Source of the DNA: Ehrlichia muris AS145
GTDB lineage: Bacteria > Pseudomonadota > Alphaproteobacteria > Rickettsiales > Anaplasmataceae
DNA: 64,000 nucleotides
Direction of reading: 5' to 3'
Assembly: GCF_000508225.1 (NCBI RefSeq)
Contig: NC_023063.1
Location: 806,001-870,000 of the forward strand
Part shown: piece by piece, positions 1 to 64,000 of the stretch
Layout of the letters: each line of letters begins with the position of its first letter
Position numbering within the stretch: position 1 is the first letter of the stretch
Translations under genes and position numbers: made by a program
The notes under the pieces: model-generated
What the model saw: the letters and a program-made list of their open reading frames with translations, nothing else
Databases searched by the model: none
What the model was told of the DNA's origin: nothing

Positions 1-186
1 TTAAGACTACTTTACGTAGCTATAACCAGAGCAGAAGATGAGTTATATATTACTGGAATACCACCCATACAAAATAAGTCATGGTACAATATAATCTATA
101 ACACAAACTGTATATATAAGAAAAAATTCATTGATCTACAGCCAATAACACAAGAAAAAGCAGAAGTTTTATATCTTGATGAATAG
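1..186 (+). CDS. addA: AddA-type ATP-dependent helicase/nuclease, C-terminal end (partial)
   Basis: Only the last 61 codons and the TAG stop are in the window; the gene begins upstream. The fragment starts with LRLLYVAITRAEDELYITG, which is helicase motif VI of the UvrD/RecB superfamily I (arginine finger in the TRAED segment), followed by a short tail with SWYNII. Alphaproteobacterial AddA proteins have a similar SWYD-type tail after motif VI, so AddA of the AddAB double-strand-break repair complex is the best guess. UvrD or another UvrD-like helicase cannot be excluded from so little sequence. No partner gene (addB) is visible here. Confidence 0.65.
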   Translation, partial: LRLLYVAITRAEDELYITGIPPIQNKSWYNIIYNTNCIYKKKFIDLQPITQEKAEVLYLDE

Positions 187-918
187 TAGTGCAATACTAT
201 CTTTAAGAGAGATGTGTACTAAATTATGGTAATTTTATTATTGCCAATATAAACTTATATTTAAAAATACACGTTAATTTCAACACAACAACAGACGTTT
301 CACACCCAATTCTATATACCTTGAATGATTATATATCATACTAATGCTTATAATAAAATATTACAACTACACATATACATTACATTTATATACAAGAAAC
401 TTTGCACTACAATTTATTATTCATGACATCTTCAGCATCATTATTACTTTCATATAATTAAGAATTCTTATTACACAACACCATAACCACACATATAACA
501 TTACATTTATATACAAAACACTTGCCACAGGTCACATTACAATTTATCGTATTTTCATGCAATACCCTCTACAATACACCATTAGTACACAATAAAACTA
601 TTAAACAAGCTTTTTAGACCTAGTACTATTTCTATCATGTGCCATTGCAAATGCAGTATGAATGATGTGCTAACTTAAACACAAAAGATATCAATCTACA
701 ATATTACACACCAACTTATCATTGTAAGTATGAAATATCGTTTATAAGTAATATGCTACGCTATAGTATATGTTAAAAACTAAACATTGCACAAAAAAAT
801 GATTAATTTTTAACTGTAATTGTTTCACTATAATTTTTACTAAAAAGATTGTAAATTCAATAAAATAATAGCTACTTTAGTTAATAAAGCAAAATATTTT
901 TCACTCACTTAAAAACAT
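187..918. other. Intergenic spacer with a faint direct repeat
   Basis: No open frame with convincing coding character was found. The stretch contains two degenerate copies of a roughly 75-bp segment about 120 bp apart (from about 362 and 483), sharing ACATTACATTTATATACAA and a CAATTTAT block. It probably represents an old, decayed tandem duplication. The spacer separates two convergent genes. Confidence 0.6.
362..560. repeat. Degenerate two-copy direct repeat, about 121 bp apart
   Basis: Copy 1 begins at about 362 and copy 2 at about 483. Both run CACACATAT, then ACATTACATTTATATACAA, then a TTGC block and CAATTTAT, with several substitutions and small indels. This was seen by eye only. Confidence 0.45.
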
Positions 919-1893
919 CTACAACTCAATAATATTTGATCCGGTAAGTTTCCTATTCTCCAAATCTTTATGTGCAGCCACTATATCATCAAATTTGTAA
1001 ATTTTATTTATACTAACTTTTATATAATTTCTCCTTATCACTTCAAACATTTCCATAGCTGTCATAGCTAAATCAAAGCTAGAACGCTTATAATGAAACA
1101 CCAAAGGAGAAGTAAAAAATAATGATCTAGAACTTAACATAGAAGCACTAATATTTGAAATAGCTCCTGATATCTGACCATAAGAAACATAAATACCAAA
1201 AATACATAGAGATTCAAAAGATACTTTACTAGTTAACGCACCTATAGAATCATAAACTACATTAACACCAGAACCGTGCGTAATTTCCATTACTTGTTTA
1301 ACAAAATCACTACTACTATAATTCACCACATATGAACACCCAGAACGTAAGGCAATATTTGCTCTATCATCAGAACTAACTACACCTATAACTTTACATC
1401 CTTTATAATTGGCCCATTGACACAATATCTGACCTACACCACCTGTTGCTCCATGTACTAAAGCAAAAGTATTAGGACGTATAGCATAAACTAAGTGTGT
1501 AAGATAATGTGCTGTCATACCTTTAAATAGGACTGCAGCTGCTACTTGATCTGTAATATCATCAGGTATTCTAACTAAATATTTTTGATTAATAAGTCTT
1601 TTCTCAGAATAGGCACCTCCAGACACAGTACAATAGCCTACTCTGTCCCCAACATTAAATACCTCGACATCTTTTCCTAATCTTTCTATAACCCCTACTG
1701 CCTCAACTCCTAAAATAGTAGGAAGCTTTTTGTTTTTACGCATACCATTACGACACTCAATATCATAGCGATTTAACCCAATAGCTCTATGTTTTATTAA
1801 TACCTCACCATCTTTAGGTTCCCCAATATTATGATTAACATATTTCAAAACTTCAGAACCACCAGTTTCACTAATAACAATAACCTTTACCAT
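919..1893 (-). CDS. qor: NAD(P)H:quinone oxidoreductase, MDR (zeta-crystallin-like) family
   Basis: This 324-aa protein has the full medium-chain dehydrogenase/reductase layout. An N-terminal GroES-like domain contains GEVLIKHRAIGLNRYD and PTILGVEAVGVI. A Rossmann domain has the nucleotide-binding motif HGATGGVGQ at residues 147-155. It lacks the Cys/His zinc ligands of alcohol dehydrogenases, as expected of the quinone reductase branch, which reduces quinones with NADPH in the cytosol. The ATG at 1893 gives the normal family length; the Shine-Dalgarno sequence is weak. It is isolated, with long spacers on both sides. The substrate in this organism is unknown. Confidence 0.9.
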   Translation of the reverse strand: MVKVIVISETGGSEVLKYVNHNIGEPKDGEVLIKHRAIGLNRYDIECRNGMRKNKKLPTILGVEAVGVIERLGKDVEVFNVGDRVGYCTVSGGAYSEKRLINQKYLVRIPDDITDQVAAAVLFKGMTAHYLTHLVYAIRPNTFALVHGATGGVGQILCQWANYKGCKVIGVVSSDDRANIALRSGCSYVVNYSSSDFVKQVMEITHGSGVNVVYDSIGALTSKVSFESLCIFGIYVSYGQISGAISNISASMLSSRSLFFTSPLVFHYKRSSFDLAMTAMEMFEVIRRNYIKVSINKIYKFDDIVAAHKDLENRKLTGSNIIEL

Positions 1894-3099
1894 AACATCA
1901 CATAATTAAATAAGACACAATCATACTCAAGCTACTTAGCTAGCAGCTAAATAATATCCTTTAAATCTAAGACATCAATATTAATTAATAACAAACAGCA
2001 CTACACTTTAGTACATACATTAAAAATTTAATATAACAATAAACATATTGTAAAAAATCACTACAAACTCTCCAAAGGAAGGCAAGCTACAACAAAATTT
2101 ATCTTATAATCAACAATGAATTTTCAAATAGCATCTATAAAATCATTATTATAAATCGAACTATATATATATGAAAAGTTACATGCACATATATTTAACA
2201 ACAACAAACATTATATTTAACCTGCTAGTTATATAACCAATCAACATTCTAATAACCCTCTAGTATAAGAACATTAATTTTAACTAATGTGGTGATTTTA
2301 TAATAGTCATTATTTGTAAGTTCAGATTCCACCATCTTATTATATCAATACCTATGTAATTAAGTAATTTCTTATTCATGAATCCTTGAAAAACCATACA
2401 ACAGTAACATCACAATATACTTTTATTGAAAAATGCTTCACTATTAATTAAGAACACTCAAAAACCTATCACACACTGCACTTACTTCATATACTTACAA
2501 ATTTACTCATGAATCCTTAAAAAATCATACAGCAATAACACTACAACATACTTTTATTGAAAAATGCTTCACTATTAATTAAGAACACTCAAAAACCTAT
2601 CACACACTGCACTTACTTCATATACTTACAAATTTACTCATGAATCCTTAAAAAATCATACAACAGTAACACTACAACATACTTTTATTGAAAAATGCTT
2701 CACATATTAATTAAGAACACTCAAAAACCTATCACACACTGTACTTACTTCATATACTTACAAGGTTACTCATGAATCCTTAAAAAATCATACAACAGTA
2801 ACACTACAACATACTTTTATTGAGAAATGTTTGCAAATCAGCACCTACACAACACAATGGATTTATCACACCTAACAAGTAAGCTATACAATACTTACAA
2901 TTGATTACTATCAACAATCAAAAGAATTTCAGCATATTAATCATTCTCTAAAATTAGAATCATATAAACCTACATCTCCTCTGACTGTCAATCATATAAC
3001 AGTACCTCTACTTGTTTTAATTAAAGAGTCTAATTTAGCTTGAAAAAATTATATCTTACCAATGACTAAGCAATAACACATAAGTAATATATTATTTCC
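1894..3099. other. Long intergenic spacer with a 131-bp tandem array
   Basis: This 1.2-kb spacer has no supported gene. Its middle holds the tandem repeat listed separately (2376-2833). The rest is AT-rich sequence with many stops in all frames. It lies between two minus-strand genes and must hold the promoter of the quinone oxidoreductase gene at its left end. Confidence 0.7.
2376..2833. repeat. Tandem repeat, 131-bp unit, about 3.5 copies
   Basis: Copies start with TCATGAATCCTT at 2376, 2507, 2638 and 2770. The fourth copy stops after the TTTTATTGA block. Copies differ at only a few positions, for example an inserted AT in copy 3 (CACATATTAATT) that lengthens that unit to 132 bp. None of the units appears to contain a neighbouring gene's coding end. 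Confidence 0.92.
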
Positions 3100-4866
3100 T
3101 TATGACTCCTCTACTAATGGTTTATCCTGTTGTTTAGGTTGAGGGCTTGTTGGATTATAATTAGAAACAACTTTACTCAAAATTTCATCCCTAGTACCAA
3201 TACCACTAACCATACCATCAGACATAACTATAACCTTATCAACGGCATTAAGTAACTGTATCTTATGAGTCATAATAAAAGTAGTAATACCATTTTTCTT
3301 TGCATAAAGTAAGGCATTAATCAAACTTGCTTCAGATCTCCCATCTAAATTAGCATTTGGTTCATCAAGGACTAGAAGTTTTATATCACCATAAAAGGCC
3401 CTTGCTAATCCTATCATTTGTTTTTGTCCTCCAGATAATATTACCCCACTAGCACCAATAACTGTGTCATATCCATTTGGCAAGCCAAGTATTAATTCAT
3501 GTACGCCAGCAATTCGAGCAGCTTTTACAACTTCATTTGCATCAGGATTTGGCATCATTCTTGCAATATTAACTTTCACTGAAGCATTAAACAATTCAAC
3601 ATCTTGAGGAAGGTAACCAATATAATGTCCAAAATCTTCTCTATTCCATGTATAAACATCTGCACTATCAAGTCTGACAACACCTGATATTGGTTTCCAT
3701 ACACCTACTAACAATTTTGCTATTGTAGACTTCCCAGAAGCACTATGACCTATAACACCAACAATATCTCCAACTTCTATTGAAAAGGATACACCCTTAA
3801 TAGTAGGCTTATTACTACCATAAGGAGTGAAGAATACACGATCAAAAACAACCTTTCCAGTAGGAGCTGGTAAAGACATAGTTTGCTCCCTCTTTGGAGA
3901 AGCTAAAAGCAATATTTGCAATCTCTTATAAGATATCCTCGCTGATATTAACATTTTCCAAGTATTAATTAACGCTTCAAATGGAGCTAATACCCTACCC
4001 ATTAAGATTGATGAAGCAATAATACCTCCAGCAGTTTTCAGACCAAGAACTGCAAGAAATCCTCCAATCCCTATAACTGAGATCTGTAATATTGATCTAA
4101 TAAATTTAGTAATTCCAGAAATTAAATTCGAACGATTTTGTGCTTTAATTTGCATTGCTCTATTTCTATCATTTTTTTTTGCCCAATCATCTACAATATG
4201 ATTAACCATTCCCATAGCTTCAACTACTTCAGCGTTACGAGTTGCAACATCTATTGATAGAATATTACGCACTCCTTCTTCACTAGCTTCCTGCAGTATC
4301 TTTTTTGTTGCTAATTCATTCCAAATAGCCATACTAGTTAACAACACTATCCCTATTACAGCAATATAACCTGTTACACTGTGTATCATAAAAATAGCAA
4401 TAAGATATACAACTGCCCATGGAGTATCAAATAGTGAAAATATACCAAAACCAGTAATAAAATTTTTAACAACAGCTAAATCACGAAGTACTTCTCCACT
4501 TGAAGTAGATGACTTAACCGAAGTCAAGCTAATAGACTTCATAATAAGGTCAGGAGTAACAACCTTATCTATCCAGTCACCAACTTTAGCCATAACTAGA
4601 GATCTACAAATTTCTAATATAGAAGAACAAGCAAAAGCACTAACTGTAATAACGCTTAACATGATTAAAGTAGATACACTACCACTTGAAAGTACTCTAT
4701 CTAAAACTTGAGAAGTATATAATGGTAAAAATAACATAAGCAAATTAATAGCAGAACTGAACCAAAAAATAAACCAAAAAACACTTTTGCACTTTTCTAA
4801 ACTAGTATACAGAACACTTTTCTTTAGTTCCTTTATTGCCTGAAAGTTAAAATTTACTTCTTCCAC
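3100..4866 (-). CDS. Type I secretion system permease/ATPase (PrtD/HlyB-type ABC exporter)
   Basis: This 588-aa protein fuses an ABC transmembrane domain (roughly residues 30-310, several hydrophobic helices) to one ATPase domain. The ATPase has Walker A GHSASGKST (about 369-377), signature LSGGQKQ (about 477) and Walker B LLVLDEP (about 494). The N-terminus has no peptidase C39 domain, which places it with PrtD/AprD/HlyB-type exporters of proteins with C-terminal signals. In Ehrlichia this system is credited with exporting tandem-repeat and ankyrin effectors. The start is GTG at 4866, preceded by an AGAGGA ribosome site; the nearby ATG at 4870 is out of frame and closes quickly. The membrane-fusion and outer-membrane partners are not in the window. 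Confidence 0.9.
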   Translation of the reverse strand: MEEVNFNFQAIKELKKSVLYTSLEKCKSVFWFIFWFSSAINLLMLFLPLYTSQVLDRVLSSGSVSTLIMLSVITVSAFACSSILEICRSLVMAKVGDWIDKVVTPDLIMKSISLTSVKSSTSSGEVLRDLAVVKNFITGFGIFSLFDTPWAVVYLIAIFMIHSVTGYIAVIGIVLLTSMAIWNELATKKILQEASEEGVRNILSIDVATRNAEVVEAMGMVNHIVDDWAKKNDRNRAMQIKAQNRSNLISGITKFIRSILQISVIGIGGFLAVLGLKTAGGIIASSILMGRVLAPFEALINTWKMLISARISYKRLQILLLASPKREQTMSLPAPTGKVVFDRVFFTPYGSNKPTIKGVSFSIEVGDIVGVIGHSASGKSTIAKLLVGVWKPISGVVRLDSADVYTWNREDFGHYIGYLPQDVELFNASVKVNIARMMPNPDANEVVKAARIAGVHELILGLPNGYDTVIGASGVILSGGQKQMIGLARAFYGDIKLLVLDEPNANLDGRSEASLINALLYAKKNGITTFIMTHKIQLLNAVDKVIVMSDGMVSGIGTRDEILSKVVSNYNPTSPQPKQQDKPLVEES

Positions 4867-4967
4867 ACATTCCTCTAAATAATTAATATATTGTGTACAT
4901 ACTACAATATGTTCATCTAAGTAAACAATACAGAGATTTAATATATTTTCATATAAATAATTTTTAA

Positions 4968-4998
4968 TTGAAATAAAGTTATACTATTATGATATAAT
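4968..4998 (+). promoter_or_regulatory. Candidate sigma-70 promoter for the HIG1-folP operon
   Basis: TTGAAA at 4968-4973 is followed, after 19 bp, by a perfect TATAAT at 4993-4998. This is about 27 bp upstream of the ATG at 5025. The spacing is slightly longer than the usual 17 bp. It lies in the divergent region between the ABC ATPase and this operon. Confidence 0.5.
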
Positions 4999-5024
4999 GT
5001 AGTGTATCTTTAGATTGTATAATC

Positions 5025-5216
5025 ATGTTTAGCAATACAGCATCATTAATAGTAATTTTAGTTTTCGTATCATTGACTCTAATATCTTTAGTGTCTGGAG
5101 TAGTATTAATGGCTATAAGCAATAAATTCTATATTAAACACAGGAACAAAATAATGATAATGAGAGTACTATTGCAATTTATATCGCTAGTACTTATAGC
5201 ACTATTTTTCAGATAA
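5025..5216 (+). CDS. HIG1-domain / twin-transmembrane small protein
   Basis: This 63-aa protein has two hydrophobic helices (about residues 6-31 and 47-62) around a basic loop ending in NKIMIMRVLLQ. That matches the conserved NK-M-R-RVLLQ signature of alphaproteobacterial HIG1 (hypoxia-induced, PF04588-type) proteins, which are small inner-membrane proteins linked to cytochrome oxidase in mitochondria and related bacteria. The gene ends 5 bp before the ATG of folP, so the two are probably co-transcribed. The functional link to folate synthesis, if any, is unclear. Confidence 0.75.
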   Translation: MFSNTASLIVILVFVSLTLISLVSGVVLMAISNKFYIKHRNKIMIMRVLLQFISLVLIALFFR

Positions 5217-5221
5217 AACCA

Positions 5222-6064
5222 ATGAAACTTAATACAAAACTAGTTGGTATTTTAAATTACACTCCTGACTCATTTTCAGACGGAGGAAAGTTTTTTAATA
5301 TAAACAAAGCATTACAACAAGTTAAATACTTGATTGATGGGGGAGCCAGTATAATAGACATAGGCGCAGAATCAACAAGACCCACATACTTGTATAAACA
5401 ATATGGAAACAATTCAATATCTCAAACAGAAGAGTGGAACAGATTAAAAAATGTACTGCCTAAAACAATAGAGATAGCTCATAGTCATAATGTTCAAGTA
5501 AGCATAGATACCAGACATGCAAAAACCGCCGAAAAAGCTATCGAATTGAATGTTGATTATATAAATGATGTAAGTACATTATCAGATAATAACATGCTTC
5601 AGGTAATACAAAACAGTTCTGTTAACGTTATAATTACTCATAATTTAGGCATACCTTTAATTAAAAATGTTACTATTCCAAAAGATCGTGATCCAATTAA
5701 TGAAATTATTCTATGGGCAAAAAAGTGTATTGAAAAATTAACAAGTGCAGGCATTGATAAAAAGAGAATAATTATTGATCCAGGTATAGGATTTAACAAA
5801 ATTGCCAGTCAATCATTTTATATATTAAACAACATTGAGAGATTAAAAATTTTAAATCACAAAATATATGTTGGACACTCACGAAAATTTTTCCTAACTT
5901 CATGTACACTAAATGATTCAACACGTGACAATGCCACACTAGCAATATCAATTTTCTTGTTTCAAAAAGGTATAGAATTTATCAGAGTACATAATACTCA
6001 CTTACATAACGAAGCACTTAACTTACTAAGAAAAATGCATCAAACAAGCTTGGATAATATATAA
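5222..6064 (+). CDS. folP: Dihydropteroate synthase, first copy (canonical active site)
   Basis: This 280-aa protein condenses dihydropterin pyrophosphate with p-aminobenzoate in folate synthesis. Family landmarks are all present: GILNYTPDSFSDGG (loop 1), DIGAESTRP (loop 2, with the Thr-Arg pair that contacts substrate), SIDTRHAKTAEKA, INDVS, IIDPGIGF, GHSRK and the final RVHN. It follows the HIG1 gene by 5 bp and is followed after 152 bp by a paralogue. The intact STRP loop makes this the more likely functional synthase of the pair. With folK at 44340 it forms part of the folate pathway. Confidence 0.95.
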   Translation: MKLNTKLVGILNYTPDSFSDGGKFFNINKALQQVKYLIDGGASIIDIGAESTRPTYLYKQYGNNSISQTEEWNRLKNVLPKTIEIAHSHNVQVSIDTRHAKTAEKAIELNVDYINDVSTLSDNNMLQVIQNSSVNVIITHNLGIPLIKNVTIPKDRDPINEIILWAKKCIEKLTSAGIDKKRIIIDPGIGFNKIASQSFYILNNIERLKILNHKIYVGHSRKFFLTSCTLNDSTRDNATLAISIFLFQKGIEFIRVHNTHLHNEALNLLRKMHQTSLDNI

Positions 6065-6216
6065 ATTAAAATGTTTTTTTAAATTAAGTTTTTTTTCACT
6101 TGGTAGTTTAATAAACCTATTATAACATGATACGTAATTGTATTAACACCAAACTTAAGCAAAGCATAAAAGCAAAATAAATATATGGTTACTTTTCATA
6201 AAATTTTTCTTTAAAC

Positions 6217-7080
6217 ATGAGTATTGTCATGACATTTAATACAAAAATAATAGGCATTTTAAATTATACCCCTGATTCATTTTCAGACGGAGGAAAATTT
6301 TTTACTGTTGATAAAGGAATCAAACAAGCAGAATATTTAATTGATGGAGGAGCAGATATCGTAGATGTTGGTGCAGAATCTGGAAAACCAAGGTACATAT
6401 ATGAAAGTGATGATACCCTAACAACACAAGAAGAAGAGTGGAAAAGACTAGAAAGCATATTACCACAAGTTATAGAAATTGCCCATAGTCGTAATGTTCA
6501 AGTAAGTGTAGATACTAGAAATGCAAAAACTGCAGAAAAAGCATTAGCATTAAATGCAGATATAATAAATGATTGTACTGGATTACACGATCCCAACATG
6601 ATATCAGTATTAAAGAACAGTAATGCCAAAATCTTAATTTCTCACAATCTAGGAGTGCCATTAATTAAAGGAAATTTCATACCAAAAGGTAAAAATCCAA
6701 TAAATGAAATCATCTCATGGTTAGAAGATCGTACACAAAAATTAATAGATGGAGGCATTAGTAGGGATAGGATCATTGTTGATCCAGGAATAGGTATTGG
6801 TAAAAATGGCATGCAGTCACTATATATAATACAAAACATTGATAAATTAAAAATACTAAAATATCCAATATGTCTTGGTCACTCACGAAAGTCCTGTTTC
6901 ATGCCATTCGCATCACATGATTCAACTCGAGATAATGCTACACTAGTAACATCAACAATTTTATTTTACAAGAATATAGACTTTTTTAGGGTACATAACG
7001 TTCATATACACAGTGAAGCATTTGGACTTTTAAAAAAGATGCCACAAATCACATTAAAAGATGTATATGATTCTCTATAG
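6217..7080 (+). CDS. Dihydropteroate synthase paralogue with altered substrate loop
   Basis: This 287-aa protein is clearly a duplicate of the preceding folP. It shares GILNYTPDSFSDGGKFF, the SVDTRNAKTAEKA, IVDPGIGIGK and GHSRK motifs and the final RVHN. The loop-2 motif, however, reads GAESGKP instead of GAESTRP, so the Thr-Arg pair that contacts pABA and phosphate is Gly-Lys, and INDVS reads INDCTG. The frame is intact and codon use looks normal, so it is under some constraint. Either it has changed specificity or role, as proposed for mycobacterial FolP2, or it has lost DHPS activity. An ATG at 6232 (MTFNTK) is an alternative start that aligns better with copy 1. Confidence 0.88.
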   Translation: MSIVMTFNTKIIGILNYTPDSFSDGGKFFTVDKGIKQAEYLIDGGADIVDVGAESGKPRYIYESDDTLTTQEEEWKRLESILPQVIEIAHSRNVQVSVDTRNAKTAEKALALNADIINDCTGLHDPNMISVLKNSNAKILISHNLGVPLIKGNFIPKGKNPINEIISWLEDRTQKLIDGGISRDRIIVDPGIGIGKNGMQSLYIIQNIDKLKILKYPICLGHSRKSCFMPFASHDSTRDNATLVTSTILFYKNIDFFRVHNVHIHSEAFGLLKKMPQITLKDVYDSL

Positions 7081-7660
7081 AAAATAGAAGATTGCAATGG
7101 CAAAATTACACTATATGCATAAATAACATAAGGGTTATAAGTATATGTGGCTGTACTTTATCATGATTCATTGGCTATATACAAAATTCAATGATATGCA
7201 TCCAAAATGTATACAGTCCATAGAGAAAACAGGAAGCTGTATTTAGAGAAAGTATACATACCAATAACATGTCATAAAGTAAAACTGTAATAGCCAACTT
7301 ATCATGATTCATTGGCTGATAAAATTCAATGATATGCATCCAAAATGTATAACAGTCTCTAGAAAAAACAGGAAGCTGTATTTAGAGAAAGTATACATAC
7401 CAATAACATGTCATAAAGTAAAACTGTAATAGCCAACTTATCATGATTCATTGGCTGATAAAATTCAATGATATGCATCCAAAATGTATAACAGTCTCTA
7501 GAAAAAACAGGAAGCTGTATTTAGAGAAAGTATACATATCAATAACATGTCTGAAGTAAAAGATATCAAGTAATCTATTATATTAGCTGACTTATCATCA
7601 TTTACACCTTCATATAACATCTAAACATATGAATACAAATACGTATATGCTATGAAAATA
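7066..7660. repeat. Tandem repeat, about 140-bp unit, 3 good copies plus decayed flanks
   Basis: TCATGATTCATTGGCT occurs at 7161, 7302 and 7441, giving units of 141 and 139 bp. The TAG-GAAAA-CAGGAAGCTGTA block recurs at about 7221, 7360 and 7499. A related block (CTCTATAGAAAATAGAAG) covers the folP2 stop codon at 7078, and another decayed one lies at about 7651. The period therefore extends on both sides and the array may have started from the folP2 3' end. Confidence 0.8.
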
Positions 7661-7885
7661 GAAGGTTGTACTTAGTAATGCATATTTGATATGCACTATA
7701 AAAAGCAATTAAAATATCAGATAACTATACATATCGGATTCTTTACCATTATTTTACGAAATATATAAAACTAAAGATTTACAAGCTGTTATTTAAATAA
7801 CAGTAAGTTATTAAGTTCCAGTAATCATGTATACAAGCAATAAATAACATAAGTTATGTATAACCATTTACAAAATACACAAAAA
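7081..7885. other. Intergenic spacer dominated by a decaying tandem array
   Basis: This is an 805-bp region between convergent genes. About 7066-7660 is the tandem array listed separately; the remainder (to 7885) is AT-rich with no supported frame or RNA. Confidence 0.7.
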
Positions 7886-8953
7886 CTACAAATCTATACT
7901 TTCAACAGTGCCAAGATTACTTACATCTATATCTGTTAATAACATATCATCTTTTTGGTGTAGTTTCTTACCAACAAAAACTAATGTAAGAGCTATAGCA
8001 CTTAAAATTATATTTACAGAACATATACCAATTGACATATCCTTAATATCACAACCTAGACTCACCATATTATTAATATGTAGCAATACTAATAATATAC
8101 CAAGTCCATTAAACAGAGCTTGCGCTACAAATAAAGTCATTCCTAAACATACACATGGATTCCCTTGTATATTATTACTTCGAACGTAATCAGTTGAAAA
8201 ACAAGGCAACTTTCTTGTTTGCATATCAGCACTCTCTTCCTCAATAGACTGAGAACACTTATAAAGCATAATATGGTGCATTAATTTTATATAATCATCT
8301 CTAGTTATATTGATGATATTAGTGTTGTGGCTTGGAAAGAATCTCATTTCAACAAGAAATTGTACTAAACGAAGATCCAGAATTTCAAATATAAGAGGAA
8401 AACTGCATAGATCTATAACCTGCTTTAAAATACTAGGATCTAAATCTACATTAGTACAAGCCTTATCGAATCCCTCCATAGTAAGGAATTTTTCTCTCTT
8501 AATAAACTTCATTATATGCCTACAATCATAAGCATTGCGTTTTAACGCTGTATTACTTATAATTTTAGGGAGTCTATCACTTTCTTTAATAGCATAAGAT
8601 TTGCATTTTACTATTTGGTCGAGTAATGAGCTAACAGCTGCTTTATATTCTGCTAGTTTCTCTGAAGAGATATATTTTACTTGGTGGATAATATCAATCT
8701 CAAACATTACAATAAGAACTTTTCTTACTGCATCTGCCACTTCATAAAATTTATCATTCTCAATTATATGCCCTCTAGCTTCCTTTCCTCTATATATTTG
8801 TAATTTTTTTTTTTCAGTTCTTAGCTTTTTTACACAATTACGCAATATACTTTTTACTGCTTCATTTTTTTTATGTACATCAAAATATCTAGAAACTATT
8901 TCCATGGTACTGTCGATCAGATTTCCCATACCGAATTTTATTATTACAGTCAT
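7886..8953 (-). CDS. Hypothetical protein with two C-terminal transmembrane helices
   Basis: I do not recognise this 355-aa protein. The N-terminal two-thirds is soluble and rich in Lys and charged residues (for example NCVKKLRTEKKKLQIYRG). The C-terminal part carries two hydrophobic helices, about residues 265-290 (CLGMTLFVAQALFNGLGILL) and 303-330 (GICSVNIILSAIALTLVFVG), then a short tail. There is no signal peptide. Just upstream of the ATG at 8953 lies a good AAGGAG ribosome site, supporting expression. Such proteins are often Ehrlichia-specific; it may be an inner- or inclusion-membrane protein, but that is speculation. Confidence 0.75.
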   Translation of the reverse strand: MTVIIKFGMGNLIDSTMEIVSRYFDVHKKNEAVKSILRNCVKKLRTEKKKLQIYRGKEARGHIIENDKFYEVADAVRKVLIVMFEIDIIHQVKYISSEKLAEYKAAVSSLLDQIVKCKSYAIKESDRLPKIISNTALKRNAYDCRHIMKFIKREKFLTMEGFDKACTNVDLDPSILKQVIDLCSFPLIFEILDLRLVQFLVEMRFFPSHNTNIINITRDDYIKLMHHIMLYKCSQSIEEESADMQTRKLPCFSTDYVRSNNIQGNPCVCLGMTLFVAQALFNGLGILLVLLHINNMVSLGCDIKDMSIGICSVNIILSAIALTLVFVGKKLHQKDDMLLTDIDVSNLGTVESIDL

Positions 8954-9605
8954 TTTATCTCCTTACTGATTTATTTATTATTAAATTAATATAATATAAT
9001 AACTTTTATAGTATACAATTTAAAGTTGCAAACTAATATTTTCATAAATACAATAAAAAAGTAGAAATCAACTAACTCTTAACTATTTATAGTAATTCCT
9101 TAACATGCTTTGCTTGCATTGATCCAATAACACAGAAGATTAAAATTCCATAAGTCATGTTTTAAGCTAATATGTGATAATCAGTGGCTTATAAAGTGAT
9201 TATAATTTTCTCTTAATATAAAATTCTTATTTGAACAAGTTACATGATATAATATATCACTATTACAAGTTAATTATATTTATTAGAATAATTTTTTAAC
9301 ACACACATGATACTAACTATCAATTCTAGTGCTTCATATTTTCAAACAAATTCAGTGATATACTTTAACACCCAGGACAGAATACATAAGATTTTTATTA
9401 CCTGAATGCTCTAAAAACTTATGTTACACTGTTGTTAAAAAATAGAGATAATAGCCTCAATACACAATATGCATAGACTAATGCTATTCAACATCAAACA
9501 AAAAACCAAAAGAACTTTGCAAGAAGCATTAGTTTTTACTTTTTTTATTTTGAAGATGAAGCATTAATAGTTATAGTATTAACAATTAAATTCTTTATAT
9601 ACATC
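8954..9605. other. Divergent intergenic region upstream of carB
   Basis: This 652-bp AT-rich region separates the minus-strand hypothetical gene and carB. No convincing frame, RNA or clear promoter consensus stands out. GAAGCATTA is present twice just upstream of carB (about 9523 and 9559), too short to interpret. Confidence 0.6.
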
Positions 9606-12600
9606 ATGCCAAAACGTACAGATATAGAATCAATATTGGTTATTGGAGCTGGCCCTATAGTCATAGGGCAAGCATGCGAATTTGACTATTCAGGAACTCA
9701 AGCTTGCAAAGTTCTAAAACAAGAAGGATATCGAATCATTCTTATCAATTCGAATCCCGCAACAATAATGACTGACCCAGAAATTGCTGATTCAACATAC
9801 ATTGAACCAGTTACACCAAGTATCATTGAAAAAATAATAAAAAAAGAAAAGCCTAGTGCAATACTCCCAACAGTAGGAGGGCAAACCGCTTTAAATGCTG
9901 CAATCGATCTATGTGATGCAGGAATTCTAGAAAAATATAATGTAAAATTAATAGGAGCTACAAAAGAAGCAATAAAAAAAGCTGAGGACAGGAGTTTATT
10001 CCGCCAAGCAATGGATAAAATAGGAGTAAAATATCCAAAAAGTATAATCATAAGAAGTGCAGATGAAATAAATAATGCATTAGAGTACATAGGGTTACCA
10101 GCAATAATTAGACCATCATTTACCCTTGGTGGTATTGGAGGAGCTATATCATACAATAAAGAAGAATTTCAAAAAAATGTAAGTTATGGTTTAAGCATAT
10201 CTCCAATATCTGAGGTACAAGTAGACGAATCCATTATCGGATGGAAAGAATTTGAAATGGAAGTCATGAGAGATAGTAAAGATAATTGTATTGTTGTTTG
10301 CTCTATAGAAAATATCGATCCAATGGGAGTACATACTGGAGATAGTATAACAGTAGCACCAGCACTAACTTTAAGAGATGCAGAATATCAAAAAATGCGA
10401 GATATATCGTTTTCCATACTTAGAGAAATAGGAGTAGACACTGGTGGCTCAAATGTACAGTTTGCAGTCAATCCAAAAAATGATAATGACTTACTCGTTA
10501 TAGAAATGAATCCAAGAGTTTCTAGATCATCAGCACTAGCATCAAAAGCAACAGGCTATCCCATAGCTAAAGTAGCCGCAAAATTAGCTATAGGATATTC
10601 TCTAGATGAAATACAAAATGACTGTACAGAAGTCATTCCAGCATCATTTGAACCAAGTATAGATTACATAGTTACAAAAATTCCACGATTCAATTTTGAT
10701 AAATTTCGAGGAGCAGAAAAAGAGTTATCAACTTCTATGAAATCTGTAGGAGAAGTAATGGCAATCGGAAGATCTTTTCCAGAATCATTACAAAAAGCAC
10801 TATGTTCTTTAGAAGCTGGATACTCTGGATTAAATGAGTATTTTGACCAAAATATAGAAACAGATCAACTATATAATTCTCTTGTAAAACTATCTCCAGA
10901 TAGGATATTCATAATCGCAGACGCTTTACGACACAATATCAGCATAGAAGAAATCAACAAAATTACCGGATATGACACTTGGTTTTTAACACAAATACAA
11001 AACATTATACAATGTGAACAACAAATAAAAGATCATGGTCTACCAAAAGAAGCAGATGGGTTGTTACTATTAAAGAAAATGGGATTTTCTGATACAAGAC
11101 TCGCATATTTAAGTAAAACCACTGTAGAATATATAGAAAATCTTAGGAAATCTTTGTCAATAAAACCTGTATACAAGCATATAGATACTTGCGCAGGAGA
11201 ATTTAAAACCAATGCATCATATATGTATAGTTGTTACGAAGGTGATACCATTAATGCTCCTGAATGTGAATCTATTGTAACAAACAATAAAAAAGTAATA
11301 ATTCTAGGAAGTGGTCCTAATCGTATTGGTCAAGGTATAGAATTTGATTACACATGTGTACATGCAGCATATACCATTAGACAAATGGGATACGAATCTA
11401 TAATGATAAATTGTAACCCAGAGACTGTCTCAACTGATTATGATATTTCAGACAAGCTATACTTCTCTCCTCTAACAAGAGAAAGTGTTTTAGATATTAT
11501 ATATAAAGAACAAGAAACAAATTCTTTACTAGGAGTAATAGTACAGTTTGGTGGACAAACACCATTAAAGCTTGCGAAAGTACTACAAGAGAAAAATATT
11601 AATATCCTTGGAACATCTTTTGAGTCAATAGATTTGGCCGAAGATCGCATGAAATTTCAACAGTTGCTTACACAATTAAATTTAAAGCAACCCTCTAACA
11701 TAACTTGTAACTCAATACATGAAGTACACGAGCGCATAAGAGATTTAACGTTCCCCATACTAGTGAGGCCATCATACGTACTAGGAGGACAATCAATGTC
11801 AATTATTCGTGATAATAATGCTTTATCAAACTACTTAATTACGCATCAGAATATATTTGATCATGGATCATTGTTGTTAGATCAATTTTTAACTCATGCA
11901 GTTGAAGTAGATGTAGATGCCATTTGTGATGGGGAAAGCGTTTATATAGCAGGAATAATGGAACATATAGAAGAAGCTGGTGTACATTCTGGTGATTCCG
12001 CATGTTCTTTACCTTCATATACTTTAACATCAGAAATAACAGATACTATAACAGAACATACAAAGAAAATAGCACTCGCATTACAAGTTAGAGGATTTAT
12101 TAACATACAATATGCAATACAAGATAGTGAAATTTACATATTAGAAGTCAATCCAAGAGCTAGTAGAACTGTACCTTTTATTGCAAAAGCTACAGGAGTT
12201 CCAATAGCAAAAATTGCAACAGAAGTATTATTAGGTAAAAAACTTCCTGACACCTTCGAAAAAACATCCACCCATATAGCCGTAAAAGAAGCTGTATTTT
12301 CTTTTTCAAGATTTCCAAACATAGATGTTTTACTCGGACCTGAAATGAAGTCTACAGGTGAAGTAATGGGAATTGACAAATCATTTGAAATAGCATTTGC
12401 AAAAGCACAAATGGCCGCTGGCTATGAATTGCCCACAGAAGGTGCTGCTTTTATATCTGTCAAAGATTCAGATAAACCACTTATTGTTAAAACAGCTCAA
12501 ATATTAAGAGATATTGGGTTTACTATACTTTCAACTAAAGGTACATCAATTTATCTAAATGAAGCAGGTATTATTACAGAACATGTTAATAAAGTAAGAG

Positions 12601-12839
12601 AAGGTAGACCACACATATTAGATCTACTGCAAGATGATAAAATAAACCTAGTAATTAATACTTCAGAAGGCATAAAGTCTTTCTCAGAAAGTAGCAGTAT
12701 AAGAAAAACTGCACTTATAAAGAAAATTCCATACAGTACTACAATACCTGGAGCAAAAGCTTTAGCATTAGCAATAAAAACACTAAAAAAACAAGGTATT
12801 GAAGTAGAATCCATGCAGGAGTACACAAAAAAATCATGA
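9606..12839 (+). CDS. carB: Carbamoyl-phosphate synthase large subunit
   Basis: This 1077-aa protein has the expected internal duplication. Each half has a pre-ATP-grasp motif ([19 protein letters not shown] near residue 12; [18 protein letters not shown] near 565) and an ATP-grasp core with RPSFTLGG or RPSYVLGGQ and [20 protein letters not shown] or [18 protein letters not shown]. The C-terminal 130 residues form the MGS-like allosteric domain. It makes carbamoyl phosphate from bicarbonate, ATP and glutamine-derived ammonia for pyrimidine synthesis; arginine synthesis is generally limited in this family. The small subunit carA is not in the window. Length matches the family. Confidence 0.98.
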
Positions 12840-13495
12840 TTATTACTTTCTAAAAAGTTTTTAATGTTTTTTCACACTACCATTTAAATCTCTATTATAT
12901 TAATCATTAAAAAAGGAAGAACCGTGATATATTCTTACTTGAATATAAAGTTTGACATCAACATGATTAATTTAAATCACTAAAGATATCGGTATATAAG
13001 CAATCCTTATTACTAGCACTTTAAATACAAGTATAATATACTTAAAACTAATGGATTCTAATGACGAGCAGCCTGTTATGGAGTAAGCAAATTTTTAACA
13101 ATATCACCTATAGGAAGAAGTAAGGAAACCCACTACCTGATAATAGAATTAGAAGAATAGCTACAGATACATTTTTTTTCTTAATGAATAAAAGTTGATA
13201 TATTATTAATAACCACCTGAAACTTCTTTTTATTCAACCAATTTTATAAAACTGTTTCATAAAAATGCCATACACAAACAGCATTGTATGACATAACCCT
13301 GATAACCCCAAGTAAAAAAGCTTTTTAATATAACAAACAAATTTTAGCAATATTACCTACTGAGGGAATGTAAAATATCTACTTGAAATGAGATAAGTAA
13401 ACTCGTTCTTAACTCCATATGAATATAAAAACCTACATAAAACTAACAAAAAGCGGTTGAACCCTACAAAGTATGAAATAATTATGCAACAAATT
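12840..13495. other. Intergenic spacer after carB
   Basis: This is a 656-bp spacer between convergent genes. A pair of loosely similar segments (near 13100 and 13345, CAATAT-ACCTA followed by a GGAA-G-AA run) hints at an old duplication. No gene, RNA or strong terminator hairpin was seen. Confidence 0.55.
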
Positions 13496-13810
13496 TTATG
13501 CTTCTTCTTTAGGTTTTAATATCTTACGTTCCAGTCTTAAAATACGCTTTTTAATTACTTTTATCTCTTCTATTAAATCTCTATACTGAGTACTGCTAAC
13601 AGACTCAGAAGTAGAAGACCCTATACGTTTAAGTTGATCTCCATCATTAACCGCATCCACATCATTATTTTGATTGTTTGCTGCCATAACTCTTTCTTGA
13701 ATTTTCACAACGGATTCAAACATTTGATCAAAGGTTTTACTATCACCTACAATCTCCTTTACCGTATCTATATACTGTTTTATTACATTTTTGTAGTCTT
13801 CTTCTGCCAT
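13496..13810 (-). CDS. Small hypothetical protein with C-terminal coiled coil
   Basis: From the ATG at 13810 this encodes 104 aa (MAEEDYKN...). A longer reading from a TTG at 13837 adds nine residues but is less likely. The N-terminal half looks helical and amphipathic (YKNVIKQYIDTVKEIVG; TFDQMFESVVKIQERVM). An Asn/Ser-rich linker is followed by a basic coiled coil (YRDLIEEIKVIKKRILRLE) and a KPKEEA tail. I do not recognise a named family, although helix-linker-coiled-coil layouts occur in phasin and PhaM-like proteins. It lies just downstream of fumC on the same strand. Confidence 0.65.
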   Translation of the reverse strand: MAEEDYKNVIKQYIDTVKEIVGDSKTFDQMFESVVKIQERVMAANNQNNDVDAVNDGDQLKRIGSSTSESVSSTQYRDLIEEIKVIKKRILRLERKILKPKEEA

Positions 13811-13909
13811 AAAATCACTTTTAATTAAAAAATACAATACTTTATGTTATAATAACATGTATCAACTGTCAACAGTGTTAATTATTAAACAAGTTGGATC
13901 AAGTAATAT

Positions 13910-15295
13910 TTAATTCATAGGATGTATCATATTTTCTGGATTAACAATTTCATCGAATTCTTCTTCAGTTATTAAATTAAGCTTAATTGCAGCACTTTTT
14001 AATGTTATTCCCTCATCAAAAGCAGTTTTTGAAATTTTTGCCGCATTATCATAACCTATATGTTTATTCAATGCCGTTACCAACATTAAAGACTGATTTA
14101 ACAAAAAAGAAATACGATTTATATCAGCTTTTATACCATGTACACATTTCTGAGAAAAATTAATACTAACATCAGATAGTAATCTAATAGATTGTAAAAC
14201 ATTATAAATAATGACTGGCTTAAACACATTTAACTCAAAGTGACCATTTGATCCTGCTACAGTAACAGTCATATGATTTCCCATAACCTGAGCACATACC
14301 ATAGTAACAGCCTCACATTGTGTAGGATTGACTTTCCCAGGCATTATAGAAGACCCAGGCTCATTAGCAGGCAATATAATTTCCCCTATTCCACATCTTG
14401 GTCCTGAACTAAGTAATCTAATATCATTAGCTATTTTCATTAAACTTACTGCAAGTACATTCAAAGCACCACTAAATTCAACTAATGCATCATGTGTAGC
14501 TAATGCCTCAAATTTATTAACAGAAGCAATAAAATTGAATCCAGTTAATTTTTTTATCTCATGTGCAAAATGTACATCAAACTGTTTTCTAGAGTTAATA
14601 CCAGTACCTACTGCAGTACCACCCTGAGCTAACTCAAGTAAATGACCTAATCCTGATTTCACTCTATTCATACCCTGTAAAATCTGATATGCATATCCAG
14701 AGAATACCTGTCCTAAAGTTAACGGAGTAGCATCTTGAAGATGAGTACGTCCAACTTTAACAATATTTTGGAAAGCAATAGACTTACTACTCAAAGCATC
14801 ATATAAATTCTTTAAATTTGGCAATAATGAATTCTCAGTTTCAAGAACAGCTGCAATATGCATTGCTGTTGGAAAAGTATCATTAGAAGATTGAGAATAA
14901 TTAACATGATCATTTGGATGCACAGGATACTTACTACCTTTTTCTCCACCTAATATTTCAATTGCACGATTTGCTATTACTTCATTAACATTCATATTAG
15001 TTTGAGTACCAGAACCAGTTTGCCAAATTACCAAGGGGAATTCATCATCAAATTTACCATCTATAACTTCATTTGCAGCATCACAAATTGCATTACCTAT
15101 CACTTCATTAATATCACCATTTTTTATATTGACACGAGCTGCAGCTAACTTAACAAGTCCTAATGCTTTTATTAAAGGCTTAGGCATTTTTTCTGAACCA
15201 ATTTTAAAATTATCAATAGAACGCTGTGTTTGTGCTCCCCAATAATGACATGCAGGAACATTTATTTCTCCCAAACTATCTCTTTCTTTTCTCAT
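13910..15295 (-). CDS. fumC: Fumarate hydratase class II
   Basis: This TCA-cycle enzyme interconverts fumarate and malate without an iron-sulfur cluster. The signature [15 protein letters not shown] is present with the catalytic-loop Ser region, as are [14 protein letters not shown], the [19 protein letters not shown] block and [15 protein letters not shown]. The frame is open back to 15370, but the family normally begins MRxERDSxGEI. The ATG at 15295 provides exactly that ([11 protein letters not shown]), with AGGA just upstream, and gives 461 aa, the usual length. A start at 15319 is possible. Confidence 0.96.
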
Positions 15296-15653
15296 ATTTC
15301 CTGAATCTCCAACTGACATGCTACTATTATATAATGAAGTTTTATATGTATGTCCACTACAACTACACAATTATGTACAACATTATACAAGAATTTCAGT
15401 GCTGTAGCATTTCTAAGTTAAATTAGCTCTACTTTATTAACATCTTCTAAACCATCAATAAATATCAAACTGGATAATACTCTATCTACAGACTGAACGG
15501 TAGTTCGAATAACAACCGGACCAACACAAGAAACAACTATTTCATCAAAAATATTCTAAGAACAGTTTAACCGAAACATACAATTGCTGAATAAATTATT
15601 GTGAATCATTGTAATTTCGTACTAAAATGAACGTTTAAATATTTCAGTATTTT
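15296..15653. other. Divergent spacer between fumC and coaB, holding a gene remnant
   Basis: The region holds a short sequence that resembles the start of coaB (15506-15535) and, on the minus strand, a stop-free stretch (15421-15560) that reads like the end of a protein but has no start codon. Both are listed separately. Confidence 0.6.
15421..15560 (-). pseudogene. Possible protein-end remnant upstream of coaB
   Basis: On the minus strand a frame runs from a TAG near 15560 to a TAA at 15421, reading IFDEIVVSCVGPVVIR, then TTVQSVDRVLSSLIFIDG and LEDVNKVELI. Composition is protein-like but no ATG, GTG or TTG start lies at its head. The plus strand of 15506-15535 matches the first codons of coaB (AATAACA-CCGGACCAACACAAGAA, one mismatch). 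The two readings compete; it may be a remnant produced by a local duplication. I cannot name the protein. Confidence 0.3.
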
Positions 15654-16292
15654 ATGGTTAATGTCCTAATAACAGCCGGACCAACACAAGAATCAATCGA
15701 TCCAATCAGATACATTACTAATAGCGCATCTGGGAAACAAGGATATGCTATTGCAGAGCATATGAATAAAATTGGTTGGAAAATAAATTTAGTTTCTGGT
15801 CCAGTCACTATTCACAGTCATAACATACAAAATATATTTCATGTCAAAAATTGCAATGAAATGTTACAAACTTGCATAAAATTACTACCAGTAGATGTTG
15901 CAATTTTTACAGCAGCAGTAACTGATTGGTGTCCTGCATATTCTACTAGAAAAATAAAAAAACATGAAATTACAAATATTAGAATCACTAATAATCCAGA
16001 TATTGTGCATTGTATAAGTACTCATAAAAAAAGACCGAAACTGGTAATTGGATTTTCACTCGAGTCAGAAAATGTCATAGAAAATGCAAAAATCAAACTA
16101 GAAAGAAAACAATGCGATTGGATTATCAGCAATACAACAATCATTAACAATGAACAAGTTATGGGAAATGACTATAACAAAATCACCATTATTACTAAAG
16201 ATCACTATCAAGAATTTCCTATAATGTCTAAAAAAGATATAGGTCAATTAATTACAGAACAAATCATAAATTTTCTAGCTAATAAAAAATAA
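15654..16292 (+). CDS. coaB: Phosphopantothenate--cysteine ligase, stand-alone CoaB domain
   Basis: This 212-aa protein matches only the C-terminal half of the usual bifunctional CoaBC. It opens with VLITAGPTQESIDPIRYITN, then SASGKQGYAIAEH, and has FTAAVTDW and the KLVIGFSLES segment with the substrate-binding Asn/Lys region (IKKHEI). It joins phosphopantothenate to cysteine in CoA synthesis. The flavin-dependent CoaC decarboxylase domain is absent, so it must be encoded elsewhere or supplied otherwise. The ATG at 15654 is the only start that keeps the domain's beta strand intact. A short imperfect copy of its first codons lies 160 bp upstream. Confidence 0.9.
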   Translation: MVNVLITAGPTQESIDPIRYITNSASGKQGYAIAEHMNKIGWKINLVSGPVTIHSHNIQNIFHVKNCNEMLQTCIKLLPVDVAIFTAAVTDWCPAYSTRKIKKHEITNIRITNNPDIVHCISTHKKRPKLVIGFSLESENVIENAKIKLERKQCDWIISNTTIINNEQVMGNDYNKITIITKDHYQEFPIMSKKDIGQLITEQIINFLANKK

Positions 16293-16646
16293 AAAAAGTT
16301 ATCCTCAAACCCATCATCAAGTAGTTTCAAAAATCTGAAGTTACAGTACAATTAGATAAAATCTAGAACATAAAAAAGAACTTAGTAAAATTCAAAGCTT
16401 CAAAGTTCACATAATATCAGTAAAAATGAATACAACATTATGATGTATGAGTTAAGTAACACAATAGAATCCAAAATTTAAAAAAACTTATACAATAACA
16501 CATAAAATTTTTCATAATATAAATAAAAAATACAATTTATAATACTACATATGCTATATATAAATATTGACTATTCAACAATTTACATATATGGTTACAA
16601 TGTTTATATGAATTACTCATTTATTGGTTTTCTAGGCATTTGAAAC
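16293..16646. other. Intergenic spacer, nothing recognised
   Basis: This 354-bp AT-rich spacer separates two plus-strand genes, coaB and pyrC. No frame, RNA or clear hairpin is seen; the promoter of pyrC presumably lies here. Confidence 0.6.
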
Positions 16647-17990
16647 ATGTATAAACAATCTTGGGAGTTGTTAGGCAGTGGGCAGCATGCAGGTTTTACT
16701 GTCGCATATATTAATGCAAGAATTATTGATCCAGAATCTAAGTTAGATATAAGAGGTTCACTACTTACCAAAGGAGATAAGGTCCTTGATTTTGGGCCTG
16801 ATCTGTTTGCTAATGGCATACCAAGTACTGTAGATGAAGTTGTAGATTGTAATAATAATATATTGATGCCAGGTTTAATCGATATCCATGTGCATTTCCG
16901 TGAACCAGGACAAGAACATAAAGAAAATATCAATACAGGAAGTAAATCTGCTGCAGCTGGAGGTGTAACAACTGTAGTTTGTCAACCCAATACCATCCCT
17001 ACTATTAGCAGCGTCATCATTGCAAAATACATTAAAATGAGAGCTTTAGAAAGTGCGTACGTCAACATAGAATTTTATGGTTCTATAACAAAACCAGATA
17101 ACTCATTATCCGACATGGCTTTACTAAAAGAGGCAGGAGCAGTTGGTTTTACTGATGACGGTATGCCAGTGATGAATTCTCTAATAATGCGACAAGCACT
17201 AATTTACTCAAGCATGCTAGATACCGTCATAGCTCAACATGCAGAAGACTTAAATATATCCAATAATGGATGCATTAACGAAGGAACAGTGTCATACGAA
17301 CTAGGACTGAAAGGTATACCTGATATTTCAGAATCCATAATAGTAAATCGCGATATTGCTTTAATGAAAAACATTAAAAATGTACATTACCACATTTTAC
17401 ATGTTTCATCTCAAGATTCTCTAAATATAATAAAACAAGCAAAAAGTCAAGGATTAAAGGTTACTTGTGAAGTAACTCCCCATCACTTAACTTTAACTGA
17501 AAAGGATATTATAACACATGGTAGTCTTGCAAAAATAAACCCTCCTTTACGAACTGAAAATGATCGTCTTAGTATGATAGAAGGATTAAAAAATGGCATA
17601 ATAGATTGTATAGCAACAGATCATGCTCCACATGATATAAACTCTAAAGAACTACCATTAGATACAGCTGCTTTTGGCACAGTTGGACTTGAAACAATGC
17701 TTCCAATTTCTTTAGAACTATATCATAATGGTACTATGCCTTTAATAGATTTACTTGCAACACTGACATATAAACCAGCTGATATCATAAAAGTACCAAG
17801 AGGACGTATAAAAAAAGGTTACGCTGCAGACCTAATCATATTAGACTTAGATCACAGATGGGTAATTGATACCTCAAAATTTGCAAGTAAATCAAAAAAC
17901 TCTCCTTTTCATAACCGAAAGGTAAAAGGTAAAGTTTTAAGAACTATAGTATCTGGTAAAACTATTTATAGAGCAGAAATCATAAATTAA
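16647..17990 (+). CDS. pyrC: Dihydroorotase (class I)
   Basis: This 447-aa amidohydrolase closes carbamoyl aspartate to dihydroorotate in pyrimidine synthesis. Metal-site motifs are clear: DIHVHFREPGQEHKE, GAVGFTDDGMPV (the Asp used by class I enzymes in place of the carbamylated Lys), AQHAED, HILHVSS and CIATDHAPH. The substrate-binding CQPNT and late GTVGLETMLP segments are also present. The first about 20 residues (MYKQSWELLGSGQHAGF) precede the usual family start and are variable. It stands alone but acts in the same pathway as carB. Confidence 0.95.
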   Translation: MYKQSWELLGSGQHAGFTVAYINARIIDPESKLDIRGSLLTKGDKVLDFGPDLFANGIPSTVDEVVDCNNNILMPGLIDIHVHFREPGQEHKENINTGSKSAAAGGVTTVVCQPNTIPTISSVIIAKYIKMRALESAYVNIEFYGSITKPDNSLSDMALLKEAGAVGFTDDGMPVMNSLIMRQALIYSSMLDTVIAQHAEDLNISNNGCINEGTVSYELGLKGIPDISESIIVNRDIALMKNIKNVHYHILHVSSQDSLNIIKQAKSQGLKVTCEVTPHHLTLTEKDIITHGSLAKINPPLRTENDRLSMIEGLKNGIIDCIATDHAPHDINSKELPLDTAAFGTVGLETMLPISLELYHNGTMPLIDLLATLTYKPADIIKVPRGRIKKGYAADLIILDLDHRWVIDTSKFASKSKNSPFHNRKVKGKVLRTIVSGKTIYRAEIIN

Positions 17991-18391
17991 GTTACTACTT
18001 GCTTAAATATTTATTAGTTCTTGCATTAAATTACTGTTATTATTAATTTACATAAAATACTTAGCAGTACTAACTAATTTAAAAAAACTTATCAATTTAA
18101 CTCAATTTGTATTTACATAGAATTACTTTATCAAACAAAGATTAAAGTATTATCTATTTTATTACATTTCATATCAAAACTAGTATGATCATTGATTCAC
18201 ACAAAGTGACAAACTTCCATAGAAAATTTATATAGTACCTTCAATATAAAAAAGATGCATTAAATCCAACACATCTATACAGAAATCTTTTTCACAGTTA
18301 TCAATAACAATCATACTTTGTCATAAGTGATTATTAAATATGAGCAATAAAGTAATCAAAGACATGTAATACAATATCTTATCATTCCATG
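17991..18391. other. Intergenic spacer between convergent genes
   Basis: This 401-bp AT-rich region lies between the 3' ends of pyrC and lipB. No gene, RNA, strong hairpin or repeat was recognised. Confidence 0.6.
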
Positions 18392-19036
18392 TTAGTTAAA
18401 ATTAGAAAAAATTTCATAAAATTTCTTCTTTAACACAATATCAAATTCTTCATAAGAAATATCAACTCCTAATTGCTTAAGAGAAGTAATACCATAATCT
18501 TTTATACCACATGGTATTATACCTGAATAATGAGAAAGATCTGTGTAAACATTTACAGATACTCCATGATAAGTTATCCATCTCCTTATTCTGATTCCAA
18601 ATGCAGCAATTTTTTTTTCAGTACCACCATGAGTTACCCATACCCCTATCAAGTCAGGATTAAAATACGATTTTACTGAAAAATGATTTAAAGTTTCAAC
18701 AATCCAATTGCCTAAAGTTTCAACATACAGTCTAACATTACACTTACTTCTAATTTTTAAATTCAGCATAATATAAGCAATCCTTTGCCCAGGACCATGA
18801 TAAGTATATTTACCACCTCTATTCGTAGCATATATAGGGAATAAATGTCTAATCAGTAAATCCTCAATTTTAGCTCCAGTACCAGCAGTATACAATGGAG
18901 GATGTTCTAGCAACCATACTAACTCTTTTTGCAATCCATTAAAAATACCCTCTACCCTCTGCTGCATAAAGCAAACTGCTTCTTGATAATCTATTTGTGA
19001 AGACTCTACTTTCCATTCTATTAAATTGCCTGACAT
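18392..19036 (-). CDS. lipB: Octanoyl-[acyl-carrier-protein]--protein N-octanoyltransferase
   Basis: LipB transfers octanoate from ACP to lipoyl domains of 2-oxoacid dehydrogenases. The protein shows LLEHPPLYTAGTG, the RGGKYTYHGPGQRIAYIMLNL motif with the conserved Gly-rich loop, the KIAAFGIRIRRWITYHGVSVNV segment with the active-site Lys, and PCGIKDYGITS with the catalytic Cys. The frame extends to a TTG at 19054, but the ATG at 19036 (MSGNLIEWKVE) gives the normal family N-terminus and 214 aa. The ribosome site is weak for both. Confidence 0.95.
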   Translation of the reverse strand: MSGNLIEWKVESSQIDYQEAVCFMQQRVEGIFNGLQKELVWLLEHPPLYTAGTGAKIEDLLIRHLFPIYATNRGGKYTYHGPGQRIAYIMLNLKIRSKCNVRLYVETLGNWIVETLNHFSVKSYFNPDLIGVWVTHGGTEKKIAAFGIRIRRWITYHGVSVNVYTDLSHYSGIIPCGIKDYGITSLKQLGVDISYEEFDIVLKKKFYEIFSNFN

Positions 19037-19312
19037 AAATTCAATACACACCAAGAAAAATTTCTACAGTATTGTATCCTTAATAATAAAATATAATTAC
19101 AGTATTATACAATTAAAACGCAAGCATAGATATAGTAAGTAGAATTAAAATTAAATTAACTGCAAAACTTAAATTAAACAAAATGAAAATGCCATTCTAC
19201 TAAAATCTTACATAAACTAGATATCATTGTATACATAATTACAAACTATACTACATACGAGTAAAAAACATATATAAATATAACCAAAACCTTGCATTAC
19301 CATATAGAGAAA

Positions 19313-19939
19313 CTAGATAGTCTCATTGTAAAACATATGTAACAATTCCATCGACGTTGCCAAATTTTCATTAAGCTGAAGTTGATTTAGCGCTATCAAT
19401 TCCACAGCTTTAGGGTAGCAAATATGTTCCATCTTTAAGATTCTATTGGAAAGGTCTGTAACACTATCTGATGAAAAAACAGGAACTGCTGCCTGCATAA
19501 TAATAGGCCCACCGTCAACTTCTGGATATACATAATGTACAGTACACCCTGCTATCTTAACTCCAGCATTCAATGCTTGAGACTGTGCATTCAGACCCTT
19601 AAAAGATGGTAAAAGAGAAGGATGTATATTAATGACTTTATGGAACCACCGATTAATAAAGCTTTCAGGTACAATACTCATGAACCCTGCAAGGCATACT
19701 AAATCTACTTTATACTCTTTAAGTATACTATCAACAGCATCAAAGTCTAATGGACGCCCTTGAAGTACAAAAGTTTTAATATTACTTTGTTGCGCAATCA
19801 ACAACCCATTTGCATTAGGGTTGTTAGAAATTACACAAGACACCTCTGCAGGGAAACCATCACATGCACAAGCATTAATTAATGCTTGCATATTAGAACC
19901 CCTTCCTGAAATCAAAATACCTAACTTAAGTGGTACCAT
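19313..19939 (-). CDS. purN: Phosphoribosylglycinamide formyltransferase (GART)
   Basis: This 208-aa enzyme formylates GAR using 10-formyl-THF in purine synthesis. It shows the phosphate-binding loop ISGRGSNMQALI, the SNNPNANGL segment, the catalytic INIHPSLLPSFKG and the VDGGPII Asp, all in the normal order. It is flanked by lipB and pepA on the same strand with spacers of about 275 and 155 bp, so it may be separately transcribed. It links the folate genes in this window to the purine genes purQ, purL and purM. Confidence 0.96.
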   Translation of the reverse strand: MVPLKLGILISGRGSNMQALINACACDGFPAEVSCVISNNPNANGLLIAQQSNIKTFVLQGRPLDFDAVDSILKEYKVDLVCLAGFMSIVPESFINRWFHKVINIHPSLLPSFKGLNAQSQALNAGVKIAGCTVHYVYPEVDGGPIIMQAAVPVFSSDSVTDLSNRILKMEHICYPKAVELIALNQLQLNENLATSMELLHMFYNETI

Positions 19940-20094
19940 ATAATTAAGCTACCCATATATTAATCACGTATAAATAGTATTAAAATAAATAAAATCTTAT
20001 CTAAACACTAAACTGACATAACGTCCTATAAAATTTAACACAAGACTATAATTTAATGCACATTAACGGAGATATTATACCCTACTACAATATC

Positions 20095-21597
20095 TTAATG
20101 AGCTTCATAGTATTTTAATATTAACCTATTTAGTAATCTTATACCAAACCCAGTTGCACCTTTAGGACATATTTCATTACCCTCATTGTCCCATGCCATA
20201 CCTGCAATATCTAGATGCGCCCAAGGAGTGTTATTTACAAATCTTTGTAGAAACTGCGCAGCAGTAATACTATCTGCACCATATCCTTTTGTTGAAATAT
20301 TTTGCATATCAGCAACTGAAGAATCTATAAGTTTATCATATGCATCATCCAAAGGTAATCTCCATAATTTCTCACCAGATTCATTACCAGCAACAATTAA
20401 TTGGTTTGCAATAGCATCATCATTTGAAAAAACCCCACCATATTGGTTATTCCCTAACGCTACAACTACTGCACCAGTCAAAGTTGCTAAATCTATCATT
20501 AATTTTGGGGTAAACATTTTTTGAGTATACCATAAAGCATCAGCTAAAACTAATCTACCTTCTGCATCAGTATTTAACACCTCGATAGTCTGTCCAGACA
20601 TTGAAGTTACAATATCACTTGGCCTCTGTGCATTGCCTCCTATAGCATTTTCAACTAATCCTACTACCCCTATAGCATTAACCTTTGCCTTTCTTGCTGC
20701 AAGAGTGCGCATAATACCTACAACAGAAGCAGAACCAGCCATATCATACTTCATATCCCACATACCTTTAGAAGGCTTTAAAGATATCCCACCAGTATCA
20801 AAAGTCACTCCTTTTCCAACAAATGCTATAGGACTGTCTGTTTCTTTACCTCCATTCCATCTCATCACTACAAGTCTAGACTTCTTAGCACTACCTTGAC
20901 CGACACCTAGAAGTGCCATCATCTGATTTGATTTCATGTAATCTTCATCAAATATTTCAACTTTAATATCTACTTTACTCAACTCTTCATATATCATCTG
21001 AGCATAAATTTCTGGATAAAGAACATTAGGAGGCTCTGATACAAAAGAACGAGCTAAAAACACTGATTCACCTTCAGCTTTTAAAATATCAAACAAAGAG
21101 GCTGTTTTTTGAGAATTACTCTTTGAAAAGAATTCTAACTTACGCACATAAGTTGCATGATCATCTTTTTTTTGCACAAAATATTTATCAAATTTAAAAC
21201 TACGTAAAAATGCTCCATAAGCAATATTAGCTATAATATCACTATCATTACTGTTGATAATTGAAGCTTCTGATATTTTCATTTTATTAAGTTCAGAATA
21301 TATGATACCACCAATTTTTAAAGATTTGGTTTCATCAAACTCTTCAGCTTTACCTAACCCTACTACTATTACTATAGGACACTCTTTACCTAATCCAACA
21401 ATCGGCAATATTTCTGCAAATTTACCATTAAAAGATTTATAACCTTCTACCACTTTCATGATTTCTTCACTATGATCAGCTAAAGCATTGTAGTCTTCTA
21501 AGTGATTACTACCTTCAAAAATACCTACGACTATTGCTGTTGTTTTTAAGAATAAAGATACTCCTGGCATCAAACTTGAAAATGAGATATCTATCAT
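20095..21597 (-). CDS. pepA: Leucyl (cytosol) aminopeptidase, M17 family
   Basis: This 500-aa protein is a two-metal exopeptidase that removes N-terminal residues from peptides. The C-terminal catalytic domain has GKGVTFDTGGISLKPSKGM (metal-binding Lys and Asp), MKYDMAGSASV and the M17 signature NTDAEGRLVLADAL (about 341-354). The N-terminal macro-like domain is more diverged, as is usual. Length matches the family. In an amino-acid-dependent intracellular bacterium it probably recycles host-derived or endogenous peptides. Confidence 0.97.
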   Translation of the reverse strand: MIDISFSSLMPGVSLFLKTTAIVVGIFEGSNHLEDYNALADHSEEIMKVVEGYKSFNGKFAEILPIVGLGKECPIVIVVGLGKAEEFDETKSLKIGGIIYSELNKMKISEASIINSNDSDIIANIAYGAFLRSFKFDKYFVQKKDDHATYVRKLEFFSKSNSQKTASLFDILKAEGESVFLARSFVSEPPNVLYPEIYAQMIYEELSKVDIKVEIFDEDYMKSNQMMALLGVGQGSAKKSRLVVMRWNGGKETDSPIAFVGKGVTFDTGGISLKPSKGMWDMKYDMAGSASVVGIMRTLAARKAKVNAIGVVGLVENAIGGNAQRPSDIVTSMSGQTIEVLNTDAEGRLVLADALWYTQKMFTPKLMIDLATLTGAVVVALGNNQYGGVFSNDDAIANQLIVAGNESGEKLWRLPLDDAYDKLIDSSVADMQNISTKGYGADSITAAQFLQRFVNNTPWAHLDIAGMAWDNEGNEICPKGATGFGIRLLNRLILKYYEAH

Positions 21598-21966
21598 ATG
21601 ACTATCCTAAATTGGCATTTATCAATATATGCCTCACTCTAACTCTTTTCACAAATTTTTCAAGTAAAATCTTAACATGATACTAATATAATAATTAATT
21701 GGTTAATTTTTATAGACCTACATTATATCTTATAGGTACAGCATAACTTCTATTTATAAAAAAGCATTATTTCCATATGAGATATGAAACATCATGATAA
21801 ATAATCACATAAAAGTTTTTTAACAATTACAATAATTAGCATTTATAATATTGCTGCAACAAGAAATTATTAGGATAACATGATAGTTGTAAAGTAAACT
21901 TAACTTAAATCATGATCAAATATTAATCTTGTTTATGACTAAAAGTATTTAAATTATGGTAATAAG
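21598..21966. other. Divergent intergenic region, nothing specific
   Basis: This 369-bp region lies between pepA (minus) and the dioxygenase-like gene (plus). It must hold promoters for both, but no clear consensus pair or operator was picked out. Confidence 0.55.
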
Positions 21967-22641
21967 ATGAACTATTTCGCAAAATTATTATTATGTTTAT
22001 CCACAAGTATAATATGTACACATAGTGCAATGGCAACTGATCCAACACTTATTCAATGTCAAAAAACTCCTGAAGTCTATGACCTCAGCAATAAACCAAG
22101 TAAATTTTCACTATCAAATAATTTACGACGTAAGATGAGTAGTCCATTATCAGCCGATGGAGAATTGATATATATTGTTGGCAAAATCACTGACACAAAT
22201 TGCATACCTATAGCAAATGTTAATGTATTTATCTGGCACACTAATGCACACGGAATATATCAAGACAGCCAAGATTATGATCACAGATCAGAGCTTATTC
22301 CAGAAAAGTTAGATATGTATGATTACCAATTTATCGGATCAGGAAAATCAGTAACTGATAACTTAGGAAACTACAATTTTATAACCATTATCCCAGGTAC
22401 CAATAACGAAAATAAAGTTCCTCGTGTACACTTCATGTTGCAGAAGTCAGAATCTCCTGATTTTAATACAACAATGTTTTTTCCAGAATATGATAATTCA
22501 GTAGATAACCAATTTAAAAATATAGATCCTAGCTTACAAGATTTATTAGTAGGACGGTATACTAAAAATACACTCGGAATAAAAACTTACTACTTTAATC
22601 TTACAATTGAGGATAAAAATCTATACAAGTCTTATAAATAA
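21967..22641 (+). CDS. Secreted intradiol ring-cleavage dioxygenase-like protein, metal site incomplete
   Basis: This 224-aa protein has a signal peptide (about residues 1-23, ending HSAMA). A beta-rich core resembles protocatechuate 3,4-dioxygenase: GKITDTNCIPIANVNVFIWHTNAHGIYQ and TDNLGNYNFITIIPG. In the true enzymes Fe(III) is held by two Tyr and two His. Tyr98 of GIYQ matches the first Tyr, but the Tyr after the PG turn is missing (PGTNN), and the HxH motif reads RVH (Arg153, His155). Two of four ligands are therefore gone. It is probably not a working aromatic dioxygenase; a structural or binding role outside the cytoplasm is more likely. A hairpin follows 30 bp after the stop. Confidence 0.82.
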   Translation: MNYFAKLLLCLSTSIICTHSAMATDPTLIQCQKTPEVYDLSNKPSKFSLSNNLRRKMSSPLSADGELIYIVGKITDTNCIPIANVNVFIWHTNAHGIYQDSQDYDHRSELIPEKLDMYDYQFIGSGKSVTDNLGNYNFITIIPGTNNENKVPRVHFMLQKSESPDFNTTMFFPEYDNSVDNQFKNIDPSLQDLLVGRYTKNTLGIKTYYFNLTIEDKNLYKSYK

Positions 22642-22671
22642 AACACTTTATTACATATCACATACATACCC

Positions 22672-22692
22672 AACACCCCATTCAGGGGTGTT
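22672..22692 (+). terminator. Hairpin terminator after the dioxygenase-like gene
   Basis: A perfect 8-bp stem, AACACCCC (22672-22679) with GGGGTGTT (22685-22692), surrounds the loop ATTCA. It begins 30 bp after the stop codon at 22641. It stands out because the surroundings are almost all AT. There is no long T run after it, so intrinsic termination is likely but not certain. Confidence 0.6.
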
Positions 22693-23051
22693 GCTCGTAT
22701 ATATTAATAGTATTAATATACTACAACAATTCAGATAATACTTCCCAATTTATTACAGTTACAGTCTATAAACTTAACACGCAGTCATAAGAAATACCAG
22801 ACACATTACATTTTTATAAACAGATTAACTTAAGAATTCACTTACTTAATAAATTCTCAACCACTTGCAAAAACAGCAATACTTAACATTATATAAAAAA
22901 CTGTATCCTAGAAATCAATTTCTAAATGCTTATTACTTATATAACTACACACAAGCTAACAACATTTTACAAATTACCTGTTATCTATAAAAAATGAATT
23001 CAATACCACATCAAAAAATAAAAACCCTTATAGCGAACATTTATTCATTAT
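22693..23051. other. Intergenic spacer between convergent genes
   Basis: This AT-rich spacer of about 360 bp follows the hairpin and precedes the 3' end of clpB. No gene, RNA or repeat was recognised. Confidence 0.6.
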
Positions 23052-25625
23052 CTATAGCTTGTTAATAGCTAAATCATCATTTAACAAAACTACTTCAAGT
23101 CTATCTCCTTCATTAATTTGATTCGCAAGAATTAATTTCGCTAAATTATTTTGTACCCTTTGTTGTATTAATCTCTTTAAAGGCCTAGCTCCGTATACAG
23201 GATCATAACCATTATCCATTAACCACAATTTTGCTTCTGAAGACAAACTAATCTTTAACTTCTTTTGATCAATAATTTTTTGCAATAGTGAAAATTGTAT
23301 ATCTATAATCTTCTCTATATGCTCCTTAGCTAATCTATGAAATACAATAATTTCATCTAGTCTATTTAAAAATTCTGGACGAAAATGATGTTGTAGTACA
23401 CTAGTTATAGATTTTTTTACCGATTCCTTATCCACATCCTCTTTATTATTAATTAATATTTCCTGTCCTAAGTTTGATGTTAGAACCAATATTGTATTAC
23501 GAAAATCAACTAACTTTCCATGATTATCGGTTAATCGTCCTTCATCTAACACCTGCAATAAAATATTAAAAATATCCCCATGTGCTTTCTCTATTTCATC
23601 AAAAAGTATTACTTGATAAGGTCTCCTTCTAACAGCCTCAGTTAACATACCTCCTTGATCATATCCTACATACCCTGGAGGAGCACCTATTAACCTGGAT
23701 ACAGCATGTTTTTCCATAAATTCTGACATATCAAATCTTAAAAGGGCAGACCTATCACAAAATAAAAATTCAGCTAATGTCTTAACCAACTCCGTTTTTC
23801 CTACTCCAGTAGGTCCAAGAAACAAAAAAGATCCTAATGGTTTATTAGCATCTTGTACTCCTGCACGTGATCTTCTAACAGCATCACTTACTGCTTTAAT
23901 AGCACTTTCCTGCCCAATAACCGTTTTCCCTATTTCTTCTTCCATACGCAGTAATTTTTCCTTCTCATTACTCATCATGTTTTCAATAGGAATGCCTGTC
24001 CATCGCGATACAATACTTGCTATATCACTTTCAGTAACTTCTCTCTTTAACATGTTACTACTAGGCTTTTCACATTTTGCTAGTTCTTTTTCAAGTTCCG
24101 GAATAATTCCATACATTAATTCACCAGCTCTATCTAAATTACCAAACCTCTGAGCTTTTTCTAAATCATTTCTCGCGTTATCTAATTTTTCTGCACATTC
24201 TTGCATCTTAGATATTTTTACTTTTTCGGCTTGCCACTTACTATTTAACTCTGTCGCTTGAATACTTAATTTATCTAATTCTTTATTCAATTGCACTAAG
24301 CGCTGTTTTGAAGATTCAGTATTTTCCTTCTCTAAAACTCCAGCCTCAATTTTCAACTGAATAATTTTTCTATCTAATTCATCAATTATTTCAGGTTTAC
24401 TATCAATTTCTATTCTTACACGACTCGCTGCTTCATCAATCAAATCTATAGCCTTATCTGGCAAGAATCTATCTGTAATATAACGATTTGACAAAGTTGA
24501 GGCTGCAATAATTGCACTATCCATAATTCTAATACCGTGATGTACCTCATATTTTTCTTTTAGCCCACGTAAAATAGATATAGTGTCATTAACAGTAGAC
24601 TCAGAAACAAATACAGGCTGAAACCTTCTAGCCAATGCTGCATCTTTTTCTATATGCTGCCTATATTCATCTAATGTCGTTGCTCCTATACAATGTATTT
24701 CACCTCTTGCTAAAGCTGGTTTTAACAGATTTGATGCATCCATTGCTCCATCTGTAGCACCCGCCCCAACTAATGTGTGCAATTCATCAATAAACAATAT
24801 AATAGTACCATTAGATGCTATTATTTCATTAATTACAGATTTTAACCTCTCCTCAAATTCCCCTCTATACTTAGTACCAGCAACAAGCATTCCAAGATCT
24901 AACGCCATTATTTTTGTATGTCTTAGACCAACAGGAACATCACCTACCACAACACGCTGTGCTAAACCCTCAATAATTGCTGTCTTACCAACCCCAGGTT
25001 CTCCAATTAACACAGGATTATTCTTTGTTCTGCGTGATAAAACTTGCATTGTACGTCTAATTTCTTCATCTCTTCCAATCACTGGATCAAGTTTTCCAGC
25101 CATAGCAGATTCAGTAATATCTTTAGCATATTTTTTTAGAGCATTGAACTTCTGTTCAGAATTAACAGTATCAGCTTTGGATCCATTACGCATATTAGAT
25201 ATGAGTGATTCTAATTTAACAGGCGTCACTCCATGTGCAAGTAGTATTTTGCAAACATTAGTATCTTTGACTATCGCAAGAGCTTGTAATAATCTCTCAA
25301 CAGTTACATAAGTATCCTGATTCCTTTTTGCAAGACTAACAGCTTCCTCTAAAACTTGAGCCATTTCTTTTGATAAATGTATATGACCACTGCCACTCCC
25401 ACTTATAACAGGTAATTTACTTAGAGAGAGTTTTACATCATTATATATTTTATCAATATCACACTCACATGAAGTTAACAATAACTCAACAAGCTCATCT
25501 TTATCATCTAACATTACTTTCAGTAAATGCTCTGGCAATAAAGACTGATGCCCTGACGCAATTGCTGCAGTTTGTGCTTGCATTATTAAATTCTTCGATA
25601 TATCAGTAAATTTATTGAGATCCAT
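23052..25625 (-). CDS. clpB: ATP-dependent disaggregase ClpB
   Basis: This 857-aa Hsp100 chaperone extracts and refolds aggregated proteins with the DnaK system. The layout is complete: a double Clp-N domain, first AAA+ module with GEPGVGKTA (about 206), a coiled-coil middle domain (about 400-530, rich in Glu/Lys/Leu) and a second AAA+ module with GPTGVGKTEL (about 604), FDEIEKAH and the GYDPVYGARPLKRLIQ C-terminal element. No ClpP-binding loop is expected in ClpB. An AGG lies just upstream of the ATG at 25625. It is transcribed away from the short-chain dehydrogenase gene. Confidence 0.98.
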   Translation of the reverse strand: MDLNKFTDISKNLIMQAQTAAIASGHQSLLPEHLLKVMLDDKDELVELLLTSCECDIDKIYNDVKLSLSKLPVISGSGSGHIHLSKEMAQVLEEAVSLAKRNQDTYVTVERLLQALAIVKDTNVCKILLAHGVTPVKLESLISNMRNGSKADTVNSEQKFNALKKYAKDITESAMAGKLDPVIGRDEEIRRTMQVLSRRTKNNPVLIGEPGVGKTAIIEGLAQRVVVGDVPVGLRHTKIMALDLGMLVAGTKYRGEFEERLKSVINEIIASNGTIILFIDELHTLVGAGATDGAMDASNLLKPALARGEIHCIGATTLDEYRQHIEKDAALARRFQPVFVSESTVNDTISILRGLKEKYEVHHGIRIMDSAIIAASTLSNRYITDRFLPDKAIDLIDEAASRVRIEIDSKPEIIDELDRKIIQLKIEAGVLEKENTESSKQRLVQLNKELDKLSIQATELNSKWQAEKVKISKMQECAEKLDNARNDLEKAQRFGNLDRAGELMYGIIPELEKELAKCEKPSSNMLKREVTESDIASIVSRWTGIPIENMMSNEKEKLLRMEEEIGKTVIGQESAIKAVSDAVRRSRAGVQDANKPLGSFLFLGPTGVGKTELVKTLAEFLFCDRSALLRFDMSEFMEKHAVSRLIGAPPGYVGYDQGGMLTEAVRRRPYQVILFDEIEKAHGDIFNILLQVLDEGRLTDNHGKLVDFRNTILVLTSNLGQEILINNKEDVDKESVKKSITSVLQHHFRPEFLNRLDEIIVFHRLAKEHIEKIIDIQFSLLQKIIDQKKLKISLSSEAKLWLMDNGYDPVYGARPLKRLIQQRVQNNLAKLILANQINEGDRLEVVLLNDDLAINKL

Positions 25626-26015
25626 AATTAGCCTGACATAAATTATCTAATCTAACATATAAACATTGTTTACAAAAATTAAAGATATACTTAATTAATT
25701 TTATTTCTAAAAGATATCTTTATTAATAATTATACACTAATACACACAGTATAAACCCCCATTAGTAAACTTATCTTTTTAATGTAAATAATCACTTAAT
25801 GTATAGTTAATAACAACAATGCAGCAAATAATTTTTATATAATTCTTATAACAATATAATTATAAATCATACATACTAACCATAATAAAAAACCAATCAA
25901 ACTTCTTAATGAAGCAGTAACCTGAACACCAGGTGTTTATACTTTCCATTGTTTTACTTGCCAACTCAATTGATACTGCTTATTATCTGAATATCACAAA
26001 ACAATAGGGTACTGT
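25626..26015. other. Divergent intergenic region with a small palindrome
   Basis: This 390-bp region lies between clpB (minus) and the dehydrogenase gene (plus). It contains the perfect 13-bp palindrome AACACCAGGTGTT at 25925-25937, about 80 bp upstream of the plus-strand ATG. No firm promoter call is made. Confidence 0.5.
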
Positions 26016-26744
26016 ATGGAGAAACAATTAGCAGGTAAAGTAGCAATCATTACAGGTGCCTCTGGAAGTGTGGGATCAGCTGTTGCGAAAAGATTTGCTA
26101 AAGAAGGAGCTTGCCTTATTTTAGTAGCTAAAAATATTAACAAACTAAATGCTGTATATGATTCTATAAAAGAGTCAGGAGGTGATGCAATGTTAGCATC
26201 AGTTGACCTACAAGATTGTGATACAATAAAAGATTTTGCAATGTCCATAGACAGCAAGTTTAAAAGCATAGATATATTAATATTAAACGCAGCTGTAGTA
26301 GGAGATCTTAGTCCTACACAAGACTACGAGTATGATACATGGAAAAGGGTAATGGATATAAATTTTATAGCTAATTGGCATTTAATAAAATATTTCGACC
26401 CACTACTAAAACTTTCTCCAGCTGGTAGGGTAATTGCTGTTACTTCTGAAGTTACACAATCACCATCCAGGTATCCATACTGGAGTCCATATGCGTCTAG
26501 TAAATCTGCACTAGAAACAATGCTGAAAATATATGCTACAGAAACAAAGCATAGTAAATTATGTGTCAATATGGTATACCCGCCACTAATGTATAATGAT
26601 ATATATGCTCAAGCCCTACCAATAAAAGAAACTGCACAATTAGCAATCCCAGAAAGTTTTACTGATAAGTTCATAGAATTATCATCTAACCAATGTAATG
26701 TAACAGGACAAATTTATAAACTAGGACCAGAAGATGAGTGCTAG
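26016..26744 (+). CDS. Short-chain dehydrogenase/reductase (SDR)
   Basis: This 242-aa classical SDR has the cofactor loop TGASGSVGSAVA near residues 14-25, LNAAVV (NAG-type motif), a catalytic Ser in VTSEV, and the YASSK pair. The fold is that of FabG-like NAD(P)H-dependent oxidoreductases, but FabG hallmarks are incomplete and the substrate is not evident. The N-terminus MEKQLAGKVAIITG is a normal family start. The nearest upstream gene is the divergent clpB. Confidence 0.88.
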   Translation: MEKQLAGKVAIITGASGSVGSAVAKRFAKEGACLILVAKNINKLNAVYDSIKESGGDAMLASVDLQDCDTIKDFAMSIDSKFKSIDILILNAAVVGDLSPTQDYEYDTWKRVMDINFIANWHLIKYFDPLLKLSPAGRVIAVTSEVTQSPSRYPYWSPYASSKSALETMLKIYATETKHSKLCVNMVYPPLMYNDIYAQALPIKETAQLAIPESFTDKFIELSSNQCNVTGQIYKLGPEDEC

Positions 26745-27230
26745 TATTTTTATCTTCCAAAATTAGTCTCTATGTTATAAATCGAATTTCCAAAATTATA
26801 TACGTAATACACTTCTTGACAATTTTAGGATAAGTATTTACCTCGGTAAACCAAGTTTACAGATACAACATAAAATTAAAAATCTATAATTGCAATCTAC
26901 TTTATAATAATCAAGACATGTCACTACCAAAACCAGTGCCTTTACATACATAGTTACTTTTAGTTACGACAAACATTAGAAAATACACAACTAAAAATTA
27001 TCTTGTTTTTTTAATAATGTTTATTTCCTAGTACATAAATTCATAAAAACAACTACTATTGATTACCTATTCCACAGCAATAAATTAAAATTTATACAAT
27101 ATAAAATAAGGACATGAACACAATTACAAGATAACAAGCTTAATTATTAAGAACATTTTATATAAATCATTACATTTACTACAGCAGCTTTACCATCATA
27201 TAGCTAACATATAAGAAATGCAAAAAGAAT
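26745..27230. other. Intergenic spacer between convergent genes
   Basis: This AT-rich spacer of about 490 bp holds a small hairpin, TTTACC-TC-GGTAAA at 26837-26850, which could act weakly as a terminator for the dehydrogenase gene. No gene or RNA was recognised. Confidence 0.5.
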
Positions 27231-27282
27231 GAGAGAGGAAGGGGTGTTTTTTCCCCCCTCAAAAAACTTTTCCCCCCTCTGG
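27231..27282 (-). terminator. G-rich alternating hairpin downstream of groEL
   Basis: Starting 18 nt after the groEL stop, the minus strand carries two copies of GAGGGGGGAAAA separated by a T run, followed by CACCCCTTCCTCTC. Either G-rich arm can pair with the single CCCC-TT-CCTCT arm (about 9 bp with a 2-nt bulge), so two alternative hairpins are possible. Runs of six G are exceptional in this AT-rich sequence. The most likely role is termination or 3'-end protection of groESL mRNA. Confidence 0.6.
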
Positions 27283-27300
27283 CATATAAGAAAGATTACT

Positions 27301-28953
27301 TTAGAATCCTCCCATACCTCCCATGCCTCCCATTCCTCCAGCACCAGGATTAGTATCATCTTTAGATGGTACATCCACTACAATGGCATTTAGAGTCATA
27401 AATACTGCTGCAAGGGACACAGCAAAATCAAATGCTATACGAACTACCTTAAGTGGATCAATAACCCCAGAAGTAAAAGCATTTGCAAAATTCATTGTAT
27501 CGACATTAAAAATAAGCTGCTTATCATTTTGTTTTAACAAATGAGCAATAACACATGGTGCATTCTCTGATCCAGAGTTTTTAATGATACGTTTAATAGG
27601 AGCCTGTAAAGCACGCTTTACAATATTAATACCTAATTGTTCATCATCGTTTCTACTTTTCAAATTTTCAAGAACTGACAATGTATATAACAACGCAGCA
27701 CCACCTCCTGGCACAACACCTTCTTCAACAGCAGCTCTAGTTGCATGCAAAGCATCTTCAACACGGTCTTTACGTTCTTTAACTTCAACTTCACTAGATC
27801 CACCAACCTTTAAGACAGCAACACCACCTGATAGCTTAGCCAAACGTTCTCTTAACTTTTCTTTATCATAGTCTGAAGTAGAAGCTTCAATTTGCATTTT
27901 AATTTGATTAATTCTACTTTGTACATTAGTAGAACTATTATCTACACTGCCAATAATAGTAGTAGTATCTTTTGTAATACGTATATTTTTAGCAGTACCT
28001 AATTCAGCTAAAGTTAAATCTTCCATCTTTATTGCAAGATCATCACTTATTACATGCTTAGCTCCAGTTAAAATAGCAATATCACCCAACATATCTTTTC
28101 TTCTATCCCCAAATCCTGGTGCTTTAACTGCTGCTACATGTAACCCACCACGTAATTTATTCAAAACAAGAGTACTAAGCGCTTCTCCTTCTACATCCTC
28201 TGCAATAATTAAAAGAGGTCTTCCTGATCTAGCCACATTTTCTAAAATTGGTAATATAGGCTGTATTATATTAAGTTTTTTCTCTGTTAGTAAGATATAA
28301 GGATTTTCAAATTCCACCAACATCTTCTCTGAGTTGGTTACAAAATAAGGAGAAAGGTACCCACGATCAAACTGCATACCATCAGTTTTTTCAACATCCA
28401 ATTCTTTGAATCCCTTACTTTCTTCAACTGTAATAACTCCATCTTTACCAACTTCTTGAACACATTGAGCAATTTTACTACCTATGTTCTTATCTCCATT
28501 AGCTGAAATAGTAGCAACTTGAGCAATCTCCTCTTCAGATAATACTTCACGCTTCATAGACATCAATGCTTCTAGTACAGCTTCTTTAGCTTTTAATACA
28601 CCTTCTTTAATACATACAATATCTGCTCCAGCAGCTTTAGCTTTAGATACTTCTTCTATAACCTTTGCAGTTAAAATAGAACATGTAGTTGTTCCATCAC
28701 CAACTTTATCATTACATTGAGAAGCACTCTGAGTAATTATATTAGCAATAGCAAGAGCCAATGGATCCTCTGGCTTTATACTTTTAATAACTTTATATCC
28801 ATCTTTTGTAATCTCTGGAGCCCCATAGGATTTACTAATAGCTACAGTAAGTCCTTTAGGTCCAGCCGTACATCCTACAGCATCTTCTAAAATACGAACA
28901 ACTTCTCTAATCGATTTATCGAGTTGTTCACCAGTCACAACTACATTTGCCAT
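27301..28953 (-). CDS. groEL: 60-kDa chaperonin GroEL
   Basis: This 550-aa subunit of the tetradecameric folding chamber has the standard features: [11 protein letters not shown] near residue 25, the [14 protein letters not shown] site (about 86-96), [17 protein letters not shown] and the flexible C-terminal [12 protein letters not shown] tail. It lies 102 bp downstream of groES, the usual order, and is probably co-transcribed. Chaperonins are abundant antigens in Ehrlichia. A G-rich hairpin follows its stop. Confidence 0.99.
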
Positions 28954-29055
28954 GTTATTTAATCTCCGTTTAATAAAAAATTAACTAAAACTACTTACAC
29001 TTAGGCTATTACAAAAAAATACATGTATAGCATGATTAAAAAATCGATGTAATAA

Positions 29056-29340
29056 CTATGCTTCCTTTGCAATTATATCGCTTTCTTTCATGACTATATA
29101 TTTTTTATCATAGAATTCAATTTCGTTACCAGCCCACTGACGGTAAAGAACTACATCACCTACTTTAATAGCCATAGGAATAATGTTACCATTATTATTG
29201 TACAGACCTGGGCCAACAGCTACAACTTTCCCTTTAGTAGGTTTTTTCTTTGCTGAATCAGGAAGCTGTATAGGAGAACTACTATTACTATCCTCCAAAG
29301 CCTCAATCAACACATTATCATGTAACATACTTAGATTCAT
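29056..29340 (-). CDS. groES: 10-kDa co-chaperonin GroES
   Basis: This 94-aa lid of the GroEL chamber shows LHDNVLIEALEDSNSS near the N-terminus (mobile-loop side), the GKVVAVGPGLYNNNG roof loop and KVGDVVLYRQWAGNEIEF. It precedes groEL on the same strand. The ATG at 29340 follows an AGAGG ribosome site by 6 nt. A promoter-like pair and a 20-bp palindrome lie in the 90 bp upstream. Confidence 0.98.
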   Translation of the reverse strand: MNLSMLHDNVLIEALEDSNSSSPIQLPDSAKKKPTKGKVVAVGPGLYNNNGNIIPMAIKVGDVVLYRQWAGNEIEFYDKKYIVMKESDIIAKEA

Positions 29341-29368
29341 ACACTACCTCTGTAAAAAATAAATTATC

Positions 29369-29388
29369 AGTAGCATTTAAATACTACT
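29369..29388. promoter_or_regulatory. Near-perfect 20-bp palindrome in the groES leader
   Basis: AGTAGCATTTAAATACTACT reads the same on the other strand except for one C/T pair. It lies 29-48 bp upstream of the groES ATG, between a candidate -10 and the ribosome site, where an operator or a leader hairpin would act. It is not the CIRCE element (TTAGCACTC-N9-GAGTGCTAA) that HrcA uses in other alphaproteobacteria. Confidence 0.45.
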
Positions 29389-29395
29389 AGCTAAG

Positions 29396-29427
29396 ATTAT
29401 ATATAATATCAAGAAATCTAATTTCAA
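29396..29427 (-). promoter_or_regulatory. Candidate groESL promoter
   Basis: On the minus strand TTGAAA (29427-29422; preceded by C, as in heat-shock CTTGAAA) is followed by TATATA after 18 bp or TATAAT after 20 bp. The -10 sits about 60 bp upstream of the groES ATG. The -35 fits both sigma-70 and sigma-32; the AT-rich -10 is more like sigma-70. Confidence 0.4.
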
Positions 29428-29607
29428 GTATCAACCAATAATTTTATAATATATATTACACAAATTTTTACAAGCTTAGAACCTTATACAATCATAGCAA
29501 AATTCATTATATCAATTTTGCAACATTTTGTATAACATATAAAAAATTAATTGACTTGATAGTTAAAACACCATGATATTTAAATAGTTAATTCTTTAAA
29601 CAAGTTC

Positions 29608-30300
29608 ATGAACATTAAGGATGAACGCAAAAAACAACAAGCTGGACATAGAAAAAGATTAAGGCAAAAGTTGCTATCTGGAGGAAAAAAAGGGCTGTTG
29701 GATTACGAAATTCTAGAATTAATATTATGCTCTGCACACCCAAGAAAAGATGTAAAACCTATAGCCAAAAGACTAATTAAACATTTTGGGACTTTCGCAA
29801 AAGTCTTTTTCGCTGACTTTAACCAATTAAAAGAAGTATCTGGTATAGGAGAAGTTTCAGTATCAGCAATTTTTTGTATTAGAGAAGCACTCAATAGAAT
29901 TTTGCGTGAGAATATTGATAATGGGATAATTATAAACCAATGGCAAAAATTGATAGAATATCTTAGAATAAAGATAGGTAATGGCAGTATAGAAAACTTT
30001 CACATATTATATTTAAATACAAAATACAAACTTCTTGCAGATGAAACTCAGGATGTAGGCACCGTCAACCAAACTCCTCTATATATAAGAGAAGTAATAA
30101 AGCAATCTTTATTTCTAGGAGCTACATCTATTGTCATTGCTCACAATCATCCAAGTGGAGATGCTAAGCCTTCTAAAGCAGATATTGAAATTACCAATCA
30201 ACTTGTTAGAGCATGTACTGACGTAGGAATAACACTAATAGACCACATAATCGTTACATCCAACACCCACTACAGCTTTAAAACTCACAATCTACTATAA
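29608..30300 (+). CDS. radC: RadC family JAB-domain protein
   Basis: This 230-aa protein has an N-terminal helix-hairpin-helix region (FNQLKEVSGIGEVSVSAI, about 70-90) and a C-terminal JAB/MPN domain. The metal-binding signature is HNHPSGDAKPSKADIEIT at about residues 178-195. The family was once linked to DNA repair, but its biochemical role remains uncertain. TTGACT at 29551-29556 with a poor -10 (TGATAT, 17 bp on) is a possible promoter. It is divergent from groESL. Confidence 0.93.
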   Translation: MNIKDERKKQQAGHRKRLRQKLLSGGKKGLLDYEILELILCSAHPRKDVKPIAKRLIKHFGTFAKVFFADFNQLKEVSGIGEVSVSAIFCIREALNRILRENIDNGIIINQWQKLIEYLRIKIGNGSIENFHILYLNTKYKLLADETQDVGTVNQTPLYIREVIKQSLFLGATSIVIAHNHPSGDAKPSKADIEITNQLVRACTDVGITLIDHIIVTSNTHYSFKTHNLL

Positions 30301-30560
30301 TAATTTATACATTTAAAATACAAAAATTCACCATCAGTGAATTTTCCTAACAACCTTTTAATTCAAGAATACAATACACCTTGAGTTAGGTGATATCACA
30401 CTTTTCAAGGCATTCCCACAAATATTGAATTATCTAGATAAAAATACTTCTAAAAAGATACTCAATTTAAATCAATAGATGTATGAACTTTATGATATAT
30501 CTACTTATAGATTATGATGTATTTATCAATTCTACGAGCCATTTATCACAACTCATTATA
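30301..30560. other. Intergenic sequence before the purQ-tail array
   Basis: About 260 bp after radC carry no recognisable gene or RNA. The right end grades into decayed copies of the repeat that follows. Confidence 0.55.
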
Positions 30561-31260
30561 GTATACAACATAGAGAACAATAACTTAAAATAATGCAAAC
30601 CACAGACACAATACAACTTAATAACATTAGAGCTTATAAGATTCTCCCTACATTACTTTACAATTTGTAAAAATATCTCACAGCATTAGAAAAAATTTCT
30701 CACATTCCTAGTAACGCATATATTAATTTCACTAAGCTTATATTATACAGTACCCAAACACAGAGAAAATACCTTCAAACAATACAAATTGTAAACCTAA
30801 CAAAACTCAACAACATTAAAATTTACAAATTTTTTTTCACATTACTTTACAATTCGTAAAAATATCTCACAGCATTAGAAAAAATTTCTCACATTCCTAG
30901 TAACGCATATATTAATTTCACTAAGCTTATATTATACAGTACCCAAACACAGAGAAAATACCTTCAAACAATACAAATTGTAAACCTAACAAAACTCAAC
31001 AACATTAAAATTTACAAATTTTTTTTCACATTACTTTACAATTCGTAAAAATATCTCACAGCATTAGAAAAAATTTCTCACATTCCTAGTAACGCATATA
31101 TTAATTTCACTAAGCTTATATTATACAGTACCCAAACACAGAGAAAATACCTTCAAACAATACAAATTGTAAACCTAACAAAACTCAACAACATTAAAAT
31201 TTACAAATTTTTTTTCACATTACTTTACAATTCGTAAAAATATCTCACAGCATTGCAAAA
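30560..31260. repeat. Tandem repeat, 189-bp unit, overlapping the 3' end of purQ
   Basis: The segment CAATTCGTAAAAATATCTCA (or one base different) begins at 30661, 30850, 31039 and 31228, exactly 189 bp apart. The last occurrence is the end of purQ itself, coding for NAVRYFYEL and the stop. Each unit therefore repeats the last nine purQ codons and its terminator side. The units look identical except for the T/C at the start of the first. A decayed fourth copy seems to begin at about 30560. Confidence 0.95.
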
Positions 31261-32022
31261 AATTTTCATGCCATCTCCATAAGTAGGATAAGCAATATTA
31301 GATCTTAAACATTGTTCTTTCACCTGTGTCCAATTATCCTGCTGTGTAAAAAATATCACTCTTTCTGGATGTGGCATCATAGCCAGTACTCTCCCACTAT
31401 TATCAGAAAGTGCAGCAATATCAGCAGCTGAACCATTGGGATTATAAGGAAATTCTTGATTTGCATAATTACCCGTATTTGTAACATACCTTAATGCGAT
31501 ATTCTTCTCAATAGAGGAAATTACAGAATCACTTTCCACAAAAAACCTCCCCTCTCCATGTGCAACTGGAATATATAGTTCACTCAGACCTTCCAACCAG
31601 GGTGAATTGCTTGACGGATTTACTTTTACTTTTACCCATCTACACTGATATTGTTGAATAGAATTGCTTAAAAGTGTAATACATGAGAAATCCGATACCA
31701 ATCTCATCAGTATTTGACACCCATTACATATACCCATTACTAACTTATCACTAGTTAGAAATTCTGATATTTCCTCTCTCAAATTATTAAAAATTCTCAA
31801 TGCAAATGCATTTCCAGCACCAGTATCATCACCATAGGAAAAACCTCCAGGAATTACAAGTACATTATAATCTCTTAATAATTTAGGATGTGATATTATT
31901 TCATTAATATGCACTATTTTTCCTTGTACATTACACGACAATAACTCCCCAGCCTTAACAAAAGCAAACAGGGTTTCTTCCTCACAATTTAACCCATATC
32001 CAGATAATACAATTACTTTCAT
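31225..32022 (-). CDS. purQ: Phosphoribosylformylglycinamidine synthase, glutaminase subunit
   Basis: This 265-aa class I glutamine amidotransferase supplies ammonia to PurL for FGAM formation. The nucleophile Cys is in MGICNGCQIL (about 96), the His/Glu in MMPHPERV (about 217), and SYGDDTGAGNAFA and VAHGEGRF are typical. The gene's last codons lie inside a 189-bp tandem array, so its 3' end is one unit of the repeat. PurL is 9 kb away on the other strand. Length is slightly above the about 225 aa of short bacterial PurQ. Confidence 0.96.
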   Translation of the reverse strand: MKVIVLSGYGLNCEEETLFAFVKAGELLSCNVQGKIVHINEIISHPKLLRDYNVLVIPGGFSYGDDTGAGNAFALRIFNNLREEISEFLTSDKLVMGICNGCQILMRLVSDFSCITLLSNSIQQYQCRWVKVKVNPSSNSPWLEGLSELYIPVAHGEGRFFVESDSVISSIEKNIALRYVTNTGNYANQEFPYNPNGSAADIAALSDNSGRVLAMMPHPERVIFFTQQDNWTQVKEQCLRSNIAYPTYGDGMKIFCNAVRYFYEL

Positions 32023-32541
32023 CTCTTTATAAAAATATACAAACCACTAACTTAACATAAAAAGTAAATACTTAAACTTCATTTATTATAAATGATATCA
32101 ACAATCCTATAAACATCAGATATGATAATAATATTCATCAATCACATTGATATAAAATTTATTTAAATTGATCTACCATTATATAATCAACCCATATTAA
32201 TCTACTAAAATAATATATAACAAACTTATACAAACAAATATATCTTATACTGCTTTAGATTAATCAATACATCTGAGCACAAGTTAACACACCAAAAACA
32301 CAATGCTTCAAACATATATTACATCACACTATTACATTAACAAAAGAACTTATTTACTCAGTATACATTAAGTATAAGACAGGAAAAATATAAGCCAATA
32401 ATACTACATTATGTAGTGCAAAAGACACCTAACACTATCTTTCATTACTTTATTTATAACTAATAGTGTAACTTTATTGACAATTTTAACAAAATTACTA
32501 CTATTAACCTTAGTTATTCAACATATTATTACACTGCTTGT
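32023..32541. other. Divergent region between purQ and mnmG
   Basis: This 519-bp AT-rich region holds the mnmG promoter candidate at its right end. No gene, RNA or repeat was recognised in the rest. Confidence 0.6.
32477..32504 (+). promoter_or_regulatory. Candidate sigma-70 promoter of mnmG
   Basis: A perfect TTGACA (32477-32482) is followed after 16 bp by TACTAT (32499-32504), ending 37 bp before the ATG. Confidence 0.55.
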
Positions 32542-34419
32542 ATGAATCATTATGATGTAGTAGTTATAGGAGGAGGTCATGCAGGATGTGAAGCAGCTGC
32601 AGCTGCAGCTCGCATTGGTGCAAAGACTTTGTTAATTACACATTCCATATCAACAATTGGAGAAATGTCATGTAACCCAGCTATTGGAGGAATCGCAAAA
32701 GGCACTGTAGTTAGAGAAGTCGATGCCTTGGATGGTTTGATGGGAACAGTAATAGATAAGTCCAGCATTAATTCCAGTATATTAAATAGAAGCAAAGGAC
32801 CAGCAGTATGGGGACCAAGAGCACAAGCAGACAGAAAAATATACAAAGACACAATGCAGGATATCATACTAAACTATCCAAATTTAACAGTGTTAGAAGC
32901 ATCAGTGGAAGATTTTTTAGTAACAGAAAAAAATGGACAATCGAGTGTTGAAGCTGTCATTACATCTGATCAACAAGCTATATATACAAAAAAACTAATA
33001 TTAACTACTGGTACATTTTTACAAGGAACTATCCACATAGGAAGTTATGCTACTCCAGCAGGTAGATTTGGAGAACAACCTTCTATTGGCTTAGCAAAAA
33101 CATTGGAAAAATACCATTTTAAATTAGGTCGTTTACGCACTGGCACACCACCAAGACTTGATATAAATAGTATAAATTTTTCAGGATTACTAGAGCAAAA
33201 AGGGGATATTAATCCTTCACCTTTTTCTTATATGTCGCAATCAATAGATCTACCACAAATTTCATGCTATTTAACTGCAACTAATACTAAAACCCATGAA
33301 GTAATAAAAAATAACTTACATAAAGCAGCAGCAAGTAATTTATTAAAAGACATAAAAGCTCCTAGATACTGTCCTTCAATAGAAGAAAAAGTAAGAAGAT
33401 TTTCAGAACGCAATAGCCATCAAGTATTCTTAGAACCCGAAGGCTTAAATTCTGAGATTATTTATCCCAACGGGATCACTACTTCATCTCCACTTGATGT
33501 ACAATATGAAATGCTAAAGACCATACCAGGATTAGAACAAGTCAAGATAATCAGAAGTGGTTATAGTGTTGAGTATAATTTCATTGATCCGAGAGAATTA
33601 TACCATACTCTTGAGACAAAAAAAATAAGTGGGTTATACTTTGCAGGACAAATAAATGGTACTACTGGATATGAGGAAGCAGCTGGACAAGGAATCATAG
33701 CTGGGATTAATGCAGCATTATCTCTCAACTCAAAGTATGAGCCTTTTATCTTAAAAAGAAGTGATGCATATATTGGTGTGATGATAGACGATTTAGTTAC
33801 ATTAGGAACATCTGAACCATATAGACTTTTCACATCCAGAGCAGAATATAGATTAAGGTTACGCTCTGACAATGCGGATTTACGTTTAACAGAATTGGGT
33901 TACAAAATATCAGTAGTATCATCTAAAAGACACTCTGTTTTAAAGAATAAAAAACAGGAAATAGAGGCCTTAACAAATATTTTAAAAAATATTGTAACAA
34001 CTCCTACACAGCTTGCTAGACATAATATATCAATATCTCAAGATGGAGTAAGGAGGAGCATTTTCGATCTTCTAAGTCATCCAAACATAAATATAGAAGT
34101 TATATCAAAAATGTGCAATGTAATAAAAGAATTTAATAAGGATATTGCAGAACAAGTAGAAATAGAAGCAAAATACTCGCCTTATTTCAGAAGACAAGAT
34201 GCAGATATAAAAGCCTTTATAGAAGAAGAAAACACACATATTCCAAGCAATATAGATTTTTCACAGATTTATGGATTATCGAAAGAAATTCAAGAAAAAT
34301 TAGAATATGTAAAACCACCTTCTATTGGCTCTGCAAGACGTATACCTGGAGTAACTCCAGCAGCAATCACTAATATTCTTATTTATTTACGCTGTTATAA
34401 AAGTAAAAAGATTTCATGA
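32542..34419 (+). CDS. mnmG: tRNA uridine-5-carboxymethylaminomethyl modification enzyme MnmG
   Basis: This 625-aa FAD protein works with MnmE to modify the wobble uridine of several tRNAs. The FAD-binding [10 protein letters not shown] is near residue 10. Family motifs [23 protein letters not shown], the [16 protein letters not shown] block and the C-terminal [13 protein letters not shown] are all present. Length matches the family. It is preceded by a good promoter and followed by a spacer with a glpX remnant. Confidence 0.98.
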
Positions 34420-34673
34420 GTAATTTACTTAAACATTAAATAAAACTACAAATAACAACACGTCAAGTCCGTGTAATGTTTCCATTGTTAACTATCATTA
34501 ATATAATTAAACACTATTTATGTATCATAATATAAAAGACCACCCAAAAAGTACTTTACATACTACAAACAAGCAGACATTCATGATTCAATGGACATTT
34601 TATTTTTACTAAAAAAGATATGATACATCAGGTAACAGACATTTTGATGTATAATTAAAAAACAATCTCATTT
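34420..34673. other. Intergenic sequence after mnmG
   Basis: About 250 bp of AT-rich sequence, with no gene or RNA recognised, lead into a decayed duplicate of the glpX 3' end. Confidence 0.55.
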
Positions 34674-34855
34674 CCCAGGATAGGTACCATTAATATATAT
34701 AATACTATCTAGTACAATGATTATAGACTCCATAACAAAAGATCCATGTGAATACCTAATACCCTGAACCAAAGCACTATCAGTAATACCAGTAGCTACA
34801 AAAATTGCTCAGACCTTATCATTTCTTCTATAGAATAAATTTTATTTATATCTGG
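34674..34855 (-). pseudogene. Decayed duplicate of the glpX 3' end
   Basis: The segment aligns over about 180 bp with the last about 60 codons of glpX, offset by 276 bp. It shares for example ACTCCATAACAAAAGATCC and TACCAGTAGCTACAAAAATT. It has lost one base (GCTCAGACC where glpX has GCTTCAGAC), which shifts the frame, and carries about 15 substitutions. It has no start and is surely not translated. It represents a tandem duplication of a gene end at an intermediate stage of decay. Confidence 0.92.
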
Positions 34856-34943
34856 ATAAAATAATTACACATGTTCTTTCCATAGAAAAAACTTTATAAA
34901 GTTACACAAAGTCCTATGTTACTTATTAAAAATAATCTACTTC

Positions 34944-35867
34944 TTATACTCCAGGTACAGTATTATTAACATACATAATACTAGCTGATTTAATGACTAT
35001 AGACTCCATAACAAAAGATCCATGTGAATACCTAATACCTTGAACCAAAGCACTATCAGTAATACCAGTAGCTACAAAAATTGCTTCAGACTTTATCATT
35101 TCCTCTATAGAATAAATTTTATTTATATCTTTAATTCCAAATTTTTCTGCTCTTGCCTTCAAATGCTCTGTATCAAAAATCAATTTACCTTCCATGTATC
35201 CACCCATTGATGATAAAGCAGCAGCTGCAAGTACACCTTCTGGAGCTCCTCCAATTCCAACATACAAATCATGAACACCTTTCATCAGTGATACTACAGC
35301 TGAAACATCTCCATCATCTATAAGTTTTATACGAGCTCCACACTCTCTAATGCTCTTAATTAATTCCAAATGCCTTTCTCTATATAAAACAGTTACAACT
35401 AATTCATTTACTTTACACTTTTTCACTTCAGCCAAATTATACAAATTTGTTTTTATATCATATTTTAGAGATACTACATCTCTAGGTACATTAGGACCTA
35501 CAGCAATCTTTTCCATGTAAACATCAGGAGCATTTAAAAACCCACCTTTCTTTGCTATTGCAAGAACAGACATAGCCCCATTTTTATAATGAGCACACAT
35601 AGTAGTCCCTTCAAGTGGATCAAGAGCAATATCAACATCAATTCCACCACAACCTACTTTTTCTCCAATATATAGCATAGGAGCATTATCCCTCTCTCCT
35701 TCTCCAATAACAACAGTCCCATTAATTTCCAATAAATTCAATGACTTTCGCATAGCATCAACAGCAACACGATCTGCTTCTTTTTCATTACCTATACCAA
35801 GATATTTATAAGACGCTAAAGCTGCAGCTTCAGTAACTGACAATAACTTAAATCCTAAATCTTGCAT
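34944..35867 (-). CDS. glpX: Fructose-1,6-bisphosphatase class II
   Basis: This 307-aa gluconeogenic enzyme hydrolyses fructose 1,6-bisphosphate. It has VIGEGERDNAPML, the metal-site DIALDPLEGTTMCA, and GIGGAPEGVLAAAAL. Ehrlichia lack hexose uptake and early glycolysis, so gluconeogenesis from amino-acid-derived carbon is essential and this enzyme fits. The last about 60 codons are duplicated in decayed form just downstream. Confidence 0.96.
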   Translation of the reverse strand: MQDLGFKLLSVTEAAALASYKYLGIGNEKEADRVAVDAMRKSLNLLEINGTVVIGEGERDNAPMLYIGEKVGCGGIDVDIALDPLEGTTMCAHYKNGAMSVLAIAKKGGFLNAPDVYMEKIAVGPNVPRDVVSLKYDIKTNLYNLAEVKKCKVNELVVTVLYRERHLELIKSIRECGARIKLIDDGDVSAVVSLMKGVHDLYVGIGGAPEGVLAAAALSSMGGYMEGKLIFDTEHLKARAEKFGIKDINKIYSIEEMIKSEAIFVATGITDSALVQGIRYSHGSFVMESIVIKSASIMYVNNTVPGV

Positions 35868-36184
35868 TATTAAAATCCATATAGCTATAATAAAGATACA
35901 TCATAATACTATAAACATACTTATAGCAAACTATCATACTATTTTTATACCACAATTAATATCAATATATAACCAAATAAACTGCTAACAGATCAATAAG
36001 TAAGCAAGTATTAAAAAAATTAATTTAACAAAAAACACTTTAAAAATATACAAAAGTTTTCACATGATTACTTTCAAGAGCTAATTACCAATTAAAATGA
36101 ATTTTGCATTGCCAAATTCATATAACAGAATAATATATACTAGATTTAACAGTATTAAGAACACTCAATATACCATAGGTACAT
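35868..36184. other. Divergent region between glpX and the LytM-like gene
   Basis: This 317-bp AT-rich region has no convincing frame (a 69-codon one from 36097 overlaps the next gene in another frame). Promoters for both genes must lie here. Confidence 0.5.
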
Positions 36185-36796
36185 GTGACAATAAGAAAAA
36201 CACTATTGATTGCCCTATTATGCTTTGGTTGTACACAAAAACCAGCTCCTTACTTCTTAAGAGGAGAAGAATTTCATGGCAGAAAAGAATTAGACGACAT
36301 CAATGAATATCAACTAATAAAGTATGATACTAAAAAAGATGAAAATATAGAATCACATCCAACTCAAGACGCCCATGAAGTAAATAAAAAAATAAAAGCT
36401 ATTGATAAAGGCTGCAATTTTACTATGCCTATAGAAGGTATAATAACATCAAAATTTTCCATAAATAATCAAGATAAGAATTGTCAAGAGGGAATTAATA
36501 TAAAATCTAATGGAATTCAACAAGTTAGAGCATCATCTGCTGGAAAAATACTATACGTAGGTAAAGGATCAAAGTGGTATGGCAATATGATAATAATAGA
36601 GCATAATAAAAATACAACAACTACATATTCTTATCTAGATAGCATAGATGTAAAAATAGGTGATAAAGTAACACAAGGTCAAGTTATAGGACATATCAAA
36701 AGTACTAACTCTCAAAAAAACAAATCATATCTATGTTTTGCTATGCGCAAACGTGGAAAAGCAGTAAACCCACTATTATATATCAACTGTAAATAA
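36185..36796 (+). CDS. LytM/M23-like lipoprotein with lost zinc ligands (NlpD/EnvC type)
   Basis: This 203-aa protein starts at GTG. Its signal peptide ends in LLCFGC, an atypical lipobox with Cys16 as the probable lipid site. Residues about 80-200 form a LytM domain (MPIEGIITSKF, VRASSAGKILYVG, GNMIIIEH, VKIGDKVTQGQVIGH, AVNPLLYI). The zinc motifs are gone: H-x3-D is QEGIN (101-105), YAHL is YSYL (148-151) and HxH is YLC (182-184). Such inactive LytM proteins activate amidases in other bacteria. Ehrlichia was thought to have little or no peptidoglycan, so its role is interesting. Confidence 0.82.
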   Translation: MTIRKTLLIALLCFGCTQKPAPYFLRGEEFHGRKELDDINEYQLIKYDTKKDENIESHPTQDAHEVNKKIKAIDKGCNFTMPIEGIITSKFSINNQDKNCQEGINIKSNGIQQVRASSAGKILYVGKGSKWYGNMIIIEHNKNTTTTYSYLDSIDVKIGDKVTQGQVIGHIKSTNSQKNKSYLCFAMRKRGKAVNPLLYINCK

Positions 36797-37147
36797 GTTA
36801 AGAAAAGCTCACAGTAGTCAATAATTTTTTTACTAAAACATGTTATCATAAGTCAAATAGTAGTATATTGTAGCCACATAAAGTATCCACCAACCATTAC
36901 TCAACAATTGGGAAATCAATTTAGAAACACATCATGTATATTAAAATAATTGACTAAATAATTTTTCACTATCAATTAATATTAAAACGTTAAGATATTA
37001 CTTCTTTTAAAGCATTATACAAAAATACACTATTACATGTAGAGCTAATATACACAAATTGCAATTAAATAAAAATTAGAACAAGTAAGAAAAAATAAAG
37101 ATGTTTGCTATAAATTTTTCATGTTCATCATAAGATTAAGGTTATAG
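36797..37147. other. Intergenic spacer, nothing recognised
   Basis: This 351-bp AT-rich spacer lies between two plus-strand genes. TTGACT at 36950 lacks a good -10. No gene or RNA seen. Confidence 0.55.
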
Positions 37148-37603
37148 ATGTCAGAATATATACCAGAAAAAAGAGCAATAAAAATATTATTTGCATATTG
37201 GAATCAGCTACGCAACAACAGGGCATTTCCTCAGATAGAAGAAATTGAATCAGAAGAAATCAGAGACATTTGGCATAACTGTTTTATTATTGAAGTAAGA
37301 AATGATACAGACAATCAAAAGTACAACTGCATTTATATTGGAGAAAGAGCTATGGAGCTGTATCAGTCAAATATTAAAGTCTATGCTGAATCACAAAATA
37401 TTAAGCTTTTTTTTCCACAAGTTATAGAAAATTTATTTGATTATTTAGAATCAATCATAGAAAATCAAGAACCGATCATAGATGAATCAGAAACTGAAAG
37501 TGCTGATGGAAATTACATAAAAATAAGACAATGTCTACTACCTATTGGTAAAAATAATGAAGTAACACACATAATAGGAGTAATAGGAGGGAAAATATAC
37601 TAA
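37148..37603 (+). CDS. PAS_5 (DUF1457-like) domain protein
   Basis: This 151-aa single-domain protein resembles the alphaproteobacterial PAS_5 family. It shows the N-terminal AYWNQLRNNRAFPQIEEIE (W-x-x-L-R-x-x-R-x-x-P pattern), a central YNCIYIGERAMELY strand, and a C-terminal CLLPIGKNNEVTHIIGVIGG strand pair. Such proteins are cytosolic; their ligand and partner are unknown. There is no output domain, so it would have to act through another protein. Confidence 0.7.
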   Translation: MSEYIPEKRAIKILFAYWNQLRNNRAFPQIEEIESEEIRDIWHNCFIIEVRNDTDNQKYNCIYIGERAMELYQSNIKVYAESQNIKLFFPQVIENLFDYLESIIENQEPIIDESETESADGNYIKIRQCLLPIGKNNEVTHIIGVIGGKIY

Positions 37604-37666
37604 AATGATCGTTATATAAAAACTCATAATCAATACCGTAAATTATCAAAATATTTAAAAAATTAG

Positions 37667-37695
37667 TTGACTGTTTTACTAAAATTGAATAGCAT
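37667..37695 (+). promoter_or_regulatory. Candidate promoter for the small protein and bioB
   Basis: TTGACT (37667-37672) and TAGCAT (37690-37695) are separated by 17 bp, about 60 bp upstream of the ATG at 37756. Confidence 0.4.
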
Positions 37696-37755
37696 ACCCT
37701 AACCTAATGAGAACAAAGTGTTTATAGATTTCTTCAGTTATAGGCAGGTTGCTTT

Positions 37756-37977
37756 ATGAGATTTTTTCTGCATGATATCTCAAAAATAAGTGTATCATTC
37801 TTTGGGATAGCCATAGGTACACTTGGTATTGCTAACAAGGCAGTTAAAAAGTGTTTATCTGCATACTTAAGAAACAATGGTTTTGTCACTCAAGATGAAT
37901 TTAGCGCTTTAAATAATTCTGTCAAAGAGATAGAATCAAAGCAAAATAAGATTGAAGAACAGTTATCGCAAAAATGA
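37756..37977 (+). CDS. Small hypothetical protein translationally coupled to bioB
   Basis: This 73-aa protein has a mildly hydrophobic N-terminal segment ([16 protein letters not shown]), then a Lys-rich stretch and a C-terminal coiled coil ([27 protein letters not shown]). The coiled-coil pattern recalls the end of UbiK/YqiC or phasin-type proteins, but similarity is too weak to name it. Its TGA overlaps the bioB ATG (ATGA at 37974), so translation is probably coupled. That coupling and an intact frame argue that it is a real gene. Confidence 0.7.
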
Positions 37978-38954
37978 GTACATGCACTTCAGTAAGAAAC
38001 AATTGGCAATTAGATGAAATATTAGAGCTCTTTAATACTCCATTTAATGATTTGATATTACAGTCTAATTTAACACATAGGCAATTTTTTAACAATAACG
38101 AAGTACAAGTTGCTGCTCTACTAAGTATCAAAACCGGTGGTTGCCCAGAAAATTGCAGATATTGCTCGCAAAGTGCACATTATAAGACAGGTTTACAAAA
38201 AGAATCTTTACTTGATATTGAATCAATAAAAAAAGCTATACAAACAGCTAAAAATAATGGAGCAGATAGGTTTTGCTTTGCAGCAGCATGGCGCCAATTA
38301 AGAGACAGAGATATAGAATACATTTGCAATATTATCGAGCTAATAAAAAGTGAAAAACTAGAGAGTTGTGCTTCTCTAGGTATGGTAACTTTAGACCAAG
38401 CAAAAAAGTTAAAAGATGCAGGTTTAGATTTTTATAATCATAACATTGATACATCACGTGATTTTTATCCTAATGTAACTACTACACGTAATTACGATGA
38501 TAGGTTAACTAGCTTAAATAATATACATGAAGCAGGAATCAACATATGCTCTGGTGGTATTTTAGGTCTTGGTGAAAATGTTGAAGATAGAGCAAAAATG
38601 TTATTAACTTTAGCAAATTTAAAGGAACATCCACGTTCTGTCCCTATTAATAGATTAGTTCCAATAAAAGGAACACCTCTTGAAAGTAACCCCAAAATAG
38701 ACAACATAGATTTTATAAGAGTTATAGCTGTAGCACGCATTTTAATGCCGAAATCATATATACGTCTTGCTGCAGGACGAGGAGACATGTCAGAAGAAAT
38801 GCAAGTATTATGTTTATTTGCAGGAGCAAATTCTATATTTTGTGGAGAGAAATTATTAACAACCCCTAACTCTGATTGTAATAATGACAAAAATCTTTTA
38901 TCCAAGCTTGGAGTAAGAACAAAAGCACCTGTACTTTTCAATTCACAAAATTAA
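37974..38954 (+). CDS. bioB: Biotin synthase
   Basis: This 326-aa radical-SAM enzyme inserts sulfur into dethiobiotin. The [4Fe-4S] motif is CPENCRYC (Cys57, Cys61, Cys64), followed by SQSAHY. The [19 protein letters not shown] block and LAAGRGDM with the Arg ligand of the second cluster are present. E. ruminantium-like bacteria keep biotin synthesis. The start overlaps the upstream small gene. The last five codons (FNSQN) and about 30 bp beyond are duplicated 148 bp downstream. Confidence 0.97.
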
Positions 38955-39117
38955 TCATTTACTTAATATAACTAAATATGTTGGGCTACAGAAAAACTAA
39001 CACTTTATGTAAAATGGCTGATAACTCGCCAACCAAACTGCAACAACAATACAAACTATTACCAAAACTTCAAATCTGCATCCTTTCAATTCACAAAATT
39101 AATCATTTACTTAATCT
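38936..39117. repeat. Two-copy duplication of the bioB 3' end
   Basis: TTTCAATTCACAAAATTAAT plus CATTTACTTAAT occurs at about 38937 (covering the bioB stop) and again at about 39084, about 148 bp apart. The second copy supplies the TTTACT that serves as a plausible -35 for rnpB. Confidence 0.85.
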
Positions 39118-39133
39118 AATTAGAAATTATAAT
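39106..39133 (+). promoter_or_regulatory. Candidate rnpB promoter
   Basis: TTTACT (39106-39111) and a perfect TATAAT (39128-39133) are separated by 16 bp. They sit immediately upstream of the RNA's expected 5' end (about 39138-39140). Confidence 0.6.
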
Positions 39134-39136
39134 AAC

Positions 39137-39473
39137 TTGTCAGGTAAAAGAGTAGTTGCTGTATTATAGAATACAGAGGAAAGTCCGGACTCCAAGGGAA
39201 AATGGTGACAGGTAATCCCTGTCGGAGGTGACTCCAGGTAAGGGCTACAGAAAATAACCGCCTTTTTTAAGGTAAGGGTGAAAAGGCGTGGTAAGAGCAC
39301 ACCGTACTTATGGCAACATATAGTAGCTAGGCAACCACCACCAGGAGCAAGACTAAGAGGAGGTATTGTGCTTTCCCTCACAATTACCCAGGTGAGTCGC
39401 GTGAGGTAGATAGTGATATTTATCCCAGATGAATAACTACATAAACAGAATCCGGCTTATTTTTACCTGGCAA
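39137..39473 (+). ncRNA. rnpB: RNase P RNA (type A)
   Basis: The catalytic RNA of RNase P, which cuts the 5' leaders of tRNA precursors. Universal core sequences are present in order: GAGGAAAGTCCGGACTCC near the 5' end, ACAGAAAATAACCGCC, GGTAAGGGTGAAAAGGCG, GGTAAGAGCACACCG, GGCAACC, and ACAGAATCCGGCTTA near the 3' end. The ends close as helix P1: TGTCAGGTAAAA with TTTTACCTGGCA. Length about 337 nt. It is markedly more GC-rich than its surroundings. Confidence 0.96.
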
Positions 39474-39740
39474 AATGTTATTTACTATAAACTAATTTAA
39501 TAAAATCAAATGTATTAAAACTATGTTTTTAATTTATGACAAAATAATTGAAATCACTACACATCTATTTATATTCAATACTCATACACTGTAAAATCAA
39601 TATTCATTTCAGATTGACAACTGCAAACAGAATTCAACTTACCTAGTAAATGTCAAAAACGCTCTCCACCATATCGCTATACAAATTAAATACATTAAAA
39701 CTATGTCCTTTTCTGTATCAAACATTTACACATTGTAAAA
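39443..39740. repeat. Decayed duplication including the rnpB 3' end
   Basis: AAACAGAATCCGGCTTA at 39443 (rnpB) and AAACAGAATTCAACTTA at 39625 are 182 bp apart. ATTAAAACTATG follows at about 39513 and 39693 (180 bp apart), and GTAAAATCA recurs further on. Similarity is patchy, so this is a tentative call. Confidence 0.5.
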
Positions 39741-40529
39741 TCATAAATAGCACAAATTCGATAATGTGATTACAATACAAAACTTACCATAATCCCAATA
39801 CAAATAATATAAGACCTACCTTATAAAAATGCTAATCCAAAATCTAGCTCTTTATTAGTATAAGAAGTTGAGAAATAGGAAACAATTTCCACATATGTAT
39901 TAATAGTTCCATACTACAAAAAGTACTAAGATTATGCAGACACTTGTCCTGCAACTATACATGTTACACCACGATACTGATAGATGATTTAAATATTATA
40001 ATTCCTTTACTTTATAAAAATGCTAATCCAAAATCTAGCTCTTTATTAGTATAAGAAGTTGAGAAATAGGAAACAATTTCCACATATGTATTAATAGTTC
40101 CATACTACAAAAAGTACTAAGATTATGCAGACACTTGTCCTGCAACTATACATGTTACACCACGATACTGATAGATATTTAAATATTATAATTCCTTTAC
40201 TTTGACCCTTAAACATAGAATTAAATCTAATAATAAAATCACTTATTACTTATTGCCTATAATCATATTACAATAGCTGCTAGAAAGCTTATTATAACAT
40301 ATTTACAACTATTTCTCATTTTATAACACCATTACTTTAATGATACTGATTATTAATGAAAACATTAATAGCCCTTTACTTAACCTCCAAACACAAGAAT
40401 AAATCTCACAATAGTATCATCTTATTACTTACTGTAATTATGAATAATCACCAGAAACATTAATAATATATTTGAAATTACCCCTAATTATTATACAGTG
40501 TAAATATATTACTTAACCAGAAATTAGTC
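39474..40529. other. Long spacer between rnpB and purL, made mostly of repeats
   Basis: This 1.06-kb region has no supported gene. It holds a faint duplication of the rnpB 3' end (to about 39740), a strong two-copy 191-bp repeat (39821-40204) and decayed partial copies to about 40450. The purL promoter must be near its right end. Confidence 0.7.
39821..40204. repeat. Tandem repeat, 191-bp unit, 2 full copies
   Basis: TTATAAAAATGCTAATCCAA starts at 39821 and 40012. The two copies are nearly identical through GATACTGATAGAT, where one copy has an extra GAT. A third, diverged partial copy (CCTTTACTTTGACCC, then TTATTACTTATTG) continues to 40260, with another trace near 40375-40440. Confidence 0.92.
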
Positions 40530-43500
40530 ATGATTATACGTATTGGCGTAGCAGACAAAGTACTACCAGAAAACTATACAAGCAATGATGTTACGGTTTA
40601 CACAATAAATGTTCAAGATAATTTAGAATCAGCAATCATTCATAAAATAGGTTCTGTGCTAACCAATCCAATAACACAACAATTCTTTGCTTTCATATAT
40701 GACAATATAGAACTGAACTATAAAGAAGTAACCACTAATACTAATTATAATCTACTTCACACTTTCAAAGCAAACTGGTCATTAGAAAGATGTTTCTTAC
40801 CTAGAGTTACTGATAACGTTGGTAATACTACTAAATGCATAATAAATGAAATGCTAGAATATAAAACAGCAGTAGATGTATTAACTTCTAAAGTTACATT
40901 TGGACAAGGACCCATACCACAAGAAGAAGACATACTTAAATTATTTAATCCGTTAATAGAGTACTGTAAATTATCTTTTGCAAAAGGAGAAGCATTTAAA
41001 GTAAGATTCTTTGGAAATAAACAGATATCAAATCTAAATAATATATATACTGACTCTTCTACATGCAACAGTATATTCCTAATCCCATATGTTAAGTATG
41101 AAGACCTTTTTCCACAAGATAAAAAACAAAACACCTATGTGACTTCTGTAGATTTAAATATTCAAGATCATGAATTAATACAAATCAGTAGACATGGAAT
41201 TAATGGTCGAGGAGCCTTAAATCTATCACTAGAAGCAATGCAGGCTATTCAGGCATACTTTAAAAAAATTCAACGTAATCCTAATGATATTGAACTTGAA
41301 ACATTAGCACAAACTTGGTCAGAACATTGTAAACATAATATTTTTTCCTCTCCTATAGATGAAATTACAGATGGGCTTTATAAGCATTACATAAAACGTG
41401 CAACATATGAAATAAACTCAGAAATATGTATATCCACATTTTCTGATAATGCAGGAGCAATAGTATTCGATGATGATTTCATTATTGCAGATAAAGTAGA
41501 AACACATAACAGTCCATCAGCACTTGATCCATTTGGAGGAGCAATTACTGGAATATTAGGAGTAAATAGAGATATAATTGGATTTGGTAAAGGAGCAAAA
41601 CCAATACTAAATGCCTACTATTTTTGCTTTTCCGAATCAGATGAAGAATTATATAGGGATAAATCTTGCACAGTCAAAACATTGTCATCCAATACAATAA
41701 TGGACGGAGTAATAAAAGGTGTAAATTCTGGTGGAAATTGCTCTGGGATACCAACAAGCTTAGGATCTGTGTACTTTGATGATAGGTTTCGTAGTAAGCC
41801 ATTAGTTTTTGTAGGATGCACTGGCATTATGCCACGCATAATTAATAACTCATTATCACATTTAAAGAGTCCCAACAATGGAGACTACATAGTTATAGCA
41901 GGAGGTAGAACAGGAAAAGATGGAATACATGGTGCTACCTTCTCATCTAACGCATTAACTGAACATAACAGCAATAGTACAGCAGTACAAATAGGAGATC
42001 CTATTACTCAAAAAAAGCTATCTGATGCAATAATTAAAGAAGCCCGAGATCTAGGTTTATACAATGCAATAACTGATAATGGAGCCGGCGGATTATCTTC
42101 TTCTGTAGGAGAAATGGGTCACAGTGGGTTCACAGTAGAACTGGATAAAGTATTACTGAAACATGACAATATGTTACCCTGGGAGATTTGGGTTTCAGAG
42201 TCTCAAGAAAGGATGACTTTTGCTGTTTCTCCTAGCAAATTTCCAACGTTTGAAAAAGTAATGAAAAAACACGATGTTGAAATTAGTATCATTGGAGAAT
42301 TCAACAACAGTAATAAGGCTGTAGTACTATATAATGGATCCATTATTATGGATATAGAAGTAGATTTTCTGCACAATGGTGTTCCGAAAACCCACTTACA
42401 AACTAGCACATGGATAAAAACCACAGAATCAATATCAATACCTCACCAAAAGTGCGATAAACCATTAGAAATTGAGTTAAACGAGATTATACAAAGAATG
42501 AACATATGTAGTAAAGAATTCATATCCTTACAATATGATCACGAAGTACAAGGCACATCTGTAATCAAACCTATTCAAGGTATAGGAAGAGTAAACGGAG
42601 ATGCAACAGTTATTAGACCAATATTATCATCAAAAAGAGGAATAGTAAAATCGCATGGATTAGGATCAAGTTACGGAGAAATAAGCACATATCACATGGC
42701 AGCCTGTGCAATAGATACTGCCATACGCAATTATGTTACAATAGGAGGAAATTTTAATCACTTAGCATTATTAGATAATTTCTGTTGGTGTGATTCAACA
42801 AATCCACAACGATTATGGCAGTTAAAAAATGCAGCTCGAGCATGTTATGACTATGCCACAGCATTTAGAACACCTTTTATTTCTGGCAAGGATAGCATGT
42901 TTAATGATTTTAAAGGATATAATAGTAAAGGAGAACAAATTAACATTTCAGCTCCACCTTCACTTTTAATTTCTACTCTTGGAATCATAGAAAACATAGA
43001 AAATGCTGTAACACTTGATGTGAAAAATCCAGGAGATTTAATATATATACTAGGTACAACTTATGATGAACTTGGAGGTTCTGAATACCAAAAATACAGC
43101 AATATAGAAAATAATAATGTACCACAAGTACATGCTGAACATGCTAAAAAATTATATACATCTTATAATAAAGCTATCAATGCAAATCTTATAGCATCAG
43201 CAATTGCAGTCAACTTAGGAGGCATGATAATAAGCCTAGTAAAATCACTTATTGGTGGACAACTTGGAGCAGAAATTAGTTTATCGTCAATACCAACATG
43301 CAATATTAAGAATAACGATTTAAAAGAAAAAGTTATTCTATTTTCAGAATCACAAAGCAGGATTTTAGTAACAATAGGGAAACACAACAAGCAAGAATTT
43401 GAATCAATATTCAAAGAAATTCCACATGCAAATATAGGTAAAATAACTTCTACAAATACCCTTATAATAGAAGATATGCATTCCATCGATTTAAAAACAC

Positions 43501-43568
43501 TTGAACACAACTACAAGAAATTCAGCAATATGAAAATACAATCATATAGAAATGTGGCACACACTTAA
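40530..43568 (+). CDS. purL: Phosphoribosylformylglycinamidine synthase, synthetase subunit (long form)
   Basis: This 1012-aa protein is the ATP-dependent part of FGAM synthase. It has the signature TWSEHCKHNIF near residue 263, ETHNSPSALDPFGGA, ITDNGAGGLSSSVGEMG and GKDSM late in the chain. Short bacterial PurL has about 740 residues, so this one has about 220-250 extra at the N-terminus. That region probably takes the place of the PurS and linker domains of large PurL. The glutaminase domain of large PurL is missing and is provided by the separate purQ at 31225, so the enzyme looks like a large PurL split at that boundary. Confidence 0.95.
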   Translation: MIIRIGVADKVLPENYTSNDVTVYTINVQDNLESAIIHKIGSVLTNPITQQFFAFIYDNIELNYKEVTTNTNYNLLHTFKANWSLERCFLPRVTDNVGNTTKCIINEMLEYKTAVDVLTSKVTFGQGPIPQEEDILKLFNPLIEYCKLSFAKGEAFKVRFFGNKQISNLNNIYTDSSTCNSIFLIPYVKYEDLFPQDKKQNTYVTSVDLNIQDHELIQISRHGINGRGALNLSLEAMQAIQAYFKKIQRNPNDIELETLAQTWSEHCKHNIFSSPIDEITDGLYKHYIKRATYEINSEICISTFSDNAGAIVFDDDFIIADKVETHNSPSALDPFGGAITGILGVNRDIIGFGKGAKPILNAYYFCFSESDEELYRDKSCTVKTLSSNTIMDGVIKGVNSGGNCSGIPTSLGSVYFDDRFRSKPLVFVGCTGIMPRIINNSLSHLKSPNNGDYIVIAGGRTGKDGIHGATFSSNALTEHNSNSTAVQIGDPITQKKLSDAIIKEARDLGLYNAITDNGAGGLSSSVGEMGHSGFTVELDKVLLKHDNMLPWEIWVSESQERMTFAVSPSKFPTFEKVMKKHDVEISIIGEFNNSNKAVVLYNGSIIMDIEVDFLHNGVPKTHLQTSTWIKTTESISIPHQKCDKPLEIELNEIIQRMNICSKEFISLQYDHEVQGTSVIKPIQGIGRVNGDATVIRPILSSKRGIVKSHGLGSSYGEISTYHMAACAIDTAIRNYVTIGGNFNHLALLDNFCWCDSTNPQRLWQLKNAARACYDYATAFRTPFISGKDSMFNDFKGYNSKGEQINISAPPSLLISTLGIIENIENAVTLDVKNPGDLIYILGTTYDELGGSEYQKYSNIENNNVPQVHAEHAKKLYTSYNKAINANLIASAIAVNLGGMIISLVKSLIGGQLGAEISLSSIPTCNIKNNDLKEKVILFSESQSRILVTIGKHNKQEFESIFKEIPHANIGKITSTNTLIIEDMHSIDLKTLEHNYKKFSNMKIQSYRNVAHT

Positions 43569-44339
43569 TATATTACACAGTTAAAATAGCTCTATAAAAA
43601 AACATAACAATGTAAGCATCTTATAAAATAACCATATATCAAATTTAACTTTACTATTTATATATAAACTGTAAGTATACAAAACAAAATAAAGAGTGAA
43701 CAATCAACAAAGAAAAAAATCCCCTTTATGTAAATATAACAAATCAACGTTAGCCAGTAATAAAGTCATGTTATATATGATAGAATACAATAAAAACGAC
43801 ATCTATTCGTGCTCAGCCTTATTCATATTTACATACAGTACTTCGATATACTAATCAATACATAAAAAACCAATAGAACCAATCATGTTACCATAGTAAC
43901 CCATAGTTCTGAGTCTAATAACACTTCGATACACTAATTAACACATCAAAAAACTATCTATAGCGCAACACACAAATCACATAATAGAACCAATCATGTT
44001 ATCATAAATAACCCATAGTTCTGAGTCTAATAACACTTCGATACATTATTAATACATAAAAAAACTATCTATAGCGCAACACACAAATAACATAATAGAA
44101 CCAATTATGTTACCATAGTAACCCATAGTTCTGAATCTAATAACACTTCGATACATTATTAATACATAAAAAAACTATCTATAGCGCAACACATGCTAAA
44201 CAGCACAGGTCAAATAATAATAAAAACCCCCTTAAGAATATCATCATGATATCCTACAAGTTCACATAATACACAACACAAAAGAATTGAAATAATCTTC
44301 AAAACAAAATATACTGCCTCCTTTAAGCTAACAAAGAAA
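43569..44339. other. Spacer between purL and folK with a tandem array
   Basis: A 771-bp spacer; the 111-bp repeat array (43840-44195) fills nearly half. The rest is AT-rich with no supported gene; a 73-codon minus-strand frame overlapping the folK start has no support. Confidence 0.65.
43840..44195. repeat. Tandem repeat, 111-bp unit, about 3 copies
   Basis: GAACCAAT-ATGTTA begins at 43876, 43987 and 44098, exactly 111 bp apart. Each unit contains CCCATAGTTCTGA, TAACACTTCGATACA and ACTATCTATAGCGCAACACA. A partial copy precedes the first (about 43840). Confidence 0.92.
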
Positions 44340-44855
44340 ATGTATAATCTGCCCAGTAACGATGTTGTGATTCTAGCATTAGGAAGTAACTGCAGTAACA
44401 TGTTAGCATACATTAAATCCGCAATTAACATGTTACCTTTACATAATAAGCATTATTCCTATCTTTATAAAACTCCAGCCTTACTACCAAAAAATGCACC
44501 AGATCATTGGAATACCCCTTATTTAAATATGGTAATATCAGGATATACATGTTTATCTCCACACTCCATGTTAGAAAGGATAAAATCCATAGAAAGAAAG
44601 CTTGGTAGAACTAATCATGAACATTGGGCACCTAGAACTATAGATATTGATATCATATTGTGGGGAAATAAAATGTTGGATACTAGAATTTTATCTATAC
44701 CTCATAAACAAATGCATTGTAGAGATTTTGTTCTCGTACCACTATGTGACATTTATGCACGATTCCCTCATCCAATATTCAAAGTGTCAATATATGAAAT
44801 GCTTACAAAGCTAAATAGTATCAACTTAATCAAACAAAACTCACATATATTGTGA
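44340..44855 (+). CDS. folK: 2-amino-4-hydroxy-6-hydroxymethyldihydropteridine pyrophosphokinase
   Basis: This 171-aa HPPK activates the pterin for FolP in folate synthesis. It has the opening VILALGSNCSNM, the YKTPALLPKNAPDHWNTPYLN loop (Y-x-T-P pattern), RKLGRTNHEHWAPR and the ATP/Mg site RTIDIDIILWG (about 99-109), followed by IPHKQMHCRDFVLVPLCDI. Length matches the family. It supplies the pyrophosphate substrate for the folP products at 5222-7080. Its last codons appear in decayed form in the spacer downstream. Confidence 0.95.
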   Translation: MYNLPSNDVVILALGSNCSNMLAYIKSAINMLPLHNKHYSYLYKTPALLPKNAPDHWNTPYLNMVISGYTCLSPHSMLERIKSIERKLGRTNHEHWAPRTIDIDIILWGNKMLDTRILSIPHKQMHCRDFVLVPLCDIYARFPHPIFKVSIYEMLTKLNSINLIKQNSHIL

Positions 44856-45175
44856 AGACTCTCTTATACAAGATAAAAAAGATGATTGTTAGGTATATTA
44901 ATAGTATAGCATTAAAAATAGAAATCTCTCACATAGAATCAATCTTACAAATAAAAATCCACTTATGTCTAGCAGTATATCACTCATTATAGTTGAATAG
45001 TTAATACCAAAAAAACATTCTAACTTTTTTTATATAATATAAATAACAATAAGATATCCCTAAGTATATTGATAGTATAGAATTACAAAACATATGTATT
45101 TCTAATTCTAAATAGTATCAATTTTAAAAACAGAATTTACATATCTCTAGCAGCATACAATTAATTTTAAAGGGT
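44810..45175. repeat. Decayed tandem copies of the folK 3' end
   Basis: The folK tail CTAAATAGTATCAACTTAAT (44813) resembles ACATAGAATCAATCTTACAA (44931) and CTAAATAGTATCAATTTTAA (45109). Between them AAGTATATTGATAGTATAG (about 45062) matches AGGTATATTAATAGTATAG (about 44891), and ATGTCTAGCAGTATA matches ATCTCTAGCAGCATA. The unit is about 170 bp and heavily mutated. Confidence 0.6.
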
Positions 45176-45502
45176 TTTCATATAACATTAAGTATACTAC
45201 CATAACTTAAATTAACACCTACAGCAAGCATAGCACATTATAAAGTAAATAAATTAATAAAAAATTTATTAGATTTAGATAATTAAAAAATACTCTATTA
45301 CTTACCTTCAATTACACCCTATCATAACCATATAAACACTTTATAAATATAGAATAACCATCAATACCATACTAATGAATGTGATATTCACTTTTTAACA
45401 AAATCTAGATTTATTTGACTATGCATACCACTTATAAATTCATTAACTGCAGCACTTCTGCTCCTATATAATAATAAGTAAAAATAATATATAAAATTAT
45501 AA
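44856..45502. other. Spacer after folK with decayed repeats
   Basis: A 647-bp convergent spacer. Decayed copies of a unit related to the folK end lie at 44885-45175. The remainder is AT-rich with no gene or RNA recognised. Confidence 0.6.
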
Positions 45503-45758
45503 TGCTTATTTATTTTTTATCACAAAATGCTATACACTGTTTATAGGTGATTATTTTTCCGCCACAGCTAGAAAAACATAAATCATAATCACTTCGACAT
45601 AACCTATCACACTTATCATTCTGACATAAAATGCTTATTTATTTTTTATCACAAAATGCTATACACTGTTTATAGGTGATTATTTTTCCGCCACAGCTAG
45701 AAAAACATAAATCATAATCACTTCGACATAACCTATCACACTTATCATTCTGACATAA
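45503..45758. repeat. Perfect 128-bp tandem duplication of a gene's 3' end
   Basis: Positions 45503-45630 and 45631-45758 are identical by eye. The second copy contains the last 40 codons of the Cys-rich lipoprotein gene (stop at 45639); the first lies just beyond its stop. The lack of mismatches shows the duplication is recent. Confidence 0.95.
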
Positions 45759-46253
45759 ACTGACAGGATGTTGTGTTTCTATTATAGGGCTTTTATTTAT
45801 TCCATACATATTTGAAACAAAGTTATCATATCCATTATAACGATCAAAACTTTGCTCAGTATTACACATGTCCATATAGATATCACATTGAGTCTTACAT
45901 GCAATATTATTGGAGCAAGATTCTTTGCATTTTAAGTTTTTACTCTCACATGAGTTATTATCACTCTGCTTCGGTTTACTATTTCCACTTTCATTATTAT
46001 TTACTATATTAATGCGTGGTTGAGAACGTTCTTGAGCACTTATCATTTTTTCAGTTAATTTACAATTAGTAACATTAACTTGACATTGTCTATAGCAATC
46101 ATTTCTCACATAAGCACATTTTACTACACAAGCCTTCCCAGATTCACTTTCTGGACTTTTATATTCTATTTTAGTACCATAAATAGGACTGCAAGAGGCT
46201 TGTAGTATCAATAAAAATAATATTGCACCTGGTATTTTCATAGATGAAACCAT
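45639..46253 (-). CDS. Cysteine-rich lipoprotein with repeated CX3C motifs
   Basis: I do not recognise this 204-aa protein. A signal peptide ends at lipobox LQASC (Cys21), indicating a lipoprotein. The mature part has three Cys blocks: C-x3-C-x6-C-x3-C-x6-C (CVVKCAYVRNDCYRQC...), C-x3-C-x5-C-x3-C-x6-C (CKESCSNNIACKTQC...) and C-x3-C-x6-C-x3-C then C-x3-C (CDRLCRSDYDLCFSSC... and CIAFC). Ser/Asn-rich linkers separate the blocks. The twin CX3C pattern suggests disulfide-stapled helical hairpins. An ATG at 46241 (MKIPGAIL) is an equally good start. The last 40 codons lie in a perfect 128-bp duplication. Confidence 0.85.
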   Translation of the reverse strand: MVSSMKIPGAILFLLILQASCSPIYGTKIEYKSPESESGKACVVKCAYVRNDCYRQCQVNVTNCKLTEKMISAQERSQPRINIVNNNESGNSKPKQSDNNSCESKNLKCKESCSNNIACKTQCDIYMDMCNTEQSFDRYNGYDNFVSNMYGINKSPIIETQHPVSLCQNDKCDRLCRSDYDLCFSSCGGKIITYKQCIAFCDKK

Positions 46254-46302
46254 TATTACACTTTTGTAAAAATATACACAACATTACTAATAATCTAATT
46301 AA

Positions 46303-47610
46303 CTATGCATTACTTAATAAATTTATTCTTAAATCATGCATGCGTTCTAAATGAACACTATCCTTTGGTAAATATTTTTTTGCTAAACCAAAGTATTTAT
46401 CAAAATCTTTTTTATTATTCTCAAAAAAAGACTTACTTGCCAATGAAAAATATGACATTCCTAAATCCCCTGTCTTACCATAAGCTATAGCCAATTGCTT
46501 CCAAGCAAAAATATTATCCGGTTCCTGATATGTAACCTGCTCCAAATAATTTACTGCTTCTTCTTGATCATATAATAACAAAGCCTGTGATGTTTCAAGT
46601 TTTATCAAAACATCATCAAAAGAAAACTTAAGTGCTAATTTATAATTTTCCACAGATTTTTCAATGTCACCTGCCTTATATAAAATTTGTGCTTTTAACT
46701 CATAAAGATAAGGATCTTCTGGAGATTGTAATATTAAACTGTCAAGTTTTTCTAAAGCCTTTAAAACATCAGATTGCTTGTAAAAAATAATAGATTGCAC
46801 ATATGGAGATAACTGACTTATATCATTTTTCTCATTGACTAAACGTTCTATTGGATTAAAAAATGCATTAATTTTTTCTACTACTCGCCTGAATTTATGT
46901 ATATCTTCATCAGAAAAACCATTAACTTTATTACGATTGCGATAATTTTGCATCTGTAATAATCTGTCATAACTAAGAGGATGTGATAATAAATATTGAT
47001 CAATACTTCCTCTATATTGTGTTTCTAATGAATAAAAATGCTTGAACATTTTAATTAATCCATCATTGCTATATCCAGCTTCATCTAGATATCGCAATGC
47101 ACATTGATCCGCAGATGCCTCCTGTAGACGACTATAAAGAAAAAACATTCTTTTACTAATATCACTAGTAGCAAGAGCTATTGCTTGACCCATATCGGGA
47201 TTTACTGCAACTGCAGTAATAATACCTAAAACATACCCTATCCCAGACAAAATCATAGAATTTTGTATTTTATTTTTACGAAATAACACATGTTTCTGAG
47301 ATATATGCCCAACCTCATGAGCTAAGACCCCAATTAGCACACTAGGATCCTCTGAAAACTGAAACAACCCATAATTCAAAAATACATCATGATTATTTCC
47401 ATCAACATAAGCATTTACCACTTTATCATTAACAATAAAAACTCTAACAGTCTCAGGATTAATCTTAGCTGCAGTAAATATTGGAAACGCTATCTTCTTT
47501 ATTACAGACTCAACTTCACTATCTCTAAATATCATATAACCATCTTGACAAAATGACATATTGCCATAAAGCAAAATAATTAAAGATAATATTAAGCTTC
47601 TAATATTCAT
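46303..47610 (-). CDS. Periplasmic M48 metalloprotease with TPR repeats (BepA-like)
   Basis: This 435-aa protein has a signal peptide (to about residue 22) and an M48 peptidase domain with the zinc motif HEVGH (98-102) and the downstream EASADQ Glu ligand. Its C-terminal half is helical with TPR-like units (about 275-400, for example DPYLYELKAQILYKAGDIEK). This layout matches BepA/YfgC, which degrades or assists outer-membrane proteins stalled at the BAM complex. It is 50 bp from the lipoprotein gene on the same strand; they may be co-transcribed. Confidence 0.92.
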   Translation of the reverse strand: MNIRSLILSLIILLYGNMSFCQDGYMIFRDSEVESVIKKIAFPIFTAAKINPETVRVFIVNDKVVNAYVDGNNHDVFLNYGLFQFSEDPSVLIGVLAHEVGHISQKHVLFRKNKIQNSMILSGIGYVLGIITAVAVNPDMGQAIALATSDISKRMFFLYSRLQEASADQCALRYLDEAGYSNDGLIKMFKHFYSLETQYRGSIDQYLLSHPLSYDRLLQMQNYRNRNKVNGFSDEDIHKFRRVVEKINAFFNPIERLVNEKNDISQLSPYVQSIIFYKQSDVLKALEKLDSLILQSPEDPYLYELKAQILYKAGDIEKSVENYKLALKFSFDDVLIKLETSQALLLYDQEEAVNYLEQVTYQEPDNIFAWKQLAIAYGKTGDLGMSYFSLASKSFFENNKKDFDKYFGLAKKYLPKDSVHLERMHDLRINLLSNA

Positions 47611-47820
47611 AAGTTAACCAACGTCCATAGTTTCATTGAAATATATTATACATATTGTAGATAACCTTCTAAGAAAATTAATGATTTACTATATATACCT
47701 GCAACTGTTAATAATATATATAGTTTTACCATAAACACATCTCTTTTGATGCTTTTTAACTGTTTATATTACGTACAATATGTAATACAATAAAACCTAG
47801 CATGTAAAAAACGAGGTAAA

Positions 47821-48180
47821 ATGAGTCTCAGTCCTGACAAACTATTTAGTTCTCCAGAAGAACTGAAAAACCTTATAATATTCATTCTTGATAAACATAA
47901 AGCTAGCAATATTGTTACAATTAATATCAGCAGTAAAAGTAACTTAGCAGAATATTTAATAATTGCTTCAGGCGAATCAAGTTATCATGTAAAATCTTTA
48001 GCTGAAAGAATTAGGAAAGAAATCAAACCATATAAAAAGCTCTCTATTGAAGGGCTAAAAGATGGTAACTGGGTAGTATTAAGCTGCTACAATATATTAG
48101 TACATATTTTCAGACCAGAAGTAAGAGAATATTATCAACTCGAAAACCTATGGAATTCTCAGTTAGATGAAGAAAATTAA
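47821..48180 (+). CDS. rsfS: Ribosomal silencing factor RsfS (Iojap)
   Basis: This 119-aa protein binds ribosomal protein uL14 and blocks subunit joining in starvation. It has the family pattern NLAEYLIIASGESSYHVKSLAERI and GLKDGNWVVLSCYNILVHIFRPEVREYYQLENLW. Start ATG follows a GAGGT ribosome site. Length is typical. Confidence 0.95.
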   Translation: MSLSPDKLFSSPEELKNLIIFILDKHKASNIVTINISSKSNLAEYLIIASGESSYHVKSLAERIRKEIKPYKKLSIEGLKDGNWVVLSCYNILVHIFRPEVREYYQLENLWNSQLDEEN

Positions 48181-48840
48181 AAAATTTTTTTAAGCAATAT
48201 ACACAATATTCTTATTACAATTAAATGTGACATAAGTTTCATGGGACTAATACACAAAGTTTATTACATCTTTTAGCTTATACTAGATCGATTTACCTAA
48301 AGGAGTTAGCCACAGTCTAATTCCTCACTCAGTCTATATAAAAAATCCTAAAATTTATTATACAGAATACAACATAGAAATTCATTATACATCTTGGCAT
48401 TTCAAAGTGATTTACTATAAACAATTAACTATATCCTGCTCTTATCAACTTACAAAAAACCTATTAGATAAATCCAACACATAGACTCATTACATTCCTT
48501 AGCATTACAATTGACTTGATACAAATAACTAACTACAGTTAAACTTTCAATCCAATATTGTTCTTACATAAATATTTAAAAATTATTACATAATTAAAAA
48601 CATATAACTAGTTTAATACAAACTAGAACATAATTAGTATATTCTCAAAAATTTGGAATATTCATGTACACAAAATATTTATTGTGTAAAAAAGACACTG
48701 AAATTCGTTTGCAACTAAAATATCCTATGAAGAATTCATTAACTACAAATCATGAATAAAAACAATAAAGAAAAATTTTTATATAAATAGTACAGCAAAC
48801 AGATTTTAATTCAGTGTTTAATTGATAAAACGAGAAAAAC
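48181..48840. other. Spacer with three decayed repeats
   Basis: This 660-bp spacer has no supported gene. Loosely similar segments begin at about 48250, 48371 and 48478 (ACA-A-A-TTCATTACAT-CTTAGCAT pattern), suggesting an old minisatellite of about 115 bp. Confidence 0.5.
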
Positions 48841-49725
48841 ATGAATCACTTTGTGGTTGCAAGAAGATCTGACGATTCTGTAATATCAGTACAACAAAAT
48901 AACACTTTGCAAAATTTAACAATTTCTAATCTGAATAAAGCAGCAGAAACACTTTTAGATTACACAGCAGAAGAACTTTCTAATAAGCCATTATCAACTA
49001 TATTACATAAAAACATTGTAGATAACATAGATAGCTATTTAGAATACACAAGTGATGGAACTGATTTATTTGACATTTTATCCAAAACACGTAACTGTTC
49101 TTTTATTGGAAGAAATAATAAAATAATCCCAGTAATACAAAAAGTCTTTCGAACTACAGCTGCCAATCAAAATATAATAAATTATGAGATTTTAGTACGA
49201 GATGCTAGTATATCACAAAAGCTTGATATATTTAGGCAATCCATAATTTCTAATAAAAAATATAGCATGCATTCAGTTTTTAATATAATGGATGAAGTAT
49301 CTACAAAAACAGAAATAAAGATCGTATTAGACTTCCTTCATAAACACAATAAACACGCTATCATAAGTATGATGCAACTAGATCCACCATATAATAAGTC
49401 TAATATAGACACTTTAACACAACACACTATCAACTTGTTACATAAAAACGTTAGAGAAAGTGATATAATTGGGTACATAGGAGATTACAAGATCATTTTT
49501 ATCTTATTAGGATGTAAATCTGAACATGCATATTCAGCAATATCCAGAATACACAAAAACATTAATAATAATCTTCAAAATTTCCATGCAAAGGCTTCAA
49601 TAGGTTATGCTCAAATGCATAACGAAATTGACACAGAACAAATTTTAACAAACATAAGTAACATATTATTCATTGCTCAACAAGAAGCAGCTGGAGGTAC
49701 AATCAAAAGTACTAACATTCCATAA
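48841..49725 (+). CDS. PAS domain plus degenerate GGDEF-like domain protein
   Basis: This 294-aa soluble protein has an N-terminal PAS-like domain (about residues 15-125; TISNLNKAAETLLDYTAEEL is the classic N-A-A-E-x-L-x-G-Y pattern). A C-terminal region (about 140-290) follows the secondary structure of diguanylate cyclases. The segment ESDIIGYIGDYKIIFILLG (about 206-224) aligns with the RxSDxxxRxGGDEFxxLLP core, but the GGDEF signature reads IGDYK. It is therefore unlikely to make c-di-GMP; it may bind a ligand or dimerise with a true cyclase (PleD in Ehrlichia). It has no membrane segment or receiver domain. Confidence 0.75.
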   Translation: MNHFVVARRSDDSVISVQQNNTLQNLTISNLNKAAETLLDYTAEELSNKPLSTILHKNIVDNIDSYLEYTSDGTDLFDILSKTRNCSFIGRNNKIIPVIQKVFRTTAANQNIINYEILVRDASISQKLDIFRQSIISNKKYSMHSVFNIMDEVSTKTEIKIVLDFLHKHNKHAIISMMQLDPPYNKSNIDTLTQHTINLLHKNVRESDIIGYIGDYKIIFILLGCKSEHAYSAISRIHKNINNNLQNFHAKASIGYAQMHNEIDTEQILTNISNILFIAQQEAAGGTIKSTNIP

Positions 49726-49937
49726 AAAAACCTACTAAATTTTCATTTAATACTCTTCCTCAGTAATTTTTTATATTTTAGTAGTACCTGATTAATTATC
49801 AAACACACATTGCTCTTTAACAATAAGAGATAACTTTCAGAATATTGTTTATATTTAACAAATTACTACAACCTATGCAGTACATATACATAGCACTGCA
49901 TATAAATAAATTAACTTATAATAGTAAATTCTTCATA

Positions 49938-50570
49938 CTAAACACATATAGAAAACTTAAAAATAGTGTTTTGTATTTCATATGTCATTTTTGCATTATA
50001 ACTATCTAAAAGCATCATTAGAAAATTTACTTGAATATTCTTTGTATTCAATTCTTGATTAGATATGTCCATATCAAGAATACTCTTAATACTTTCGTGC
50101 ATTTCTATTTTTTGTGCAGAAGCTATTGTTTCTATAAATAAACCATTACTATCTGACTTAGACAGTACAATTTTTACCTTAGTCCCATTTATCATGAAGA
50201 ACATTAATATCATAGTTATATTAGCAAGTAATTTATTGATTTTTTCAACCAACTCAATATCAAAAATCTGTATATCGACATCCCATTCAAGAATAATTTT
50301 TTTTCTCTTCAGATAATTTTTTATATTATGCTTAGTAGCATTAAAATCCCCATTATCATCAGAAATACTATAAGCTTGCTTCAATAGTTTAAACTTATTC
50401 ATTACATCATCAGCTGCATCAGAAAGTAAAGGTATCATACCTTCAGCTAAGCTTTCATCATCACCTAAACACTCTATATAATTTACTATTACTCCTACAG
50501 ATCCAGCTAGATCATGCAACAACCTTGCAGACACTAACTCTACGTTTGATAAAATCTTACTATTCTGCAT
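49938..50570 (-). CDS. chpT: Histidine phosphotransferase ChpT-like
   Basis: This 210-aa protein matches the pseudo-histidine-kinase phosphotransferases that relay phosphate from CckA to CtrA in alphaproteobacteria. The N-terminal DHp helix carries SARLLHDLAGSVGVIVNYIE, with His19 the phosphorylated residue. The C-terminal domain looks like a degenerate kinase ATPase domain without nucleotide motifs. Ehrlichia have CckA and CtrA, which control the developmental cycle, so this would be the middle of that relay. It is transcribed divergently from purM. Confidence 0.82.
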   Translation of the reverse strand: MQNSKILSNVELVSARLLHDLAGSVGVIVNYIECLGDDESLAEGMIPLLSDAADDVMNKFKLLKQAYSISDDNGDFNATKHNIKNYLKRKKIILEWDVDIQIFDIELVEKINKLLANITMILMFFMINGTKVKIVLSKSDSNGLFIETIASAQKIEMHESIKSILDMDISNQELNTKNIQVNFLMMLLDSYNAKMTYEIQNTIFKFSICV

Positions 50571-50727
50571 AAAAATCCTATATTCAATATTATGTTCTTT
50601 AACTTTAATCTATCAAAAAAAAATAATTCCACTAACTAGTAAACAACTTTTTATATGAAGTTCAAATATTTAATGCTATTCTGATTAATTAATTGTAAAA
50701 ATGAGTTTCACATAAATTAAGGTGTCT

Positions 50728-51762
50728 ATGAAAACATACTCAAGCGCTGGAGTTGATATTGAATCCGGTAATAGTCTAGTAGAAAAAATCAAACCAATCG
50801 CATCATCAACATCTAGACCAGAAGTAGTTGGCAATATAGGGTCCTTTGGAGCACTGTTCGATATGTCAAAAATAAAGGAATATAGCAAACCTGTTCTAGT
50901 ATCCTCAACTGATGGCGTTGGTACCAAATTATGTATTGCACAAGAAGTAAATAATCATAAGACTATTGGTATAGATCTTGTAGCAATGTGCGTCAATGAT
51001 GTTTTAGCACAGGGAGCTGAACCATTGTTTTTCTTAGATTATTTCGCAACGGGTAAAATAGATCATGATACTACTTTAGAAATTATCAATAGCATAGCAG
51101 TAGGATGTAAAAAAGCAAATGTCGCATTAATAGGTGGAGAAACTGCTGAAATGCCTGGAATGTATAGCGATAATAAATATGACATAGCTGGTTTTACAGT
51201 AGGTATTATTGAAGCAGATAATATTTTACCAAAAAATCATAGCATAAAAACCGGAGATATAATACTTGGATTAGCTTCAACTGGATTACACTCTAATGGT
51301 TTCTCATTAATAAGGAAAATCATCAGTGACAATAAAATCAGCTACCATGATGTATGTCCTTGGTCTGATCAAACATGGGCAAACTATTTACTCACACCTA
51401 CACGTATCTATGTAAATTCCTTACTACCGATAATTTCACTAGTGAATGGCTTAGCTCACATTACTGGAGGAGGATTCATATATAATATACCACGTATTAT
51501 TCCTAATCATCTATCAGCTACCATTGACTTAAATTCTTGGAAGATGCCACAAATATTTCATTGGCTAGATACCGAAGTACAAATACCACAAATGGAAATG
51601 TTCAAAACATTTAACTGCGGCATTGGTATGATATTAATTGTACCACAAGAAAATGAAGAGCAAACATTATCTCTCCTCAAAGTTACAGATGAAGTTGTAT
51701 ACAAAATTGGTAAAATTACAGAAAGGAATACTGAAGACCAAGTAGTATTCAACCAAATATAG
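50728..51762 (+). CDS. purM: Phosphoribosylformylglycinamidine cyclo-ligase
   Basis: This AIR synthetase converts FGAM to AIR in purine synthesis. It shows YSSAGVDIESGNSLVEKIKP, VSSTDGVGTKL, the GGETAEMPGMY motif and THITGGGF-type HITGGGFIYNIPR. The ATG at 50728 is chosen over the GTG at 50722 because AAGG lies five bases upstream, giving 344 aa. The last about 20 codons are part of a 285-bp tandem array that runs on for 0.8 kb past the stop. Confidence 0.97.
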   Translation: MKTYSSAGVDIESGNSLVEKIKPIASSTSRPEVVGNIGSFGALFDMSKIKEYSKPVLVSSTDGVGTKLCIAQEVNNHKTIGIDLVAMCVNDVLAQGAEPLFFLDYFATGKIDHDTTLEIINSIAVGCKKANVALIGGETAEMPGMYSDNKYDIAGFTVGIIEADNILPKNHSIKTGDIILGLASTGLHSNGFSLIRKIISDNKISYHDVCPWSDQTWANYLLTPTRIYVNSLLPIISLVNGLAHITGGGFIYNIPRIIPNHLSATIDLNSWKMPQIFHWLDTEVQIPQMEMFKTFNCGIGMILIVPQENEEQTLSLLKVTDEVVYKIGKITERNTEDQVVFNQI

Positions 51763-52560
51763 CTGAACCAGTCTTAAAAATAACCGAATAAACACTAAAG
51801 TGAGTTATACATATTGTTTAATTTTTTCAACCCATAAACATGTAATTGTACACAACTACAGATAATGAAAATGGTATAGGCACCTTACAAATATATTTGA
51901 ACAAGCTCTTAAAAATGACCAAATAAACATCAGAGTGCAATTATATATATTTTTTACCTTCCAACTTATAAAAATGCAATCATATATAAAATTGGTAAAA
52001 TTACAGAAAGGAATACTGAAGACCAAGTAGTATTCAACCAAATATAGCTGAACCAGTCTTAAAAATAACCGAATAAACACTAAAGTGAATTATACATATT
52101 GTTTAATTTTTTCAACCCATAAACATGTAATTGTACTCAATTACAAATAATGAAAATGGTATAGGCACCCTACAAATATATTTGAACAAGCTCTTAAAAA
52201 TGACCAAATAAACATCAGAGTGCAATTATATATATTTTTTACCTTCCAACTTATAAAAATGCAATCATATATAAAATTGGTAAAATTACAGAAAGGAATA
52301 CTGAAGACCAAGTAGTATTCAACCAAATATAGCTGAACCAGTCTTAAAAATAACCGAATAAACACTAAAGTGAATTATACATATTGTTTAATTTTTTCAA
52401 CCCATAAACATGTAATTGTACTCAATTACAGATAATGAAAATGGTATAGGCACCCTACAAATATATTTGAACAAGCTCTTAAAAATGACCAAATAAACAT
52501 CAGAGTGCAATTATATATATTTTTTACCTTCCAACTTACAGAAATGCAATCATATATAAA
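51700..52560. repeat. Tandem repeat, 285-bp unit, 3 copies, beginning inside purM
   Basis: AAAATTGGTAAAATTACAGA starts at 51703 (inside purM), 51988 and 52273, exactly 285 bp apart; a fourth unit breaks off at about 52560. Each unit carries the last purM codons (KIGKITERNTEDQVVFNQI and stop) plus 220 bp of downstream sequence. Copies differ at only a few bases. 285 is a multiple of 3, but every copy keeps the stop. Confidence 0.95.
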
Positions 52561-52822
52561 ATACAGAAAATAAAAACACAGTATCCCAACAAATATATTT
52601 AAGCAAGCCCTTAAATCACAAAATAAATATCAGTAATGGGAACCCTATACACTATTTAATCTTTTAACTCAAATAACAGCTCTATATTGAACAACAGTAA
52701 ACATATATAAGTTCAAACAATAAATGTATTTTATTACTATTATTACGTAGATAAAGTTTTATCTAAATAATCAGATTTTATAAAAATTATTCATTCTCAC
52801 TTTTCAGGCATGTATTAAGTAA
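51763..52822. other. Spacer between purM and xerC, mostly purM-tail repeats
   Basis: This 1.06-kb convergent spacer is filled by the 285-bp array to about 52560, then a decayed partial unit (CTTAAATCACAAAATAAATATCAG near 52611 resembles the unit's middle). Two identical minus-strand frames within it are products of the repeat, not genes. Confidence 0.75.
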
Positions 52823-53755
52823 CTATTCTTTCTTTATAACTTGAGGGTGAAAATTCTTATAGTGGTCAATTATACTTTTATGATCTAAATGAGTATAAAT
52901 TTGTGTAGTCGATAAATTAACATGACCTAATAATTCCTGTATTGATCTAATATCCGCACCACCTAGAAATAAATGTGTAGCAAAACTATGACGCAATGCA
53001 TGAGGCGTTGTAGTATCAGGTAAATCTATTTCTTTACGAATTTTTTGTATTCTATTTGCGAAATAAGTCCTATTAAGCTTTTTACCATTAACTCCTACAA
53101 AAACGTATTCATTCACAACCGCACTTAATTTTACATGATATGGACAACATTTTATATATCCATCTAAACTCTCACGCACTATAGGTAAAATAGGTAAGAT
53201 TCTTTCCTTATTCCCCTTACCAATAATTAAAAGTTCATCTCCTCTAATATCTTGAAACCTTAAATTTACTGCTTCACTAATCCTTAAACCACACCCATAA
53301 AGGAGCATAATTAGTGCAAAATCACGTTTAACTATCCAATCATTGTGTAATAAACTATAGTAATCAAGTATCCTTTGAATGTGAGATTGAGCTAACGTTC
53401 TAGGTAAAGTGCTTTTAAGCCTTGGTCTAGACAAACAAAAAATTGCTTGATTATCCACATTATAAGTACGTGACAAATACTGAAAAAAATTTTTCAACGC
53501 TGACAAAGATCTTGCATTTGTCACAGCTTCTATATTAGCCTGATATCTAAATGCAAACCATTTTCTTAAATCTGTAACTTTTATATTAATAATATCCTCT
53601 AAAGTAACAGAACGTAAAGTACACCTATATAAAAATTCGACAAATTTATTAACATCTCTAAGATAAGAATCAACTGTATTAATCGCATATCTTCTCTCTT
53701 GCTTTATCCAAGATATCCATTCATTGATAATAACACACAAATCTTGACTTTTCAT
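52823..53755 (-). CDS. xerC: Tyrosine recombinase XerC
   Basis: This 310-aa site-specific recombinase resolves chromosome dimers at dif with XerD. The catalytic set is complete: Arg in YGCGLRISEAV, Lys in GKGNKER, HALRH (His and Arg), LLGHVNLSTTQIYTH with the His and the nucleophile Tyr. The N-terminal SAM-like core-binding domain spans about 1-110. The closing HYKNFHPQ resembles the FHPRA end of XerC rather than XerD, but the distinction is not firm. There is no neighbouring phage gene or att site. Confidence 0.88.
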   Translation of the reverse strand: MKSQDLCVIINEWISWIKQERRYAINTVDSYLRDVNKFVEFLYRCTLRSVTLEDIINIKVTDLRKWFAFRYQANIEAVTNARSLSALKNFFQYLSRTYNVDNQAIFCLSRPRLKSTLPRTLAQSHIQRILDYYSLLHNDWIVKRDFALIMLLYGCGLRISEAVNLRFQDIRGDELLIIGKGNKERILPILPIVRESLDGYIKCCPYHVKLSAVVNEYVFVGVNGKKLNRTYFANRIQKIRKEIDLPDTTTPHALRHSFATHLFLGGADIRSIQELLGHVNLSTTQIYTHLDHKSIIDHYKNFHPQVIKKE

Positions 53756-53977
53756 ACGCTAAGAAACATAAAAACTTTAATTTACCGCATTATGCAGTTT
53801 ACAAAAATATCAAAATGCAGAACATTGAGATAGAAATCTCCCAATAACAAATTATCCCTATCAACATTTTAAACATTTATTACTAATATTATAATTAATA
53901 CTAATTCAATTCTTAACACTACATAATATATAATATATAATCTCCTCCAGCTAAGTCCTTTATTAAGTAGATAAAAG

Positions 53978-54958
53978 ATGAAAACCACTATTTTAGGTGC
54001 AGGATCATTTGGCACAGCAATAGCAATTGCATTATCCACAAATAACATATCAGTTAACCTATGGGGGCGAAATCACATAGACATGCAATCCATAGCAACT
54101 CATCGCGCAAATCTTAAATATTTACCAACACGCAAATTACAAGAGAACATCATCATAAGTAGTAACATAGATGAAGTATTATCAGATCATAACATTTGCA
54201 TTATTCTCGCAGTACCCACGCAACAATTGCGTACGCTATGTTATTCCATACAAAAGAAACAACATATATTTGAAAAAACACCTTTATTAATCTGTAGCAA
54301 AGGGATTGAAGACATATCTCTTAAATTCCCAAGTGAAATAGTAAAGGAAATTTTACCAAACAACCCAATTTTCATACTATCTGGGCCAAGCTTTGCAAAA
54401 GAAATAGCAGAAGATCTACCATGCACTATAGTGCTTGCAGGAGAAAATGAAGATTTAGGTATATCAATCACAAAAAAGATAAACAGTAAGACTTTTAAAA
54501 CAGTGTATAGCCAAGATGTATTAGGAGTACAAATTGGAGCTGCATTAAAAAACATAATCGCAATTGCCTGTGGAATAATAACAGGGAAAAACCTAGGAAG
54601 CAACGCTATAGCTACTGTTATAACTAAAGGAATGAACGAAATAAAGAATCTATACACTGCAAAAAACAAGACTATCGATCTTTCAACTTTAATTGGTCCA
54701 TCCTGCCTTGGAGATTTAATATTAACTTGTACCACAGCACATTCACGAAACATGTCTTTCGGAATAGAAATAGGGCAAGGTGCAGACATAAGCAAAATGC
54801 TTAGCAATAAATTAAAAATCATAGAAGGCGTTAGTACAGTAAAACCACTAATATTGCTAGCAAAAGAACTTAATATAGAATTACCTATTTGCACGTCTAT
54901 ATACAATTTACTTTATAAAAATACACCACTAGACAAAATAATATCAGACATATTATAA
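53978..54958 (+). CDS. gpsA: Glycerol-3-phosphate dehydrogenase [NAD(P)+]
   Basis: This 326-aa enzyme makes sn-glycerol-3-phosphate for phospholipids from dihydroxyacetone phosphate, in keeping with gluconeogenic (glpX) carbon flow. It has the Rossmann motif [10 protein letters not shown] near residue 6, [12 protein letters not shown], the catalytic Lys in [14 protein letters not shown], and GDLILTCT with the RN motif in SRNMSFG. The last about 18 codons form the first unit of a 150-bp tandem array. Confidence 0.96.
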
Positions 54959-55580
54959 GATATATAATGCAGATCCTTAAACTTAGTGCGACAATATCAT
55001 ACTCTACAATACACACTCTGTACTCAGGATATACTACAATAATATTGCATACTTATAACAATTTACCTTATAAATATACATTAGACAAAATAATATCAGA
55101 CATACTATAAGATATATAATGCAGACCCTTAACTTAGTACAAAAATACCCTGCTAGAATACACACTCTGTACTCAGGATATACTACAATAATATTGCATA
55201 CTTATAACAATTTACCTTATAAATATACATTAGACAAAATAATATCAGACATACTATAAGATATATAATGCAGACCCTTAACTTAGTACAAAAATACCCT
55301 GCTAGAATACACACTCTGTACTCAGGATATACTACCAATAATATTGCATACTTATCACAATTTACCTTATAAATATACATTAGACAAAATAATATCAGAC
55401 ATACTATAAGATATATAATGCAGATCCTTAAACTCAGTGCGACAATACCATACTACAATACACACTCTGTACTCAGGATATACTACAATAATATTGCATA
55501 CTTATAACAATTTACCTTATAAATATACATTAGACAAAATAATATCAGACATACTATAAGATATATAATGCAGACCCTAA
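54900..55580. repeat. Tandem repeat, about 150-bp unit, 4-5 copies, beginning inside gpsA
   Basis: ACAATTTAC-TTATAAA occurs at 54903 (inside gpsA), 55058, 55207, 55357 and 55507, spaced 155, 149, 150 and 150 bp. Each unit contains AGACAAAATAATATCAGACA, the gpsA stop and TATATAATGCAGA-CCTTAA, then CACTCTGTACTCAGGATATA. The in-gene unit differs most, so the downstream copies spread from one another more recently. Confidence 0.95.
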
Positions 55581-55706
55581 CATTTTATAGCTATACATCT
55601 CACTCATTATAACAACATTTTCAACCAAATCAGAATATAATCAACCTAAAGAAAACTAACTGAGATTATAAAATAACAATCCCTATATAAAAATACTAAA
55701 TATAAG
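54959..55706. other. Spacer between convergent gpsA and ntrX
   Basis: A 748-bp spacer, largely the gpsA-tail array; the last about 125 bp (55581-55706) are plain AT-rich sequence before the ntrX stop. A minus-strand 65-codon frame at 55183-55380 is a repeat product. Confidence 0.7.
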
Positions 55707-57122
55707 TTACTCAGAAATATTACATAATCCCAAAACTTTCAGTTTTCGATGAAGCGCAGAACGCTCCATACCAACAAATTCAGCAGTTTTTGATACATTA
55801 CCTCCAAAACGTGATAATTGAGTTTTTAAATATTGTTTTTCAAATTCCTCACGTGCTTGGCGAAGTGGAATAGATATTACTTTAGCACTAAGAACATCAT
55901 TAATAGGTGAATTTGATACTATATCTACCGGCAAATCTTTTGCAGTAATAATCTCTTTAGGAGATTTCATGATTAATATCCACTCTATAACATTACGTAA
56001 TTGACGTAAATTACCTGGCCATTCATAAGACTGCATGGCTATTAAAGCTTCATCACTTAATATATATGTACATAATCCTATTTTCTTACATATACTATTC
56101 ATAAAATATCTACACAGTTCCGGAATATCAGTACAATACTCCACTAGAGATGGCACTCTGATTGGCAGAACATTTAGTCTATAATATAAATCTTCACAGA
56201 ACTTCCCAGCTTTGACTTCATTTTCTATATCTTTTGAAGATGAAACAATAATTCTCACATCTACACCTACAGGAATTTTACTGTTTTCTCTATATATTTT
56301 TCCTTCTTGTAATAACCTAAGTAACCGTAACTGTGTATCATATCTTAAATCTGTAACTTCATCTATAAACAGTGTCCCATGATTTGCTTGCTCTATTATG
56401 CCAATATGAGGTGGTACTCTATGAGATAAGATATTACTGCTTTCTTCACTACCAAATATATTAACTAAGTAATTATTTGCAGGTAACATAGATGAATACA
56501 TTGATATAAATGGTGTATCATACCCTTTTGACTTTTTATGTATTAACCTAGCAACTACCTCTTTTCCAACACCAGGCGACCCAGTAATTAAAATACGACT
56601 AGATGTAGTAGCAGCTTTATTAATCATACTCCTCAGGTTTTTTATTACAGAAGAGTTGCCAACTATCTCGTAGTCCTCAAATGTCGACTTTAATTCATCA
56701 TTTTCTCTACGTAACCTACCAGATTCTATTGCTCTTTTAACTACTAATTTTAACCTACCTTCTGTAAATGGTTTCTCTATATAATCATAAGCTCCCATAT
56801 GTAAAGATTTTACAGCAGTAGCAATATTACCATGTCCACTAATCATAATTACAGGTAGATATGGATACCTTTCCTTAAGTTTTTCTAAAACACTTAATCC
56901 ATCAATATCTGATCCTTTTAACCATATATCTAGTAACACAACATCTGGCTCTTTTTCATAAGCCATCTTAATAGCAGACAATCCATCCACTGCTAATTTA
57001 GTTACATAATTATCATCACTTAATATATCCTTTATTAAATTTCTTATATCAACTTCATCATCAACAACCAATACTTCAGAAATATACAATCTTTCTTTGG
57101 ACATTTCAAAATTCTGTGCCAT
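55707..57122 (-). CDS. ntrX: Response regulator NtrX, AAA+ type without GAFTGA
   Basis: This 471-aa regulator has a receiver domain with phosphoacceptor Asp65 (VVLLDIWL) and Lys in the IEKPF motif, then an AAA+ domain with Walker A GSPGVGKE (181-188) and GTLFIDEVTDL, and a Fis-type helix-turn-helix (GNVSKTAEFVGMERSALHRK). The GAFTGA loop that contacts sigma-54 is missing; the sequence after NIFGSEESSN has no equivalent. Ehrlichia lack rpoN, so it must act as a direct transcription factor. Its kinase NtrY is not in the window. Confidence 0.93.
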   Translation of the reverse strand: MAQNFEMSKERLYISEVLVVDDEVDIRNLIKDILSDDNYVTKLAVDGLSAIKMAYEKEPDVVLLDIWLKGSDIDGLSVLEKLKERYPYLPVIMISGHGNIATAVKSLHMGAYDYIEKPFTEGRLKLVVKRAIESGRLRRENDELKSTFEDYEIVGNSSVIKNLRSMINKAATTSSRILITGSPGVGKEVVARLIHKKSKGYDTPFISMYSSMLPANNYLVNIFGSEESSNILSHRVPPHIGIIEQANHGTLFIDEVTDLRYDTQLRLLRLLQEGKIYRENSKIPVGVDVRIIVSSSKDIENEVKAGKFCEDLYYRLNVLPIRVPSLVEYCTDIPELCRYFMNSICKKIGLCTYILSDEALIAMQSYEWPGNLRQLRNVIEWILIMKSPKEIITAKDLPVDIVSNSPINDVLSAKVISIPLRQAREEFEKQYLKTQLSRFGGNVSKTAEFVGMERSALHRKLKVLGLCNISE

Positions 57123-57394
57123 AATTACCTATAATTCTGATGAAACACCATAAAACACAGTGCACTCCATAAAAGCACACCCAATAATACTACTATACAC
57201 ATTAATGATCAACAACCAATATATAAAATTCGTTATTTTTAATCCATAAATTTTAAACATATAATAAAAATTTGTTATAATTATCGTTAATTTATCAAAC
57301 ATAGGATTCCTATACATCCTAATGATCAAATAAACATAGCAATATATAATTTATTATCAATTTTATAAGCTCATCATAACTAATTGTTAATAAA

Positions 57395-58222
57395 TTATTC
57401 CATTATATTAATCTGAGCAGGGACACGAATATCTACAGTTTTCCAAATTAAAAATTCATTAGAAGCTTCATATATATTAAGTAAATTATTCCAAGCATTA
57501 TAAGGATTTTCCTTTGGTAATTTAATGTTCACTCCACTAGATAAGATAATATCCCAGCAACCATCATCAACATAAGACATAGAAGAAATCATATTACTGA
57601 GAACACTATTCTCATTAATTAACTCCTTCACAAAATGTAAATCTTTCAATGCATCATTACCATATATTGATATCAAATCATCTCGTTCTTCATTACTATT
57701 GACAATAATATGCCCTGTATCATCAATGATTGAACTGCCATAATCATGATACCAATTTGCAAAAGGTAAATACTCTAGAATTTTTATTTCCAAAATATTA
57801 GGCAATAACCGTTTCACTGAAACATCTTTAATCCATTGACTACTACCCTTTATTTTTTTCTGTAATTCACTTAAAGACATAAACAAAATAGACCTATCAA
57901 CATCAATAAACCCTTGTATACAGTCTGAAGTAACAAATTTATTTCCATCAATAACTACTTCATCAATAGAAAAGCCCCATCCAACTAATTGGTCTGACAT
58001 ATAATTTGATACAATTAAAGCACAATTTTGTAATTTACTAAGTATTTGACCTTTAAAAAAATACGTAAAGGCTATACTAAAAACAACTATCATAAAAAAA
58101 ATTAAGTGCTTACGAACAAAAAAACGCCTGACTAATTTAAGAATATTCATACCAGTGATACTATTAGCATTATTTAAGGACTGATAATTACCCATATCTT
58201 TAAGATCATCAATTTCTCTCAT
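57395..58222 (-). CDS. ftsQ: Cell division protein FtsQ
   Basis: This 275-aa protein has a cytoplasmic N-terminus of about 38 residues, one transmembrane helix (about 39-56, LIFFMIVVFSIAFTYFF), a POTRA domain beginning GWGFSIDEVVIDGNKFVTSD, and the FtsQ/DivIB domain with VKRLLPNILEIKILEYLPFA and IIDDTGHII. It links early and late divisome proteins. Other division genes that often neighbour ftsQ (murC, ddl, ftsA) are absent here. Sequence divergence is high outside the motifs, as usual. Confidence 0.88.
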   Translation of the reverse strand: MREIDDLKDMGNYQSLNNANSITGMNILKLVRRFFVRKHLIFFMIVVFSIAFTYFFKGQILSKLQNCALIVSNYMSDQLVGWGFSIDEVVIDGNKFVTSDCIQGFIDVDRSILFMSLSELQKKIKGSSQWIKDVSVKRLLPNILEIKILEYLPFANWYHDYGSSIIDDTGHIIVNSNEERDDLISIYGNDALKDLHFVKELINENSVLSNMISSMSYVDDGCWDIILSSGVNIKLPKENPYNAWNNLLNIYEASNEFLIWKTVDIRVPAQINIME

Positions 58223-58867
58223 AATAACACCATAACTCTTATAACTTAAAAATTTCAGTTTAAAGTACTAACTCCTAACAGCAGGTCATCTTAAAAAAAC
58301 TTAGCAATAAAAATTCATATGTATATGAATACCCATTACACAAAAAATTTAACTCCTAAAAACATTAATAGAACATTTCATGTGATTAAAACATTTACAT
58401 CAACTTTTCAAGCAATAAATACTATTTACTTAACTAACCTTAGTATAAACCACCATAGCTGCAACATTATATCAAATCTAAATCATATATAATATCAAAA
58501 TATAATGCACTATAAGGTAGCAATAAATTCACACTACAACTATATTCATTTCAAACTAATAACTTGTAATTTTAATAGAGAAACAATTTATTATTATCTT
58601 TAATACTAAAATCCATTAATAGGTTAACAAAAAAGTTAAGATCATTTTTAATAACATATTTAATAATTAGGCTGCAGAAAATCCTTCGAATTAATCTTTT
58701 AACTTTTTATATATAAAAAACTATCACAAAAACAAATGTGCAAACAAAAAATATCCTGTACTTATTATTTAATAATGAGAAAATTTCATTGATGAACTAT
58801 ATTTTTAAGATAATAGGATCTATATTAAATATAAAAACTTATTAATTTTCATAAACAGCACAATCTA
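58223..58867. other. Intergenic spacer, nothing recognised
   Basis: This 645-bp AT-rich spacer lies between two minus-strand genes. No gene, RNA, strong hairpin or clear repeat was found. Confidence 0.6.
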
Positions 58868-59809
58868 TTAACTACCGCGTTTTTCATAAAATTTTTCTTC
58901 AAAACAATCCCAACATTTTTTTTCTAAATACACTCCATATAATTCATTAATTTGCAAAATACCACATGGAGAAGTAATATTTACTTCTATCAAATATCCA
59001 TCCAATACATCAATTCCAACAAATATAATTCCCTTTCCTAATAATTCTTGCTCTATAGCTAAACATATATCCATATCATGGTCTGACAATGTTGCAACTT
59101 CTGGAACCGATCCAAATCTCAGATTAGTCCTTATCTCTTCAACATCATTAGAAAATATTCTACGTTTAAAGACTCCTATAGGCTTGCCATCTAGAATAAT
59201 AATTCTCTTATCATTGCTGATGTTTGATATAAATTTCTGGGCAATTATAGGACATTTGTATTTCTCTATCATCAACTCTGTTACAACTGTAATATCAACA
59301 TTGCTATGCATCCTAGTAACATCATTTCCACCATAACTATATAAAGGCTTTAATATTATATCCTTATGTTCTTGATAAAAATCCTGTAATACAAGACGAT
59401 CTTCAGTAATGACAGTCTCTGGTATAAACTTAGGAAACGAAAGAGGTAATAACTTTTCTGCATGATCTCTAAGACTTTTAGGATGATTTAGAACAAGTGG
59501 TCTTTTTAATCTCTCTAAAATATAGGTACTCGTAATATAACGCATGTCAAACGGTGGATTTTGACGTATAAAAATTATATCAACATCTTCAAGTAACAAT
59601 TCTTGCACATCAGCACATTGTAATCTTTTTTCCTTTACAGTTACTAAGCAAGCTTTAGCAATTGGAACATTACCTTTCATTGCTAACTGATTAGGAGAAT
59701 AAAAGAATACAGTATGTCCCCTATTTTGCGCCTCTTGTATAAACTTAACTGATAAATCTTTATCAACAACAACATCTTTATCCATCTGAAAAGCAACAAC
59801 TAGCGCCAT
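58868..59809 (-). CDS. gshB: Glutathione synthetase
   Basis: This 313-aa ATP-grasp enzyme joins glycine to gamma-glutamylcysteine. It has the opening VVAFQMDKDVVVDKDLSV, RQNPPFDMRYI, LNHPKSLRDHAEKL, the ATP-grasp KPLYSYGGNDV and the C-terminal DVLDGYLIEVNITSPCG. An AAGGAG ribosome site lies just before the ATG. Length matches the family. The first enzyme of the pathway is not in the window. Confidence 0.96.
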   Translation of the reverse strand: MALVVAFQMDKDVVVDKDLSVKFIQEAQNRGHTVFFYSPNQLAMKGNVPIAKACLVTVKEKRLQCADVQELLLEDVDIIFIRQNPPFDMRYITSTYILERLKRPLVLNHPKSLRDHAEKLLPLSFPKFIPETVITEDRLVLQDFYQEHKDIILKPLYSYGGNDVTRMHSNVDITVVTELMIEKYKCPIIAQKFISNISNDKRIIILDGKPIGVFKRRIFSNDVEEIRTNLRFGSVPEVATLSDHDMDICLAIEQELLGKGIIFVGIDVLDGYLIEVNITSPCGILQINELYGVYLEKKCWDCFEEKFYEKRGS

Positions 59810-60142
59810 ATATCTCCTTATATTCTAAATCTACTAAGTTAACGGCTCTTTACAAAAAAAAGACCTTCACTTATAAAACTAGAATAACAAGATTTATAAG
59901 ATATCGAAACATAAAAAGATTATCAGTAGATAATAACTTAACCTTATAAGCATTACTTATATTAAAATGAATAATCTATCACAATATTAACACATACAAT
60001 ATTTAAACAAAACTACATTTGAAGCATACACGTCAACATATTTTATATTAAATATGCATCTTAAATTACCCACTAATAAAACATCATACATACAAAATCA
60101 TTTTGTATACAATAACAATCTATTAGAATTGATAGTGAATAA
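59810..60142. other. Intergenic spacer, nothing recognised
   Basis: This 333-bp AT-rich spacer lies between two minus-strand genes. No gene, RNA or repeat seen. Confidence 0.6.
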
Positions 60143-60733
60143 TTAATTACGCAATTTACTATCTTTTAACCTTACATAACTAATTACTTGCTTTACTTTT
60201 TTTACTTTCTGTGCTATTGACACAACCTTATCTAACTCTTCTTGGTCCTGAGCTATACCCATTAAATAAACAGTTCCATCTATAGTGTTTACACTATAGT
60301 TCATAGACCTAACCTTACTTTGAGAAAGAATCCGTGCTTTAACTTGAGCACTAATCATAGCATCAATAGCTGTTTCTTTTAGATTAATTGCGTTTTTATC
60401 TACAGTTATTTCATTAACAACTTCCCTAACATCCTTTTGATGCCAAACAACCTTTTCAGCTTTTATTTGATCATCCAACGATTTTACATGCCCTATCAAT
60501 AATACACGTCCCTCACTCACTTTAACAGTCACTTGAGGAAATAACCCTACCTTAAACAGTTCTTTATTAACTCTAATTAATATTGCTGTATCATCTATAG
60601 TATCACCAACTGACCTATCCTGTAACGTAATAATTGCACCTGTAGTAACAGCAAGACCAGCCATTATCCCTGAGCAACCAGTTTGGCTTATAATCAACAA
60701 AGTTAGTAACAAAAAATTTACTAAAAAACGCAT
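60143..60733 (-). CDS. Dual BON-domain lipoprotein (DolP/OsmY-like)
   Basis: From the ATG at 60733 this encodes 196 aa with a signal peptide (MRFLVNFLLLTLLIISQ) and lipobox QTGC; an in-frame ATG at 60751 adds six residues. Two BON domains follow (about 45-110, VTVKVSEGRVLLIGHV; and 120-190, YSVNTIDGTVYLMGIA). The pattern matches DolP (YraP), an outer-membrane lipoprotein that supports envelope integrity and the BAM complex, binding phospholipid through the second BON domain. The basic end (VRLKDSKLRN) is typical. Confidence 0.88.
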   Translation of the reverse strand: MRFLVNFLLLTLLIISQTGCSGIMAGLAVTTGAIITLQDRSVGDTIDDTAILIRVNKELFKVGLFPQVTVKVSEGRVLLIGHVKSLDDQIKAEKVVWHQKDVREVVNEITVDKNAINLKETAIDAMISAQVKARILSQSKVRSMNYSVNTIDGTVYLMGIAQDQEELDKVVSIAQKVKKVKQVISYVRLKDSKLRN

Positions 60734-61126
60734 ATGGAACAGTAAAAGCATAAAGCGATAGGTTTTATCCTATACAACTTTTCATAGTGTGTAAATAGTA
60801 AAATATTTTATACCTTTTTAAGATATAAGACACTTTAATACTTTGGTAATTATAATGTTCTGCTGAAAATCTAGTAAAACTACCTAATCAAGCAAGTGTA
60901 AGAACAAGTGTTATTTAAGCTTACTTGTTAAAACACTTAATTATGTAATGACTATATTTACTAATATAAATCAAACTTTACATTTCTTAAACAATCATAA
61001 TGTTACATGAATACATTAAAAATAAACCATGAATTTTAAAAATTACTCAATAATAATATTTCAAAAATGCTTTTAATGTATTCATTATCGTATAAAATAA
61101 ACTGGCATTAAAAAATACAGATTTTT
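60734..61126. other. Divergent region between the BON lipoprotein and aspS
   Basis: This 393-bp AT-rich region must hold both promoters. No clear consensus pair or operator was picked out. Confidence 0.5.
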
Positions 61127-62899
61127 ATGAACATATATAGAACACACTTATGCAATGAATTAAGAGAAGAACACATAAATCAGGAAGTCACCCTTTCTGG
61201 CTGGGTATACAGAAAGCGTGATCATGGGAAAATTATTTTTGTCGATTTACGTGATCATTATGGAATCACTCAATTAGTGTTTAACGAATCCGACAATCAG
61301 AATTTCCAATTAATTACTAATCTAAGGTTGGAAAGTGTAATCACCATAAAAGGGTTAGTAGTCGCTAGAGATAGTTCTACTATAAACACTGCAGTTAGTA
61401 CAGGGCTTATTGAAGTAGTAGTAAAACATGTTACTGTTGAAACAGAAGCAAATATATTACCAATGAGTATTGCATCAACACAAGATTATCCTGAAGATAC
61501 AAGGTTCAAATATAGGTTTTTAGATTTAAGACGCGACAAAGTGAAGAACAATATTATCTTAAGGTCTAAAGTCATTGCAGAATTACGAAAAAGCATGGAA
61601 AGTATGGGTTTTATTGAAATACAAACCCCTATTTTAACATCATCATCTCCAGAGGGAGCAAGAGACTATTTAGTACCAAGTCGCATTCATCATGGTAAGT
61701 TTTATGCTTTACCTCAAGCGCCACAACTATTTAAGCAAATATTAATGGTTAGTGGTTTTGATAAATATTTTCAGATAGCACCTTGTTTTAGAGATGAAGA
61801 TGCAAGGTCAGACCGTTCACCTGGAGAATTTTATCAACTAGATATCGAAATGTCCTTTGCTACCCAAGAAGACGTATTCAATGTTATTGAACCAGTATTA
61901 CTAAATGTATTTAGTAAATTTTCAACCAAAACTATTCACAAAGAATTCCCAAGAATATCATATTATGATGCAATGTTACATTACGGAACAGACAAACCAG
62001 ATTTGCGGAATCCGTTAATAATCCAAGATGTTACAGAAATATTCAGAGATTCGCAATTTAACATATTCAACTCAAATATAAAACAGGGAATGGTAGTACG
62101 AGCAATACCAGCACCTAATACAGCAGCTAATTCACGAAGCTTTTTTGATAATAAGATTGAATTTGCAAAAACGCTAGGAGCACAAGGGTTAGGATACATT
62201 ACTTTTAATGATGATTATTCTGCAAAAGGACCTATAGCTAAATTTCTAGATGAAGAAAGATTAAATAAAATCAAATCTATCTGCAATTTACAACCTGGAG
62301 ATAGTGTATTTTTTGTATCAGAGACAGAAGAAAAAGCTGTAGAATTTGCAGGAGAAGTAAGAACTATACTAGGAAAAGAACTCGATTTAATCGAAAAAGA
62401 CACCTTTAGGTTTTGTTGGATTATTGATTTCCCATACTTCAAATATGATAAGAAGGAAAAGTCCATTGACTTTTTTCACAATCCTTTTTCAATGCCACAA
62501 GGAGGATTAGAGGCTTTGAACAACCAAGATCCTGCAAGTATACTTGCATATCAATATGATATAGTTTGTAATGGGATAGAAATCTCTAGCGGTGCTATTC
62601 GTAACCATAAACTTGACATTATGTACAAAGCATTTTCTATAGCTGGATACACTAGAGAAATGGTAGATCAAAAATTCAATTCTTTAACTCGAGCTTTTAA
62701 ATTTGGAGCACCACCACATGGAGGAATTGCTCCAGGAATAGACCGTATGGTAATGTTATTAGCAGATGCAACAAATATTAGAGAAGTAATTTGTTTTCCA
62801 CTTAATCAATCCGGTGAAGATTTACTCATGGGATCTCCATCAGAAATAGATAAGGAACACCTGAACTTGCTATCATTAAGCATCACAAAAAAGTCCTAA
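61127..62899 (+). CDS. aspS: Aspartyl-tRNA synthetase (bacterial type)
   Basis: This 590-aa class II synthetase has an N-terminal OB-fold anticodon-binding domain ([23 protein letters not shown]), motif 2 with [19 protein letters not shown], the bacterial GAD insertion (about 290-400) and motif 3 [18 protein letters not shown]. Many bacteria with GatCAB use a non-discriminating AspRS that also charges tRNA-Asn; that could apply here but cannot be decided from this sequence alone. Confidence 0.98.
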
Positions 62900-63272
62900 A
62901 CTACAGCATTTTAATATGCTCTTGAATATTAGTAAACTACAGGCAAGTAGTTTGTTTCCTACTGTTAACCTGGAAAAATTTATTCATAGCGCTGTCATTA
63001 GAAATAGACAAGAAGGATCTAAAATTACTATTTTAAATATCATAAAAATTTTAAACTATATTGGCATTCTTTATCTGATTAAGCACTGGTAACACTACAA
63101 CAGTAAAAATATTACACATTAAATTAATTAAATATGCTAATTCCTAAGCCAGTAATACAATGATAGTTATAATTCTTGACACCAAAGGTCAATTAAATAT
63201 TGAAAATAATCCTGACTTTAATAGAATCTTAATAAATGTTTCACAAAAATGGTAATTTAGAAATTTAAATAA
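62900..63272. other. Spacer between aspS and the HAD gene
   Basis: This 373-bp spacer contains TTGACA (63176-63181) inside an inverted repeat, listed separately, and otherwise no gene or RNA. Confidence 0.55.
63176..63203 (+). promoter_or_regulatory. Inverted repeat over a TTGACA box upstream of the HAD gene
   Basis: TTGAC (63176-63180) and GTCAA (63188-63192) form an inverted repeat with a 7-bp spacer. The left arm is a perfect -35 box; the best -10 is TATTGA (63198-63203), 16 bp on. It could be an operator overlapping a promoter, though the arms are short. Confidence 0.35.
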
Positions 63273-63908
63273 ATGATAAAACAACCAACTACAGTAATAT
63301 TTGACTGGTATAATACGTTAATTAATACTAGCATCAACATTAACCGTATAACTTTCAATCAAGTATTAGATAAGATGGGACATAAAAATATAGATCTGGA
63401 TTGTATTCCAAGTTCTACAATACCAAAATACCTCACTACATTCTTAGGAAAAAGGTGGAAAGAGGCAATTACTTTATATGAAAATAGTTTAGAGAAATCA
63501 CAAGAACTAGACAGCTTTATACTAAACGATGGAGCAATTGAACTATTAGACACCTTGAAAGAAAATAATATAACTATGGCAATAGTAAGCAATAAAAACG
63601 GCAAAAATTTACGGTCCGAGGTACATCATAAAAATCTAACACACTATTTTGATTCTATAATCGGTGCTGGAGATACAGGAGCTACCAAACCATCACCTGA
63701 ACCAGTATTAGCAGCATTAACAAATATAAACGTCCAACCAAGCAAAGAAGTATTTTTCATAGGAGATAGTGCATCAGATATCCAAAGTGCTATTGACGCA
63801 GGATGCCTACCTATAAAATATGGAAGCACTACCACTGTAAATAATATTCTCTCTTTTAAAAATTTCGATGATATTCGTCATTTTATCTGTCAATTAATAA
63901 ACATATGA
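63273..63908 (+). CDS. HAD-superfamily phosphatase (phosphoglycolate phosphatase-like)
   Basis: This 211-aa protein has the HAD motifs: nucleophile Asp11 in VIFDWYNTL (motif I, with Trp-Tyr in place of the usual Leu-Asp), MAIVSNKNG (motif II), the Lys of GATKPSPEP (motif III) and FFIGDSASDIQSA (motif IV). The third residue of motif I is Tyr rather than the general acid/base Asp, which may lower phosphatase activity. It ends in an ATGA overlap with the next gene, so the two are coupled. Confidence 0.88.
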   Translation: MIKQPTTVIFDWYNTLINTSININRITFNQVLDKMGHKNIDLDCIPSSTIPKYLTTFLGKRWKEAITLYENSLEKSQELDSFILNDGAIELLDTLKENNITMAIVSNKNGKNLRSEVHHKNLTHYFDSIIGAGDTGATKPSPEPVLAALTNINVQPSKEVFFIGDSASDIQSAIDAGCLPIKYGSTTTVNNILSFKNFDDIRHFICQLINI

Positions 63909-64000
63909 GTACAAAAAGAATTAAAATTGCAAATACAGTAAAAAGGGTATTAGCAAGTATTATTGACCATGTAATTCTATCATTACTTAACTATCCCATC
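63905..64000 (+). CDS. RDD-family membrane protein, N-terminal part (partial)
   Basis: Only 32 codons are in the window. The reading MSTKRIKIANTVKRVLASII, then DHVILSLLNYPI, has the R-x2-A-x2-I-D pattern that opens RDD-domain membrane proteins. Its ATG overlaps the TGA of the HAD gene (ATGA). The rest lies beyond the window, so the family call is provisional. Confidence 0.6.
   Translation, partial: MSTKRIKIANTVKRVLASIIDHVILSLLNYPI

Follow-up and report, generated by a model that had tools for sequence, protein, structure and literature searches.

Tandem arrays in Ehrlichia cover gene stops more often than gene starts, an asymmetry accounted for by avoidance of starts

Ehrlichia muris is a bacterium of mouse and tick. 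For the repeats considered here the closest described system is that of E. ruminantium, in which Collins et al. (2005, PNAS) and Frutos et al. (2006, J Bacteriol) reportedly found tandem units of ~150 bp, mainly noncoding and including truncated gene copies; the abstract of Frutos et al. 2006 is said to call the process specific to that species. Our arrays share the ~150-bp tandem units, the mainly noncoding location and the truncated gene copies, but they are found beyond that species, in E. muris, Ehrlichia sp. HF, E. chaffeensis and E. canis, and what was described as targeting of noncoding DNA is read here as tolerance of copies away from gene starts. A review (PMC10710844) also treats the variable repeats of E. 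ruminantium. In Wolbachia and Anaplasma, which are related Anaplasmataceae, minisatellite (VNTR) loci are tandem repeats used in typing (PMC3287509, PMC4262125). A passage on E. ruminantium ntrX (PMC9937504) reports an inverted partial duplicate ~2 kb from the parent gene, with gene conversion; it resembles our arrays in being a partial gene copy near its parent, whereas the arrays in the window are direct and tandem.

The window is the whole 64-kb stretch of E. muris AS145 that was analysed. Its relevant features are as follows, with strand given for genes and for the glpX copy.

2372–2829: tandem array, 131 bp x 3.5, wholly within a co-directional spacer (TRF)
7158–7561: tandem array, 139 bp x 2.9, in the convergent spacer downstream of folP2 (TRF)
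30650–31265: tandem array, 189 bp x 3.3, 99% identity, in the convergent spacer radC/purQ (TRF)
31225–32022, minus strand: purQ (best NCBIfam match PRK01175 (PurQ), E 1.8e-53, below the model cut-off)
34666–34853, minus strand: decayed copy (87–89%) of the glpX 3′ coding end (self-comparison)
34944–35867, minus strand: glpX (TIGR00330)
37974–38954, plus strand: bioB (TIGR00433)
38936–39127: decayed 148-bp duplication spanning the bioB stop (pair of 44 bp, 91% identity)
39817–40203: tandem array, 191 bp x 2.0, 98%, wholly within the rnpB-purL spacer (TRF)
43872–44193: tandem array, 111 bp x 2.9, wholly within the purL-folK spacer (TRF)
45501–45759: tandem array, 129 bp x 2.0, 100%, in a convergent spacer (TRF)
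45639–46253, minus strand: Cys-rich lipoprotein gene, so named in an earlier note on this DNA (reading frame)
50722–51762, plus strand: purM (TIGR00878)
51698–52562: tandem array, 285 bp x 3.0, 98%, in the convergent spacer purM/xerC (TRF)
53978–54958, plus strand: gpsA (PRK14620)
54898–55578: tandem array, 150 bp x 4.5, 93%, in the convergent spacer gpsA/ntrX (TRF)

TRF thus lists eight arrays in the window, with units of 111–285 bp and identities of 93–100% over 259–865 bp, far beyond chance; four cover a stop codon and none a start. The earlier note had placed the stops of purQ, purM, gpsA, the Cys-rich lipoprotein gene and bioB inside repeats, and all five are indeed found there. The first four lie in TRF arrays, which take in 41 bp of purQ coding sequence (stop at 31225, minus strand), 65 bp of purM, 61 bp of gpsA and 121 bp of the lipoprotein gene (stop at 45639, minus strand); this last reading frame has no NCBIfam match, and homologs occur in all five other genome samples. 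All four arrays sit in convergent spacers, and such spacers offer stops only. The bioB stop (38954) falls within a decayed copy pair, 38936–38979 and 39084–39127, 148 bp apart. Decayed copies had also been proposed for glpX and folK. The former was recovered, with its source at 34942–35130 (the last ~187 bp of the gene), its copy 276–277 bp downstream and its edge at the stop, not beyond it; for folK there was just one 29-nt pair (86%), which begins 35 bp beyond the stop. Possible repeats over the 3′ ends of folP2 and rnpB were not borne out: the folP2 array begins 78 bp past the stop and lies entirely in the spacer, and for rnpB only weak pairs of 24–28 nt were found.

We sampled 32–41% of each of six Ehrlichia genomes, one per species (E. 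muris, Ehrlichia sp. HF, E. chaffeensis, E. canis, E. ruminantium and G004). TRF gave 212 arrays; 40 lay inside genes and 11 lacked a flanking gene on one side or both, and setting these aside left 161. A self-BLAST comparison gave 290 clusters, of which 220 were kept after removal of 47 inside genes and 23 without flanks. Gene calls shorter than 400 bp and wholly within an array were ignored. The rows are partly non-independent, as L020 and L086 each hold two paralogous arrays and two E. muris arrays are common to HF.

The stop bias is genus-wide across Ehrlichia. Among the 161 TRF arrays, 42 take in a stop alone, 6 a start alone and 6 one of each, and 107 touch no gene boundary, so that the claim that copies never run over a start holds in the window but fails elsewhere, while the proposed systematic bias to 3′ ends is confirmed as a stop versus start count (42:6, sign test 1e-7). 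Co-directional spacers alone give 16:3, and the stop:start counts are 14:3 in E. muris, 7:1 in HF, 13:1 in E. chaffeensis, 3:0 in E. canis, 4:1 in E. ruminantium and 1:0 in G004. The more sensitive self-BLAST set shows 64 stop, 6 start, 5 both and 145 neither. A smaller earlier run, whose filters differed in part, gave 39:6 among 126 arrays; the first count, in E. muris alone, comprised 35 arrays. Genes whose frame had been broken by the repeat were considered as the main source of stops inside arrays and rejected: 33 of the 42 stop-covered genes keep the C-terminus of their ortholog, 5 differ from it and 4 have no ortholog.

Placement models were compared by joint likelihood, and it is avoidance of starts, without attraction to stops, that explains the asymmetry statistically. 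Log likelihoods were -288.4 for uniform placement, -288.2 for stop attraction only, -257.2 for start avoidance only and -256.9 for both. In the start-avoidance fit, tolerance falls to ~14% (about seven times less) when a unit reaches a start or any of the 300 bp before it, a zone whose fitted length lies at the top of the grid. Relative to uniform placement, the bias is a depletion of starts and not an enrichment of stops: co-directional spacers have 3 starts covered against 18.9 expected and 16 stops against 18.9. Convergent spacers exceed uniform placement both in stops (26 observed, 15.7 expected) and in interiors (48 observed, 24.4 expected); start avoidance alone accounts for both, predicting 30.4 and 44.5 respectively. 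Arrays that cover a stop and a start together are commoner than under the avoidance model (6 observed, 2.7 expected).

The earlier note had offered replication-transcription conflict or slippage at transcript ends as the mechanism. Duplication targeted to transcript 3′ ends, whether by such conflict, converging polymerases or terminator hairpins, would fit the preponderance of stops over starts and the richness of convergent spacers in arrays, but we regard it as improbable. Stop attraction adds only 0.2 log units over uniform placement and a further 0.3 once start avoidance is in the model; the stop weight beside start avoidance is 0.9, with ~0.6 to 1.2 lying within 2 log units and a weight of 1.5 costing 5. 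Units cover stops no more often than start-avoiding placement predicts. Nor do breakpoints appear to be anchored near a stop: the share of the unit that reaches into the gene is uniformly distributed (KS p 0.88, n=42 stop-only arrays), and the array coverage profile, drawn in real rather than collapsed distances, has no peak at stops and a rise away from them that is owed in part to the arrays themselves. Stop-anchored duplication was rejected on these grounds together with the likelihood fit. In most genomes raw array density depends strongly on the type of spacer (126-array set), but outside the 250 bp upstream of starts most of the convergent excess is gone, with 2.90 arrays per 10 kb in co-directional (68 arrays), 3.40 in convergent (70) and 2.03 in divergent spacers (6). 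Densities being similar there, convergent transcription was rejected as a separate cause. Head-on genes carry arrays somewhat more often than co-directional ones (38 of 539, 7.1%, versus 31 of 634, 4.9%), a trend in the direction of 3′-end targeting that is non-significant (p 0.14); head-on replication is thus not supported as a significant driver.

We therefore favour, with a probability of about 0.77, the reading that duplications arise at scattered sites and are kept less at starts, so that they pile up at stops without attraction to them. Start-avoiding retention would also concentrate arrays in convergent spacers. The avoidance is likely purifying selection against an extra promoter, a truncated reading frame or disturbed 5′ regulation. 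It had been argued that copies running past the 3′ end leave the gene intact. They do, but after a tandem duplication over the start the last copy is still an intact gene, and intactness does not separate the two ends; a start copy adds an extra promoter and a truncated frame, and these are a better reason for the asymmetry.

The same spatial model would fit if starts and promoters were mutationally cold, for example shielded by bound polymerase or nucleoid proteins, in which case the asymmetry would reflect where duplication happens; this we consider unlikely, though less so than 3′-end targeting. Start-covering duplications do exist (6 start-only and 6 with both among 161), and they seldom grow: 8 of 12 start-containing TRF arrays have about two copies compared with 10 of 42 stop-only arrays (p 0.012), and in the BLAST set single pairs make up 8 of 11 versus 22 of 64 (p 0.022). 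When TRF identity and copy number are taken jointly, start arrays are concentrated among the youngest. Arrays with two copies and at least 95–98% identity are balanced (start 4–5, stop 4–7) and the rest stand at 1–2 : 35–38, with p 0.0004–0.005 in 7 of the 13 cut-offs tried. Taken singly, copy number yields p 0.004 and 0.012 and identity 0.05–0.40; a cut-off of at least 99% yields 0.50. By BLAST identities the start share shows no trend with age, and single pairs of at least 97% comprise 2 start and 5 stop. The lack of a clear change in start share by BLAST identities or TRF identity alone speaks for cold starts, and the age argument for selection, which fails with both, is not robust and at most suggestive.

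In unit length and location the arrays match the E. ruminantium type of expansion. The median period is 160 bp (quartiles 135–196, n=161; species medians 151–167), in head-to-tail units of ~150 bp; location is mainly noncoding, with 107 of 161 kept arrays free of gene boundaries and 40 of 212 inside genes; and the 42 stop-only arrays overlap 12–247 bp of gene 3′ ends, making truncated gene fragments. The ~160-bp process described for E. ruminantium is newly found in all six sampled genomes, G004 among them, and so extends to E. muris, HF, E. chaffeensis and E. canis. The period is divisible by three in 40 of 40 arrays inside genes and in 45 of 161 in spacers, a result partly guaranteed in that a frame-breaking copy would end the ORF that defines "inside". 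Junction microhomology in young arrays is weak, averaging 2.1 bp against 0.88 by chance (p 0.007–0.016) in the 13 of 18 that could be measured; the other five were set aside, their copy-to-copy match being shorter than the period.

In the favoured scheme Ehrlichia gains tandem duplications of ~160 bp (middle half 135–196 bp) at scattered sites, the first copying probably being illegitimate slippage or template switching with 0–9 bp of flanking homology. Once two copies are present, unequal exchange may add or remove copies, which would then decay by mutation. Retention is greatest where least harmful: freely over 3′ ends and in spacers, within genes as multiples of three, and about seven times less often at gene starts and the ~300 bp upstream. 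An apparent mechanism in which gene tails are copied is thereby recast as a measurable filter, by which starts fail to keep duplications that arise widely, and this filter helps to explain the long convergent spacers of these reduced genomes. We propose only tentatively a genus-wide duplication whose ~160-bp step is set by the copying machinery (such as a fork-repair or flap intermediate of fixed length) and which recurs at the same orthologous spacers, promoters acting as the selective sieve that shapes long convergent spacers.

Arrays might instead be functional, as terminators, regulatory spacers or small-RNA sources, and held at 3′ ends by positive selection. The recurrence of arrays in some orthologous spacers, such as purM-xerC in 4 of 6 genomes, and the two arrays shared by E. 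muris and HF are compatible with function. However, copies decay, purM-xerC units show no match at a coverage of half or above between array-bearing species, and 7 of 8 window units, that of purQ (30650–31265) included, match Ehrlichia sp. HF, the closest relative, outside any array; we regard a functional role as very improbable. The eighth has no HF match covering half of it or more, yet the corresponding HF spacer is shorter by 401 bp.

An assembly artefact is the least probable of the explanations considered. Repeat units are missing from some of the tandem repeats as assembled in three drafts of E. ruminantium (PMC7343930), but copies in most of our arrays differ by substitutions, and a wrong copy number would not yield a stop/start asymmetry. 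Ehrlichia sp. HF, assembled from PacBio and Illumina reads (PMC7789307), has 23 arrays in 475 kb, of which 18 were kept, and arrays of this kind are therefore not just an assembly artefact. As to the avoidance model, arrays are present on both sides in 39 of the 1,688 pairs of orthologous spacers, where 22.4 are expected (P 0.003), and some spacers are therefore more prone to arrays, or more permissive of them, than that model says.

With rows of shorter period left out, TRF places eight tandem arrays with periods of 111–285 bp in the 64-kb window. Half of them (4/8) contain a stop codon, those of purQ, the Cys-rich lipoprotein gene, purM and gpsA, as the earlier note had read from the sequence; the bioB stop, also assigned to a repeat, lies inside a decayed 148-bp duplication of which 44 bp remain at 91%. 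Decayed versions had been claimed for glpX and folK, and possible ones for folP2 and rnpB. The glpX 3′ coding end is indeed present as a decayed second copy, but no convincing copies were found over the folK, folP2 or rnpB ends in the window. Genes lying in this region include:

5222–6064 (+), first of two adjoining genes that both match dihydropteroate synthase TIGR01496 above cut-off, a tandem folP paralog pair
6217–7080 (+), second gene of this pair
39140–39474 (+), rnpB (RNase P class A, Rfam RF00010), between bioB and purL, starting just 12 bp past the decayed bioB copy

None of the eight window arrays contains a start codon. All four stop-covering arrays sit in convergent spacers, which contain only stops, and a 3′ bias therefore cannot be shown from the window by itself.

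Six Ehrlichia genomes were sampled (E. muris, 464 kb; Ehrlichia sp. HF, 475; E. chaffeensis, 476; E. canis, 470; E. ruminantium, 480; a sixth genome, G004, 480), with genes called from dicodon score and cross-species homology, using no annotation. Among 161 TRF arrays kept out of 212 found, 42 cover a stop only, 6 a start only, 6 both and 107 neither (42 versus 6, sign test 1e-7; 39 versus 6 counting homolog-supported genes only). A self-BLAST set that also picks up decayed pairs (n = 220) gave 64, 6, 5 and 145, respectively, with 25 stops versus 3 starts in co-directional spacers. Stops are ahead of starts in 6/6 genomes by either method, although E. canis, E. ruminantium and G004 contribute few cases. 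The proposed bias to stops over starts thus holds, whereas the claim that units never run over starts, true of the window, fails across the six genomes. We found no prior report of such a bias in titles and abstract openings among the matches listed, which cover few subscription papers and are weak evidence of absence.

For random placement, arrays were collapsed to a single unit, and units wholly inside a gene or over a whole gene were disallowed. Expected versus observed counts were 33 versus 42 for stops and 34 versus 6 for starts; by spacer, they were 39 versus 74 (convergent), 93 versus 78 (co-directional) and 29 versus 9 (divergent). The convergent excess left by uniform placement involves stops (26 versus 15.7 expected) and interiors likewise (48 versus 24.4). 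In a likelihood fit spanning eight categories and six genomes, penalizing any unit overlapping a start or the 300 bp before it raised lnL from −288.4 (uniform) to −257.2, with a tolerance of 0.14. Adding stop attraction gave −256.9 and a stop weight of 0.9 (about 0.6 to 1.2 within 2 log units), hence no stop enrichment once starts are avoided. The start-avoidance model predicts 2.7 arrays spanning a stop as well as a start, too few against the 6 observed. Arrays per 10 kb beyond 250 bp upstream of starts number 2.90 in co-directional, 3.40 in convergent and 2.03 in divergent spacers; array coverage shows no peak around stops and increases with distance, measured as real distances and hence partly shaped by the arrays themselves; and the fraction of each unit falling in the gene is uniformly distributed (KS p 0.88). 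All three agree with the fit. Attraction of duplication to stops was rejected: alone it reached only −288.2 (weight 1.1), its joint weight was 0.9, and the coverage peak was absent.

Replication-transcription conflict had been suggested as a mechanism. In 6/6 genomes the first half has a positive mean GC skew and the second half a negative one, placing the origin close to position 0 and the terminus about halfway along. With origin and terminus so set, stops are covered in 38/539 head-on versus 31/634 co-directional genes (p 0.14).

The suggestion that the 3′ bias leaves the gene intact does not account for it: a stop copy keeps the first gene copy intact and a start copy keeps the last. The asymmetry might instead stem from an added promoter together with a truncated frame. 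Start-containing arrays rarely exceed two copies (start-containing versus stop-only: about two copies in TRF 8/12 versus 10/42, p 0.012; single pairs in BLAST 8/11 versus 22/64, p 0.022), which we counted for selection. Among near-identical, two-copy TRF arrays starts and stops are balanced, and the remaining arrays stand at about 1 start to 37 stops; this contrast, likewise counted for selection, gave p 0.0004–0.005 in 7/13 cut-offs. Counted against selection were TRF identity taken singly as an age measure (p 0.05–0.40), the cut-off of at least 99% (p 0.50) and BLAST identities, across which the start/stop share has no age trend. A purifying role of selection against start copies is likely.

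Spacer arrays have a narrow unit length (median 160, quartiles 135–196, species medians 151–167; n = 161), and young arrays are already near it (median 154, n = 18); homology flanking duplications at birth is short. Arrays inside genes differ, with a median unit of 117 in the six genome samples. Units under 86 bp make up 3/161 spacer arrays versus 10/40 inside genes, and periods are divisible by three in 45/161 versus 40/40, the latter partly by construction.

Seven of the eight window units match HF sequence outside any array, that of the lipoprotein array inside coding sequence; the unit of array 7158–7561 has no HF match at half coverage or more, and its spacer measures 404 bp in HF versus 805 in E. 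muris. Two further E. muris arrays are common to HF; array turnover is thus fast but incomplete. Arrays occupy the purM-xerC convergent spacer (window 51763–52822; orthologs in stretches L038, L053 and L049 of relatives) in 4/6 genomes sampled, and units of different genomes have no mutual match there at half coverage or more. Both species carry arrays in 39/1,688 orthologous spacer pairs, which are non-independent, whereas spacer type and length predict 22.4 (P 0.003). In HF the bioB stop is covered by a different array (HF stretch L035:5680–6465, 301-bp unit), independent of the duplication at the same gene end in E. muris.
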